Assembly (NCBI RefSeq): GCF_017654505.1
Contig: NC_054540.1
Location: 37,567,554-37,631,553, forward strand
Direction: 5' to 3'
Length of the DNA stretch: 64,000 nucleotides
From: Polyodon spathula
Lineage: Eukaryota; Chordata; Actinopteri; Acipenseriformes; Polyodontidae
Made by a program: the position numbers and the translations under genes. Below the pieces are notes generated by a model. That model was not told the DNA's origin, ran no database searches, and saw only the letters and a program-made list of their open reading frames with translations. Positions 1 to 64,000 of this stretch are shown here, in pieces (within the stretch, counting starts at the first letter, position 1; each line of letters opens with the position of its first letter).

Positions 1-114
1 AAAGTAACCACCCAGGCCATTGCTGGCCCAAGCCTTATATCTATTATTTGAAAAGTTCAATTTTGATTAATCTTGTTTCCATGGTTTCCAATGCATTCCT
101 CTGTCACCGTGCAG

Positions 115-210
115 GTGTGACAGAGCTGGATCAGGTGCTTCGGGTTCTGCTGACGACCAGTATGTTTGTGGGCGGCTTCTTTGGCTTTGTCCTGGATAAC
201 ACTATTCCAG
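115..210 (+). CDS. slc23a4: SLC23-family transporter, penultimate coding exon
   Basis: The exon lies between an acceptor (gtgcag at 109-114) and a donor (gtgagc from 211). It encodes residues that include [18 protein letters not shown] and VLDNTIPG. This is the late transmembrane segment of the SLC23 nucleobase/ascorbate transporter family, which in SVCT proteins reads LLTTAMFVGG...LDNTIPG. The protein is a plasma-membrane, sodium-coupled carrier. The exon opens with two bases of a split codon and ends with one base of a split Gly codon, which the next exon at 1105 completes in frame. SLC23A1 and SLC23A2 carry a C-V/L-A-F motif after MFVGG, whereas this copy has FFGF, so a third paralogue (slc23a4, the nucleobase-transporting SNBT1 lineage) is the best guess. 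From memory, SLC23A4 and FAM180A are neighbours on human 7q33, which agrees with the FAM180 gene in this window. The paralogue is inferred; the family is secure. Confidence 0.85.
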
Positions 211-1104
211 GTGAGCAGGCAGTTATATTGCTTTTTAAAAACATTAAAAAGGACAAGTCTTTCAGTGGATGATCCAGTTAATTCCAGTCATCCTTACCTA
301 ATTTATATTATTATCATATATTAGATCTCATGCACACATTATGGTAAAGGTGAATTTGATTTTTTAATGGCAATTTATTTGAAGCTGTTAGAGAAAAAAA
401 ACTTAGAGACATTGTAAACAGGGCAGTCATTTCCAAATTAAATTAACTACCCTTTTATTCCTGTTGAAATTCGGCATAATGTTAGTGTGTTAAGTGAACA
501 TTTTGTTCTATTAAAGTATTACAGAACATCCTGCAAAGTTTACAATAATTGCATTATGTTACCATTGCTGTGTCCTGTGTTGTCTATATTGCTGTGTTAT
601 ATTTTTAAACATGTTGTGGACTTTTCAGAAATTATTAATCGCACATCATGGGTCATAAATCAAATGGCAAATATTTCTCAACATTTACTCAGGACGGTCA
701 CCAGGAGGAAATTAAAATATCTCCAGTGTATCCATATCAGAATCCCTCCCGCAAACACTGCAGGTTTTCTGTTCCCACAACACACCACTCATTTCAATCA
801 CCAGCTTTGTTGCAGGAGGGAACATGAACCGAATACAATGCGATGTTTAGAAGACAAATTATCTTTCTCCTGGTGAACGTTTCCGAATAAAAGTTGAAAA
901 CTGGGAACCAAAGTTATGTATAACATGCTGTTTTATACTGGGAACTACAATAATGCAAGTAAGCTTATTTCACTGGAACAACACGCGTCTGTGTCTTCCT
1001 TGGCCTCGAACTGATCCTGAAGCTGAACCCAGTTGATGGACCCAGACCACCGGAGGTACTCTTGACAGTGTGCTTCTGAAAGCTCTCTCTGCACTTGGTT
1101 TCAG

Positions 1105-1355
1105 GGTCAAGGAAGGAGCGTGGCATCCTCGTCTGGAAGGAAGCGCAGCAGCAGTCTGGCAAGACTCTGGAGAGTGAGGAGGTGTACAGCTTGCCCTTTG
1201 GGATCGGGTCGTGCTTCTGCACTGAATCTTGGGTTCAGTATATACCCTTCTGCCCCAAACCAGCTGGGACTGGCAGTGGCAATGTAGGAAACAACGAGGA
1301 CACAATCATGGAGAAGACTGGCCAGGCACTACCAAACAGAGATACTCGGCTATAG
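1105..1355 (+). CDS. slc23a4: SLC23-family transporter, last coding exon (C-terminal tail)
   Basis: The acceptor ttggtttcag ends at 1104, and GG completes the Gly codon left open at 210, giving TIPG followed by SRKERGILVW. In SLC23A1/A2 the same place reads TIPGTPEERG, so the join is well supported. About 35 residues later VYSLPFGI matches the family YNLPFGM motif, followed by YIPFCPKP where the family has YLPISPTF. The tail then diverges and stops at TAG 1353-1355. It is cytoplasmic and hydrophilic, with no membrane segment. The 894-bp intron (211-1104) has no recognisable gene. The start codon and upstream exons lie outside the window. The frame is clean, so the gene looks functional. Confidence 0.85.
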
Positions 1356-2090
1356 ACGCTGTATCCGCTTAACATGAAAATGATGCTGGATTTGTTTGGT
1401 AGATCAGTATCTCTCAACTATTTTAGAAAAGTGGACCATCTGTGGTGTATGAAACTGCCTGCAATAATGATTAATTGTCCAGTGTGTCTTAATAACTGCT
1501 TAAATTCCAACTTGCAGAACTTTAGCACATCCACTTGAAAATTATAAAATTGCAATACTTCTGGAACAGGTTCAAATATTTTGCATTTACTGAAACAGAC
1601 CCCCTTTTCTAACTTTAATAACTTCAATTGAATCTTGCAGAGAACAAAATAACATTATATTCCAAAAATATCTGACAAATTACTACTACATTTCAGTTTC
1701 TGGAAAAATGAATTATGTAAAAAATACGTGATTACTTACCACTAGAGAAGCAGTTAATTAATCATACTGGACAATGAGAAATTACTAATCATGGTATGGC
1801 ATCTGCACTAAAACAGGTTGACCGTAGATTTCAGTTTACCCAGTGAATAGCTAGCCTCAGGAATGAGTTTCAGTTTTGTAAATCAAGGACTCTTATCCAT
1901 GTTCAAACTCCATCATCCACTAAACTCCGACTAGCAGTAATCTATTGCACAGGATCAGGCAGCTCAAGTGTCCAGTACAGTTATGAGTCTGTCAGCTCTG
2001 GAATTTTCAGTGCAGTGGTCTGTATTCAGACTTCAACTAAGTGCCTTTGATTTAAGGAACTTACAATATCTAACTATCTCTAAATAAACC
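1356..2090 (+). other. Probable slc23a 3' UTR, with candidate poly(A) signal
   Basis: AT-rich, apparently single-copy sequence follows the stop codon. An AATAAA hexamer lies at 2083-2088, about 730 bp past the stop, and is a plausible cleavage signal. Other AATAAA-like words occur further on (about 3993), so the true end is not fixed by sequence alone. Confidence 0.4.
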
Positions 2091-4140
<2,050 letters not shown>

Positions 4141-4149
4141 TCGACGGCC

Positions 4150-4560
4150 GCTGGTACTCTAGATCAGCGTTTCCCAAACGCCATCTAAACGACACTATTC
4201 CCCCATTGGCTCGTTGTGCTACGCGTAGCATATATTTCACTACGCGTTGGATTTTAACATTATGGCCCTTTTGGATTTTCCCATTGTTTTTAGGACGCGT
4301 TGTATAATCACAATCTTCTTCACGCGTTGATCATATATATATGGAAAGCCATCTGGGTCAAAAACGCATGGTATAGTACACGTTTCAAATATTCGCTACA
4401 CGTACTCATTTGGACATGTGTTTAAAAAAAAAATGACACGAGCTCTGTATTTCCTATGTTGGTGTCTAGTCATTTTAAATTAGTATCTTGTCATGACAAC
4501 GTATTCGGTTGTAATCGCTTCTTATTCACAACGTAATTATCACAGAAGCCAATAAACTTT
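4150..4560 (+). repeat. Old interspersed repeat (MITE-like), first copy
   Basis: The block begins with cagcgtttcccaaacgcc and has several acgcgt words. Its core at 4337-4405 (atggaaagccatctgggtc and onward) recurs in reverse orientation at 9928-9995. The two cores share the pattern tacgtgt, atttgaaa, gtgtacta and tttttgacccagatggc. The terminus resembles non-autonomous hAT elements, but I cannot define both ends. Confidence 0.5.
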
Positions 4561-5355
4561 GGTGTATCGTTTACGCAAGAATAATAAATAAAGAATATTG
4601 CAAATATGGCAGTGAGGCATTTTCTTGTGCGTTGCAAGCATACATTTGCTGAGTGCAGCCAGTCTCATTGAGGTTTGGCATTTGTTATTTTACGTGGCGT
4701 GGTCCTGGCCCAGACAGGGACCTTGTTTATTATCAAGTATAATACATCTGTTAATAATTGATATCTCTCAGTCTCTGCTTTACTGTCAAAAATAGTAGGA
4801 GTCATCACAATCTATTATTATTAGGCTTCCAAGCCAAAGGCTGGGAACCCTATTGCTATTGTTATAGGTTTTTTTTTTTTTCCCCAAAACTTTAAACTGC
4901 TCCTGCTTCGAAGCTGTGTGACTGATCAGGTTCTGACTTGGCAGGTAACAAGCTGGATACATTGGCTGTCAGATGCTGGTTTTTTTTTTTGGAGCTGCGT
5001 CCTTGCAATTGGCGCCGTGACGCATTTTCCGATAAAACCTTCTTGGGAACAATATAGCTGCCACTCCTACATTTTCTTCTTATATTTAAAACTGCTTCCG
5101 TTTAAAAATGGTTCACTTGATTAACTCCAAACTTGAAAACCATCGTGCCTGTGTCGGTAAGACTTACATTTTAAAAATGGCATTTGTGGGTTAAACCCCC
5201 CCCCCCCCCACGCATTTTTGGAAAAAAAAATTCAAAATCATTCGGGGGAACTGTTGAAGTTGCTGATTTTAAACTTGGCACATTGAGAATTAAACACACT
5301 TAGACGGGTACTGATACTGGGGCTTGGGAGCCGTAAAACTGGCTGGCAGTTCTAG
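4561..5355. other. Intergenic with unclassified repeat and homopolymers
   Basis: A segment from about 4825 (aggcttccaagccaaaggct) looks like an interspersed repeat by its poly-T interior and internal palindromic words. Poly-C occurs near 5197-5209 and poly-A at 5220-5229. No gene is seen. Confidence 0.4.
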
Positions 5356-5361
5356 TTCTAG

Positions 5362-5394
5362 TTCTTCTTCTTCTTCTTCTTCTTCTTCTTCTTC
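5362..5394 (+). repeat. (TTC)n microsatellite
   Basis: Eleven tandem TTC triplets. A pure polypurine/polypyrimidine tract of this kind is a potential triplex former. Confidence 0.95.
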
Positions 5395-5956
5395 TATTTT
5401 GTAGAGTGACGGGGGCATTTCTTTACAATATTTGCCAGGACCCGCCGAATATTATATAACATCATTAACATCGTCAAATAGTTCAGATGCAGTCATGGAG
5501 AAGCCACTAACATAAAACCTTACAGCATTAACATAACTAAATTGCAACTTTCCAGCAACATAGTTAAAAGGTGTCAGTGGGTACTAAGTAACAGTTTTAT
5601 TTTATAACTAAATACCACTGCGTTGTACACCCCCAAAATATAAAGCCAAAGTAAAGGGTATTCAAAACTTTGAAAAACTGAATTGCATCTACCACAATTA
5701 ATAATAATAAAAACAATAAAATCCACTAAAAAGACCACATCCAGTGTAGCGCGCATTGGGTTATTATTCATAACTCGCCGTTTAAAAAAGACCCGGCGAT
5801 TATTTAAAGTTTTCCGGTGACAAATTAAAAAAAAAATAAAAAAAAATACCACAGGAAATGAAAAGGCATATAAAAACACTGTACGAACAGAAGCTAAACA
5901 ATTGGAAAGGCAAATTTAAAAACGTATGTTTTGAGACCGCTTTTAAGAATAGGTAA
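5395..5956. other. Left flank of DIRS element 1
   Basis: AT-rich sequence without a gene. Its last 34 bases (5923-5956) recur imperfectly, in the same orientation, just beyond the right end of the DIRS element (9746-9779). The 17 bases cttttaagaataggtaa are identical in both. Confidence 0.5.
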
Positions 5957-6034
5957 TTCCCTTTCAATTCGAATGACAACCATTACCGAATGAGAAGAGC
6001 TTCTCTGACCGTGCATATATACAAAAGCTGCCCT
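5957..6034 (+). repeat. Left inverted terminal repeat of DIRS 1
   Basis: It starts ttccctttcaattcgaatga and ends acaaaagctgccct. It matches the reverse complement of 9658-9746 almost base for base, apart from about a 10-base deletion after ctctctgaccgt. Confidence 0.9.
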
Positions 6035-6075
6035 GGAGGCTGGCCACAGAGGCAGACACAGGGGAGCTCCATGCG

Positions 6076-6273
6076 GTGGCTAAGGCGATGACTGACCTAA
6101 TAGGAGAGTTAGGTCAGGCATCAGGGAGGTCACTGGCGGCGATGGTGGCCACTTGCTGGCATTTGTGGCTGACTCAAGCCAAGGTCATAGAGAGCGAGAA
6201 GGTGGCGCTGCTGGATGCCCCCATTACACCGGGGCAGCCACTGAGGTCGCTTCAAAGTTCTCACGCCTTCTGA
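6076..6273 (+). pseudogene. DIRS 1 gag-like ORF1 remnant
   Basis: A 65-codon open stretch contains CWHLWLTQAKV and KVALLDAPITPG. It resembles the LWL...LDAP segment of fish DIRS ORF1 proteins, the presumed nucleocapsid. The same motif region is seen in worse condition in DIRS 2 near 13800-13900. The frame is lost after 6273, and the following 300 bp of GC-rich sequence (6290-6560) is a frameshifted Pro/Gly-rich tail of the same gene. Confidence 0.6.
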
Positions 6274-6604
6274 CTTACAGTCAGCGCCCAAGGTGGTATG
6301 CACAGCCTGATGGGGTAAAAGGGTCTGAACACCGCCCTCCACCCTAGAGTAGACAAGCAAGCAGAGGCAGGGGCAGCGGCAGGGGACCACCGCAGGCCAT
6401 GGGTAACAAGTTCTCCGGCTGGAGACTGAGGCCGGGGCCTAAGAAAGACCCGCCCCCTCCCAAGCCCAAGGGAGACCGCCCCAGAGGGGCCCCTCGGCTG
6501 CCACCAAACCCCCCCCCACAACCGGACTGACCAATGGCAACGACTGATGGCAAGGCTGCACCCAAGACTCCTGGGTGCTATCGTCTATGAGACACTAATT
6601 CGCT

Positions 6605-8200
6605 CTACAATTCCGCATAGGTCTGCCACTCTTCAATGGTGTGCTCCTCACCACCGTCAAACCAGTGAGGGTGATACTCCTTCAACAGGAGATCGCCAAT
6701 CTTTGAAGGAAGAATGCTGTATGCTTGGTAAGTCCAAATGATGCTGTCAACGGCTTTTACTCCAGGTACCTCCTGGTGCCCAAATGGGAGGGTGGTTTCA
6801 GACCAATTATGGACATCAGGGTCCTAAACTTGGTCCTCAAACAGAGGAAGTTCAACATGTTCACAGCACAGCGTATCCTCCAGTCCGTCCAACTGGGCGA
6901 CTGGTTCACATCGATCGACCTGCAAGACACCTATTTTCATGTCCCGATCCATCCCGTGCACAGAAAATATCTGCGCTTCGCCTTTCAAGGCAACGCGTAT
7001 GAATTCTGCATGCTGCCATTTGGTCTCTTGCTGGTGCCGCGCACATTTTCAAATTGCATGGATGAAGCACTGGCTCCACTCGGGCTGCGGGGTATTCGGA
7101 TCCTAAACTATCTGGATGACTGGTTGGATTGCGCGCTGTCAAAATCACGCGCAGAGGTGCACACAAAACAGGTCATAGATCATGTGGCAAAGTTAGGGCT
7201 CTCAATACATCAACAGAAGAACAATTTTGTACCGTCTCAGTCCACAGTGTTCCTGCATTCAAACTGAACTCTGTGAGCATGCTTGCCTCACTGTCGGAAG
7301 ACAGGATTCGGTTGTTGGAGACCACACTCTCCCTATTCAGATGCTCTCCTACAGGTCAAAGTATACCAAAGGTTATTGGGGCTGATGGCAGCCACCTCGA
7401 GAATCCTTCCACTAGGGCTACAGAGAATGCGCCCGCTTCAAGCCTGGGTGAATACTCTCAAGGTGCACCTGGTCCGAGATCGGTACCGGCTGGTGAGAGT
7501 GTCCCTACAATGCCGGAATACATTGGAGTGGTGGCTCCGTCCCGGCAATCTGCTCCTCGGATCTCCCCTCGGCTCCCCTCACAGAAGGGAAGTTATCATT
7601 ACAGACACCTCCAGCCTGGGCTGGGGAGCGGTCTGGAACGGGATAGGAATAAGAGGTCAGTGGAAGGGACATTGGCAGCAAGTGCACATAAATGCACAAG
7701 AGCTGCAAGCAGTGAGCCTGGCGTTATCCCATTTTCGCTAGCAATTAGCGCACAAACATGTGCTGGTCTGGACGGACAACACCACAGTGGTAGCCTACAT
7801 AAATCACCAAGGCGGCCTGCGCTAACCAGGCCTTTACCATACAGCGCACAGACTCCTGTCCTGGACGCACAGAAACTTGAATTCCATCAGGGCAGTTCAC
7901 CTCTCCGGTGTGGACAACAAGGCAGCAGACCTCCTGTCCAGAGGAGCGCCAGACAGCTCGGAGTGGAGGCTGCATCCTCAAGTGGTGAAACAGATTTGGG
8001 AGAGGTTTTGACTGGCACACCCTCTTACCACAGCCGAGTCCACTCACTGCCCCCTATGGTTCTCCATGGAGAGAGACAGGGGCCCCCTGGGAGTAGATGC
8101 GCTAGCTCACCCCTGGCCACAGGAACTATTCTGTGCATTCACCATTACTACCCCTGACATTAGAAAGGATCAGGGTGGAGAGAGCACAGGTTTTGCTGGT
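6605..8200 (+). pseudogene. DIRS 1 reverse transcriptase - RNase H
   Basis: Reading one frame through in-frame stops shows, in order: FYSRYLLVPK; RT motif A FTSIDLQDTYFHVPI (near 6905); LPFGL; and the catalytic box NYLDDWL (near 7110). These are followed by RNase H with ITDTSSLGWG (near 7597), NAQELQAVSLAL and VWTDNTTVV, then VDNKAADLLSRG (near 7910). The acidic RNase H residues and the YLDD aspartates are present. In-frame stops lie near 6703, 7265, 7274, 7739 and beyond, and the frame shifts near 8133-8160, where the connection region continues as LERIRVERAQVLLVAPRW. The order RT then RNase H without an integrase identifies DIRS rather than Gypsy. Confidence 0.9.
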
Positions 8201-8383
8201 TGCACCCAGATGGCTGAGATGCCCCTGGTTTGCTCTTCTCTCCAACATGTTGTCGGATAAGCCGTGGCAGCTCTCGCTGCTCAAGGACCTCCAGAGCCAA
8301 GTGGAGGGGCTATTATGGCACCCGAACCCAGCCCAGCTCCAACTCTGGGTCTGGCCGTTGAAAGGAGCCGTCTATTTAGACGA

Positions 8384-9442
8384 GGTTTGCCAGATGCAGT
8401 AGTAGAAACACTACAGTCTGCTAGGGCGCTGTGCACTAGAGCCCAGTACTCATAGAAATGGAAAGTTTTCCAAGACTGTTGCCTTGCCAAAGGGCACGAT
8501 CATGTGACTTGCCCAATTGAGACAAGATTAACCTTCTTTCAACACTTGTTTGATGCAGGAAAATTAGCATCCACTTTGAAGGTATACCTGGCAGCAATAT
8601 CAGTGTGCCATGACAAGACTGACTCGGTGTCCCCTGTGGCACATTTCCTGGCAATGCAATTTCTTAAAGGGACTCGGAGGCTTCGTTCTCCCATGAAAAG
8701 TATGGTCCCCAAGTGGGATCTAGAACTGGTACTGCGGGCCCTTATGTTTTCCCCATTTGAGCCCATGGCATCAGCAGAAATGCGCCCTGTTTCTTTGAAA
8801 GTGGCATTTTTAATAGCCATTACGTTTGCCAGACGAGTAAGCAAGTTTCATGCACTGTCCATTGATGACACATGTATGGCTTTCACTGGAAGTGACTCGC
8901 CGGTAACATTAAGAACAAATCCATCCTTTTTGCCAAAGGTGATATCCTCATTCCATATCGACCAATCAGTGGTTTTGGAAACTTTCAGACCTCCCCCGCA
9001 TGAGTCAGAGGAGGGCTGTAGACAACACACGCTATGCCCAGTTCGGGCTCTGCGCTGTTATTTGGATAGGACGGCGTCCTGGACACAGTCCAACCAGCTG
9101 TTTGTCTGCTAACGGTCCCGCTGTAGAGGTCAGGCCCTATCTTAGTAACGTCTAGCGCACTGGGTGACAGATGTGATACGCTTGGCGTATGAACAGATGC
9201 ACTCCCTGTTACCAGGGGACATTACGGCCCACTCTACCAGGGGCCAGGCAACTTCGTGGGCTTTCCTTCATGGCACCTCCTTGGGTGAGCTATGCAATGC
9301 TGCTACATAGACAGGTAGTCAGACATTTGTGCGTTTTTACCGTGTTGATGTTACAAACCGGGCTCTAGAGTTTTGCAGGCGGCATGCCCTTAGGCGTCAT
9401 GTGGGCTCTGTTGCTATCGCTGTGGGGCTGTACTGTCGGTAA
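8384..9442 (+). pseudogene. DIRS 1 tyrosine recombinase
   Basis: The gene follows the RNase H region in the same frame. The N-terminal core-binding part reads LPDAVVETLQSARALC and STLKVYLAAISVCHD. The catalytic domain has the first arginine in ITFARRVSKFHAL (near 8826), HSTR as the H-x-x-R motif (9230-9241), and a tyrosine in FVRFYRVD (tac at 9338-9340). Thus the R, H-R and Y positions expected of a tyrosine recombinase can all be seen. Nonsense codons at 9110-9112, about 9143-9148 and about 9308 break the frame, so no active enzyme is made. A TAA at 9440-9442 ends the frame at a place expected for the natural terminus. Confidence 0.88.
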
Positions 9443-9465
9443 TTTGGAGTCACGACAGCTTTTGT

Positions 9466-9590
9466 ACAGCTTTCCCATTCCGTAATGGTTGTCATTCGAA
9501 TTGAAAGGGAACGTTAGGTTATTACCATAACCCTGGTTCCCTGAAAAGAGAATGACAACTATTTCCCTTTGAGGTCGTGTCCCCAGCTGA
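9466..9590. repeat. Internal complementary region of DIRS 1
   Basis: The sequence cattccgtaatggttgtcat and the following bases are the reverse complement of the left terminus. Next come ggttattaccataaccctgg and a second, looser terminal-like copy (ttccctgaaaagagaatgac). In DIRS1-type elements such a region templates completion of the linear copy into a circle. Confidence 0.8.
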
Positions 9591-9657
9591 CCTCTGTTTT
9601 CGAAAGAAAATGGCGATATGCTACTGTGAGGACGTCCCCCTCACAGCAGGGCTCTGA

Positions 9658-9746
9658 TAGGGCAGCTTTTGTACATGTGCTCAGTGATTGACGGTCAGAG
9701 AGGCTCTTCCCATTCGGTAATGGTTGTCATTCAAATTGAAAGGGAA
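9658..9746 (-). repeat. Right inverted terminal repeat of DIRS 1
   Basis: It reads gggcagcttttgtacatgtg at its start and attgaaagggaa at its end, mirroring the left terminus at 5957-6034. Confidence 0.9.
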
Positions 9747-9998
9747 CATATTTTGAAATAACTTTTAAGAATAGGTAACTTTTCGTTGGATCGTTTAATA
9801 CACATGCTACGTTATTTAAATTCATTGGCTTTCTTTCATTTCAAAAGAACTGATTGGCCCAAATTTGTAGGTGTAGTACAAACAGTATGTGTAGTTAACA
9901 CAATAGAATGAGCAGTGTATCGCAGTACTACGTGTCATTTATTTGAAAGGTGTACTAACCAGCATTCGTTTTTGACCCAGATGGCCTTCCATATTGCT
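9747..9998 (-). repeat. MITE-like repeat, second copy, between DIRS 1 and LINE
   Basis: The end of this stretch (9928-9995) matches 4337-4405 in reverse orientation. It sits between the right DIRS terminus and the 3' tail of the LINE, which appears to have inserted into it. Confidence 0.5.
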
Positions 9999-11642
9999 GC
10001 TCTTCTCAATTCAATTCAATTCAATTCAAATCTGCTTTATTGGCATGACATGGATATTGCCAAAGCAATAGTGTGTGATAAACAAACAAACAATAAAAAA
10101 ATAACCCATAGAAACACAATAAGGTTTTATACATAGTAACACCCCCCCATGTATACATTAGCTAAACAACCCCCCCCCTTAATGAGGAATATAACAACCC
10201 CCCCTTCCTATATTAGAAACATAACCATTTATATTCTATTAGAACACAACAATATTCAGGAGTATACATTAGTTCTCCCCACAGTCCCTCAGTTTGTGGC
10301 ACTCTGCACTGGCTCCTAGCAGTATTGTTATTTTTTCAGTATTAGTAACAATTGTGCAATTTGGCAGGAGACTCATGAATTCTGGGATATATTTCTCCCT
10401 TATTTCTGTGTATTTGGAGCAGGACAGCAGGAAGTGCATCTCTGGTAATAACTCCCCTGATTCACAGTGGAGGCACAGTCTGTGCTTTCTGGCTGCCCAG
10501 GACTTTGTCGGCCGGTTTCGATGGCCAGACTGTGGTCACCGAGTCTGTACTTTCTTAACGTTTGTCCTTCTTTAGTGTTTTTAATTTTGATTAGATAATC
10601 TGCCAATTGAAATTTTCTGTTTAGGGCTCAATAGCATTCTAATTTGTTTTGTGATATAATATAATTTTTCCAATTTTCAATGTATTTATTTTTTAGAGTT
10701 GTGTCAATTTGTTTCCAGGTTGTTGTTTTATTGTGCACAGTGTCCCTGGTCTCATTGTAGTGTGGTAATGCAGTGGGGTTCTGTCTGGGGAAAGCTTGTT
10801 ACTCATCAGGTGGCTCTATGGGTTGGCCTGATTCAGATTGGCCCAGAATGTGGCTGCTCTATTCTGGATGGGGATTATTACGGGGAAAACCCCCGGTTCA
10901 GCTTGGCACGCATTATTTGGGGCGTTTCTGTGGACTTGCAATATATATTTTTGCAGAATTCCATGTGTAGTATCTCTGTTGGGCATTTTTCATAGTTTTT
11001 TGTTTTGAGGATTGGTCCCTAGATTTCACTACCACACAGTAGAAGTGGATGAATTATTTTACGGCATAGAATGTCCTGCATGCTTTTTCTTTCATTTATC
11101 TTATAGCCAGGCTAAGTGTGTTTGATGCACTAATTGTGAGACCCAGGTATGTGTAGCTGGAGCAGTGCTCCAGGGTATTATTCCCCAAGGTGAAGTTGTA
11201 CCTGTTTCCCTTAGATCTGGTTTCTTTTGGAAGATCATAATTTTGGTCTTTTTCAAATTTACTCTCAGGGCCCAGGTCTGACAGTACTGCTCTAGCAGTG
11301 CCAGGCTGGCTGTAGCCTCTGTTTAGTGGCGACAGCAGGACCAGGTCATCTGCATGGAGCAGGAATTTTATTTCAGTGTCATGTAGGGTGAGGCAAGGGG
11401 CTGCAACCCTGTAGCCAACCCATTGATGTAGATGTTATACAGTGTTGGGCTCAGAATGCAGCTCTGTCTCACTCCACAAGTGTGAAGAATTCTGTTCTTA
11501 TGTTGCCAATTTTCACTCTGCATTTGTTGTCTGAGTACATTGACTTGATAACATCATAGACTTTACCCCCTACACCACTTTGAAGGCACTTATAAAATAG
11601 TCCTTTGTGCCAGATTGAATAGAAGGCTTTTCTAAAATCAAT
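9998..11642 (-). mobile_element. 5'-truncated non-LTR retrotransposon (LINE), - strand
   Basis: The 3' end on the - strand is a gaattgaattgaattgaatt tail, typical of LINEs with short tandem tails, preceded by tgccaataaagcag. Reading the - strand through frameshifts shows an RT fragment (FRKAFYS, VIKSMYSDNKC, YNIYING, ADDLVLLS, YCQTWALRVNLKKTKI, about 11640-11200). A C-terminal segment follows (YRLGDHSLAIETGR then a Cys/His-rich part, about 10610-10400). It is a familiar fish LINE family, but I cannot assign the clade. It is interrupted by many stops. The 5' end stops abruptly at the DIRS 2 terminus. Confidence 0.8.
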
Positions 11643-11735
11643 AAAACAAGCTGACCGCCAAATTAAATACTTTTGGGATATGCCTGCTTGTCAGGTAATC
11701 GCTGAGCATTTTATATCAAAGCTGCCGATAGGAGA
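11643..11735 (+). repeat. DIRS 2 terminal repeat (3' end of element)
   Basis: This is the inverted match of about 18565-18655. The outermost bases were lost at the junction with the LINE. Confidence 0.8.
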
Positions 11736-11759
11736 TAATAAATAGTCACTGCAGAACAT

Positions 11760-11960
11760 GGCAAGCAGATATGACTGCTAGTTACACTTTCAATGTAGAG
11801 GGAGATTTACCCGCCTCTTGTAGATCTTGCAGAATCTGTAAAATAACTGCTATAGGCCAATACACGGAATCATGGCCTTCGGTCATTCACCAGTTTTTAA
11901 AATATTTCCACAACATACATCGCTCTTGTGGAAGAAGCCCTAGCTTTCTGCAGTGTTCTC
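11760..11960 (-). pseudogene. DIRS 2 tyrosine recombinase, N-terminal remnant
   Basis: On the - strand the motif QEAGKSPSTLKV, followed by a stop and LAVIS, aligns with DAGKLASTLKVYLAAIS of DIRS 1. The catalytic domain with R, H-x-x-R and Y is absent, because the element passes directly into its terminal repeat. Confidence 0.65.
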
Positions 11961-12859
11961 ACTACTGCGTCTGAGAGCTCTAGGGTGGACAGATGGTTCC
12001 ACTCAGGGGCCAGACCCACAGTTGAAGTCTGCCCGGTTCTAGGTGCTAGAGTGTGCCTTTTGCCTGACTGAGGGGATCCATGCGCAGCGGGATCTCCCAG
12101 GGCTGGCCTTGCAGCAGCTGGCAGAGCTTCAAAAAGCAGGTTCTCCTGGGCCATTTGAGAACCACCAGGAGGACTATCGTGCTGTCTCTCTCCTGATCTT
12201 CTTGAGGAAAGCAGGGAGCAGCGGTATAGGCGGGAAAGCATATCAAGGCACTTGGGGCCAAGCATGGACCTCTGCAGCTGCGGAGAGAGAACAACAGAGG
12301 GCAATGGGTCATTTCTGCCGTGGCATAGAGATCGACCTGTGCTTCCCCAAAGCATTCCTAAATGCGCTGCACCACCTGAGGGTGCAGTTGCCATTCTGAC
12401 GGCTGAGGACCCTCCCTGGAGATCCGTGTGGACAAGGACATGTTTGTTGCGGAGCACAAGGAGAAAATGTTTGAGCGCAAGGTGGACTGCTCTCAGCTCT
12501 AGTGCGTTTATGTGCGGGGATGTCCAGTGGCCCGACAGAATCAGCGGACTCCTCTTCCTGCACAGACCGCCCCCTAACCGGAGTTGGATGTGTCTGTCAT
12601 CAGCACTTGATGGTTGCAAATGAATCCCATCCTTACGCCTTTGCTCAGGTGTGTGGCTTGCCTTCACCAGCATAGCGCTTTCCAGCACAGATGAGACACT
12701 GTCAGCTGACGGTGTCTGTCGCACTTGGGGTGTAACTGAAAGGCATTGAGCCACGCTTGAAGCGGGTGCATGTGAAGTAACCTCAGGTGATTGGCTGAGG
12801 ACACTGCGGCCATCAGACTTAGTAATTTCTGACACAACAGTAATTACACTGTGGACCAT
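11897..12859 (-). pseudogene. DIRS 2 RNase H and connection region
   Basis: A 320-codon open stretch contains SPHINALELRAVHLALKHFL (the RNase H Glu motif, compare NAQELQAVSLAL in DIRS 1), HVLVHTD and, near its end, LSDAVVRTLQKARASSTRA, which matches the start of the DIRS 1 recombinase. The reading frame is a patchwork of the true frame and shifted frames. Confidence 0.7.
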
Positions 12860-12963
12860 GGTTGAAATAGGGCCAGGCAGTTGTGAATACCAGCTACCCT
12901 GTCATCCGACAGGTAGGCTCGCATTGCAAGGGAATCCAGCCGCAGACCCAAATAGACCATACT

Positions 12964-13494
12964 CTACACCTGTGTTAATTGGCTTGTTGCATTGTTGAGG
13001 GTGAGATCCAGCCTCAACAGATGCATCGTCACAATTACTGTGTGGGCCACTGCTCCTTCCTGGGACTGGGAACAAATCAACCAGTCATCCAGGTAATTCA
13101 TCACCCTGATGCCCTGCAGCCGCAATGGAGCTAGGATGGCATCAATGCACTTTGAAAACATGCAGGGGGCTAAGAAGAGGCTGAATGGCAGCACGGAGAA
13201 CTCGAAGATGCTCCCCTGAAAGGCAGAGGTATTTCCTGGACGGATAGGAACATGAAGATCCGTGTCCTTCAGGTCCACTGTTGTAAATCAGTCAACCGGC
13301 CGGACAGACTGGAGGATGTGATGATGTGTAATCACCTGGAACTTCCTCTCCCTCAGGAACCCATTGAGGTGTCTCAGGTCTAGGTTGGGATGAAGGTGGC
13401 CGTCCTTTTTTGGCACCAAGAAATACCTTGAGTAGAACCCCTGTCTTTGAGTCTGAGGTGCAACTGTGTCAGTAGTGCAGATGGTGTTGTGCAA
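12964..13494 (-). pseudogene. DIRS 2 reverse transcriptase
   Basis: Two adjacent open pieces read GFYSRYFLVPKKDG, LDLRHLNGFLRERKFQV and HHILQSVRPVD, then a stop and DLKDTDLHVPIRP (motif A), VLPFSLFLAPCMFSK and NYLDDWLICSQS (catalytic box). The order and spacing match the RT of DIRS 1. One in-frame stop lies near 13285. Confidence 0.85.
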
Positions 13495-13511
13495 ATGGTT
13501 GGTTTGAGGCC

Positions 13512-14706
13512 CTAGCCCAGCTGGGTCTGCTGAGGCTGGGGAGGATGCTGTCTTGGAGGCTGCCTGGAGTGGTTCCGCTGGAACTGCCTCCTTGGGCGCT
13601 GGTGCGCTGAAGCCCCACGTCCAGCGTTCCCTCGTATTTGTTGCTCACTTCTTGCCATGGAGGCCTGAAGGCGGTGCCTCAGGTTGCTCCATAGTGCAGT
13701 AGGGATCGGTATAGTCCAGGTTACCGTGGTAACTGCGGGACGCCAATGCCTCACCCTTGCCCTTTCAGAGGCCTGGGAGGGGAGCATCGCAGCTACCTGC
13801 CAGGACGCCTCTCGCTCTCTGTGAGAGCATTATAAGATCTCCTGTACCGCTGGTCCAAAGATGTGGCCAGTGGAGATAGGCGCATCTAATAATGCAGACT
13901 TGTCTGCATCTGGGACCCTCGTTTGGGACAGCCAGAGCCAGAGTGCCTGAAACTGCGCGTAGCTCTGAAGCTAGCGGCTCGGGGAGGGTTACGGAGCACA
14001 GCATACTATCAAGGTAGACCATTAAGAGGCCTCCTGTGTTCACCAGATGCACTACTTGTGCTTTAGCTGTGTAAACCTACTTAAGGTGGGCTTCCATGAT
14101 CCTGCATTGGCTGTTAGGGCATGCAGTATCCTTAGACAGGCCTCCTACTGGGGGCTAGTATGGTGGGGTCTATCGGCAGGAACTGTACCAGCCCTACAGC
14201 CTCCGCTCCTTCTATTGAGGTGAGTACGGCTACACTATTGGACATGCTGGGTGCTGAGGCCGGGTGCTGCGAAGAGGATTTGACCTCCTCTAGGAAGTCC
14301 GGAAACGCCGGAAGGGGCTGGGGGATCGAAGTCTGCGCTTATCTGAAAACAGACCTGTGCTGCTCAGAACTTGCCTTCCAGGGTACATGGAGGAAGTTGT
14401 GGCCATTTCCATCAGTACCCGAACCAAGTTCAAGGGCGCTGGAATGTCAGGTTCCGAGGCGAGCTCTGAGCTGTGGGCTGTTACCTGAATCAGGTCTGGG
14501 TCCTGAGTCTCCGTTCGCAAGAAGGACTCTTCATCCCAGGAAGCCGCTATGGAGAGTGCATCCTGTTCCTCTTTGCTCATCATCTCGTCCTGTTGCTCAT
14601 CCTCTGTAGCAACCACTGGCGTATGCTCTGGGGCAGGCGTTGGTGGAGTTGGGGTAGGCACAGGGGGGACTTGCTGCCTGCTTAAGTGCTTGAGCATCTG
14701 GGTCAT
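13512..14706 (-). pseudogene. DIRS 2 gag-like ORF1
   Basis: The - strand piece 14290-14706 has a Pro-rich stretch (PPVPTPTPPTPAPEH) and then DALSIAASWDEESF, a signature I associate with fish DIRS ORF1 proteins. Frameshifts break it into shorter pieces toward 13512, where an arginine- and glutamine-rich tail (RPRRQFQRNHSRQPPRQ) precedes the RT. A basic tail of this kind is usual for nucleic-acid-binding gag proteins. Confidence 0.65.
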
Positions 14707-15560
14707 TTTGCCCCTTTAACTCAGCAATATGCCTCATCTGGTCTGTGTTTCTAGCTCTCTTTCTTCTGCACGAAGGATATCTAGAGTGGCGTTGACGTGC
14801 CAAGGTGATGAGTCCTTGAGGCATGAGGGTGTCAAAACAAAGAGTTACTGAGGCTATGGAGCACCAGGGGCCTGAGGGTCTCGAGGGTACTGTAGTGGAA
14901 GGCCAGAAAGACCTTGAAGAGTTGAAGCGCTGAGGCGTGCAGTCCTCAGAGTGCCGAGGGTGTCGAAGCACCGAGGCACTGAGGCCACCAAGGATGCAAT
15001 GCGCGGAGCTCAAAAAACCTCAAAGCGTCGAAGTGCCGAGGTGTGGAGTCCTCGAGACACCGAAGCGCTGAGGTACCGAAGCTCTTGGGCAGCGTGCCAC
15101 TGAAGGCACCGCAGCACAGGCTTGAAAAACCTTGAGGTGTCGAGACATGTAGCTCTCAAGATACGAAGGATGTAATAGCACAGAGGCACCGAGATTGTGG
15201 AGCTTCGGGGCACCGAAGCCTCCAAGGGCGCCGAAGCGTGGGGCTCAAAAGGCCTTGAGGCATCAAAGCACAGAGGCACTGAGGCGTGTAGCTCTCAAAG
15301 CACCGAGGACGCCGAATCACTGAGGTACCGAGGCTCTGGGGCAGTGTGGCACCAAGGGAGCTGCTGCACAGGGCTCAAAAGGCCTTGAGGCGTCGAAGCA
15401 CTGAGGCGTGTAGCTCTCAAGGAACCGAGGATGCCGAAGGACCAAGGCAACGAGTCTACTGAAGCTCTGAGGCACAGAGGACCCGAGGGTACTGCGGGCG
15501 TCGAGACCTAGACACGGTGGCACCAAAGCACCGAGCACCAAGTACCGAGGGCAAAGTACA
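14707..15560. repeat. Degenerate short tandem repeats in the DIRS 2 gag region
   Basis: About 850 bp is dominated by variants of gaagcaccgaggcactgagg, a loosely periodic mix of gcaccgag, gcgctgag and gtcgaagc words. On the coding (-) strand these give a Ser/Arg/Leu-rich low-complexity product. The repeats are probably the expanded N-terminal part of gag rather than satellite DNA. Confidence 0.6.
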
Positions 15561-16752
15561 AATATTGTTTACATAACATAACATAAATCAATGGCTGTCT
15601 GTAACAATAAACATTTCCTCTTTCCTGGCAGAAATTAAAAACTTCATTCAAAGCATAATGGTACCAGTCTGTGTCAGGCATATAATAGGATCTGCTAAAG
15701 ATAATGTAATTAATTTGTTAACCTTATCTATGCTTGAAACGAAACAATACCAGGCTCTTGTCAGTTGAAGCTTGACTTACTGGTCAACAGTTTTACGTCA
15801 AAAGTTTCTATGATGTCTGATCTTTTTAAGAAATACCTTCTGGTACATGAAAGGGAGTATATGATGAACTGTCTATAGCTTCATTAAATCATAGAAATTA
15901 ATGAAGACCTGGTAAAACAAGTGAGGGGGAGCAATAACATAGGTCCATATTTACATTTAGTAAGAATGCCATACGTCTTCTTACAGAAGAATCTTCTATT
16001 AATGATGAATGACCTTGGCAGAAAAGCAGGTGAAACTTGAATGAACGGGATTTTTGTAAGAACAGAGAGAGGTCACGTTTAGTTTAAAGCATTGAATAGC
16101 TAAAATGGGACTGTTATATTTTCTTGATAGACTGAATTTAAGTGAAAATAATTGGATATATAATTGCAGGCTTAGAAGTTTAATATGAACCTTCTACCAA
16201 CCTCTATCCAATATATTTTAGTTAATTGTTAAACCATATCTATACATGTAATAAAGCCAACCTAATAAGGAGGATGTATTTTGATGTTAAATAATTAAAC
16301 CAAAATAGGTGTTATTTATTAAACACATCTCTTTATATGTATTCTTCTATACTTGCATGCTGTGATCAGGTGGATTATGGGATGATGGTCCATTAGAGTT
16401 ACTAGATGTGTTTGAAAATGTTATTCACTTGAAGGACATGAGCTGTCAAGGCATATTAATGTTTCAGATTTAATTATGACTTCTGACATAAAAAGAGACG
16501 CAGAAACTTTATAATAACCGAGGTAAAATCCTAGTCAAGTATCATTCAACCTGCTAACTACAAGCTGATGTGATCCATCCTCTGAAGATCTCTGATCAAG
16601 CTGATTGCTGTTGGTGTCGTGTTTAGAAGTCTTTGCCTTTGAAGACAGTTTCTGTCCTTACATTATATTCTACACTTCCATAGATATTTTGGAAGGTAAG
16701 AACTATTTTGAATCTATATCTCTTTTATACTAATGTATTGCTATAAGGTATA
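15561..16752. other. DIRS 2 5' region or inserted sequence, nothing recognised
   Basis: AT-rich sequence without coding signal lies between the gag-region repeats and the solo LTR. It may be the 5' part of DIRS 2 or older DNA trapped between its termini. Confidence 0.4.
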
Positions 16753-17368
16753 TGTGGCAGGGCAGTAGGAAAGCACTGCTGTTTATTTGTATTTTTTGTT
16801 TATTTTTAGAATGAGGTCTCCCCCTCCACCCCTGTGTTATTTTGTATTTGTTTATTGTTTTAGATTTTTGTTTATAGATGACGGCGAACCGCCTTGTGTT
16901 TTGTTTGTTTATTATTTTTTATGACAGCATAGCTGTGCTTTAGTTTTGTTATTGTTTTGCAGCATGGATGGGAAGCCCCATCCACATTATGAAACTTGTG
17001 CAGAATGTGGCCATCTCCCGAATTAGTTAAGTGACTAATTTGTTGTTAATCGGGAGATGGTCACCTGTATAAATACCTGCAGCTCTCTGCACTCGGGGTG
17101 GGTGTTCAGAGGAGGAACGAGAGCGAACGAGAAGTGAGAGAGGAGAAACTAAATTTAAAAGAATATAAGGACCTTAATTCATTATTTGTGTTCGAGATTT
17201 ATTTTATTTCAAACCTTTTATTTTGCTCTGTGAGCAAGTGTTTGTTTTTGTTTAAATATTTTGTTTATTTTTTCTTTAATAAACAGCCCACGCGCCACTG
17301 CACTGTACCTTTCGTTTTTGTTGTTCCTCCTTCTGATCTGGGTCACCGCAATGCCATTTCCTGCCACA
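16753..17368 (+). mobile_element. Solo LTR with 5-bp target site duplication
   Basis: The 616-bp unit begins tgtggcagg and ends cctgccaca, a perfect terminal inversion with TG...CA ends. It is flanked on both sides by gtata (16748-16752 and 17369-17373). Internally there is a TATA box (tataaatacctgcag near 17069) about 30 bases ahead of the likely RNA start, and AATAAA near 17278. No internal retroelement sequence is attached, so it is the product of LTR-LTR recombination. The 5-bp duplication suits Gypsy- or Pao-type elements. It is related to the fragment at 54205-54364. Confidence 0.88.
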
Positions 17369-17373
17369 GTATA

Positions 17374-17803
17374 TAATTTATGTTTTAGTTGTGGAGAGTG
17401 ATATATATTGGATGTTCTATAATTTAGCGGTGGGCGTTTTTAGCTCTATGCATACATAGCTTAAGGGCAAAACATGTTATAACCACAAACATATTAAAAT
17501 ATTAATGCTATTATACGTGTTGAGGCACTGGATCGCCCAGATTGCCTGTCAGTTGGGATTGGAGTAGTCTGTAACTACTCCATTTTAAGCATTTAATAAA
17601 CTTAAGAAGTACTGATACCCTGTTTTGTTAAAACTTCAAATGGAATGAGTCTGTGTGGGCATCTTGATTATTAAAAGTCATCTGGATACGCTGCAAGCCC
17701 CATGCATGAACAATCCACTTACAGGAGTCCGAAACATTCCTGTTCATGTCCTCAGCTCATCGTAGAAATTACCCTCCTGAAAGTCCTCAAATTCTTGAAG
17801 AAA

Positions 17804-17805
<2 letters not shown>
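17374..17805. other. Unassigned sequence inside DIRS 2 limits
   Basis: AT-rich, no coding or repeat signal recognised. Confidence 0.4.

Positions 17806-17886
<81 letters not shown>
17806..17886. repeat. (TA)n microsatellite
   Basis: About 80 bp of pure TA. Confidence 0.95.
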
Positions 17887-17889
<3 letters not shown>

Positions 17890-18274
17890 TATGTGCAAAT
17901 CTGACACCTAAAGTCTAACACTTAACTTAATAACACTTAATGTCTTATAAAAATTATGGAGACCTTTCAACAGTAAAATTAATAGTAATCGGTGGCCTGT
18001 AGGGGCTCTAGGTTGCACACAACGACAGGGTGTACTGAGGAATGTGCAGCAAGCTGCAGAGGTTAGAAAGCAGGCTACAATCGCCAAGCGATGTAGGTTG
18101 ATGAAGAAAGGTTTTTTTTTTTTAAATGAAACGCAGTTGCGTTATTAGCTCAGCCTTCAGTTGCTGAGTTTTTGATTCCTGGGAAGTGGCAAGCCTACTT
18201 CCAGCAATTAATTGCAAGGGAACTCACATAAACTCAAAGAAGGAGCTCTGAAGAGTCAATCACAACTGGAAAAA

Positions 18275-18492
18275 AGGGTTAGAGTAATACTCACCACCTT
18301 ACCTACCTGACTGTGAAAGGGTTAGAGTAATACTCACCGCCTTACCTACCTGACTGTGAAAGGGTTAGAGTAATACTCACCACCTTACCTACCTGACTGT
18401 GAAAGGGTTAGAGTAATACTCACCACCTTACCTACCTGACTGTGAAAGGGTTAGAGTAATACTCACCACCTTACCTACCTGACTGTGAAAGG
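18275..18492 (+). repeat. 43-bp minisatellite, five copies
   Basis: The unit aagggttagagtaatactca followed by ccaccttacctacctgactg and tga repeats five times with only one or two substitutions (ccacc or ccgcc). It lies just inside the right terminus of DIRS 2. Confidence 0.92.
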
Positions 18493-18559
18493 CAAAAGAG
18501 ACCGACTATGTAATTACTATTTATTACCTCGGTGAGGCGGGACAGAGGACGTCACTTTG

Positions 18560-18665
18560 TGGAGGGGCCTATCGGCTGCTTTGATATAAAATGCTCAGCG
18601 AATACCTGACAAGCAGGCATAACCAAAGGTATTCAATTTGGCGGTCATCTTCGAATTGAAAAGGA
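18560..18665 (-). repeat. DIRS 2 terminal repeat (5' end of element)
   Basis: The reverse complement of 11643-11735, with the outer ttcaattcgaa bases preserved (as cttcgaattgaa). The element's 5' end lies here because its genes are on the - strand. Confidence 0.8.
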
Positions 18666-18777
18666 ATACCTTCTCTGTTGGCACATGTTCCTCTCACTCA
18701 TAAAGAGGCTTGTGCGCATCAGAAGAAGGGCTGAGGTTATTGAAAACAAAACTGATTGTGTTCTTTATTTTATCATA

Positions 18778-18872
18778 AAGACTCTTAGTCGAGTCAAGTG
18801 GAGACTTTTGGGCCGAGACTCGAGTTGAGGCGAATCTTTTGAGCAGGGAGTCGAGACGACTCGAGGGTTTTC
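18778..18872. repeat. gactcgag-rich interspersed repeat (hAT MITE-like)
   Basis: Repeated gtcgagtcaag, gactcgagttg and gagtcgagacgactcgag words form overlapping palindromes of the kind seen at the ends of fish non-autonomous hAT elements. The partner end was not found. Confidence 0.4.
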
Positions 18873-19565
18873 TTGCAGGGATGCAATCTATCTATTTAAA
18901 TTTAGTATAGCAAATAAAGTAAAACAAAATAAAATAAATAAAATAATCTAAAATAGTGTTTGCTGCCGGTGGCAATACAGTAACCACAATAACAACTAGT
19001 CAAAATCAAACAACTGGATGCAGCCTGGTTAATTTATTTCAGCATATCACAGTAACAACAGGACAGTGCTCTCTTCTCTACAAAGCCATGAAGGAGGCTT
19101 TGAATAAAGTTTTATGAACACACACTGTGAACAAATTACTGAACAAACAGCACAATCAGCATTAACACATAGACTACTAGATATTTTTAATTACTAACTT
19201 AAAAAATATATACATATATATTTCACTAATAAAGTTTAAGACCTAACAGTAACTTAAATACTGAACTTACACAAATGCAGAAATCTGCACTCAAATCCTA
19301 ATTATAAAATAAAAAAGTTACTGGTGTAACATCAATTTTTGCTACTTCGTCAAAATAACACCACACCGGTAGCAAAATGTGACATGTATTAGCGTCAAAT
19401 TTTGCTACCTATATCAAAATTTCACCTGTAGCTATAAACTTATTTAACTTTGGTCAAGTTAAAACAATCCAACCATTCATCTTATTAGTTATATAGAGTA
19501 GTTTGAAAAGATTCTAGAAAATATATAGCAGAACTAAAATAATGCATTCACACCAGGAACATCTC

Positions 19566-19617
<52 letters not shown>

Positions 19618-20457
19618 TAGTAATAATAATACCTTTGCAAAACAAATTTACAAAGGTGTACTTAAGGGTTACTTACAGTGTCAAGACTAGTTGCACTTCA
19701 ATGTAAAAAATGTGCAGTCAGCGTATAATTGTCTTTTTATCTTTTGCTTTTTCATTAAAAAAAAAAAAAACGTACCTTGCTCTATAGTACACTTTACCAT
19801 TCGTTATCACCAGCTGTTTGTATTTAATATAAAACTAACAAACACACATTTCTGTGTGATAAACATGGCTACCGACCGGGGACTCACTTGCTCCGAAGAA
19901 GAGACCAAAAAATGAATAAATGTTTGATCTGAGGAAGGAGTCCACCAATACCGAACATCTCATCTGTGTATTTTAGCACTCCAGGAATGGTCTCAGTACA
20001 TGACATATACGACTCCTTAGACATGTATAAATCTTTAATGCAGTCATTTAGAAACCACTCAAGTCATTCCCATTAGCCTTCTGGTTGGAAATGTTTCTAT
20101 CTACTGTCATGGTACTGCAGATTGTCGCTACTGTATTTAGCAATGCAGAAAAAGCAAATCAGCTTCTCTGCTGATTTTGCAGAAAAGAACATATCTCGCT
20201 TGATCAGCTTTTGATCGATTACAAACTGTACTTTCTTCTAAACAAAAACACCATGCTGCTGCCACACAAGCCTAACAAATGTCATGTGATGGAGTTCAGT
20301 TATTAATTTAAATAGGAAAGGCGTGTGCGTGTACAACAAACAGCCACAGTGAGTGCAGTTTGTTAATACGGTTGTCGCGCTAACCGCAGTGTATGTGTAC
20401 GAGGCCTTTGAGTCTCTAAAGTGATTACAGTTATCTTACCTGCTGCTGCAGAAGTAT
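18873..20457. other. AT-rich sequence, no gene; contains (ATA)n
   Basis: No coding signal. An (ATA)n microsatellite runs from about 19567 to 19611. Sequence near 20090-20240 has scattered transposase-like words but no frame that I can defend. Confidence 0.45.
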
Positions 20458-20545
20458 GTTTATTTATTTATGTAGCGGCTTTCATACTGCAGTATCTCAA
20501 GGCATTTTACAAGTCAATAAAAACAAGTTACAATACAATTAATTA
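20458..20545 (-). repeat. LINE/SINE 3'-tail-like sequence
   Basis: The words tatttatgtagcggctttcat and ctcaaggcattttacaa resemble the conserved 3' end of widespread fish LINEs (gcgctttacaa...tttatttatata on the other strand). No ORF is attached. Confidence 0.35.
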
Positions 20546-21490
20546 AAACAATTAAAAACATGAACAAGTTATAGTAAAATGAATCAAAATAACAATAAAA
20601 AACATAAATCTTACATAAAAGAGAAGAGGAGCGAGCACATTTAAAAATGTGTGTACAATGCTAGTCAAATAAAGTCAGTTTTTAATCTTGATTAAAAAAG
20701 ATTAATTGACTAGGCATATCAAATATCAACTGGGAGTTATGTGGTCACTTCTTTTTTTTAATTTTTATTTTTTACGAAGCATCACACCGCTGCATTTTGA
20801 ACAAGCTGTAACCATGAAAAGGCATGGTCTGGTAACCCAACAAAAAGAGCATTGCAGTAATTGAATGTAGATGAGACAAAAGCATGACTTAGCTTCTCAG
20901 AATCAGGCCATGAAAAACAAGACCTAATAGCAAGTCAGTGCAGGAGCAGTAGCGGTGAGCCAAGCTTAAATAATAAATGGATATTTTCAATTGGGAGAAA
21001 ATACAAAAACAAATTGCTGACTACTAAATAAAAAATTAAAAAAGTGAAATCACTCAACTCTGGTTTTAGAGAATTGAAATACTCCAGTTTTTGCAGAGAA
21101 CCCAAAATCAAAACTTCTGACTCGTCTGACATAGGTCTCAAATGTGCAGCTCTGATAGAATTTCTAGCAAATTTCATGTATTTTCATTTTAACATATGAT
21201 GGGCCAAAGATGGCGGTAATTTCCGGCCATAAAAATACTGTGCAATATTTAATAACTATAAAACGACTACCTGGTTATTTTACCGGCCAGTAATGTGTTT
21301 AGATGTGTTTTCCGACAGGTGGAATGGGTGCAATTTACATAAAGGTGGCGGAATAACTATTCAGTATTTAAATGAGAAACCTATATGCTAACGATGCAAA
21401 TGGGACATGTCTGGAGGCAGACAGGTGGTCCGAAATATAGAGTATTCAGTTTAAACGAAAATGAAAATAAATTGCACACACAGGGGTGCT
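20546..21490. other. No gene recognised
   Basis: AT-rich sequence. Open frames here are short and have no motif. Confidence 0.45.
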
Positions 21491-21491
21491 G

Positions 21492-21731
21492 GACATGAGT
21501 GAGAGGTTAGGGGAAGTGCACGCGAGTGAGAGGCTAGGGGCAGTGCACGCGAGTGAGAGGTTAGGGGAAGTGCACGCGAGTGAGAGGCTAGGGGCAGTGC
21601 ACGCGAGTGAGAGGTTAGGGGAAGTGCACGCGAGTGAGAGGTTAGGGGCAGTGCACACGAATGAGAGGTTAGGGGCAGTGCACGCGAGTGAGAGGTTAGG
21701 GGAAGTGCACGCGAGTGAGAGGTTAGGGGCC
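21492..21731. repeat. 27-bp minisatellite, about nine copies
   Basis: The unit gtgagaggttaggggaagtg plus cacgcga is repeated about nine times, with g/a variation at the gaagtg/cagtg position. Because 27 is a multiple of three and the unit lacks stops, it stays open on both strands (SERLGEVHA on + and a leucine/serine/alanine-rich frame on -). I regard both as non-coding by-products. Confidence 0.92.
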
Positions 21732-22369
21732 AAAAAATTATGTTTATATTATTATATTATGTTTATATTATTTTAATTGTTACTGTATTCCCTCAATTTG
21801 CAAATGTGGTTTAAGGCGCCTTTGCATGTCCATATATGTGACTAAAAAGCAGGCCTAAAGTGTGGCGAATTACTTCTTTTTTTTTTAATGGTACGATAGC
21901 CTGCACTCGGAATGGAAGAGGTACCGTGATATACAGTAATCCTTGATTTGTAGCAGATGTTTCTTATTAATATTTTCTTTTTCAATGCAGCACAGTAGCA
22001 ATTTCACAGTATACATTAAAAAACTATATACAGTATCACTGACTACTTTGACTTAATGTTGTGGTGCATCAACAATCTTAATATTTGTGGTTGAGAACAG
22101 CATTTTATGTGTGTGTAAAAACAAGCAGCTAAACGAAATGATGTAAAGATGCACACTTCTGTATATCGTTGCATGTAAAATAAGCAATGATAGTCGCGGC
22201 ATTATTGATCATTAAGATCCACAATCTTGCAGTTTTTATATTTATTGCTTAGTTACTAAATAACAGGAAGACAAGGTAACTCTGTCAACTTGCAGCTGCA
22301 TTTTTTAATGGCTGTCGGGTCTTTGACCCGAATCAAGCATAGCTCAGAAGGAAGTGTTCAGGCCATTCT
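21732..22369. other. No gene recognised
   Basis: AT-rich spacer upstream of the hAT remnant. It may include the degraded 5' part of that transposase. Confidence 0.4.
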
Positions 22370-22632
22370 AATGTTGGTGTTGCACACCATGAATATCGTG
22401 CTTACCAAGAAATTGTCAGTGAAATGAAGTGCGACAACTTTTACCAGTTCTGCAAGAACATGGAAACAAGATTCCCGACTTACTGGAATTGCTGTCAGGT
22501 GCTTGCCAGTACCAGTAAATAGTGTTGACGCAGAAAGATCATTTTCTGCATTCAAAAGTGTACTTCAGGATGACCGGCACTCCATAAGGCATCAAACCTC
22601 TCAATGTACATGTTGTATCAGAATAATATGTA
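22370..22632 (+). pseudogene. hAT transposase, C-terminal remnant
   Basis: One frame reads HHEYRAYQEIVSEMKCDNFY and RFPTYWN. After a one-base shift near 22485 the next reads PVNSVDAERSFSAFKSVLQD and DRHSIRHQTS. The motif SVDAERSFS followed by a basic segment is the hallmark of the hAT dimerisation domain. Only the last ~85 residues remain. No host function is implied. Confidence 0.75.
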
Positions 22633-22736
22633 AACAAAGAAACATGTTTTGCATTTTATGTGTTTAAAACAGCTTTGCTGTTATGTATCTAAAGCCTATA
22701 TAGCTGACCAAAAACAATTACACAATGTAAATGCTT

Positions 22737-22762
22737 TTTTCTTTCTTTCTTTCTTTCTTTGG
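22737..22762 (+). repeat. (CTTT)n microsatellite
   Basis: Six tandem cttt units. Confidence 0.85.
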
Positions 22763-22829
22763 TGATTGCTATTTTCGTGATTCTTCTGTGTTCATAATTA
22801 CCTACCTATATAACACAGCAAGGACTATC

Positions 22830-23522
22830 AAGGATCATTGGTAAGGCTGTGAATCTGAAGGAACATGAAGACCAAAGAGCATTTTACAGAAGTTAGAGAT
22901 AAAGTAACAAAACAAAAGTTTTGTTCTTTTGTTACTTTGGATTTCATCTGCATTACTTCACTAGACTTGTTAGGCCTGAATTTAATTTATCATCCATTGC
23001 CATCAAGACTGTCTCTGGAATTGTTTTCCCCATATACTTATTCATTCACCTTTGTCTCTTTTGCCTGTCGGTGTGTTGGTTTGTATTGGTATTACTTTAT
23101 CTCTAACTTCTGTAGAATGCTCTTTGGTCTTCATTTTCCTTCAGATTCACAGCCTTACCAATGATCCTTCAACAGTGGGGTTTTTATCCAGAAAATGTGA
23201 CAGCAACTTTAATGGTTCACAGGTGGAGGCCAATGGTAAGGTAATTGTTTCCTTGTTAGGGCAATTTCTTTCATCGGTGCAAACTGGGAGCTTCCACAGC
23301 ACAGGGGTTGAATACTTATGCAAGCAAGATATTTCAGTTTTTTATTTTTCTTAAAAATATTTCCCAACATAAAATCAATGTCACCTTACAATAATTGATT
23401 CTGAGTTTCACTGTTTAAAAATAAAATATCAAACAGAATGAAATTTCAGTGCACCATTTGTAATTCGGTAATATGAGAGAATTGGTCAGGGGTCTGAATA
23501 CTTTTGCAAGGCACTGTATATA
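22830..23522. mobile_element. Tc1-derived fold-back element
   Basis: The right end (aatacttttgcaaggcactgta, 23497-23518) is a Tc1-type terminus, and the preceding 350 bp has the usual 3' tail of fish Tc1 elements (gaatacttatgcaagcaag, cagcacaggggttgaatac). Two 78-bp arms, 22830-22907 and 23092-23169, are inverted copies with about three mismatches. They contain the start of a Tc1 transposase (MKTKEHFTEVRDKVTK). The 184-bp spacer is not Tc1 but a copy of part of the repeat at 24637-24812. Confidence 0.7.
22919..23083 (+). repeat. Spacer repeat, copy 1
   Basis: The sequence ttttgttcttttgttacttt to ggtgtgttggttt is nearly identical to 24637-24812, apart from a short insertion (ttaatttatta) and a few substitutions. 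Confidence 0.9.
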
Positions 23523-23999
23523 TAATAAAAATGTAAAATCTTTTTACTCAGGCACTGCAAGAGACAACAAAACACCTGGGGCCTCATAGGCCACTCTTCA
23601 TTTTGTCTCATGAATATTCATGAGCCAAATCCAGAACAAGGCTAGTAGGGTTAAAATCAAAGTAATCATGGTGGCTAATGTTAGTCATAGCAATCTGTCT
23701 TGTGCCAGAATTAACATTTTCAACAGTGGAAACTTATATTAAAACCAAATCTTTGGGCAAAAGCATGTTTCCAAGGGTGTACAGTGTTACAAGGAGGCCT
23801 ACGTACATGTGCTCAACGGTGAGTTAATTTGGGATTTCTGAGCAGCATACACTTCTCACACTTGGTTGTGGTTTGTGTAGACACTATAGTTTAAAAGTAA
23901 TCATGTAAAAATTCACTATCTACTCTAAGTGCCATTCTTTTGTAAACAGTATTCATATGCTATAGATTTTAGCAATTCACTTGCTCCATGAAGTGGGTG

Positions 24000-25130
24000 T
24001 AAGTTTCACCCACCTGTCCCTTTAATTAGGGACAGTAGCCTGGCCAGGTTAAACTCATTTTCCCATAGTTACTTGCTATCACCCTCTGTTCATCCTCTCC
24101 CCCCATTGGCTCATTCAGATATCTACTCCTCCAATCTCAGAGCTCCTTGGAAGCCAGTACTAGTATTAAAGCTGGCTGGCTAGGCCAAGGAGGATTCAAT
24201 TTTCTATTTAGGAATCCATTTCCAAACAAACAGCATATTACTTAATTAAGTCAGTGTAACTATTTTAGATAATTACTGGTGCATCCATTTACTCTTTTCA
24301 AAAGCTTGTACTTTGTCTAAACCTTTATTTTTGTTTACACTGTTACTTGTTTAAGTTTAATTGCTGTTCAAGGTCTGTTTAGGGTTTGTTTTTTGGTAGT
24401 GTGTTCAGTCTCCATTTTGTTCCTGATCCTCCTGATATTTTCCAAACCGCTGTTCACCACTCAACTCGGAACTACTCAACAGACTCACCATTTTCAACGA
24501 TCGTTATTTTTTCATCAACCTTCATCCACCATCATCAGTACAAGACTCTATTTGGGAATTCTTTATTTGTTGGTGAGATTATTCCTTAGCTGGTTTTTTC
24601 TACTTTCCTTTGATACTTTGGTTACTGGAATTTTGGTTTTGTTCTTTTGTTACTTTGGATTTCATCTGCATTACTTCACTGGACTTGTTAGGCCAGAATT
24701 TAATTTATTAATTTATTCATCCATTGCCATCAATACTGTCTCTGGAATTCTTTTCCCCATATACTTATTCATTCACCTTTGTCTCTTTTTTGCCTGTCGG
24801 TGTGTTGGTTTTGTGTTGGTGTGGTGTTTGTGTGTGTGTGTGGGTTTATTGGAGGCCCACCGGACACCGCATTCATTTCGCTTTAGTGTTAGTTTGGATG
24901 TTTGTTTAATTCACTACTTTCTTACTCACCTGTACCTTCCACTAACTGTTCTCTGCAATAAGCTGTTGTCCTTATATTTCATTTATTACATTATAGTTTA
25001 CAACAATAAACCGTTTGTGAAATTGACACCTCTGAGGTCCCTGCTTTTGCTGTCTGTCACTCTTGCTGACTTAGTTATAGATATTGAGCCGGTCGTTTCT
25101 CCTTAGGGAGGACAGTAAACTGCTTCTCAG
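24000..25130 (+). repeat. LTR-like or other interspersed repeat (unproven)
   Basis: The block has features expected of an LTR: a TATA-like attaaagctggctgg near 24163, a CT- and T-rich transcribed part, AATAAA near 25004, and a second part of it present elsewhere (22919-23083). The ends tgtccctttaattaggg (24018) and ccttagggaggaca (25115) are weakly inverted. I could not find a target duplication, so the class is a guess. A 237-codon open frame at 24393-25106 crosses it but shows no domain. Confidence 0.4.
24637..24812 (+). repeat. Spacer repeat, copy 2
   Basis: Direct copy of 22919-23083, embedded in the LTR-like block. Confidence 0.9.
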
Positions 25131-26501
25131 TTGTACAGAGTGATCGTTACAAGATTGCTTGAATTGTAAACTTAACAAGGGGAACTGTAGATAATACACT
25201 TTGTGACCCCCTCCCCTTGCATTGATATTTTTATCAGGACATTCCCCCTTCTGTCATCACTCCAAAATCTGTTTTTTTAACACAGGTAGATTGATTGAAT
25301 CAGTATTTTAACCACTGTATATTGGCAGAGAATAGTAAGCTTGAATCTGGTATGCTGCTAGGGTTGCCACCTGGCTAGTTTATTTACTGTTTACCAGTTC
25401 AGATGAAAAGATTTAATATGACGACTTCGTATAAATATTTATTATTATTATTATTGTAGTCATAGTTATTTGTAATCATTAATATGGATGTGAAAATAAG
25501 TGTTTCATATTCAATATTTAGCAGTGTACATTTTAAAATAAGCTGTTATATGCTGGTTGGATTAAAAACCTGGACAACTGGGTGCCTTAAGCAATGGCAC
25601 AGGACACCAGCTGGAACTACTCTTACTCTTTTTTTCCTGGAAGTCTCACTGTTTGTGATAGTCAACCCTTGGCATCTCTGTAAAATATAACTTCTTGAAC
25701 TAATTCCATTTGACACAAATGTGTATTTTCAGCAGCTATGGCCAAACATTTTGCACCACCAAGAATTTTAGGATTGAGACATAATACAAATAAAAGTAAA
25801 CTATATGAACATCGTGTAATCAAAAAACTACAAAACGATATAGCAAAAAAATATATATATACAGAGATTTTGAAACGTCAAAGTTTTAAATGTCAGTTTT
25901 TCATTGAAAAACTAAAAAGCAGTTATTTAATTCAATGTTAACATAACATTATTCATCAGCTTTCATTTGACTTTATGAAGCAAAATGTATTCATTATATA
26001 CACTGATGCAACCCTTTTGGGCGTAACTGTAAATAGTAAACATACATGTTGGGGGACTAATTTACTTTAAAATGACTTGAGCTGCTTCTGTCAGTAGATG
26101 GAAGCCTATGAAAAATATAAAGTCCAGTACTAGCTTTTTGCACATGATCAATGTAGGAACGAAAAATATATATATATATTTTTTTAACCTGGAAAAACTC
26201 GCTAACATCAAATCCAAATCATGCAGTGAGTTTATAACTTTCATTATACAGGAACAGCTTTCTTTCTAGCAGTTTCTCTTCAGTTATGTTCTCTTTCTCC
26301 CCAAAGGTGAGTAATTGTGCTTCTGCTAAATTGACAGCTGCTCACATCATCAAAGTAATCCAGGTGGTCAAGCCACAGCTCAATCTGCAGGGTCTTTTTG
26401 GGAGGATCATCTTCCACTATATCTTGATGTACAGCCAGTAAGCAGCCTATCTTGTTCAGAGGAGTTAGCAATGCAATTTAATGTATGCATTACAAATACA
26501 T
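25131..26501. other. No gene recognised
   Basis: AT-rich sequence with a short (TTA)n near 25440. A 63-codon - strand frame at 26280-26471 is discussed under rejected items. Confidence 0.45.
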
Positions 26502-26690
26502 GGGGCTCCCGAGTGGTGCGTCCAGTAAAGGCACTCCGTGTGGAGTGCAGAATGTACCCTATAGCATGGAGATCGCAGGTTCGAATCCAGGCTGTCGTTA
26601 CCGAACATGACAGGGATTCCTAGGGGGCGGCACACAATTGGCTAAGCGCCATCTGGGTAGGCTGGTAGTACCTGTTATAATGTTTTAAAA
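26502..26690 (+). mobile_element. tRNA-derived SINE
   Basis: The head ggggctcccgagtggtgcgt followed by ccagtaaaggc supplies a pol III A box, and ggttcgaatcc at 26578-26588 is a perfect B box about 60 bases on. A non-tRNA body (ggcggcacacaattggctaag) and an A/T-rich tail follow. The preceding aatacat and the following agatacat may be a worn target duplication. The tRNA part cannot fold into a full tRNA with an anticodon arm of correct length, so it is a SINE and not a gene. Confidence 0.85.
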
Positions 26691-27349
26691 TAAAGATACA
26701 TAACTTGTGTTTCATTCAGCACTGCACACACAATATCAGACTTATGTAGTTAATGGAAGTGCACAACTGGTACAATTTATTAAAATATTTTGTTAGCTAA
26801 AATCAATTCAGTGTTGAGTGAAGGAGAAGTGCATTTATTTTAATGAAAAACATGTATTGTCTTTTTAAATGACAGCAACAATTAATTGAAATACAATCAA
26901 CTTTAGGTTATTATTGAAATACATCATACTTGGGGCTTGAGGTTTCTGGGTTTTATTTTTGATCACATGACCCTTTAGACTTCTTTTGAGATGATTCTGT
27001 TTCCTAATTAAACTCAGAAAAAGCTGTTCATTACTACTGCCACTTGTTTTTACCTTCATATATTGACTGAACCTGATGCATTTTTATTTCAGACACATGT
27101 GGCATTAATTGCTCATCGCTGATTACATTTAATTCTTGCAGTTGCCTAGTTTATCATTGTGCTTTTGTTATTTCCACTCGTTTAACAGAGCTGTACTGAC
27201 AGATTTTCTGTTCAGCATAAAATACCCAGTATGGCGTATATATTAGGATGCATATTAGGCTTAACAATGACCAATTAACATTTAAAGGGAGGTAGAGATT
27301 TGGAAAGTAAAACCCAAAAAGTTAAAGCCCTAATTATACTGTACTTTGT
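26691..27349. other. Downstream flank of FAM180 gene
   Basis: AT-rich, no coding signal on either strand. Confidence 0.4.
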
Positions 27350-27355
27350 TTTATT
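27350..27355 (-). promoter_or_regulatory. Candidate poly(A) signal of FAM180 gene
   Basis: AATAAA on the - strand lies about 73 bases past the stop codon at 27428-27430, a good position for a short 3' UTR. Confidence 0.5.
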
Positions 27356-27427
27356 AGGATAGGCACTCAACAATAAACAATAGAATCTCGAGAAAGCCCC
27401 TCTGGGTCCGTTGTCATATTTTTCCCT

Positions 27428-27748
27428 TTATAACAGGTCGTCTTTTATGGCCTTATAGAGGTTTACAAAGGACTCGGCCCAAACCTCTTTCTGGTGCCCT
27501 GTGACCTGTGCTAGCTTGTACGCTGTATAAACAATTGTCAGAACAGTCCGCTCAAACTCTTCCTTGCATAGCATCCCCTTGTGTTGTGAGAGGTTATAGG
27601 TCAGACGCCGTATATCGGTAATCTTTTTGGGGGTCACGTCTTCCCAGATCACCTCCAGTTTCTTGGTTTTTCTGAGTGAAGACAGCTCTTCATCTTTAAC
27701 TAAGACTTTACTGTGAGTCTTATCCATCTCAAGGCCAGCCAAAAGTAT
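27428..27748 (-). CDS. fam180a: FAM180-family protein, last coding exon (complete copy)
   Basis: On the - strand the acceptor tttgttttcag precedes ATA CTT TTG, giving ILLAGLEMDK. KDEELSSLRKTKKLEVIWED, ITDIRRLTYNL, EEFERTVLTIVYTAYKLAQ and SFVNLYKAIKDDLL then TAA follow. The LAGLE...LKDEELASLR and DFERTVLTLAYTAYR blocks are those of the FAM180 family, small secreted vertebrate proteins of unknown biochemical role. The exon is phase 0 and continues in frame from the exon at 60788-60885 (ending LLYE). About 106 residues are encoded, so this is most of the mature protein. The frame is intact. A second, gap-truncated copy lies at 39464-39774. FAM180A rather than FAM180B is chosen because of the SLC23A4-like neighbour; that choice is inference. 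Confidence 0.85.
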   Translation of the reverse strand: MLLAGLEMDKTHSKVLVKDEELSSLRKTKKLEVIWEDVTPKKITDIRRLTYNLSQHKGMLCKEEFERTVLTIVYTAYKLAQVTGHQKEVWAESFVNLYKAIKDDLL

Positions 27749-29060
27749 CTGAAAACAAAAGCAAATCATTATCTGAATGAGTTCCAGGGTGATAGAGCCA
27801 TGAAGACAGTACATCCTTTTTAGAGGAAGCACATACCATTATTAACCCTTAGCAATCCATTTATTCAGCGCTTGTCAGGCGCATCAGGTCCAATTTATTT
27901 TCACACACTCTGTTTAAATATATATTTTGTCAGAGTAAAACAGGTTTAAAAGGCCCTGCATAGCAAAAGGCCATCAGTACTGCTTCTCCAGCCAAGCCCC
28001 ACCCCTTGTTTGCTGCATTTTTTACATACTACTTTACAGACGTGCATACTGATAAATCCTCTCCTGATCACTTGTTTTATCACCAAACTCCTCAATAATG
28101 TGATCCAAGTCATTATTTTATTAGTATAACATCTCAAAAAGCTCTGCAAATGTCAGTGGTGCAGAAGCAGCTATCTCTTTTGTTTATGACCATGTTATCT
28201 CTGTCGTGCAGAGGTTATGTGTATTGCTCAGATACACCCTTTTTTCCGGCTTCATTCAGCTCCTATCGGTCTCACTCGGCCATTGAAAGGTTCTCTGCTT
28301 TTTCCGGAGAAAAAAACGACTACAGACCTGTGCTTTACATCTTTTTGATGTGTCGGATTGGAAAGGGAAAATTGTAATGTTGGATCTGGTCTGACATAGG
28401 ACCGCAAAAGTTTAACTTCTGTAAAGGAAATAAATGATTCAGGCAGGGAACACCAGCAAAGACAGTTAGGTAACTGTCCTGTACCCATGCCAACAATTGT
28501 CGCTAACAAAATAGATGATTATAAAATGAACTGTGCTTTTAACCACTTTGCATTTGGAGGGAAACTTCCCCTGGAAGGAAAAATTGTCCCCACCCCTTCC
28601 CCTGGCTTCTTTCCTGTCAATAACCAGTCAACCGCTCCCCGTATTGAATGACATTCATTCAGCTGGTAACATGCTTTAACCCAGAAAATACTGCTGGGCT
28701 GAAATGACCAAGATGGTAAAGCAGTAACAGACTGTCGGAAGCCAAGGCAAGCAAACTGATGGGGGGGGATTGAAAGAAAAAAATACTTCATATGATGTTT
28801 GCACCACTGAGGAATGAAACAATATAATTAATTAAATTTACATCATTATGAAAATCAATCCATTATCCTAGGCATGCCCAACAACATTTAAAATACAATA
28901 TTCATAATTATGTCAACATTAAAAAAATACTGTTGAGACATACCAATATACTGAACCTATTATAAATTTCATATTGGAAAACAAAATACAGAAACTACTC
29001 CCTATAAGCCATCCTACAGTAATTTTGTACATAAGAAATTTCAAATTAGAGGGCACAGAT
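27749..29060. other. FAM180 intron sequence, no further gene (copy 1)
   Basis: The stretch is intronic for the - strand gene. Open frames at 28252-28509 and 28519-28791 (-) are conserved between the two block copies only because the whole block is duplicated, and neither has a known motif. Confidence 0.5.
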
Positions 29061-29068
29061 TGATTCCT

Positions 29069-30235
29069 TCATTGAGACCAATGGGTTCTGAAGTTTGGAG
29101 GGCAAATACACAATATGCTGCTCTCCATAATAATAAATGTATTAGATTGCCATCTCGAGTTGGTAAAGTAACTTTCTCCACCCCCACAAATCATAGAGTG
29201 TGGGGATGATCCATGACCAGCTGTTTTACAGGGTTTAGCTATTGCATAGTCTTGATTTTGATTCCTGATAGCTGCTTTATGTTCAGAGATCCTTACTTTC
29301 AGGATTCTTTTCGTTTGACCTACAGTATATAGACCAGTCTGCATGGACAAGTTAGCATATAAATTACTCCTGTAGTATTAGAGTTAATAAAGCCCTTAAT
29401 TTTCTTTTTGCCTGATCTTGGATGTTTAAAAGTTTTGGCATTTATTGTGTTTGAACACACCACCCACATTTAAAATTACCATCTGGAGGATTAGATAACC
29501 ATGTAGTGGTTTTGTCCAGTTTTGGACTGAATGAATGAACCAATCTGCCCCTAATATTCTTTTTACTTTTGAAGGCAAAATAAGGTTGTTCTTCTATTAT
29601 TGAATTCAGAGATGTGTCACTTCTTAATATCTGCTAGTATTTTAAAACTACCCCTTCATGTCATTAGACAAATAATTCAATTCAGAGGTGAAACACATAA
29701 TTGAATTACTGTTTGTATTTTCTGATCACATTATTTGGCTTTGTACATTGATTCTTTAAGGTGATAAATTTAGAGTACATTTCATCCAATTTAATCTTAA
29801 ATTGTAATTCTGTACCACAATTCCTTATTACTCTTAATAATTGACTTGTATATTTCTTATAAGCAAATGAAGATGTTGACTTTTTGCTAAAAGCAATGAA
29901 TTCCGATCCATTGGTTTGTTGAATACAGCAGTTTGAAGGGTTTATTCTCCCCTTTCGAGATCCAAAAAACTGTATCCTATCTAGATCAAATTCACATTTA
30001 CATATTAAATTACTATTTACAGAATTAATGTACATCACAAATTGATCTTTTGTGCTCGACCATATTTTATTTTTAAATAGAAATTAGCCAAGTCAATACC
30101 TGTATTTGGTATGTTTGTAAACAAACCGGTGACATCAAATGTAACTAAAAAATTGGAGGGGATTACTTTCATATCATTTAATAGGGCAGAATGTGGTGTA
30201 ATAATATCATCACCCTGTTCATCATATTGCTGCAC
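29069..30235 (-). mobile_element. Penelope-like element remnant (copy 1)
   Basis: On the - strand the order is RT then GIY-YIG endonuclease, the defining layout of Penelope-like elements. RT pieces read NFLVTFDVTGLFTNIPNTGI (30235-30035, compare the family LDVxSLYTNIP) and WSSTKDQFVMYINSVNSN, EFDLDRIQFF (30038-29706). The endonuclease reads GLYTVGQTKR and LKVRISEHKAAIR (29350-29069). The central part of the RT with the catalytic YxDD box is missing between the first two pieces, so it is a deletion derivative. The 5' side stops exactly where LTR sequence begins (30233). Confidence 0.85.
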
Positions 30236-30758
30236 GGGATATAAATGGGTCTGTGTAGCACGAGTGATTTAAAATATATAGCGTATTTAGGCACAGGGAT
30301 TGCACTTCACTTCACATGCATTTAAAGTACGTAATAATATGTGAGCACGGGATTGCAAAATTAGTTCACATGCTGGGATTCAAATGAATAATTAATAACT
30401 GAATCCCAGCACAACAGTATATATAGATGCACATTTCACTCGCTCAGGGTTGGGTGTTTGGTGAGTAAAGAATGGATGAGAGGAGAGAAAGATAACGTAA
30501 ACTAATAATTAACCATTGCTATTTTGTGCTTGAAGGACCAACACGATACTTATTTGTTTAGACTCACAGTGTTTGTTTGTTTGTCTGTCTGTTAGTCCAT
30601 TTTGTTTGTCTGTTTATTTTGGCCTCAAGTGCTTTGTGCTGTTTTTGTTTAAACCTTTTATTTTTTTCATTTATTAAAGTGCGCAACAGCACAATTCACA
30701 TTTCACCTCACAGCACTGTGTTTCTTCCATGTCTGACGTCATCACTAGTCTTGTCACA
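30233..30758 (+). mobile_element. 5'-truncated LTR (copy 1)
   Basis: It starts cacgggatataaatgggtctg and ends cttgtcaca, and includes a TATA box (agtatatatagatgc near 30416) and a late attaaag. It aligns with the - strand LTR at 56735-57144 (shared words include gtatttaggcac, ggattgcac and gggatataaa). The first ~100 bases of that LTR (tgtggcaaagtgccc onward) are missing here. Confidence 0.75.
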
Positions 30759-30929
30759 GAGAGACATTCACTTCTTGCTCCTGTGAGCTTCGTAATTTCT
30801 CCAAAAGTACTAATTTTTAAGGGTAATAAACATATTATTTAAAATCATAAACTTTGTAGAAAATTGAAATACCGGTGCTACAAAGATGCTTCAGGTCAAT
30901 TAAACACACACGAGGTGCTTTTTATATAT

Positions 30930-30930
<1 letters not shown>

Positions 30931-30975
<45 letters not shown>
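30931..30975 (+). repeat. (GATA)n microsatellite (copy 1)
   Basis: About eleven gata units. The copy-2 counterpart at about 42995-43050 has an interrupted array, a clear length difference between the block copies. Confidence 0.95.
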
Positions 30976-30976
<1 letters not shown>

Positions 30977-31189
30977 TATATAGACCCTTAAATGATGCTT
31001 TCCGAGTAGTCTGGGAGGAACAGTGGACTCAGGATTTGGTGGTCTCACACTGTCCCTGTGGATATTATTTCATATCACAAAACCACAATATCATTTGTTA
31101 CAATGGGCAATCTTTCTGTAGGCCTGGTGAATAGCAGGGGTTGTTCACATGGCAGAGCTGTGAGGGGAGCCTCCAATCTGCTGTTAAGT

Positions 31190-31617
31190 TGTGTAACAGG
31201 TTGATTTGAGATGGATGACGTCAGGCCAGGAAGCAGAATACAAACACCGGACTGCATTGCAAAACTGTGTGGCTGTGCAGTATATTCATTTAACACATAA
31301 CTTATACAAAAGAAAATGGCTTGCAGGCCAAAATAAACAAACAAACACAAACAAACAAAGGATTTGAGTACCTTCAGGGTGGTTTAGTAAATAGAAATCA
31401 TTTTGTTTCTTTGCAGTTTACATGCAACACACCTCTCTCCAACTCAGACTCGCACACGGAGAGCGAGACCTTATATAGCAGGTGGTCAGGAGCTAATGAG
31501 GCAATTTATCCCCTGACCACCTGCATTCCACATGTGAAGGCAGGGAGAGAGTTAACCCTCTCCCTGCTGAATCAACATAATATTAAATAGTGGACGGCTT
31601 TCGTCTGCCCGCATACA
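31190..31617 (-). mobile_element. LTR-like unit, - strand (copy 1)
   Basis: On the - strand it runs from tgtatgcgggcagacg to ctgttacaca (TG...CA). It has a TATA box (gctatataaggtctcg near 31470) and the words tgtttgtttattttggcctgc that also occur in the LTR at 30233-30758. No matching 5-bp flanks were found, so the ends are approximate. Confidence 0.6.
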
Positions 31618-32200
31618 TTTAAACAAAAGGTCTTTTCGCTGTCATATTTGGAATACATAAGCTAGTATCATGTCTATATAAGTTTGAAAAATACCTGTCA
31701 GTGTTATTCAACCTGATAATAACACTCCGAAATAAACAAACTACATTTTAATAAGAGAAAGTGGAAAACCAATGCCCTTAACCCTAACCAAATAGGAAGT
31801 ACAAAATGTACAAACAGTGAAATGAAAATGAAGGAAGAACACAACACTATGGGTCCCAGAGCTTTATTAAGATTTACAGACCAGACAGTTTAAATTTACT
31901 GCAGCTCTTCTTCATATAATCTCCCACATCCACCCAAAGGCATATGGAGGTCTAGGTACTGCCCCTTCCTCAAGTTTATGTGGGAGGGTCCCAGTGGAAC
32001 TTTTTTGAAAAAAAAAAAAGTGATTAAAATGGTGCATTCTGGTACATTATTGCATGGTTTAACCATGTGGTAGACTATTAGTGGTCTGCTTATAGTGTCT
32101 GACAAAGTACTCCATTAGTGCAATGAAGGAGCTTTACTTCTGCAATGCTCACAGCAAGGCAAGACCAGGAAGAAGAAAAATGGACTTTGTGCATCAAGAA
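31618..32200. other. No gene recognised (copy 1)
   Basis: AT-rich sequence. A - strand frame at 31896-32105 includes a poly-T-encoded Phe run and has no motif. Confidence 0.45.
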
Positions 32201-32300
32201 GGGATGGGTTGGTATACCGGTTTTTTGATTTACCGTGGTTTAGGTACATTACGGTATTAATACTGTTCCTTTTATTCTACACCGATTATCGTAATTCCTT
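32201..32300 (+). repeat. hAT-like terminal sequence, left (copy 1)
   Basis: The sequence gggatgggttggtat, followed by accggttttttgatttaccg, is the kind of end seen in fish hAT MITEs. An inverted partner, gggatgggacggtat on the - strand, lies at 36563-36577 (13 of 15 bases equal). Confidence 0.5.
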
Positions 32301-32904
32301 TATACAGCAGTTTTTTCAACAGGAAACACGCTTCTTCTAAATCAAGCAACGGTACTTGCAGCCTTAGCAAAGTGTCTGAGGAACATCTTTTTGTGAACTG
32401 ATACTCTATTTTGATGGTTTTGAAAGAAACTGTCAACGACACAGAATACACGCTTCAATTGCTGCGTTCTGTTACCCAGAGCTTGCTACTCTTGGCTGCT
32501 GACTTTCTGACGTCACGTGCAGCTTTTAGAAATGCCTTCTCCAACCTTGCAGCACAGAACACATTTTGAACGTGGTCTGTTTACATTTGTCTATATTATC
32601 AACAGTCAGTTTAATGTAATTGATTAACATTAACTTTATTGTAAAATTATTCATCACTTATCACAGATTTAGTTTGTTTAAATAATTAATTTATTTATTT
32701 AATGTAGCGTTGACAAGGTTGTTCACCGCATCATGGTATAATGATAAAATGTCGTTCGTTTTCGCAATTAGGCCAGTCTTGTTAAGCATCAAGCAAACAG
32801 GCACAATTGGAAAGATGCTGGGGCCCAAGATTCACACAATTCTTGCTTCTGACTTGGTGCCTTTTTTTGATTGCTTGGCTCCACTTTATCACTCCACTTG
32901 AAAT

Positions 32905-33031
32905 GCTCTTTGTTTGACTTGAAGTGACTGAGACTCACACACACTGAGACACACACATTGAGACTGTGTGTTGTAGTGTGTGTGTTTCTCAGTGTGTGTG
33001 TGTCTCAGTCACTTCAAGTCAAACAAAGAGC
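32905..33031. repeat. Long hairpin (inverted repeat) beside helicase remnant (copy 1)
   Basis: A left arm of about 53 bases (gctctttgtttgacttgaag onward) pairs with the right arm ending caagtcaaacaaagagc, with two mismatches visible. The inner arms are CA/TG repeats with a loop of about 20 bases. The helicase frame on the - strand ends within the right arm. Confidence 0.9.
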
Positions 33032-33581
33032 AAAAAGTTGATAAGGTGGACACCACTTAAGGATTTAACTCTGGAAAGTGCAACGAAACTTTGTCCATTG
33101 GAGGAAATGGAGTTACTAGGACCCATCCTAACTGTTTTTAGAGTCTTACCCTGACATTTGTGAATGGTGATTGAATGAGCACCAATGACTGAGAACTGCT
33201 CTCTAACAATGTAGACCCTGTCCATGATTTCAAACATTCAAAGTTATGGGTGACTCCATTGTTAAATGAGATGGTTATGGTTTTGACCATACTTATGTTT
33301 TACAGATAGTAAGAAACAGCTTGAAGCTTCCCTAATGCCCCATTGATGAGACCACTGGCAATGTCAATGTTCTTGCAAAGCACCAGTTTGCAGCCAGTTT
33401 GCAGTTTGCAGGCTATTTTGACTCGTATGGTAGTTTCCAGTCCAGCAGTACGACTGCATTCAACCTTCATTTTTTTCAGCACATTTCTCTGGAAGTTACA
33501 AGGGCAATCCACAGTCCATAAGATGAATGTCCTCTCCAGGCATATAATGAAGCACGACGGTCTGGATCTGGTTACAGGCAT
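33019..33581 (-). pseudogene. PIF1-type helicase, C-terminal remnant (copy 1)
   Basis: Two - strand frames in succession read KLQTGCKLVLCKNIDIASGL with INGALGKL (33300-33581), and then VIGAHSITIHKCQGKTLKT with NGQSFVALSRVKSL (33019-33237). These are the OB-insert/NxDxxxGLxNG region and superfamily-1 helicase motifs V (TIHKxQG) and VI (GQxxVALSRV), as in PIF1 helicases. The Walker A and B regions are not present. A stop-rich 60-bp stretch separates the two pieces. PIF1-like helicases occur both as host genes and as parts of Helitrons and other mobile elements. The fragment lies among repeats and beside a hairpin, so a mobile origin is more likely. Confidence 0.75.
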
Positions 33582-33599
33582 CTACAGTAGGCATGACGC

Positions 33600-34540
33600 A
33601 GGTTGAGCCCTCGGGATGAAATAGCTAGGTGGCTATTTTTTTAATTAGCAGTTGGAGGAAACCACTTCAAGTACAGTAGAATCTGCCAGAATTGATGGAC
33701 ACTGTATCTACTATATTTACTAATGAGAGCAAAACAAATACAAAAGAAAAACAAGGGAAACACAGATCTTTTCTAGAAAGCTGTGAGTGTTTGTATAAAT
33801 GGATTTTATATTTTTAAATGCTGCAATAACAGTTCTGCTTCACACTATAATTTGACAGAAAAGGTGATTTATTTGCACTGTGCAGAACCTTATTTTCTCC
33901 CATTGGTGCTTGAGCCCCGCAGCATTCAGGGAATTGCCGCCTGTGCACCTATTATCAGTGATTAAAGGCTGGTTTTCAAACAAACTAATTATCGCTTACC
34001 AATACTGTATTGGTATAAGAAAAGTGTGTTTTTAAAAAAGTAATTTCAGCTTTCAATCACTTAAAATATGCTGAAGATAACGTAAACAACACCAAGCTAC
34101 AGACAGGGAGTCCCAAGCTTTAAACGTGTTACTGTTTATAAATAAGAACTCAACTTTATTATGAATATTGTGTTATTATGTTTTAAGCAACATAGTACGA
34201 TAGTGTTCATTATGGTAATTGTTTGTTTATTAGTTGTAAAATTATTAGTAAAACGTGACCTATTGTTTGACCTCATTAATACAACCGACCCCCTTTGCTA
34301 AAAACATCTTCAGTCAGGGTTATAACCAAGTATAAATCTCCACAATTTTGTAAAATGACTTCACACTAAGTCTGGTGTATAATGAGTTATGGAAAGAAAC
34401 GATCATTTGAGTTGTATTTAACGTGGTGTATATAGTGTTTTGAGTACAAATGACACTGAACATCAGAAAGTAGGCACTGATGAATGATCCTACTTTTAGC
34501 TCAGTTTTGGTGCAAATAGCATATATCACGTTTTGCATCT
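33600..34540. other. No gene recognised (copy 1)
   Basis: AT-rich sequence conserved with copy 2 (about 45840-46785). No motif is seen. Confidence 0.45.
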
Positions 34541-34544
34541 AAAA

Positions 34545-34545
<1 letters not shown>

Positions 34546-34608
<63 letters not shown>
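34546..34608. repeat. (TA)n microsatellite (copy 1)
   Basis: TA array with one interruption. Copy 2 at 46786-46868 is longer and has two interruptions. Confidence 0.95.
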
Positions 34609-35479
34609 TCCTGATTGTGGAGCTGCATTTGTGCCATAGAAAAATGTGAGAAACATCATCCGTGCGTGCGTGTGTCCATCTGCCTGCAGTTATTGTTCTT
34701 ATACAATTCTACATTTATGCAACATACAGCGCTGTGAACATGGTATATGTTTTCTGCACTCTTAAAGTGGTCCGTCAGCCCCATCGACTCACTCATATGT
34801 GTTTGTGGGTTGCTTTGATCTCCCTATGAGATATTCAGATACAAATAAGCCCTGTATAAAGCTAATTTGATACGAACCATATGCAAAGCTTGAAATGTAC
34901 GCATGTTTTCAGTACCAAACAATAATAATGATAAAGTGTCTTCGAATTCAATGAGATAACTCCTCCTTGTCTGTGCCAATATTTTCTTTACTGTTAAACC
35001 TATAATATGACATCAGGTGTGTTATTCTATTTATTATTTATTAAACTTAACCCTGTTACTTTGATTATTAAGTGGCTTACCTAATATAAAAATCGAGGAG
35101 TTAACAACAAATAAACAATTTATTTGTATGTGTGTGTTTTGGTTCAGCGCAGAAACAGGGAGTCACAGGTTTACATTTGGTTACAGTCAATGAGACATAA
35201 ACACATAAAATTCCACTAACCTATTCAGTGCACTGATACCCACAGTAAGCCTTACCATTGGAAGAACAATTACATTCAGAGCTTCACTTGTTTAGACTGT
35301 CTCCAACTTGCATCTGTCCCTGATAATTATTTCTTAATTTTATTTAGAACTTTACAGCAAAATTGCCCTTTGAATAATTCTAAAATAAAACCTAACAAAA
35401 TGATACTGCTTACTGGAATCAGTCTATGTAACCTATACTTTACATAACAACACAAAACATTTGCAAATAATCATATAAC

Positions 35480-35511
<32 letters not shown>

Positions 35512-35572
35512 ACTCCACAGATGCTGCAAGCAATGGATCTCTAGTATCTCGTTGTATAACTAAATCTCGACA
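34609..35572. other. No gene recognised; includes (AATA)n (copy 1)
   Basis: AT-rich sequence with an aaataaat array at about 35480-35512. No coding or RNA-gene signal. Confidence 0.45.
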
Positions 35573-35622
35573 GTTTCCGACAAGTTTTTCTAACTTGTAT
35601 GAGGAACTACCATTCCTCTTAA
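35573..35622 (+). repeat. 50-bp direct repeat, left member (copy 1)
   Basis: The sequence acaagtttttctaacttgta, followed by gaggaactaccattcctct, recurs in the same orientation at about 36463-36512. The first 20 bases are themselves a small palindrome. Confidence 0.85.
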
Positions 35623-36462
35623 TAATATATATATATATATTTTTACATAAAACTTGTACTTTTTACATAGGTATATACATGTCAATTGCTATGGATAAAC
35701 GCATCAGCCAAATCAATAACTACGATGTGTACTTTTCTAGTTACTATTTCTTAATTGATTTATACATTTATAATACTGTAGAGAGCACGAGAATTATTGG
35801 AGACACACACAAAAGATCTTGCATTTAATGCAGTTTATTATGCGGCTACAGCAAATCAGCACCATCCACACACAAACCCACATAGACACAGACAGCCCTT
35901 CCCCACCCTAGAGCACTACTCTGCCTCTCAAGGTGACATCCACATATTACACAAATAACACCGGAAGGGTAATAACAGTTACAAGGTAATGCATTTAACA
36001 ATATTGGAACTTAACAATAACTAATAATGAAACACAACGATAATAATTCAGCTTTCCCCTACCATATTTCTCACTCCCAGCATCCTCAGCTACACATTAA
36101 CCTATGTAGAAAACTGGCTCTGAGTATGGCACTCCATAGGTGGCTCTGCCCAGAGCACTACATTCTACCAAACACCCTTACACTTTCCTAGTTTCCAAAC
36201 TGAAAGCCAGAAATCTCCAACAGGAAATATAGCAGTTCTAGAATGTGAGCAGACAGTTGTTCAAAACCACAGTAACAATCAATTTTATTAGAGTTGACCC
36301 TTATTTGGTAAAAGAGGTGTTTTTTTTTTTCACATTTGATGTAAGAAAGTTTCAGACTTTTGGTACTAATACAGATGGTAATTCTAAGTGATTTAGTTTT
36401 GCCGCTGCAACATGATGAAAACAGCAAAACTCTTGGAGCTGTATAGAGACTCACGGTAGTTT
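35623..36462. other. Segment between 50-bp direct repeats (copy 1)
   Basis: About 840 bp, AT-rich, with no recognised gene. It may be an insertion whose flanks are the direct repeats. Confidence 0.4.
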
Positions 36463-36512
36463 CAAACAAGTTTTTCTAACTTGTACGAGGAACTACCATT
36501 CCTCTCAATATT
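36463..36512 (+). repeat. 50-bp direct repeat, right member (copy 1)
   Basis: Second copy of the 35573-35622 sequence, followed by ttaagattaccacagtattt, which also occurs in reverse at about 53420-53450. Confidence 0.85.
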
Positions 36513-36580
36513 AAGATTACCACAGTATTTTTTTTTAACGGTCGTCATACCATGCAAATTTCATACCGTCCCATCCCTAA
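36513..36580 (-). repeat. hAT-like terminal sequence, right (copy 1)
   Basis: On the - strand this reads agggatgggacggtatgaaa then tttgcatggtatgacgaccg and an A run. A related copy in the + sense is at 53376-53480. Confidence 0.55.
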
Positions 36581-36582
36581 TA

Positions 36583-36955
36583 CCTAATGATTTCACCTCT
36601 ACAACATGATGTGGTTAACTCATCCCTTTCTGTATAAGGATCCCAATGATTTCACCTCTAGAACATGGCCTGGTTAACTCATCCCTTTTTTTATAAAGAT
36701 CCCAATGATTTCACCTCTAGAACATGGCCTGGTGAACTCATCCCTTTTTTTATAAGGATCCCAATGATTTCACCTCTAGAACATGGCCTGGTTAACTCAT
36801 CCCTTTTTTTATCCCCAATGATTTCACCTGTACAATATGGTCTAGTTAAGTCATATGTTTCTGTATAAGAATCCCAATGATTTCACCTCTACAACATGGC
36901 CTGGTTAACCCACCCATTCCTGTATAAGGATCCCAATGATTTCACCTCTACAACA
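36583..36955 (+). repeat. 59-bp minisatellite, left part (copy 1)
   Basis: The unit acatggcctggttaactcat followed by ccctttctgtataaggatcc and caatgatttcacctctaca repeats about six times with variants. The array continues after the LINE at 52572-53040. Confidence 0.93.
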
Positions 36956-38963
36956 TTGTTGTTGTTGGGGACTCCATGTTGAGAAACACAGCAAGTTCAG
37001 TTCACAGTTTGGACCCCTTTACTACAACAGTGTGCTGCCTTCCAGAAGCCTCCGTCACACGCATCACTGAGAACGTGGACAGGCTCCTAAAACGAACAGG
37101 AGACGACCCGGTAGTAGTGTCCACATTGGTACAAACAACCCCCCCCCCCCCATTGGAAGAGACAGACCAAAATCCCTGCAAAACAAATTCAGAGAGCTAG
37201 AAAGGTAATTAAAAGAGAAGACCAAAACTGTGGTATTTTCTGGTATACTACCGGCACCTTGCAAAGGACCATATGGACAGCTGGAAATAATTAATCTAAA
37301 TGCATGGCTGAAGACATGGTGCACACAGGAAGGCTTCACCTATCTTGATCATTGGACCACATTCTACAACAAGGAATATCTGTATAGACGGGACGGACTG
37401 CACTTAAATAAAAAGGGAACCAGTCTACTTGGAGAAAAGATCCTCGAGCAGGTTCAGAAGCATTTAAACTAGAAAGGAAGGGGGGAGAAATCAACAAAAA
37501 AACAGAAAGGAGACCACATCAAAACAAGAACAACAACTCAGGTAAGAAAACCATTAAATGTGTTTATCTAAATGCTAGAAGTATCAGAAACAAAATTTTA
37601 GAACTTGAAGCTACTGCACTAAGAAGTAATTAATATGTGATAGGTGTTGCTGAAACATCGTTGTCTGAATTAAGTTGTCAAGGCTGGGGACATTAATAGT
37701 ATTCTGAATGTGATAGGTGCATTGTGAAGACTTGGCAGGTCTGAAAATGAGGGGAATAGCGCTTATACTAGGAATACCCGCAATCTCTGAGGCACAGGCA
37801 GTTAATCTGTACGTCATAAAACAACAACCATCGTCTTGAAGCCCAGGTGTTAAATCTGTCAATATACGGGTCAGAATAACAGACAAAAATTCAAAGGGCA
37901 TAATAATAGGAGCATGCTATAGACCTCCAGATTCAGACGGCGAGCAAAATAATCTGTTATACAATGACATTAAAAATGCGTGCAGCAAAGGAGAAGCCAT
38001 ACTAACGGGGGATTTCAACTTCCCCCATATGAAATGGGAAAATCCAATGGGTAGCACGACGGATGAAATTTAAATGGTGGAAATGACAAATGACTGCTTC
38101 CTAATGCAATTTGTCAAGGCACTGAATAGGAGGGAGGCATGCCTTGATTTAGTCATTTCAAATAATGAAGACAGAATAACTAAAACAGGTCAGAGAACCA
38201 CTAGCAAACTCAGACCACAACATGGTCTCATTTTAAGTGCTTTTTAAAAATCAAAAAGTAATGACTAAAGCTAAGGTTTACAATTTTAGAAAGGGAAATT
38301 ATGAAGGTATGAAATAAAGACTAACAGAAGTAGATTGGAGTAAAATAGAGAAAACATCCACGGAAAAAGGATGGCTATTTTTTAAAAATGTAGTACTAGA
38401 GGCACAAAACAATTACAACCTAAAAGTGGACAAATCTAAATCTAAAACTAAATTGCCAGAATGGTTTAATATATCAATTAAAAAAAATATAGAACAGATT
38501 AAACAAAAAAATTCCGCAAAAGCGTACTTTACAGCCAGTGTGTGAAAAAAGGGAACAAAAACAAAGTACACAGAAAGAGTACACGGAACTGCAAATGCAA
38601 GTCAAAAAGGAAGTTTGAAAGGCCAAGAGAGAGATAGAAATGAACATTGCTAAGGGGGCTAAAACCAATTCCAAAATATTTTTTCCAATATTACAACAGC
38701 AAGAGAACATTCAAAGAGGAGGTTATATGTCTAAGAGATACAAATGGCAAAATCATTGACGAAGGAAAGAAATAGCAAATATATTAAATTATTACTTTTC
38801 ACAAGTCTTCACAAGGAGGATATGGACAACATGCCCCACATGTCAACCTGTTCCTATCCAGTTTTAAATAACTTTAGCATAACCGAGGCAGAAGTGTTAA
38901 AGGGACTAGGAGATCTTAAAATAAACAAATCCCCTGGGCTGGATGAGATCCTCCCAATAGTAC
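36956..38963 (+). mobile_element. CR1-like LINE, 5' part, cut by the gap (copy 1)
   Basis: It corresponds to 49203-51119 and stops at the N gap inside the RT region. ORF1 encodes an SGNH-type esterase end: DGLHLNKKG at about 37392-37418 has the D-x-x-H catalytic pair intact, in contrast to the other copy. Upstream, ORF1 is disrupted by a poly-C run at about 37139-37150. The endonuclease frame is broken near 37640-37900. Confidence 0.85.
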
Positions 38964-39463
38964 NNNNNNNNNNNNNNNNNNNNNNNNNNNNNNNNNNNNN
39001 NNNNNNNNNNNNNNNNNNNNNNNNNNNNNNNNNNNNNNNNNNNNNNNNNNNNNNNNNNNNNNNNNNNNNNNNNNNNNNNNNNNNNNNNNNNNNNNNNNNN
39101 NNNNNNNNNNNNNNNNNNNNNNNNNNNNNNNNNNNNNNNNNNNNNNNNNNNNNNNNNNNNNNNNNNNNNNNNNNNNNNNNNNNNNNNNNNNNNNNNNNNN
39201 NNNNNNNNNNNNNNNNNNNNNNNNNNNNNNNNNNNNNNNNNNNNNNNNNNNNNNNNNNNNNNNNNNNNNNNNNNNNNNNNNNNNNNNNNNNNNNNNNNNN
39301 NNNNNNNNNNNNNNNNNNNNNNNNNNNNNNNNNNNNNNNNNNNNNNNNNNNNNNNNNNNNNNNNNNNNNNNNNNNNNNNNNNNNNNNNNNNNNNNNNNNN
39401 NNNNNNNNNNNNNNNNNNNNNNNNNNNNNNNNNNNNNNNNNNNNNNNNNNNNNNNNNNNNNNN
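38964..39463. other. Assembly gap, 500 N
   Basis: Exactly 500 N, a conventional length for a gap of unknown size. The two sides are the end and the start of the duplicated block. Confidence 1.
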
Positions 39464-39774
39464 TCGTCTTTTATGGCCTTATAGAGGTTTACAAAGGACT
39501 CGGCCCAAACCTCTTTCTGGTGCCCTGTGACCTGTGCTAGCTTGTACGCTGTATAAACAATTGTCAGAACAGTCCGCTCAAACTCTTCCTTGCATAGCAT
39601 CCCCTTGTGTTGTGAGAGGTTATAGGTCAGACGCCGTATATCGGTAATCTTTTTGGGGGTCACGTCTTCCCAGATCACCTCCAGTTTCTTGGTTTTTCTG
39701 AGTGAAGACAGCTCTTCATCTTTAACTAAGACTTTACTGTGAGTCTTATCCATCTCAAGGCCAGCCAAAAGTAT
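39464..39774 (-). CDS. fam180a: FAM180-family last exon, second copy, 3' end lost in gap
   Basis: The sequence is the same as 27438-27748, with the same acceptor (cttttgttttcag) and the same ILLAGLEMDK to LYKAIKD reading. The last codons and the stop are missing because the contig starts inside the exon. It most likely represents the other haplotype (or homeologue) of the same exon, not a second gene. Confidence 0.75.
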
Positions 39775-41092
39775 CTGAAAACAAAAGCAAATCATTATCT
39801 GAATGAGTTCCAGGGTGATAGAGCCATGAAGACAGTACATCCTTTTTAGAGGAAGCACATACCATTATTAACCCTTAGCAATCCATTTATTCATTTATTC
39901 AGCGTCTGTCAGACGCGTCAGGTCCAATTTATTTTCACAAGCACCGTTTAAAATATTTTTCAGAGTAAAACAGGTTTAAAAGGCAGTGCACAACAAAAGG
40001 ACATCGCTACTGCATCTCTATCCAAGCCCCACCCCTTGTTTGCTGCATTTTTTACATACTACTTTACAGACGTGCATACTGATAAATCCTCACCTGATCA
40101 CTCGTTTTATCACCAAACTCCCAATAATGTGATCCAAGTCATTATTTTATAACATCTCAAAAAGCTCTGCAAAATGTCTGTGGTGCAAAAGCAGCTATCT
40201 CTTTGTTATGACAATTGTATCTCTGCGGCAGAGGTTATGTGTATGCTCAGAACACCTTTTTTACGGCTTCATTCAGCTCCTATCGATCTCACTCGGCCAT
40301 TGAAAAGGTTTCTCTGCTTTTTCCAGAGGAAAAACGACTACAGACCGGTGCTTTACGTCTTTTTGATGTCGGATTGGAAAGGGAAAATTGTAATGTTGGA
40401 TCTGGTCTGACATAGGACCGCAAAAGTTTAACTTCTGTAAAGGAAATAAATGATTCAGGCAGGGAACACCAGCAAAGACAGTTAGGTAACTGTCCTGTAC
40501 CCATGCCAACAATTGTCGCTAATAAAATAGATGATTATAAAATGAACTGTGCTTTTAACCACTTTGCATTTGGAGGGAAACTTCCCCTGGAAGGAAAAAT
40601 TGTCCCCACCCCTTCCCCTGGCTTCTTTCCTGTCAATAACCAGTCAACCACTCCCCGTATTGAATGACATTCATTCAGCTGGTAACATGCTTTAACCCAG
40701 AAAATACTGCTGGGCTGAAATGACCAAGATGGTAAAGCAGTAACAGACTGTCGGAAGCCAAGGCAAGCAAACTGATGGGGGGGGATTGAAAGAAAAAAAT
40801 ACTTCATATGATGTTTGCACCACTGAGGAATGAAACAATATAATTAATTAAATTTACATCATTATGAAAATCAATCCATTATCCTAGGCATGCCCAACAA
40901 CATTTAAAATACAATATTCATAATTATGTCAACATTAAAAAAATACCATTAGAAACATACCAATATACTTGACCTATTATAAATTTCATATTGGAAAACA
41001 AAATACAGAAACTACCTACTCCCTAGAAGCCTCCACAGTAATTTTTGTACATAAGAAATTTCAAATTAAGGGCAACATATTGATTCCTTCCG

Positions 41093-42284
41093 TCATTGAG
41101 ACCAATGGGTTCTGAAGTTTGGAGGGCAAATACACAATATGCTGCTCTCCATAATAATAAATGTATTAGATTGCCATCTCGAGTTGGTAAAGTAACTTTC
41201 TCCACCCCCACAAATCATAGAGTGTGGGGATGATCCATGACCAGCTGTTTTACAGGGTTTAGCTATTGCATAGTCTTGATTTTGATTCCTGATAGCTGCT
41301 TTATGTTCAGAGATCCTTACTTTCAGGATTCTTTTCGTTTGACCTACAGTATATAGACCAGTCTGCATGGACAAGTTAGCATATAAATTACTCCTGTAGT
41401 ATTAGAGTTAATAAAGCCCTTAATTTTCTTTTTGCCTGATCTTGGATGTTTAAAAGTTTTGGCATTTATTGTGTTTGAACACACCACCCACATTTAAAAT
41501 TACCATCTGGAGGATTAGATAACCATGTAGTGGTTTTGTCCAGTTTTGGACTGAATGAATGAACCAATCTGCCCCTAATATTCTTTTTACTTTTGAAGGC
41601 AAAATAAGGTTGTTCTTCTATTATTGAATTCAGAGATGTGTCACTTCTTAATATCTGCTAGTATTTTAAAACTACCCCTTCATGTCATTAGACAAATAAT
41701 TCAATTCAGAGGTGAAACACATAATTGAATTACTGTTTGTATTTTTCTCTTACTTTTTAAGGAGTATTTTCTGATCACATTATTTGGCTTTGTACATTGA
41801 TTCTTTAAGGTGATAAATTTAGAGTACATTTCATCCAATTTAATCTTAAATTGTAATTCTGTACCACAATTCCTTCTTACTCTTAATAATTGACTTGTAT
41901 ATTTCTTATAAGCAAATGAAGATGTTGACTTTTTGCTAAAAGCAATGAATTCCGATCCATTGGTTTGTTGAATACAGCAGTTTGAAGGGTTTATTCTCCC
42001 CTTTCGAGATCCAAAAAACTGTATCCTATCTAGATCAAATTCACATTTACATATTAAATTACTATTTACAGAATTAATGTACATCACAAATTGATCTTTT
42101 GTGCTCGACCATATTTTATTTTTAAATAGAAATTAGCCAAGTCAATACCTGTATTTGGTATGTTTGTAAACAAACCGGTGACATCAAATGTAACTAAAAA
42201 ATTGGAGGGGATTACTTTCATATCATTTAATAGGGCAGAATGTGGTGTAATAATAGCATCACCCTGTTCATCATATTGCTGCAC
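41093..42284 (-). mobile_element. Penelope-like element remnant (copy 2)
   Basis: It matches the element at 29069-30235 with the same missing RT core, plus a 24-base insertion near 41742 that extends the open frame by about 18 codons (41701-42087). The GIY-YIG part is at 41093-41374. Confidence 0.85.
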
Positions 42285-42805
42285 GGGATATAAATGGGTC
42301 TGTGTAGCACGAGTGATTTAAAATATATAGCGTATTTAGGCACAGGGATTGCACTTCACTTCACATGCATTTAAAGTACGTAATATGTGAGCACGGGATT
42401 GCAAAATTAGTTCACATGCTGGGATTCAAGTGAATAATTAATAACTGAATCCCAGCACAACAGTATATATAGATGCACATTTCACTCGCTCAGGGTTGGG
42501 TGTTTGGTGAGTAAAGAATGGATGAGAGGAGAGAAAGATAACGTAAACTAATAATTAACCATTGCTATTTTGTGCTTGAAGGACCAACACGATACTTATT
42601 TGTTTAGACTCACAGTGTTTGTTTGTTTGTCTGTCTGTTAGTCCATTTTGTTTGTCTATTTACTTTGGCCAAAGTGCCGTGTGCTGTTTTTGTTCAAACT
42701 TTTATTTTCTGTTTCATTTATTAAACTGCGCAACAGCACAATTCACATTTCACCTCACAGCACTGTGTTTCTTCCATGTCTGACGTCATCACTAGTCTTG
42801 TCACA
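42282..42805 (+). mobile_element. 5'-truncated LTR (copy 2)
   Basis: Counterpart of 30233-30758, with the same left truncation point against the Penelope remnant. Confidence 0.75.
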
Positions 42806-42997
42806 GAGAGACATTCACTTCTTGCTCCTGTGAGCTTCGTAATTTCTCCAAAAGTACTAATTTTTAAGGGTAATAAACATATTATTTAAAATCATAAACT
42901 TTGTAGAAAATTGAAATACCGGTGCTACAAAGATGCTTCAGGTCAATTAAACACACACTGCCCACGAAAAATAACACGAGCTTTTTAATTTATATAT

Positions 42998-43028
<31 letters not shown>

Positions 43029-43273
43029 TATAGATAGATAGATAGATATATATAGACCCTTTTAAATGAAAGGCTTCAGACTCCTCCGAGTAGTCTGGGA
43101 GGAACAGTGGACTCAGGATTTGGTGGTCTCACACTGTCCCTGTGGATATTATTTCATATCACAAAACCACAATATCATTTGTTACAATGGGCAATCTTTC
43201 TGTAGGCCTGGTGAATAGCAGGGGTTGTTCACATGGCAGAGCTGTGAGGGGAGCCTCCAATCTGCTGTTAAGT

Positions 43274-43708
43274 TGTGTAACAGGTTGATTTGAGATGGAT
43301 GACGTCAGGCCAGGAAGCAGAATACAAACACCGGACTGCATTGCAAAACTGTGTGGCTGTGCAGTATATTCATTTAACACATAACTTATACAAAAGAAAA
43401 TGGCTTGCAGGCCAAAATAAACAAACAAACACAAACAAACAAAGGATTTGAGTACCTTCAGGGTGGTTTAGTAAATAGAAATCATTTTGTTTCTTTGCAG
43501 TTTACATGCAACACACCTCTCTCCAACTCAGACTCGCACACGGAGAGCGAGACCTTATATAGCAGGTGGTCAGGAGAAAATTACTGGCAATCTTTTATCT
43601 CCTGACCACCTGCATTCCACATGTGAAGGCAGGGAGAGGAAGTTAACCCTTTCCCTGCTGAATCAACATAATATTAAATAGTGGACGGCTTTCGTCTGCC
43701 CGCATACA
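43274..43708 (-). mobile_element. LTR-like unit, - strand (copy 2)
   Basis: Counterpart of 31190-31617. A short segment differs (aaaattactggcaatctttta here against ctaatgaggcaatttat in copy 1). Confidence 0.6.
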
Positions 43709-44290
43709 TTTAAACAAAAGGTCTTTTCGCTGTCATATTTGGAATACATAAGCTAGTATCATGTCTATATAAGTTTGAAAAATACCTGTCAGTGTTATTC
43801 AACCTGATAATAACACTCCGAAATAAACAAACAACATTTTAATAAGAGAAAGTGGAAAACCAATGCCCTTAACCCTAACCAAATAGGAAGTACAAAATGT
43901 ACAAACAGTGAAATGAAAATGAAGGAAGAACACAACACTATGGGTCCCAGAGCTTTATTAAGATTTACAGACCAGACAGTTTAAATTTACTGCAGCTCTT
44001 CTTCATATAATCTCCCACATCCACCCAAAGGCATATGGAGGTCTAGGTACTGCCCCTTCCTCAAGTTTATGTGGGAGGGTCCCAGTGGAACTTTTTTGAA
44101 AAAAAAAAAAGTGATTAAAATGGTGCATTCTGGTACATTATTGCATGGTTTAACCATGTGGTAGACTATTAGTGGTCTGCTTATAGTGTCTGACAAAGTA
44201 CTCCATTAGTGCAATGAAGGAGCTTTACTTCAGCAAATGCTCACCAGCAAGGCAAGAACCATGACGAAGAAAAAATGGGACTTTGTGTGC

Positions 44291-44770
44291 ATCAAGAAGG
44301 GATGGGTTGGTATCCGGTTTTTGGATTTACCGTGTTGAAGGTACATTAACGGTATTAATACATGTTCCATTTATTCTAGCATTCCCGATTATCGTAACAA
44401 CCGATTATAACAGCATTGCTTTCCTTTATACAGCAGTTTTTTTTTTTTTTTTTTTCAACAGCAAACAAGCTTCTTCTAAATCAAGCAATGGTACTTGCAG
44501 CCTTAGCAAAGTGTCTGAGGAAGATCTTTTTTGTGAACTGATACTCCTATTTAGTGAATGTTTTGAAAGAAACTGTCCCAACGACTACAGAAGTTAACCT
44601 CGTCAATGAGCCCTGCTTTTCTGTTACCGCTAGCTTCTGCTCTTGCTGTTTTGACTTTCTGTACAACGTCAAATCTCAAAAGAACCGGCTGCTCTTGGCT
44701 GCTGACTTTCTGACGTCATGTGCAGCTTTTAGAAATGCCTTCTCCAACCTTGCAGCACAGAACACATTTT
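44291..44770 (+). repeat. hAT-like left end and following sequence, longer version (copy 2)
   Basis: This copy is longer than its partner at 32195-32575. It keeps about 100 bases missing there (caacgactacagaagttaac to ctcaaaagaaccggctgctc) and has a longer T run near 44436-44455. Confidence 0.5.
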
Positions 44771-45134
44771 GAACGTGGTCTGTTTACATTTGTCTATATT
44801 ATCAACAGTCAGTTTAATGTAATTGAATAACATTAACTTTATTGTTGTATTTAGTTTATTTATTGTTAATTTATACATCACTTATCACAGATTTAGTATA
44901 TTTGTTTAAATGTCGTTAATTTATTTATTTAATGTAGCGTTGACAAGGTTGTTCACCGCATCATGGTATAATGATAAAATGTCGTTCGTTTTCGCAATTA
45001 GGCCAGTCTTGTTAAGCATCAAGCAAACAGGCACAATTGGAAAGGTGCTGGGGCCCAAGATTCACACAATTCTTGCTTCTGACTTGGTGCCTTTTTTTGA
45101 TTGCTTGGCTCCACTTTATCACTCCACTTGAAAT

Positions 45135-45268
45135 GCTCTTTGTTTGACTTGAAGTGACTGAGACTCACACACACTGAGAGAGTCACACACTGTGTGTTGA
45201 CTGTGTGTTGTAGTGTGTGTGTTTCTCAGTGTGTGTGTGTCTCAGTCACTTCAAGTCAAACAAAGAGC
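45135..45268. repeat. Long hairpin beside helicase remnant (copy 2)
   Basis: It has the same arms as 32905-33031, with a slightly longer loop (gagagagtcacacactgtgtg region). Confidence 0.9.
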
Positions 45269-45815
45269 AAAAAGTTGATAAGGTGGACACCACTTAAGGA
45301 TTTAACTCTGGAAAGTGCAACGAAACTTTGTCCATTGGAGGAAATGGAGTTACCAAGATCCATCCTAACTGTTTTTAGAGTCATACCCTGGCATTTGTGA
45401 ATGGTGATTGCATGAGCACCAATGACTGAGAACTGCTCTCTAACAATGTAGACTCTGTCCATGATTTCAATTCAAAGTTATGGGTGACTCCATTGTTAAA
45501 TGAGATGGTTATGGTTTTGACCATACTTATGTTTTACAGATAGTAAGAAACAGCTTGAAGCTTCCCTAATGCCCCATTGATGAGACCACTGGCAATGTCA
45601 ATGTTCTTGCAAAGCACCAGTTTGCAGCCAGTTTGCAGTTTGCAGGCTATTTTGACTCGTATGGTAGTTTCCAGTCCAGCAGTACGACTGCAATCAGCCT
45701 TCATTTTTTTCAGCACATTTCTCTGGAAGTTACAAGGGCAATCCACAGTCCATAAGATGAATGTCCTCTCCAGGCATATAATGAAGCACGACGGTCTGGA
45801 TCTGGTTACAGGCAT
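45256..45815 (-). pseudogene. PIF1-type helicase, C-terminal remnant (copy 2)
   Basis: Counterpart of 33019-33581 with the same motifs (ITIHKCQGMTL, GQSFVALSRVKSL, NIDIASGLINGALG). Position 45400 keeps an alanine (GAHAITIHKC) where copy 1 has serine. Otherwise it is broken in the same way. Confidence 0.75.
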
Positions 45816-46785
45816 CTACAGTAGGCATGACGCAGGTTGAGCCCTCGGGATGAAATAGCTAGGTGGCTATTTTTTTTAATTAGCAGTTGGAGGAAACCAC
45901 TTCAAGTACAGTAGAATCTGCCAGAATTGATGGACACTGTATCTACTATATTTACTAATGAGAGCAAAACAAATACAAAAGAAAAACAAGGGAAACACAG
46001 ATCTTTTCTAGAAAGCTGGGAGACTTTGTATAAATGGATTTTATATTTTTAAATGCTGCAATAACAGTTCTGCTTGTGAAGCATCCACACTATAATTTGA
46101 CAGAACAGGTGATTTATTTGCACTGTGCAGAATCTTATTTTCTCCCATTGGTGCTTGAGCCCCGCAGCATTCAGGGAATTGCCGCCTGTGCACCTATTAT
46201 CAGTGATTAAAGGCTGGTTTTCAAACAAACTAATTATCGCTTACCAATACTGTATTGGTATAAGAAAAGTGTGTTTTTAAAAAAGTAATTTCAGCTTTCA
46301 ATCACTTAAAATATGCTGAAGATAACGTAAACAACACCAAGCTACAGACAGGGAGTCCCAAGCTTTAAATGTGTTACTGTTTATAAATAAGAACTCAACT
46401 TTATTATGAATATTGTGTTATTATGTTTTAAGCAACATAGTACGATAGTGTTCATTATGGTAATTGTTTGTTTATTAGTTGTAAAATTATTAGTAAAACG
46501 TGACCTATTGTTTGACCTCATTAATACAACCGACCCCCTTTCCTAAAAACATCTTCAGTCAGGGTTATAACCAAGTATAAATCTCCACAATTTTGTAAAA
46601 TGACTTCACACTAAGTCTGGTGTATAATGAGTTATGGAAAGAAACGATCATTTGAGTTGTATTTAACGTGGTGTATATAGTGTTTTGAGTACAAATGACA
46701 CTGAACATCAGAAAGTAGGCACTGTGAGATGAATGATCCTACTTTTAGCTCAGTTTTGGTGCAAATAGCATATATCATGTTTTGC

Positions 46786-46796
46786 ATCTATATATC

Positions 46797-46859
<63 letters not shown>

Positions 46860-46868
46860 ATATATATA
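46786..46868. repeat. (TA)n microsatellite (copy 2)
   Basis: TA array with two attat interruptions. Confidence 0.95.
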
Positions 46869-47834
46869 TCCTGATTGTGGAGCTGCATTTGTGCCATATA
46901 AAAATGTGAGAAACGTCATCCGTGTGTGTGTGTCCATCTGCCTGCAGTTATTGTTCTTATACAATTCTACATTTATGCAACATACAGCGCTGTGAACATG
47001 GTATATGTTTTCTGCACTCTTAAAGTGGTCCGTCAGCCCCATAGACTCACTCATATGTGTTTGTGGGTTGCTTTGAACTCCCTAAGAGATATTCAGATAC
47101 AAAGAAGCCCTATATAAAGCTAATTTGATACGAACCATATGCAAAGCTTGAAATGTACGCATGTTTTCAGTACCAAACAATAATAATGATAAAGTGTCTT
47201 CGAATTCAATGAGATAACTCCTCCTTGTCTGTGCCAATATTTTCTTTACTGTTAAACCTATAATATGACATCAGGTGTGTTATTCTATTTATTATTTATT
47301 AAACTTAACCCTGTTACTTTGATTATTAAGTGGCTTACCTAATATAAAAATCGAGGAGTTAACAACAAATAAACAATTTATTTGTCTGTGTGTGTTTTGG
47401 TTCAGCGCAGAAACAGGGAGTCACAGGTTTACATTTGGTTACAGTCAATGAGACATAAACACATAAAATTCCACTAACCTATTCAGTGCACTGATACCCA
47501 CAGTAAGCCTTACCATTGGAAGAACAATTACATTCAGAGCTTCACTTGTTTAGACTGTCTCCAACTTGCATCTGTCCCTGATAATTATTTCTTAATTTTA
47601 TTTAGAACTTTACAGCAAAATTGCCCTTTGAATAATTCTAAAATAAAACCTAACAAAATGATACTGCTTACTGGAATCAGTCTATGTAACCTATACTTTA
47701 CATAACAACATAAAACATTTGCAAATAATCGTATAACTTAAATAAATAAATAAATAAATAAATAAAATAAACTCCACAGATGCTGCAAGCAATGGATCTC
47801 TAGTATCTCGTTGTATAACTAAATCTCGACAGTT

Positions 47835-48760
47835 TCCGACAAGTTTTTCTAACTTGTATGAGGAACTACCGTTCCTCTTAACAAATATATATATATATAT
47901 ATATATTTTACATAAAACTTGTACTTTTTACATAGGTATATACATGTCAATTGCTATGGATAAACGCATCAGCCAAATCAATAACTACGATGTGTACTTT
48001 TCTAGTTACTATTTCTTAATTGATTTATACATTTATAATACTGTAGAGAGCACGAGAATTATTGGAGACACACACAAAAGATCTTGCATTTAATGCAGTT
48101 TATTATGCGGCTACAGCAAATCAGCACCATCCACGCACTCCTATATAGACACAGACAGCCCTTCCCCACCCCAGAGCACTAGTCTGCCTCTCAAGGTGAC
48201 ATCCACATATTACACAAATAACACAGGAAGGGTAACAACAATTACAAGGTAATGCATTTAACAATATTGGAACTTAACAATAACTAATAATGAAACACAA
48301 CGATAATAATTCAGCTTTCCCCTACCATATTTCTCACTCCCAGCATCCTCTGCTACACATTAACCTATGTAGAAAACTGGCTCTGAGTATGGCACTCCAT
48401 AGGTGGCTCTGCCCAGAGCACTACATTCTACCAAACAGGAAACCAGAAATTCTCAAACAGGAAATATAGCATTTCTAGAATGGAGCAGAAAGTTTTCAAC
48501 AAAAGTTTAACAAATCAATTTTACCTTAGTTTGACGACTTATATCTCATTGTGTAAAAGAGGTGTTTGTTTTTTTCACATTTGATGTAAGAAAGTTTCAG
48601 ACTTTTGGTACTAATACAGATGGTAATTCTAAGTGATTTAGTTTTGCCACTGCAACATGGTGAAAAACAGCAAAACTCTTGGAGCTGTGTAGAGACTCTT
48701 GGTAGTTTCAAACAAGTTTTTCTAACTTGTAAGAGGAACTACCATTCCTCTCAATATTAA
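47835..48760. repeat. Direct-repeat-bounded segment (copy 2)
   Basis: The 50-bp repeats at about 47835-47882 and 48713-48755 bound the same AT-rich segment as 35573-36512 in copy 1. A (TA)n array follows the left member. Confidence 0.7.
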
Positions 48761-48828
48761 GATTACCACAGTATTTTTTTTTAACGGTCGTCATACCATG
48801 CAAATTTCATACCGTCCCATCCCTAATA

Positions 48829-49202
48829 CCTAATGATTTCACCTCTACAACATGATGTGGTTAACTCATCCCTTTCTGTATAAGGATCTCAACGATCTCA
48901 CCTCTAGAACATGGCCTGGTTAACTCATCCCTTTTTTTATAAAGATCCCAATGATTTCACCTCTAGAACATGGCCTGGTGAACTCATCCCTTTTTTTATA
49001 AGGATCCCAATGATTTCACCTCTAGAACATGGCCTGGTTAACTCATCCCTTTTTTTATCCCCAATGATTTCACCTGTACAATATGGTCTAGTTAAGTCAT
49101 ATGTTTCTGTATAAGAATCCCAATGATTTCACCTCTACAACATGGCCTGGTTAACCCACCCATTCCTGTATAAGGATCCCAATGATTTCACCTCTACAAC
49201 AT
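48829..49202 (+). repeat. 59-bp minisatellite, left part (copy 2)
   Basis: Counterpart of 36583-36955. Confidence 0.93.
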
Positions 49203-49359
49203 TGTTGTATTGATTGTTGGGGACTCCATGTTGAGAAACACAGCAAGTTCAGTTCACAGTTTCGACCCCTTTACTACAACAGTGTGCTGCCTTCCAGAAG
49301 CCTCCGTCACACGCATCACTGAGAACGTGGACAGGCTCTAAAACGAACAGGAGACGACC

Positions 49360-49712
49360 CGGTAGTAGTTGTCCACATTGGTACAAACAACACTGGAAGA
49401 GACAGACCAAAATCCCTGCAAAACAAATTGAGAGAGCTAGAAAGGAAATTAAAAGAGAAAACCAAAACTGTGGTATTTTCTGGGATGCTGCCGGCACCTT
49501 GCAAAGGACCATATGGACAGCTGGAAATAATTAATCTAAATGCATGGCTGAAGACATGGTGCACACTGGAAGGCTTCACCTATCTTGATCACTGGAGCAC
49601 ATTCTACAACAAGGACTATCTGTATAGGCAGAACAGACAGCACAAATAAAAAGGGAACCAATCTACTTGGAGAAAAGATCCTCTCGCAGGTTCAGAAGCA
49701 TTTAAACTGGAA
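49360..49712 (+). pseudogene. LINE ORF1 SGNH esterase remnant
   Basis: VVHIGTNNTGRD, TVVFSGMLPAP and LNAWLKTWC show an SGNH/GDSL-type esterase domain, known in ORF1 of CR1-group LINEs. The C-terminal catalytic D-x-x-H is lost: the codons now read N-R-Q-H at about 49631-49642, followed by a stop. The first part of ORF1 is not recognisable. Confidence 0.7.
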
Positions 49713-49789
49713 AGGAAGGGGGGAGAAATCAACAAAAAAACAGAAGGGAGACCACATAAAAACAAGGACGACAACTCGGGTAAGACAAC

Positions 49790-50450
49790 CATTAAATTTA
49801 TTTATCTTAATGCTAGACGTATCAGAAACAATTTTAGAACTTGAAGCTACTGCATTAAGAAGTAACTATGATGTGATAGGTGTTGCTGAAACTTGGTTGT
49901 CTGAAAATGATGGGGACGAATATAGTATTCTTGGGTATACACTGCATAGGAAGACAGGCAGGACAGGCAGAGGGGTAGCGCTATACATAATAATCAGTCT
50001 TGAGGCACAGGTGTTAAATCTGGACAAAGAAAACAAAACCAAATCAATATAGGTCAGAATAACGGACAAAAATTCAAAGGGCATAATAATAGGAGCATGC
50101 TATAGACCTCCAGATTCAGACGGCGAGCAAAATAATCTGTTATACAATGACATTAAAAATGCGTGCAGCAAAGGAGAAGCCATACTAACGGGGGATTTCA
50201 ACTTCCCCCATATGAAATGGGAAAATCCGATGGGTAGCACGACGGATGAAATTTAAATGGTGGAAATGACAAATGACTGCTTCCTAATGCAATTTGTCAA
50301 GGCACTGAATAAGAGGGAGGCATGCCTTGATTTAGTCATTTCAAATAATGAAGACAGAATAACTAAAACAGGTCAGAGAACCACTAGCAAACTCAGACCA
50401 CAACATGGTCTCATTTTAAGTGCTTTTTAAAAATCAAAAAGTAATGACTA
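49790..50450 (+). pseudogene. LINE ORF2 apurinic endonuclease-like domain
   Basis: Visible motifs are ELEATALRSNYDVIGVAETW (endonuclease Glu motif), GRGVALYI, GACYRPPDSDGEQ and ILTGDFNFPHMKWE (catalytic GDFN near 50190), with ACLDLVISN near the end. A stop at 50050-50052 and another near 50255 interrupt it. The role is first-strand nicking for target-primed reverse transcription. Confidence 0.85.
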
Positions 50451-50977
50451 AAGCTAAGGTTTACAATTTTAGAAAGGGAAATTATGAAGGTATGAAATAA
50501 AGACTAACAGAAGTAGATTGGAGTAAAATAGAGAAAACATCCACGGAAAAAGGATGGCTATTTTTTAAAAATGTAGTACTAGAGGCACAAAACAATTACA
50601 ACCTAAAAGTGGACAAATCTAAATCTAAAACTAAATTGCCAGAATGGTTTAATAGAACAATTAAAAAAAAAATTCAGCAAAAAAGGTACTTTACAGTGTT
50701 GAAAAGGGATGAAAATCAAAGTACACAGAAAGAGTACACGGAACTGCAAACGCAAGTCAAAAAGAAAGTTTGAAAGGCCAAGAGAGAGATAGAAATGAAC
50801 ATTGCTAAGGGGGCTAAAACCAATTCCAAAATATTTTTTCCAATATTACAACAGCAAGAGAACATTCAAAGAGGAGGTTATATGTCTAAGAGATACAAAT
50901 GGCAAAATCATTGACGAAGGAAAGAAATAGCAAATATATTAAATTATTACTTTTCACAAGTTTTTACAAAGGAGGAT

Positions 50978-52187
50978 ATGGACAACATGCCCCACATGTC
51001 AACCTGTTCCTATCCAGTTTTAAATAACTTTAGCATAACCGAGGCAGAAGTGTTAAAGGGACTAGGAGATCTTAAAATAAACAAATCCCCTGGGCTGGAT
51101 GAGATCCTCCCAATAGTACTGAAAGAAATGAAAGAAGTTATTTACAAACCGCTAACCAAGATCATGCAACAGTCTCTTGACACAGGGGTTGTACCAACAG
51201 ACTGGAAAATTGCAAACTTAATACCAATCCACAAAAAGGGAAACAAAACTGAACCAGGTAACTATAGACCAATAACCCTGACTTCTATTTTATGAAATCT
51301 TATGGAAATTATAATAAGATCCAAAATGGAAAATTGTCTATATGTAACAGTATCCTGGGAGACAGTCAACATGTTTTTAGGAAAGGGACCTGCTTGATTT
51401 TTTTGAGGATACAACATTGACAATGGATAATTGCAAAGCATATGACATGGTTTATTTAGATTTCCAGAAAGCTTTTGACAAAGTCCTGCATAAAAGATTA
51501 ATTCTCAAACTGAATGCAGTAGGGATTCAAGGAAACGCATGTACGTGGATTATGGAGTGGTTAACATGTAGAAAACAGAAAGTACTGATTAGAGGAGAAA
51601 CCTCAAAATGGAGTGAGGTAACCAGTGGAGTACCACAGGGATCAGTATTAGGTCCTCTGCTATTCCTAATCTACATTAATGATTTAGATTCTGGTATAGT
51701 AAGCAAACTTGTTAAATTTGCAGATGACACAAAAATAGGAGGAGTGGCAAACACTGTTGCAGCAGCAAAGGTCATTCAAAATGATCTAGACAAGATTCAG
51801 AACTGGGCAGACACATGGCAAATGACATTTAATAGAGAAAAGTGTAAGGTACTGCACGCAGGAAATAAAAATGTGCATTATAAATATCATATGGGAGATA
51901 CTGAAATTGAAGAAGGAATCTATGAAAAAGACCTAGGAGTTTTTGTTGACTCAGAAATGTCTTCATCTAGACAATGTGGGGAAGCTATAAAAAAGGCCAA
52001 CAAGATGCTCGGATATATTGTGAAAAGTGTTGAATTTAAATCAAGGGAAGTAATGTTAAAACTGTACAATGCATTAGTAAGACCTCATCTTGAATATTGT
52101 GTTCAGTTCTGGTCACCTCTCTACAAAAAGGATATTGCTGCACGAGAAAGAATGAAAAGAAGAGCGACCAGATTATTCTGGGTTTAA
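50978..52187 (+). pseudogene. LINE ORF2 reverse transcriptase
   Basis: Two long open pieces (50978-51295 and 51417-52187) separated by stops and a frame change carry KINKSPGLDEILP, WKIANLIPIHKKG, NYRPITLTS, VYLDFQKAFDKV, SGVPQGSVLGPLLFLIYIND, the catalytic KFADDTKIGG (FADD at 51717-51728), EKDLGVFVDSEM and LVRPHLEYCVQFWSP. This is the CR1/L2 group of non-LTR RTs. A further ~350 bp after 52187 still shows the C-terminal frame in broken form. Confidence 0.92.
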
Positions 52188-52571
52188 AATGCATATCATG
52201 TGCAGACAGGCTAAAAGAATTGAATCTATTCAGTCTTGAACAAAGAAACTACGTGGCGACCTAATTCAAGCATTCAAAATTCTAAAAGGTATTGACCCAA
52301 GGGACTTTTTCGACCTGAAAAAAAGAAACAAGGACCAGGGGTCACAAATGGAGATTAGACAAAGGGGCATTCAAAACATAAAATAGGAGGCACTTTTTTA
52401 CACAGATGTGAGGGTCTGAAACCAACTCCCCAGTAATGTTGTTGAAGCTGACACCCTGGGATCCTTCAAGAAGCTGCTTGATGAGATTCTGAGATCAATA
52501 AGATACTAACAACCAAACAAGCAAGATAAACCGAATGTCCTCCTCCTGTTTGTAAATTTTCTTATGTTCTT

Positions 52572-53040
52572 AACATGGCCTGGTTAACTCATCCCTTTCT
52601 GTATAAGGATCCCAATGATTTCACCTGTACAACATGGCCTAGTTAACTCATCCCTTTCTGTTTTAGGATCCCAATGATTTCACCTCTACAACATGGACTG
52701 GTGAAACCGCCCCTTTCTGTATAAGGATCTCTATGATTTTACCTCTGCAGCATGGCCTGGATAACCCACCCCTTTCTGTATAAGGAGCCCAATGATTTCA
52801 CCTCTACAACATGGCCTAGTTAACTCATCCCTTTCTGTTTAAGGATCCCAATGATTTCACCTCTACAACGTGGCAGGGTTCAGTCTTCCCTTTCTGTATA
52901 CCCAATGATTTCACCTCTATAATATGTCCTGGTTAACTCATCCCTTTCTGTATACCCAATGATTTCACCTCTATAACATGGCCTGGTTAACTCATCTCTT
53001 TCTGTATAAGGATTCGAATGATTTCACCTCTACAACGTGG
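52572..53040 (+). repeat. 59-bp minisatellite, right part
   Basis: The array interrupted by the LINE resumes with acatggcctggttaactcat. About eight degenerate units follow. Confidence 0.93.
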
Positions 53041-53117
53041 CCAACACATTTACTAAATGTAGCTCTCAGATTGTGTTAATGAAAATATCTCAAATGCATT
53101 GAAATGTGCTTGCTGCA

Positions 53118-53303
53118 GGACTTCATTAACACTGAACGTGGGAGCTGCAGCATGCTGTGAGCTCAGGACTTAACTAACACTGAGCATGGGACCCTCAGCA
53201 TGCTGTCAAACCAGGACTTCACTAACACTGAGCATGGGAGCTACAGCATGCTGTCAGATCAGGACTTCACTAACACTGAGCATGGGAGCTGCAGCATGTT
53301 GTT
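53118..53303 (+). repeat. 51-bp minisatellite, about 3.5 copies
   Basis: The unit aggacttcactaacactgag followed by catgggagctgcagcatgct and gt(c/g)a recurs with small changes. It is unrelated to the neighbouring 59-bp array. Confidence 0.85.
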
Positions 53304-53375
53304 TCCCCATGTTACAAGTGGACACAATTAAAGGTGCAGTCCACATACATTTTCAGCCAGTCTTGTGTTGCTAGG

Positions 53376-53480
53376 TGTGGGATGGTATAAAATTTGCAAA
53401 GTATGTTAACCGTTAAAAAAAAAATACTGTGGTAACCTTAATATCACGGTATACAGTACATCATGCAAGCTATCAAATAA
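53376..53480 (+). repeat. hAT-like MITE end
   Basis: The sequence gtgggatggtataaaatttg, then accgttaaaaaaaaaatact and gtggtaaccttaatatcacg, matches the - strand of 36480-36580. Part of the same family. Confidence 0.6.
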
Positions 53481-54204
53481 AGGCTCAGAAGAAGAAAGAC
53501 GAATGAAAATCACTTGAATTATTGTAATTCACAAAAATAAAACCAACAAAACATACTTCCTTTCATGCAATGATTTAAACATTTGGTATTTAGTATTTTA
53601 CTATGCCAGACAACTTGGTACGTTTATTTTTTTTATAAAGACAATCGGGGGGAAAAAAAGTTTACAGCACCACGTCATTTTGAGCAAATAACAGATCTTA
53701 ATACTGTTGTAGTATAACATTGAGAGAGTACGTCTGTCTAAACATTTTAACGTATACAATTAAATAAATAAATAAATACTTTGTTTCGCTGATGGTAAAT
53801 AGAATTGGGAAATGATCTGTCTTATTGCTTAAAACACAAACATGTACCCAAGGTTATTGTTTAAGAGCAGAGATGAGCTGTTTATTTTTTTAACCAGATA
53901 AATAAAATACGTATAGCAAAAAATAAAAATGTATTTTAATACTAAAACGTGTTATTGGATTTATAGCTACACGTCACGACATTGCACAAGTAAGCTTCCA
54001 ATGATTACTACACATGTGCAGTGGCGGCTAGTGAACTTTGAGAGGGTTGGGTCGTCGGAGAACCAACTCTTATTTTATCCCCCAGCCATAATGCCGTATT
54101 TCACTTCTCCCAAATACACGTATAACATAAAAACATTGCATACTACTTACACTCGATGTACTGTATTTAACTGTTCTTCAGTTATCCTCTCGTAGTTGCT
54201 ACTG
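53481..54204. other. No gene recognised
   Basis: AT-rich sequence with a short aaataaat array near 53763. Confidence 0.45.
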
Positions 54205-54364
54205 TGCATTACATTACTGAAATACAAAACAATAACCTGTCGGATGGCGTCTCGCTCGTCTGGCTGAATAATACATATAAACATGACTTTTCGCCATCAT
54301 ATATAAATCAAAATCATAATAAACAATACAAAATAAACAAAGGGGCAGGACACTCCACCATACA
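54205..54364 (-). mobile_element. LTR fragment (start of a 3' LTR, - strand)
   Basis: On the - strand it begins tgtatggtggagtgtcctgc. The following tttgtttattttgtattgtt and gatggcgaaaa parallel the 5' part of the solo LTR at 16753 (tgtttattgttttag, gatgacggcgaa). A polypurine tract, caaggggtgggg, at 54367-54378 lies immediately ahead of the TG, as expected for a 3' LTR. Confidence 0.65.
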
Positions 54365-54396
54365 TGCCCCACCCCTTGTGCGCAGCACACATGGCC

Positions 54397-55356
54397 TTAA
54401 AGGCCACTTCCCCCCAGATCACAGTCCCGGCAGGAACAGGGGTAGCAACTGGCCAAAGGTGGCAGCCACGGTGGCCAGGCTGACTGTACATAGGCTAGCT
54501 CCTCCGGCCAAGGCAATCCTGGCAACCACCCGGCTGTCTGTGGGGGTGGTCTCCTGACCTCCCCCCCCTTTTCTGTAGCCGGCAGCTCCCTGTTGTGGGG
54601 CTCCGGCCCCCAAATTCTCTGCAGCGAAAGTGCTGCGGGGCAGGTGGTCTCCTGACCTCTCCCACCTTTATAGCCTGCCGCTCCACCTGGTTGGGCTCCC
54701 GCCACAGTATTTCCTAGGCGAAGCGGAGCTGTCGATGAACCTAGGTGATGGTAGCAGCGGACCCTCGGGAGGTGACGGCAGCAGCGGACCATCGGTGGCG
54801 ACAGCAGCAGCGGACCCTCGGGAGCTCCACTTCTCCCTTGTACCCTGTAACTGGTGGCTCCACAGGTGATGGGGAGCAGCAGGCAACCCCAGGCAATATG
54901 CAGCAGCAGGCATCCTTGAGTGGTGTGGCAGGCATCCTTGGGCAGAGTGCGGCAGGGCATGAGCAGTCCCACCCATGGTGGTGGAGGTGGGAGCGGCAGG
55001 TAGTGCACCCATGGCGGTGGAGGCAGAACCATCAGGTGTTCACCCTCTGCTGGTGGAGGTGGGAGCAGCCAGTAGTCCTCCCATGGCAGTGGAGGAGGTG
55101 GAGACAGAAGCAGCTCCTCCTGCTCTGCTCCTGGTGATGGAGGAGGTGGAGACAGAGGTAGCTCCTGCTGCTCTTCTGCTGGTGCTGGAGACTCCTCTCC
55201 CTCTGGCATTGGAGATGGCAGTGATGGCTCCTTTCCCTCTGGCACTAGAGATGGCAGCGATGGCTCCTCTCCCTCTGGCACTGGAGATGGCAGTGATGGC
55301 TCCTCTTCTCCCTCTGGCGCTAGAGACGACAGCAATGGCTCCTCTCCTTCAAGCAT
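54397..55356 (-). CDS. Proline-rich ORF next to LTR, unrecognised (retroelement-associated)
   Basis: A 319-codon open frame on the - strand ends 20-30 bases before the polypurine tract and LTR start. Residues 1-60 are repeats of PEGEEPSLPSP type. About 70-130 is a PPPP-rich segment with aromatic residues (WEDYWLLPPPP). The rest is Gly/Arg/Cys-rich. It lacks RT, protease or zinc-knuckle motifs and has no signal peptide or clear membrane segment. Its place suggests either a gag left next to the 3' LTR by internal deletion, or an extra 3' ORF. The + strand also has a 183-codon open frame here, a by-product of the repeats. Whether it is expressed is unknown. Confidence 0.45.
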   Translation of the reverse strand: MLEGEEPLLSSLAPEGEEEPSLPSPVPEGEEPSLPSLVPEGKEPSLPSPMPEGEESPAPAEEQQELPLSPPPPSPGAEQEELLLSPPPPLPWEDYWLLPPPPAEGEHLMVLPPPPWVHYLPLPPPPPWVGLLMPCRTLPKDACHTTQGCLLLHIAWGCLLLPITCGATSYRVQGRSGAPEGPLLLSPPMVRCCRHLPRVRCYHHLGSSTAPLRLGNTVAGAQPGGAAGYKGGRGQETTCPAALSLQRIWGPEPHNRELPATEKGGEVRRPPPQTAGWLPGLPWPEELAYVQSAWPPWLPPLASCYPCSCRDCDLGGSGL

Positions 55357-55526
55357 TATCGCTAGCCCGACCCTCTCGATCAGCGCTGTGTACCTTTCCT
55401 CTCTCTGTCTCTCCAGCAGCGCCGGTCCAGGCTACTCACCGCTCCAACACCTCGGAGCATCCGAGCACCACCACCTCTCATTGCTCCTCCACCCCCACCA
55501 CTAGGACTGGGTCAACGACCTCCTAG

Positions 55527-55899
55527 ATTGCCGGCCCAAATGGCGACCAATGTTGGCCCCCAGCTGGGATAGAGGTGCTACCCTGCCCTGTTGCCATACC
55601 AGCAGCAGGACAGATACCTAACCTCTGTATCCTCCTTCCCCCCTACCTGTTTTAGGTGCCACTTGCCCATCTGCAATGGAGTGTAATGTGGCAGCATGAA
55701 ATCTGTCATCAGAAGCGGGTAAGCAAGGGGAAAATGTTTGTTTAACCTCAGATCGGCTCAGCACTGGCAACACAAGCATTACAACAAAAATGCATGAATT
55801 CTAACCTTTCGATTAGGAGACAAAGTAACGCTGCTGCTTCCAACCTCAGTATCGAAACTGTGTGCTAAATGGCAGAGCCATATGAAGTGATTTGGGTTA
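55527..55899. other. Spacer, probable retroelement leader
   Basis: Moderately GC-rich sequence upstream of the proline-rich ORF (on its strand), including ccaacattggtcgccatttg. This could be an untranslated leader. No gene is seen. Confidence 0.35.
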
Positions 55900-56735
55900 T
55901 AGGAAAGGTGAATTATGATAATAGACAGCCTGATCGCAGTACTAAAAGATAAATTTATCAAAGCCCTGGCAGACAAGGGGGGCCTTATTTATAGCCCCAG
56001 GTGAAGTAGAGGATGATTTAGGCCCCAGTCTAGAGACCTCTAGCACCAGAGACTTTTCGATGGGGAAACAGTTACTTCCCGATCAGCACCGAGAACTGTG
56101 TAAGTTAATTCAATGATGTTTTTTCTGACGTGCCCGGTAGAACTAACCATGTTGAATATGCCATTATCTCTCCTCCAGGTGTCACGGTGCAAAAAAGACC
56201 TTACCGGATCCCAGAAAGTTGACAAAGTGGAGTTAGCAAAGAGGTATGGGCGATGCTCGAACTTGGTATGATTGAGCATTCCAGGAGTGAGTGGTGCAAA
56301 CCAATTGCGATAGTGGCCAAAAAGAACGGCACCAACCAGTGGGTGTTGGATACTATTAAACAGAGAGTTGCCAGACCCCCGCTCTCATCACTCCAGACTT
56401 CACTAAGAGATTCATCCTCCACACAATGCGTTGGATGTCGGTTTATGTACAGTCTTGTTCGAAATGTAAATGGAGTAGAACACCATATGCTGTACCTCAG
56501 TAAAAACACGCTCCCTTGGGAGCGCAAATACTCCGTGGTTGAAAAGGAGTGTTTGGCCGTTAAACGGGCTACTCATGCCTTACGATATTACCTGCTGGGA
56601 CATTTGTTTGATTTCATCACTGACTATGCCCCAATCAAGTGGTTAAGCACAATTAAGGACAGCAATGTCCGGATAACTCGTGGTATCTGGCATTGCAGCC
56701 CTTCATGTACCACATGATACACCATGCATGGAAAG
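55900..56735 (+). pseudogene. Gypsy-type pol remnant with internal RT deletion
   Basis: Fragments in order are PGVTVQKRPYRIPES and MLELGMIEHSRSEWCKP with IVAKKNGT (the N-terminal part of a Gypsy RT), then directly NVNGVEHHMLYLSKN, KYSVVEKECLAVKRATHALR and LFDFITDYAPIKWLS (Gypsy RNase H). The RT palm, including the YxDD box, is deleted between KKNGT and the RNase H. Frameshifts are visible near 56350-56450 and 56680. The open stretch 56253-56717 is thus an accidental fusion across the deletion. Confidence 0.85.
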
Positions 56736-57144
56736 ACCACAAAACGGACTATACAGACAAACACGGTGAGCTGATTTAATGATTATTATTATTACCTCTG
56801 TCTCCAATCCCGTTCTCCACTCACCGAACACACAACCCCTAGTATGTGAAAACATGCTGCTTTTATGCAGCTGTACCGAGACTCGACCTCTAATCAATCA
56901 CTCAGTTGGAGTCGCAGTACAACTGCACATGAATTAATAAAGTGCAATTCCCCGTGTTCGTATATTATTACTTTTTACTTGCACGTGAAGTGTTGTGCAA
57001 TCCTCGTGCCTAAATACAAATACACATTTTAAACACTTGTGTTACACAGACCCCCGTTTATATCCCGTGTACCAATGACTATACACCAACATTAACACAC
57101 AACATATAACAGAAAATACACACAGGGGCGGGCACTTTGCCACA
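56735..57144 (-). mobile_element. LTR A, - strand, 3'-truncated
   Basis: On the - strand it starts tgtggcaaagtgcccgcccc at 57144, has gggatataaacgggggtctg, gtatttaggcacgagg, a cataaaag TATA-like box and gtgttcggtgagtgg. It ends abruptly against the Gypsy pol remnant. It belongs to the same family as 30233-30758. Confidence 0.75.
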
Positions 57145-57527
57145 GTCTGTCATTATTAATAATACTGCTTGTTGTTATTGAGACAGCTAACATGATCTGG
57201 AGCTGTTGCCAAAGGCCAGCACTAAACCCGGATCAACATCATGGCCCTGTATTCACTATGAGTACTAGAGCACACTGTGGACTGGTGTTTGTGTATGTGT
57301 TACGTGTGTCTGACTCGAAATGGGACAGTTATTACTTTGGGGCCAACCCGTAGATTACAAATAAGGAATGTATGCCTCTGAATTGCTTCATTAACATTGT
57401 TATTATATACCGTTGTTTGCCATCAGCCCAGTGGATACAAATATTAAATAATCATTACACCTGGATTATCGTTGTCTATCTGATTATTGATCACCTGCAC
57501 CTGCACACTGTTAACTACTTTGCCACA
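57145..57527 (+). mobile_element. LTR B, + strand, 5' part missing
   Basis: It aligns with the second half of the LTR at 62384-63059: gatctggagctgttgcc / ttctggagctgtctcc, gaggccagcac, cacctggattatcgttg and the end actactttgccaca. LTR A appears to have been inserted into it or to have replaced its 5' part. Confidence 0.75.
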
Positions 57528-57610
57528 GTTATATTCAGTTTTATGCAAAAGATGTCTGTTTTGTTTGTAGGAAAGTGTAGCTCGTATGACAGTTTTCTCT
57601 CAAATGTTTT

Positions 57611-57868
57611 AACTCTGCTCTTTTAAAACAGTCATGGGGATTTTAAACAGAACAAGTAATTTTCTTGGGTTTTCTATGATTCTATATTAACCTTGTAAAA
57701 CTACATACACTGTTGATTTAGTATTCTCTCTATATGTGTAACTCTGCTCTTTTAAAACAGTCATGGGGATTTTAGACAGAATAAGTCATTTTCTTGGTCT
57801 TTCGACGCTGCTATATTAACTTTTTAAAATTAAATACAATGTTTTATTTAGCATTTCTCCTTTTAAAT
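57611..57868 (+). repeat. 129-bp tandem duplication
   Basis: The sequence aactctgctcttttaaaaca plus gtcatggggattttaaacag starts at 57611 and again at 57740. The two 129-bp units differ by scattered substitutions, so the duplication is old. Confidence 0.9.
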
Positions 57869-58070
57869 TATTGGTGTTTATGGTGAACATATTTTAATGT
57901 GTTTAGTAGTTTGACGGTCTGTGATTGTATACATAAAACATGTTGTTGCACAAGCACTATAAAAATGTAAACCCCGTCCTTTCAAGCCTTTGATTACCCT
58001 CATAAATGTGTTCTCGTTAAACACTGATTTTTGTTCATATCATAAGTATATATATATGCGATAAGCAATA

Positions 58071-58081
<11 letters not shown>

Positions 58082-58128
<47 letters not shown>

Positions 58129-58130
58129 TA
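58082..58130. repeat. (TA)n(CA)n microsatellite at left end of Tc1
   Basis: TG, TA and CA dinucleotides run up to the Tc1 terminus. Confidence 0.9.
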
Positions 58131-58132
58131 TA

Positions 58133-59748
58133 CAGTGCCATAGAAAATGTACACCCCCTTTCAAAGTTTTCACATTTTGTTGCCTTATAGCCTGGAATTA
58201 AAATGCATTAAAATAGTTTTTTTTTCATTTATCTATACATCCTACCCCACCACTTGCAAGTGAAAAAAATATTCTGGAAATTTGTAGAAAATTAATTAAA
58301 AATAAAAACTGAAATAGCTTGGTTGGATGAGTGTCCACACCCTTTGTAATAGCAATCCTAAATTCGCTCAGGTGTAACCAGTCACCTTCAAAATCGCACA
58401 CCAAGTTAAGTGGCCTCCACCTGTGTTAAATTATAGTGATTCACATGATTTCAGGATAAATTCAGCAGTTCCTGTAGGTTCCCTCTGATAGGTAGTGCAT
58501 TTCAAAGCAAGACTCAACCATGAGCACCAAGGTGCTTTCGAAAGAACTCCAGGACAAAGTTCTTGAAAGGCACAGATCAGGGGATGGGTATAAAAAAATA
58601 TCAAAAGCCTGGAATATCCCTTGGAGCACAGTCAAAACGATTATTAAGAAGTGGAAGGTGTATGGCACCAAGACCCTGCCTAGATCAGGCCGTCCCTCCA
58701 AACTGGATAACCGAGCAAGAAGAAGACTGATCAGAGAAGCTACCAAGAGGCCAATGGCAACTTTACAAGAGCTACATGATTTTATGGCCAAGACTAGTCA
58801 AAGTATGCATGTGACAACAATATCCCAAGCACTCCACAAATCTGGCCTGTATGGTAGGGTGGCAAGAAGAAAGCCATTAATCAAGAAAGCCCACCTTGAA
58901 TCCCATTTGAAGTACGCAAAAAAACACTCAAGAGATTCTGTAGCCATGTGGCAAAAAGTTTTGTGGTCTGATGAAACTAAAATGGAATTTTTTTGCCTAA
59001 ATGCAAAGCGCTATGTTTGGTGCAAACCCAACTCAGTGCATCACCCAAAGAACACCATCCCCACTGTGAAGCATGGTGGTGGCAGCATCATGTTATGGGG
59101 ATGTTTCTCATTGGCAGGGACTGGGGCACTTGTCAGGACAGAATGGAAAATGCATGGAGCAAAGTACAGAGAAGTCCTTGAGGAAAACCTGCTGCCCTCT
59201 GCAAGAAAGCTGAAACTGGGACGGAAGTTCACCTTTCAGCATGATAACGACCCAAAGCACAGAGCCAAAGCTACACTGGAGTGGCTGAGGAACAAAAGGG
59301 TAAATGTCCTTGAGTGGCCCAGTTAAAGCCCCTAAATCCAATCAAAAACTTGTGATATGACTTGAAGGCATGACTGTCCATCAACGCTCCCCAAGAAACT
59401 TGACAGAGCTTGAACAGATTTGTAAAGAAAAATTGTCAAATATTGCCAAATCTAGTGCAAAGTTGGTGAGACTTATCCCAACAGACTCACAGCTGTAATT
59501 GCTGCCGAAGGTGCTTCCACCAAGTATTAACTCAGGGGGGGTGGAGACTTATCCAATTGTGATCTTTCAGTTTAGTATTTTTAATATATAATTTTTTTCT
59601 CAATAAAAACTTTTTTCCCCTTAACAGTGTGGAATATGGTGTGTAGATAAGTGGAAAAAATGCTCATGGAAATGCCTGAAACTCTGAGGCACTGACACAA
59701 CAAAATTCAAAAACAAAAAAGTTCAAAGGGGTGTAGACTTTCTATAGA

Positions 59749-59752
<4 letters not shown>
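58133..59752 (+). mobile_element. Tc1/mariner element, inactivated
   Basis: Inverted termini read cagtgccatagaaaatgtac then acccccttt at 58133 and, on the - strand from 59752, agtgtctatagaaagtctac then acccc. TA flanks both ends, inside TA-rich repeats, as expected for TA-targeting Tc1 elements. It encodes one transposase (58520 onward). The length, 1.6 kb, is normal for the family, so it is full length but mutated. Confidence 0.92.
58520..59470 (+). pseudogene. Tc1 transposase, premature stop and catalytic Glu lost
   Basis: The N-terminus has a paired helix-turn-helix (GYKKISKAWNIPWSTVKTII, near residues 24-43) and a GRPSKL hook. The catalytic domain shows the first Asp in LWSDETKMEF and the second in FQHDNDPKH. 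The reading frame ends at TAA 59324-59326 (268 codons, about 70 short). Beyond the stop the region that normally holds the third catalytic residue reads NPIKNL in a shifted frame (near 59336), so lysine stands where the Glu of DD34E is expected and the next Trp codon is TGA. The enzyme is therefore dead in two ways. Confidence 0.9.

Positions 59753-59819
<67 letters not shown>
59751..59819. repeat. (TA)n microsatellite at right end of Tc1
   Basis: About 68 bp of TA, seeded or entered by the Tc1 insertion. Confidence 0.95.
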
Positions 59820-59820
<1 letters not shown>

Positions 59821-60787
59821 TCACTAAGTGTCTAATATATTATAATACATAAAAATAAAATATAAAAAAAAAAAAACCCAAAACATGGCCACTCATTAGA
59901 GATTCATAGATTCACTAACAAGGGCAGAGGTCCTCATCCATCAAACTTTTCACATAAAGCTATAGTAATAATACTACTGATGGGTTAACCAAGCCATGTT
60001 GTAAAGGTGATGTCATTGGTATCTGACTTGACGAACTGAATGGCCTATGCGTGGTTCATGTTTTAATCTTCTATTAAGCCTATCACCATGACCACCAGTT
60101 AACCTCTATAGAGGTCATTGTTTCTTCAGCTTTCTGGCCTTTGCTGGAATAGCATACAGATGAAAAAGTGACACAGTTACTAATCACTCAGTTTAAACTG
60201 GCAACATTAGGTTACCAAGACACTTATACCTTAAATAATATGAAACCATGTGATTGTCATTCACACATGGTAAGCGTTCCTTATTTCAGAGTATGTCATT
60301 TATATTTCTACACATTTCCCTAACTATAGCATATAACAATCAGTCTGGGTGGTTCTTGGTTATGTTAGACCAATACAGAACTTTTATCATTTTTTTTATG
60401 TTTTTGCTAAATCTGCCTTTGCCTTTACCTTTCTTTGAGATGCTTTGAGCTTGTTTGGAAATTCCTAGGTGCCGTGACTATAATGAGGAAGGTTGCTCAG
60501 CCCTGGCATTTAGGATTCACAAGACAGGCTCAAAGACAGCTAAATGCAGATTTAGAGAAAAATAGCAATTTAATTTTGGAGTAACAAAATAGAACCTCTC
60601 AAAATGCTTGCAAACACCATAAAATAGTAAGGGGGTGTACAAAAAATGTCGTTCAGAAATAGTGATATTTGAAGCCACTTACTCTTTACGTAATTTACAT
60701 AGTAAGTTAGGGGTCTGAGTGGGGTAAAACAGGCAACAAAAGCCCAGAGCCCAAGCCCAGTGGCATCTATTTATCTGCGTCTCTTAC
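59820..60787. other. FAM180 intron, no other gene
   Basis: AT-rich intronic sequence downstream (on the - strand) of the FAM180 middle exon. Confidence 0.5.
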
Positions 60788-60885
60788 CTCGTACAGCAGA
60801 TTTACTTCCTCCAGCGAGTTCTGGAAGACAGGGTTTAGCATGGCAGCTGTCCCTCTCTTTACCAGCATTGCAGAGGGGAACAGGT
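60788..60885 (-). CDS. fam180a: FAM180-family protein, middle coding exon
   Basis: On the - strand the acceptor ttttctttccag precedes ACCTG, and the donor GAG|gtaaga closes the exon (98 bp, entering with two bases of a split codon, leaving in phase 0). It encodes LFPSAMLVKRGTAAML, NPVFQNSLEEVNLLYE. In FAM180 proteins a short mature N-terminus with a basic KRG-type site precedes the xxDVDLxFEFLLAGLE block. Joined to ILLAGLE of the last exon this gives that block without a gap. The signal-peptide exon must lie further right and was not identified. The order on the - strand is exon 60.8 kb, then the exon copies at 39.7 and 27.7 kb. Confidence 0.85.
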
Positions 60886-61020
60886 CTGGAAAGAAAACAA
60901 GACCGGACATTTTTATTTAGTAGAGATATAACAATTTGTGGATTATCAACCACTCAAGTCTCAATTAAACATTCATTGATCAATGAATTGCCCTGCTGCC
61001 TCACGTCTCACATATAGGTT

Positions 61021-61587
61021 TGTGGCAGAGATCGAATGACGCTTGGTGTTAGATCTCCCTCCCGACCTGAGAGGGTACTAGATAAATGGAGCAGAATAAC
61101 CTGAACAAAAAGCATGACACTTTATTCTTGTGGTTAGGTGAAAGTCGGCCGGCTAGAAAAGGGACCGAGCTACGGTACCCAAACTCAATGATCTGGGCGG
61201 GAAACGGCATGGCATCAGTAACACGATTCGGAGCTGGAGTACAAGCCAGCATTAACCCGAACATCACTTTTCACCCCAGCATTTCACGGAGTACTGTAAT
61301 CACCACTAGCACTTAAATTCACTCACTGTCTTGTGTTTGTGTTTTGTCTTTAGTGTGGGTGTTTGGAAAACCTGGACTTTTGGTTGCGGGTCAAACCCAG
61401 GGCTTACAGTTACAAGTGATACATGCCGCTGTATCACTCCAGCATTTATTATTTACAGGTGTTTGCCTTAGGGTTCTGGACATTGTTATTATTATCAATA
61501 AACACCCCTGCATCTGAAAGTAACTGTCTGTGTGTTTTGTACCTGCATTGCACTGCACTCACCTGTATCCACTCCCGCTTTGCCACA
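61021..61587 (+). mobile_element. Solo LTR C
   Basis: Starts tgtggcagagatcgaatgac and ends cgctttgccaca. The flanks aggtt (61016-61020) and agatt (61588-61592) match at four of five bases. AATAAA near 61497. The 567-bp unit has no attached internal region. It lies about 130 bp upstream, on the gene's strand, of the FAM180 middle exon, in antisense orientation to the gene. Confidence 0.8.
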
Positions 61588-62383
61588 AGATTCTATTGCT
61601 TTTCAATCATATTTAAAGTCTAGATGCATGCTGCATATCACTATGTGTAACATTATGCACATGCATGTTTTCAGTTGTATATTGTGAAGAGTCTAACCAT
61701 GACATTCCTAGTTGTATACTCTATGTGCTTTGTAAAGTATCTGTACTCTGTAAATAGTTGTGCTTTTGAAAGAACAGATCAACTGCCCTGCCTAAAACTT
61801 GCTGAAAGCTTTAGTTAAGCTTTAGACTGGAATACAATGTAATATACTGTATCTCTTAGCAGTCACCTTTGGACACACCCATGTTGTGTTATTGTTTAAA
61901 GTAATTGTTAAAAAAAAAAAAAAAAATCCATAGCTCTTAGCCATTTTGCACTTCCATTAGCCACAAAGGTGTTCTGTGCAGTTTTGAAAGAAACATGTGC
62001 TACAGCAGAAACATATTTTCATTTTTAAACAAGATATCTGGTGCTACTTTAGGTTAAAGGAAGCTCTCAATTGTGATGCCTTATTCGTGGGTTATCTGTT
62101 TGCTCTTACTGGACATTTGACAGTCATATAAAGAATGGAAGTACACAACCTGAAAGAGTTCTGGAATCATTGTGTTAGTGACATTCAATTTAAGATGTGG
62201 GTTGGGCTGTGCACTCGCCCCATCGTACAGTTACATCTGCAATAAAACAGAACGATTCAATATTATTCCTGTGTTAAATCGACCTAGTGTTATTTATTGA
62301 ACAGCATATGCAATAAATATAGAGTGGAAAGGTGTTTTGAAGCAGCTGATTGGTTATCAACTGGAAGGAAGTCATTGATGGGT
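61588..62383. other. No gene recognised
   Basis: AT-rich sequence with a poly(A) run near 61911-61926. No exon-like frame was found that could be the missing first FAM180 exon. Confidence 0.45.
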
Positions 62384-63059
62384 GTGACAGAAAGACAACG
62401 ATCCTTGGTGGTAAATCCCCCTCTTGACCTGCAAGGGTGCTAAGTAATGGGAACAGAATACTCTCACTACGTCGGTCATGTAGAAAGGAGGCAGACCTTC
62501 AGTACACTAACTCATTGACCTGGAGGGTAAATGATGTGGCAGCTGCAGATCATAAAAAGCAGCTGCAATCGTTTACCAAGGGGTCATGAGTGATGGTATA
62601 AATAGGGGACGAGGCAATGCCTGTTCCTTCATTTTTAGTTATTAATAAGTGACCTGGAAGGACCTGTATTTGTGTGGTGAATAATTGTGTTTGTTTTGTT
62701 CTGTCTATTGTTGCTTGTAATCACTAGACGTCTAACACGTTCTGGAGCTGTCTCCAGAGGCCAGCACAAACACAGAACAGCACTTCACTTGTACCACTGT
62801 AAACTGTATTGTACCACAATCACTAATTCACGCACTAAAGGGACTTGTGTATGTGTTTTGTGTTTAACGTGTGGATACAATAATGGGACTATTATTTCGG
62901 GACCAGCCCGCTGTATTAGTTACCAGCATTATTATTTACTGTTTGTTTCGCCGTCAGGCACTGGGCTTAAGGAAATAAAATAAACAAACCTTTTTCACCT
63001 GGATTACAATTGCCTGTCTGTTCTTTGATCACCTGCACACTACTAACCACTTTGTCACA
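62384..63059 (+). mobile_element. Solo LTR D
   Basis: Starts tgtgacagaaagacaacgat and ends ccactttgtcaca. The flanks atggg (62379-62383) and atagg (63060-63064) agree at four of five bases. TATA box gtataaatagggg near 62597 and AATAAA near 62976. Its second half aligns with LTR B at 57145-57527. Confidence 0.82.
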
Positions 63060-63064
63060 ATAGG

Positions 63065-64000
63065 ATAAGGACAATTTCAGTCATCAGGTGAAATGACCGA
63101 GGAAGTGCAAGACAGTCAAAAAACAAGGCTTGTAAACAGATTTCTTTAACCTAATGTACCAGATATCATGTTTTAAAATGAAAATACATGTTTGCTATAA
63201 CTGCACATTTTAGACCTTTAATGAATGGATGTGCATTATGGATACATTTTATGGAACTATTTTGTTAGATACAATTACTTTAAATACATACGGTACGTAT
63301 TTAATAAGCAGGCAGGGCAATACCAAGAGCACTTATTAACCTGACACCACAATCCTCAAAACCTGCACCTCATCAGTCACACAGTCTCCAAAAAACACCT
63401 ACCAACATCAAAGTTAGAGACGAAGGGAATTCCAGACACACACAGATCAATAACCCACATCTGGTGCTATATGTTCATGAGCCTCAAACCAGATGCCAGA
63501 CGCTGCTGTCATTCATAAAAATGTAGTTTGGAATAATATATTACTCTTCTTTAAGGAGCACCTAACTAGTATGGAAAGCCCTGCTTTGAAACAGTTCCAT
63601 TCAACGATGTTGGACTGTATCACTGTAAAAGATACCAATATCCCTCCTCCATCCTCAAGCAAAGGCTTCAGCTGCAACAATGTATGACAAGGCCTACAGG
63701 AAGGGGGATGCATAACAATGTGAAACACCTATGTACTGCAGCACACACTTTTGTGTAACTGGCCATCACAACATGACTGATTCATTGGCTTTTTCTGTAC
63801 TTCTTTGTTGAAGGAATTTCATGATGTCACTAGTTATTGACAGAAATGAAGCAGTGATATCAGTTACCAGTCTCTGGAAGAAGCATCAAACACAGCACTG
63901 GTGTGTGTTCTTGAAGGATCTAGTTGCTTCTCCAATCCAAGTCCATGCTGTTTTATACAGTTTTTACACCCCGTTGCATGCAAAGCTTGGTTGCTGGTGT
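63065..64000. other. No gene recognised
   Basis: AT-rich sequence up to the window edge. Open frames at 63493-63687 (+) and 63513-63728 (-) overlap each other and show no family motif. Confidence 0.45.

What the first reader, a model, noticed from the sequence alone, without database searches (positions are those of the whole stretch)
27438..51119. 11.5-kb direct duplication split by a 500-N gap looks like an assembly artefact
Copy 1 (27438-38963) ends exactly at the gap and copy 2 (39464-51119) begins exactly at it. The outer limits have no biological logic: one lies ten bases from the end of the FAM180 coding sequence and the other inside a LINE RT codon run. Copies differ by scattered substitutions, microsatellite lengths and short indels. 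That is expected of two haplotypes (or homeologous chromosomes in a polyploid fish) whose overlapping contigs were placed end to end.
Basis: partly seen in the sequence, partly recalled or inferred. Interest (0 to 1): 0.75.

Follow-up and report, generated by a model that had tools for sequence, protein, structure and literature searches.

The report
False duplication at a scaffold gap
An 11.5-kb stretch of a sturgeon-like fish genome, holding the last exon of one gene and part of a jumping gene, most likely appears twice because two overlapping assembly pieces were laid end to end, so it is an assembly error and not a real duplication.

Summary
One 500-N run (38964-39463) separates 27438-38963 from 39464-51119, and a single alignment joins them over their whole length: 97.8% identical over aligned bases, 94.0% with gap columns counted. 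The layout is the published "duplicated overlapping contigs" signature. The left contig stops inside a LINE that continues only in the right contig, between both halves of the minisatellite it was inserted into. The right contig starts inside FAM180A's last exon, ten bases short of its end; that end exists only in the left contig, and the preceding exon only in the right one. One refinement: the differences are not all haplotype differences. Fourteen short bursts covering 15% of columns hold 62% of difference events, with a near-random transition:transversion ratio (50:98). Outside them divergence is about 1% (0.45-1.57% by threshold), near two published sturgeon heterozygosities (0.54%, 1.12%). 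The closest proteins are from Acipenser. Read depth and spanning reads, which would decide the matter, could not be examined, and the genome search did not complete. Verdict: an ordinary artefact of a described kind.

The parts
27438..38963 (.). Copy 1: the right-hand end of contig A, overlapping the start of contig B
   Evidence: Self-BLAST; alignment
38964..39463 (.). 500-N gap, the only N run in the window
39464..51119 (.). Copy 2: the left-hand start of contig B
   Evidence: Self-BLAST; alignment
27428..27748 (-). FAM180A last exon, complete, with AG acceptor and TAA stop; 27428-27437 lie outside the copy
   Evidence: Pfam PF15173; tblastn; splice site and stop
39464..39774 (-). The same FAM180A exon in copy 2, cut by the gap ten bases short of its end; identical in what remains
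60788..60885 (-). Preceding FAM180A exon, found once in the window, with AG and GT splice sites
36586..36956 (.). 59-bp minisatellite, left half, copy 1
36957..38963 (+). LINE in copy 1, 2007 bp, cut by the gap
48832..49202 (.). 59-bp minisatellite, left half, copy 2
49203..52571 (+). LINE in contig B, 3369 bp, running through the copy limit at 51119
52572..53042 (.). 59-bp minisatellite, right half, in contig B only
37614..37870 (.). Difference burst that damages the LINE frame in copy 1 (copy 2 equivalent 49850-50053)
38456..38580 (.). Second burst that damages the LINE frame in copy 1 (copy 2 equivalent 50639-50735)
49579..49686 (.). Burst in which copy 2 lost two bases and the LINE frame (copy 1 equivalent 37339-37448)

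Best explanation
The region is a false duplication. Two contigs that cover the same 11.5 kb, most likely from two haplotypes of one locus, were not merged. The scaffolder placed them side by side with a standard 500-N spacer. The repeat limits are simply where contig B starts (equivalent to 27438) and where contig A stops (equivalent to 51119). Shown here: the geometry, the complementary truncation of FAM180A and of the LINE, and the clustered pattern of the differences. Inferred: that the contigs are allelic, that part of the bursts are uncorrected consensus errors, and that the differences kept the contigs from merging. On this reading FAM180A has one last exon, preceded by an intron of about 21.0 kb, and not two exons with about 33 kb to the outer one.
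For: The match ends on both gap edges to the base. The exon cut at the right edge is completed only in contig A, and its upstream exon lies only in contig B. The LINE cut at the left edge goes on only in contig B, where the other half of its minisatellite target also lies. No homology longer than 10 bases was found between the outer flanks and the unit ends that could have mediated a real duplication. Kelley and Salzberg define this layout, and 11,113 of 13,576 of their chimpanzee cases ended within 10 bp of the contig ends. Ko et al. report a gap between most false duplications. Spacers of 500 Ns are used in scaffolding. Outside bursts divergence is 0.99% (0.45-1.57% by threshold), against 0.54% and 1.12% reported for two sturgeons.
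Against: No read, depth, k-mer or contact evidence was available, and the search of the window's own genome failed eight times. Identity is 94.0% with gap columns counted, below the 95% used by Kelley and Salzberg. The overall transition:transversion ratio (102:143) is low for natural variants, and still only 52:45 outside bursts, so the allelic share of the differences is uncertain. The complementary truncation alone would also follow from a real tandem duplication whose junction lies exactly in the gap.
Confidence: 0.84

Rival explanations
1. A false duplication of one haplotype: both contigs come from the same chromosome copy, and nearly all differences are consensus errors that blocked merging (the homotype class of Ko et al.).
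For: 225 of 362 difference events lie in 1725 of 11824 columns, with substitutions 50:98 transitions to transversions, the random ratio. Against LINE protein P0098 copy 1 has 6 frameshifts and 5 gaps, copy 2 has 3 and 2; the 3 frameshifts of copy 2 are shared.
Against: 97 substitutions remain outside bursts, 52:45, with 15 CpG-type transitions against a random mean of 8.8 of 52 (simulated maximum 20 in 2000). Six substitution-rich bursts add up to 33:24, a grouping made after seeing the data (counts).
Confidence: 0.12
2. A real tandem segmental duplication whose junction happens to lie in the gap. The inner FAM180A exon would then lack its stop codon, and the gene would splice to the outer copy or read on into the LINE.
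For: The sequence order alone is compatible with it; the copies differ by 2.16%, as an older duplication could.
Against: It needs both contigs to stop on the junction base. No mediating homology was found. The part of the last exon that both copies share is identical (first 430 columns), although identical runs of up to 651 columns occur elsewhere, so this is weak.
Confidence: 0.03

Closest known systems
Mis-assembled duplicated overlapping contigs (DOC), Kelley and Salzberg 2010, PMC2864568 (passages and section 14 read)
   Same: Adjacent contigs that align only at their facing ends, right up to the contig ends.
   Different: Identity with gap columns counted is 94.0%, below their 95%; mate-pair consistency untested.
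False duplications, heterotype or homotype, Ko et al. 2022, PMC9516828 (passages and section 7 read)
   Same: Gap between the copies on one scaffold, signs of erroneous sequence in the copies, one gene given an apparent extra exon.
   Different: Their exon-gain count needs a whole coding exon inside the duplication; here ten bases are missing. Depth and k-mer classes untested.
True tandem segmental duplication
   Same: Two direct copies side by side.
   Different: No sequence reads through a junction between the copies, and the limits fall on the gap edges to the base.

Membership tests
Duplicated overlapping contigs (Kelley and Salzberg) | Alignment longer than 300 bp | tested here: met
   11824 columns
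[quoted passage not shown]
   0 bp from both gap edges; the gap edges are taken as contig ends
Duplicated overlapping contigs (Kelley and Salzberg) | Contigs placed adjacently | tested here: met
   Only one N run lies between them
Duplicated overlapping contigs (Kelley and Salzberg) | Identity above 95% | tested here: inconclusive
   93.99% with gap columns, 97.84% over aligned bases; they used another aligner
Duplicated overlapping contigs (Kelley and Salzberg) | Mate pairs consistent with superimposed contigs | not testable with these tools
   No reads available
False duplication (Ko et al.) | Gap between the duplicated pair | tested here: met
False duplication (Ko et al.) | Half or very low read depth and discordant read pairs | not testable with these tools
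   No reads available
False duplication (Ko et al.) | Heterotype class: single-copy k-mers above the error level | not testable with these tools
   No reads; the substitution pattern suggests a mixture
False exon gain (Ko et al.) | At least one coding exon wholly inside the false duplication | tested here: not met
   Ten bases of the FAM180A last exon lie outside
True tandem segmental duplication | Junction between copies read within one contig | tested here: not met
   The junction position is the gap itself

The most novel reading that the evidence does not exclude
A real, fairly recent tandem duplication in a sturgeon relative that gave FAM180A a second last exon and took the stop codon from the inner one, so that the gene must splice about 33 kb to the outer exon or read on into a LINE.
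Probability: 0.03. Interest if true: 0.3.

Novelty: not a real feature. Interest (0 to 1): 0.1.

Why it matters
Left uncorrected, it doubles 11.5 kb, gives FAM180A a spurious second last exon and a false 33-kb distance to the outer one, hides the heterozygosity of the locus, and can pass for a recent segmental duplication. The cut exon and the cut LINE, each completed only in the other contig, show how such an error can be recognised from sequence alone before reads are consulted.

Tried and rejected
Search of the window's own genome for a third copy: the same genome search was sent eight times and did not complete, so nothing is known about copies elsewhere. A search of phage records found no match, as expected for fish DNA. 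Rfam gave no match and ARAGORN no tRNA.

A global MAFFT alignment gave 369 substitutions and 73 indels; the BLAST alignment (245 substitutions, 117 indels) was used instead because it leaves gaps rather than forcing mismatches in noisy stretches. All burst counts depend on that choice and on the burst threshold: events inside bursts range from 115 to 313 of 362 and outside divergence from 1.57% to 0.45% over thresholds 10 to 4. Alignment noise inside bursts by itself pushes transition:transversion towards random, so that ratio is not independent proof of sequencing error.

Repeat-mediated duplication: 300 bases outside each limit against 300 bases at each unit end gave only words of 8-10 bases. 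Species: best FAM180A hits are Acipenser (79% over 82% of the query, 85% over 73%); LINE hits are 80% over 98% to an unnamed protein and 81% over 50% to A. sinensis; among the 120 listed of 6292 Tc1 transposase hits the highest identity is 86%. I call it acipenseriform-like and name no species. The first FAM180A exon was not recognised in the window (the printed output was cut). The grouping of bursts into substitution-rich (33:24), indel-rich (15:69) and two others (2:5) was made after seeing them.

Full report
What is there. The window holds one N run, 38964-39463, exactly 500 bases, and one full-length direct match, 27438-38963 against 39464-51119. The match has 11824 columns, 245 mismatches and 466 gap columns: 2.16% substitutions over 11358 aligned bases. 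It reaches the last base before the gap and the first base after it. It is the only one of 45 off-diagonal self-matches of at least 100 columns that touches a gap edge. The first 430 and last 151 columns are identical.

Which genome. The minus-strand frame 27838-27431 is FAM180 (PF15173, E 3.5e-43). Of 97 related proteins the two best are from Acipenser: 79% over 82% of the query and 85% over 73%. The LINE is 81% identical to an A. sinensis protein over half the query and 80% to an unnamed protein over 98%. The window is therefore probably from a sturgeon or paddlefish relative. The species was not established.

Two truncations that complete each other. FAM180A's last exon is 27748-27428 in copy 1, with an AG acceptor and a TAA stop. 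In copy 2 it is 39774-39464, cut by the gap ten bases short. The preceding exon, 60885-60788, was found once, with AG and GT splice sites; 32 of 33 residues of the match equal P0001, and the odd one is read from the intron. The LINE tells the same story from the other side. In contig B it runs from 49203 to 52571 between two arrays of one 59-bp unit (48832-49202 and 52572-53042). The units at its two ends overlap by about five bases, as a target-site duplication would. In copy 1 the left array and 2007 bp of the LINE are present, then the gap. So contig A lacks what contig B has after 51119, and contig B lacks what contig A has before 27438.

Mechanism. Overlapping contigs laid end to end predict all of this without further assumption: the repeat begins at B's first base and ends at A's last base, wherever these fall. 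A real tandem duplication would show the same truncations only if both contigs stopped on the junction base. No homology that could have mediated one was found at the limits. Kelley and Salzberg (PMC2864568; passages, and section 14) call this layout duplicated overlapping contigs; 11,113 of 13,576 of their chimpanzee cases ended within 10 bp of the contig ends. Ko et al. (PMC9516828; passages, and section 7) found a gap between most false duplications and more erroneous k-mers inside them. Spacers of 500 Ns were used in a beetle assembly made with 3D-DNA (PMC10320752, passage) and in chicken assemblies joined by mapping (PMC10942973, passages). 3D-DNA was also used for the sterlet (PMC7269910, passages) and the Chinese sturgeon (PMC11425059, passages). 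Which tool made this scaffold is unknown.

What the differences are. The 362 difference events are strongly clustered: variance-to-mean ratio 6.48 in 100-column bins, against a maximum of 1.59 in 2000 simulations. Fourteen bursts cover 1725 of 11824 columns and hold 225 of 362 events. Their substitutions are 50 transitions and 98 transversions, the random ratio; alignment noise contributes to this. Outside them there are 97 substitutions in 9846 bases (0.99%), 52 to 45, and 15 CpG-type transitions against a random mean of 8.8. The outside figure moves between 0.45% and 1.57% with the threshold.

Which copy is damaged. A related LINE protein (P0098) polarises some bursts. Three frameshifts and four stops are shared by both copies and so belong to this LINE insertion. 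Beyond these, copy 1 has three frameshifts, two stops and five gaps; copy 2 has no frameshift, one stop and two gaps. Scores are 1501 and 1761. With P0100 and P0101 copy 1 has 7 frameshifts and copy 2 has 4, and copy 2 then shows one frameshift of its own near 49836, upstream of where P0098 begins. So the bursts at 37614-37870 and 38456-38580 damage copy 1. At 49579-49686 copy 2 lost two bases and its frame, judged from translations and the alignment; that copy 1 is the better version there also rests on a recalled motif. Damage is thus found in both contigs, more of it in copy 1. The simplest reading is about 1% real haplotype difference plus uncorrected consensus error, but private mutation or gene conversion between LINE copies is not excluded. 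Heterozygosities of 1.12% (A. sinensis) and 0.54% (A. ruthenus) are reported in PMC11425059 (passage).

Limits. No reads, depth or contact map could be consulted, and the genome search did not complete. Alleles of a diploid and homologues of a recent polyploid cannot be separated here; both count as two haplotypes in the best explanation. Same-haplotype origin is kept as a rival.

Verdict. It is an ordinary assembly artefact of a described kind, of low biological interest.

Noticed in passing
49203-52571, with arrays 48832-49202 and 52572-53042: A LINE sits inside a 59-bp minisatellite; the units on its two sides overlap by about five bases, which looks like a target-site duplication.
   Followed up: partly
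37139-37150: A run of cytosines in copy 1, 12 bases longer than in copy 2, inside the LINE frame; it may be an error or a real insertion.
   Followed up: no
27748-27428 and 39774-39464: Both copies of the FAM180A exon have tryptophan where the five relatives compared (P0001-P0004, P0007) have cysteine.
   Followed up: no
6707-9112 (+) and 11897-13644 (-): Two G+C-rich retroelement remnants in opposite orientation; Pfam names a reverse transcriptase in 6707-7267 and 12964-13287. DIRS-like by recall only.
   Followed up: no
56223-56717 (+): Remnant with an RNase H domain of a retrotransposon reverse transcriptase.
   Followed up: no
58496-59326 (+): Tc1-like transposase reading frame (Sleeping Beauty type helix-turn-helix); among named hits the highest identities are to Polyodon spathula, 82% and 78%.
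   Followed up: partly
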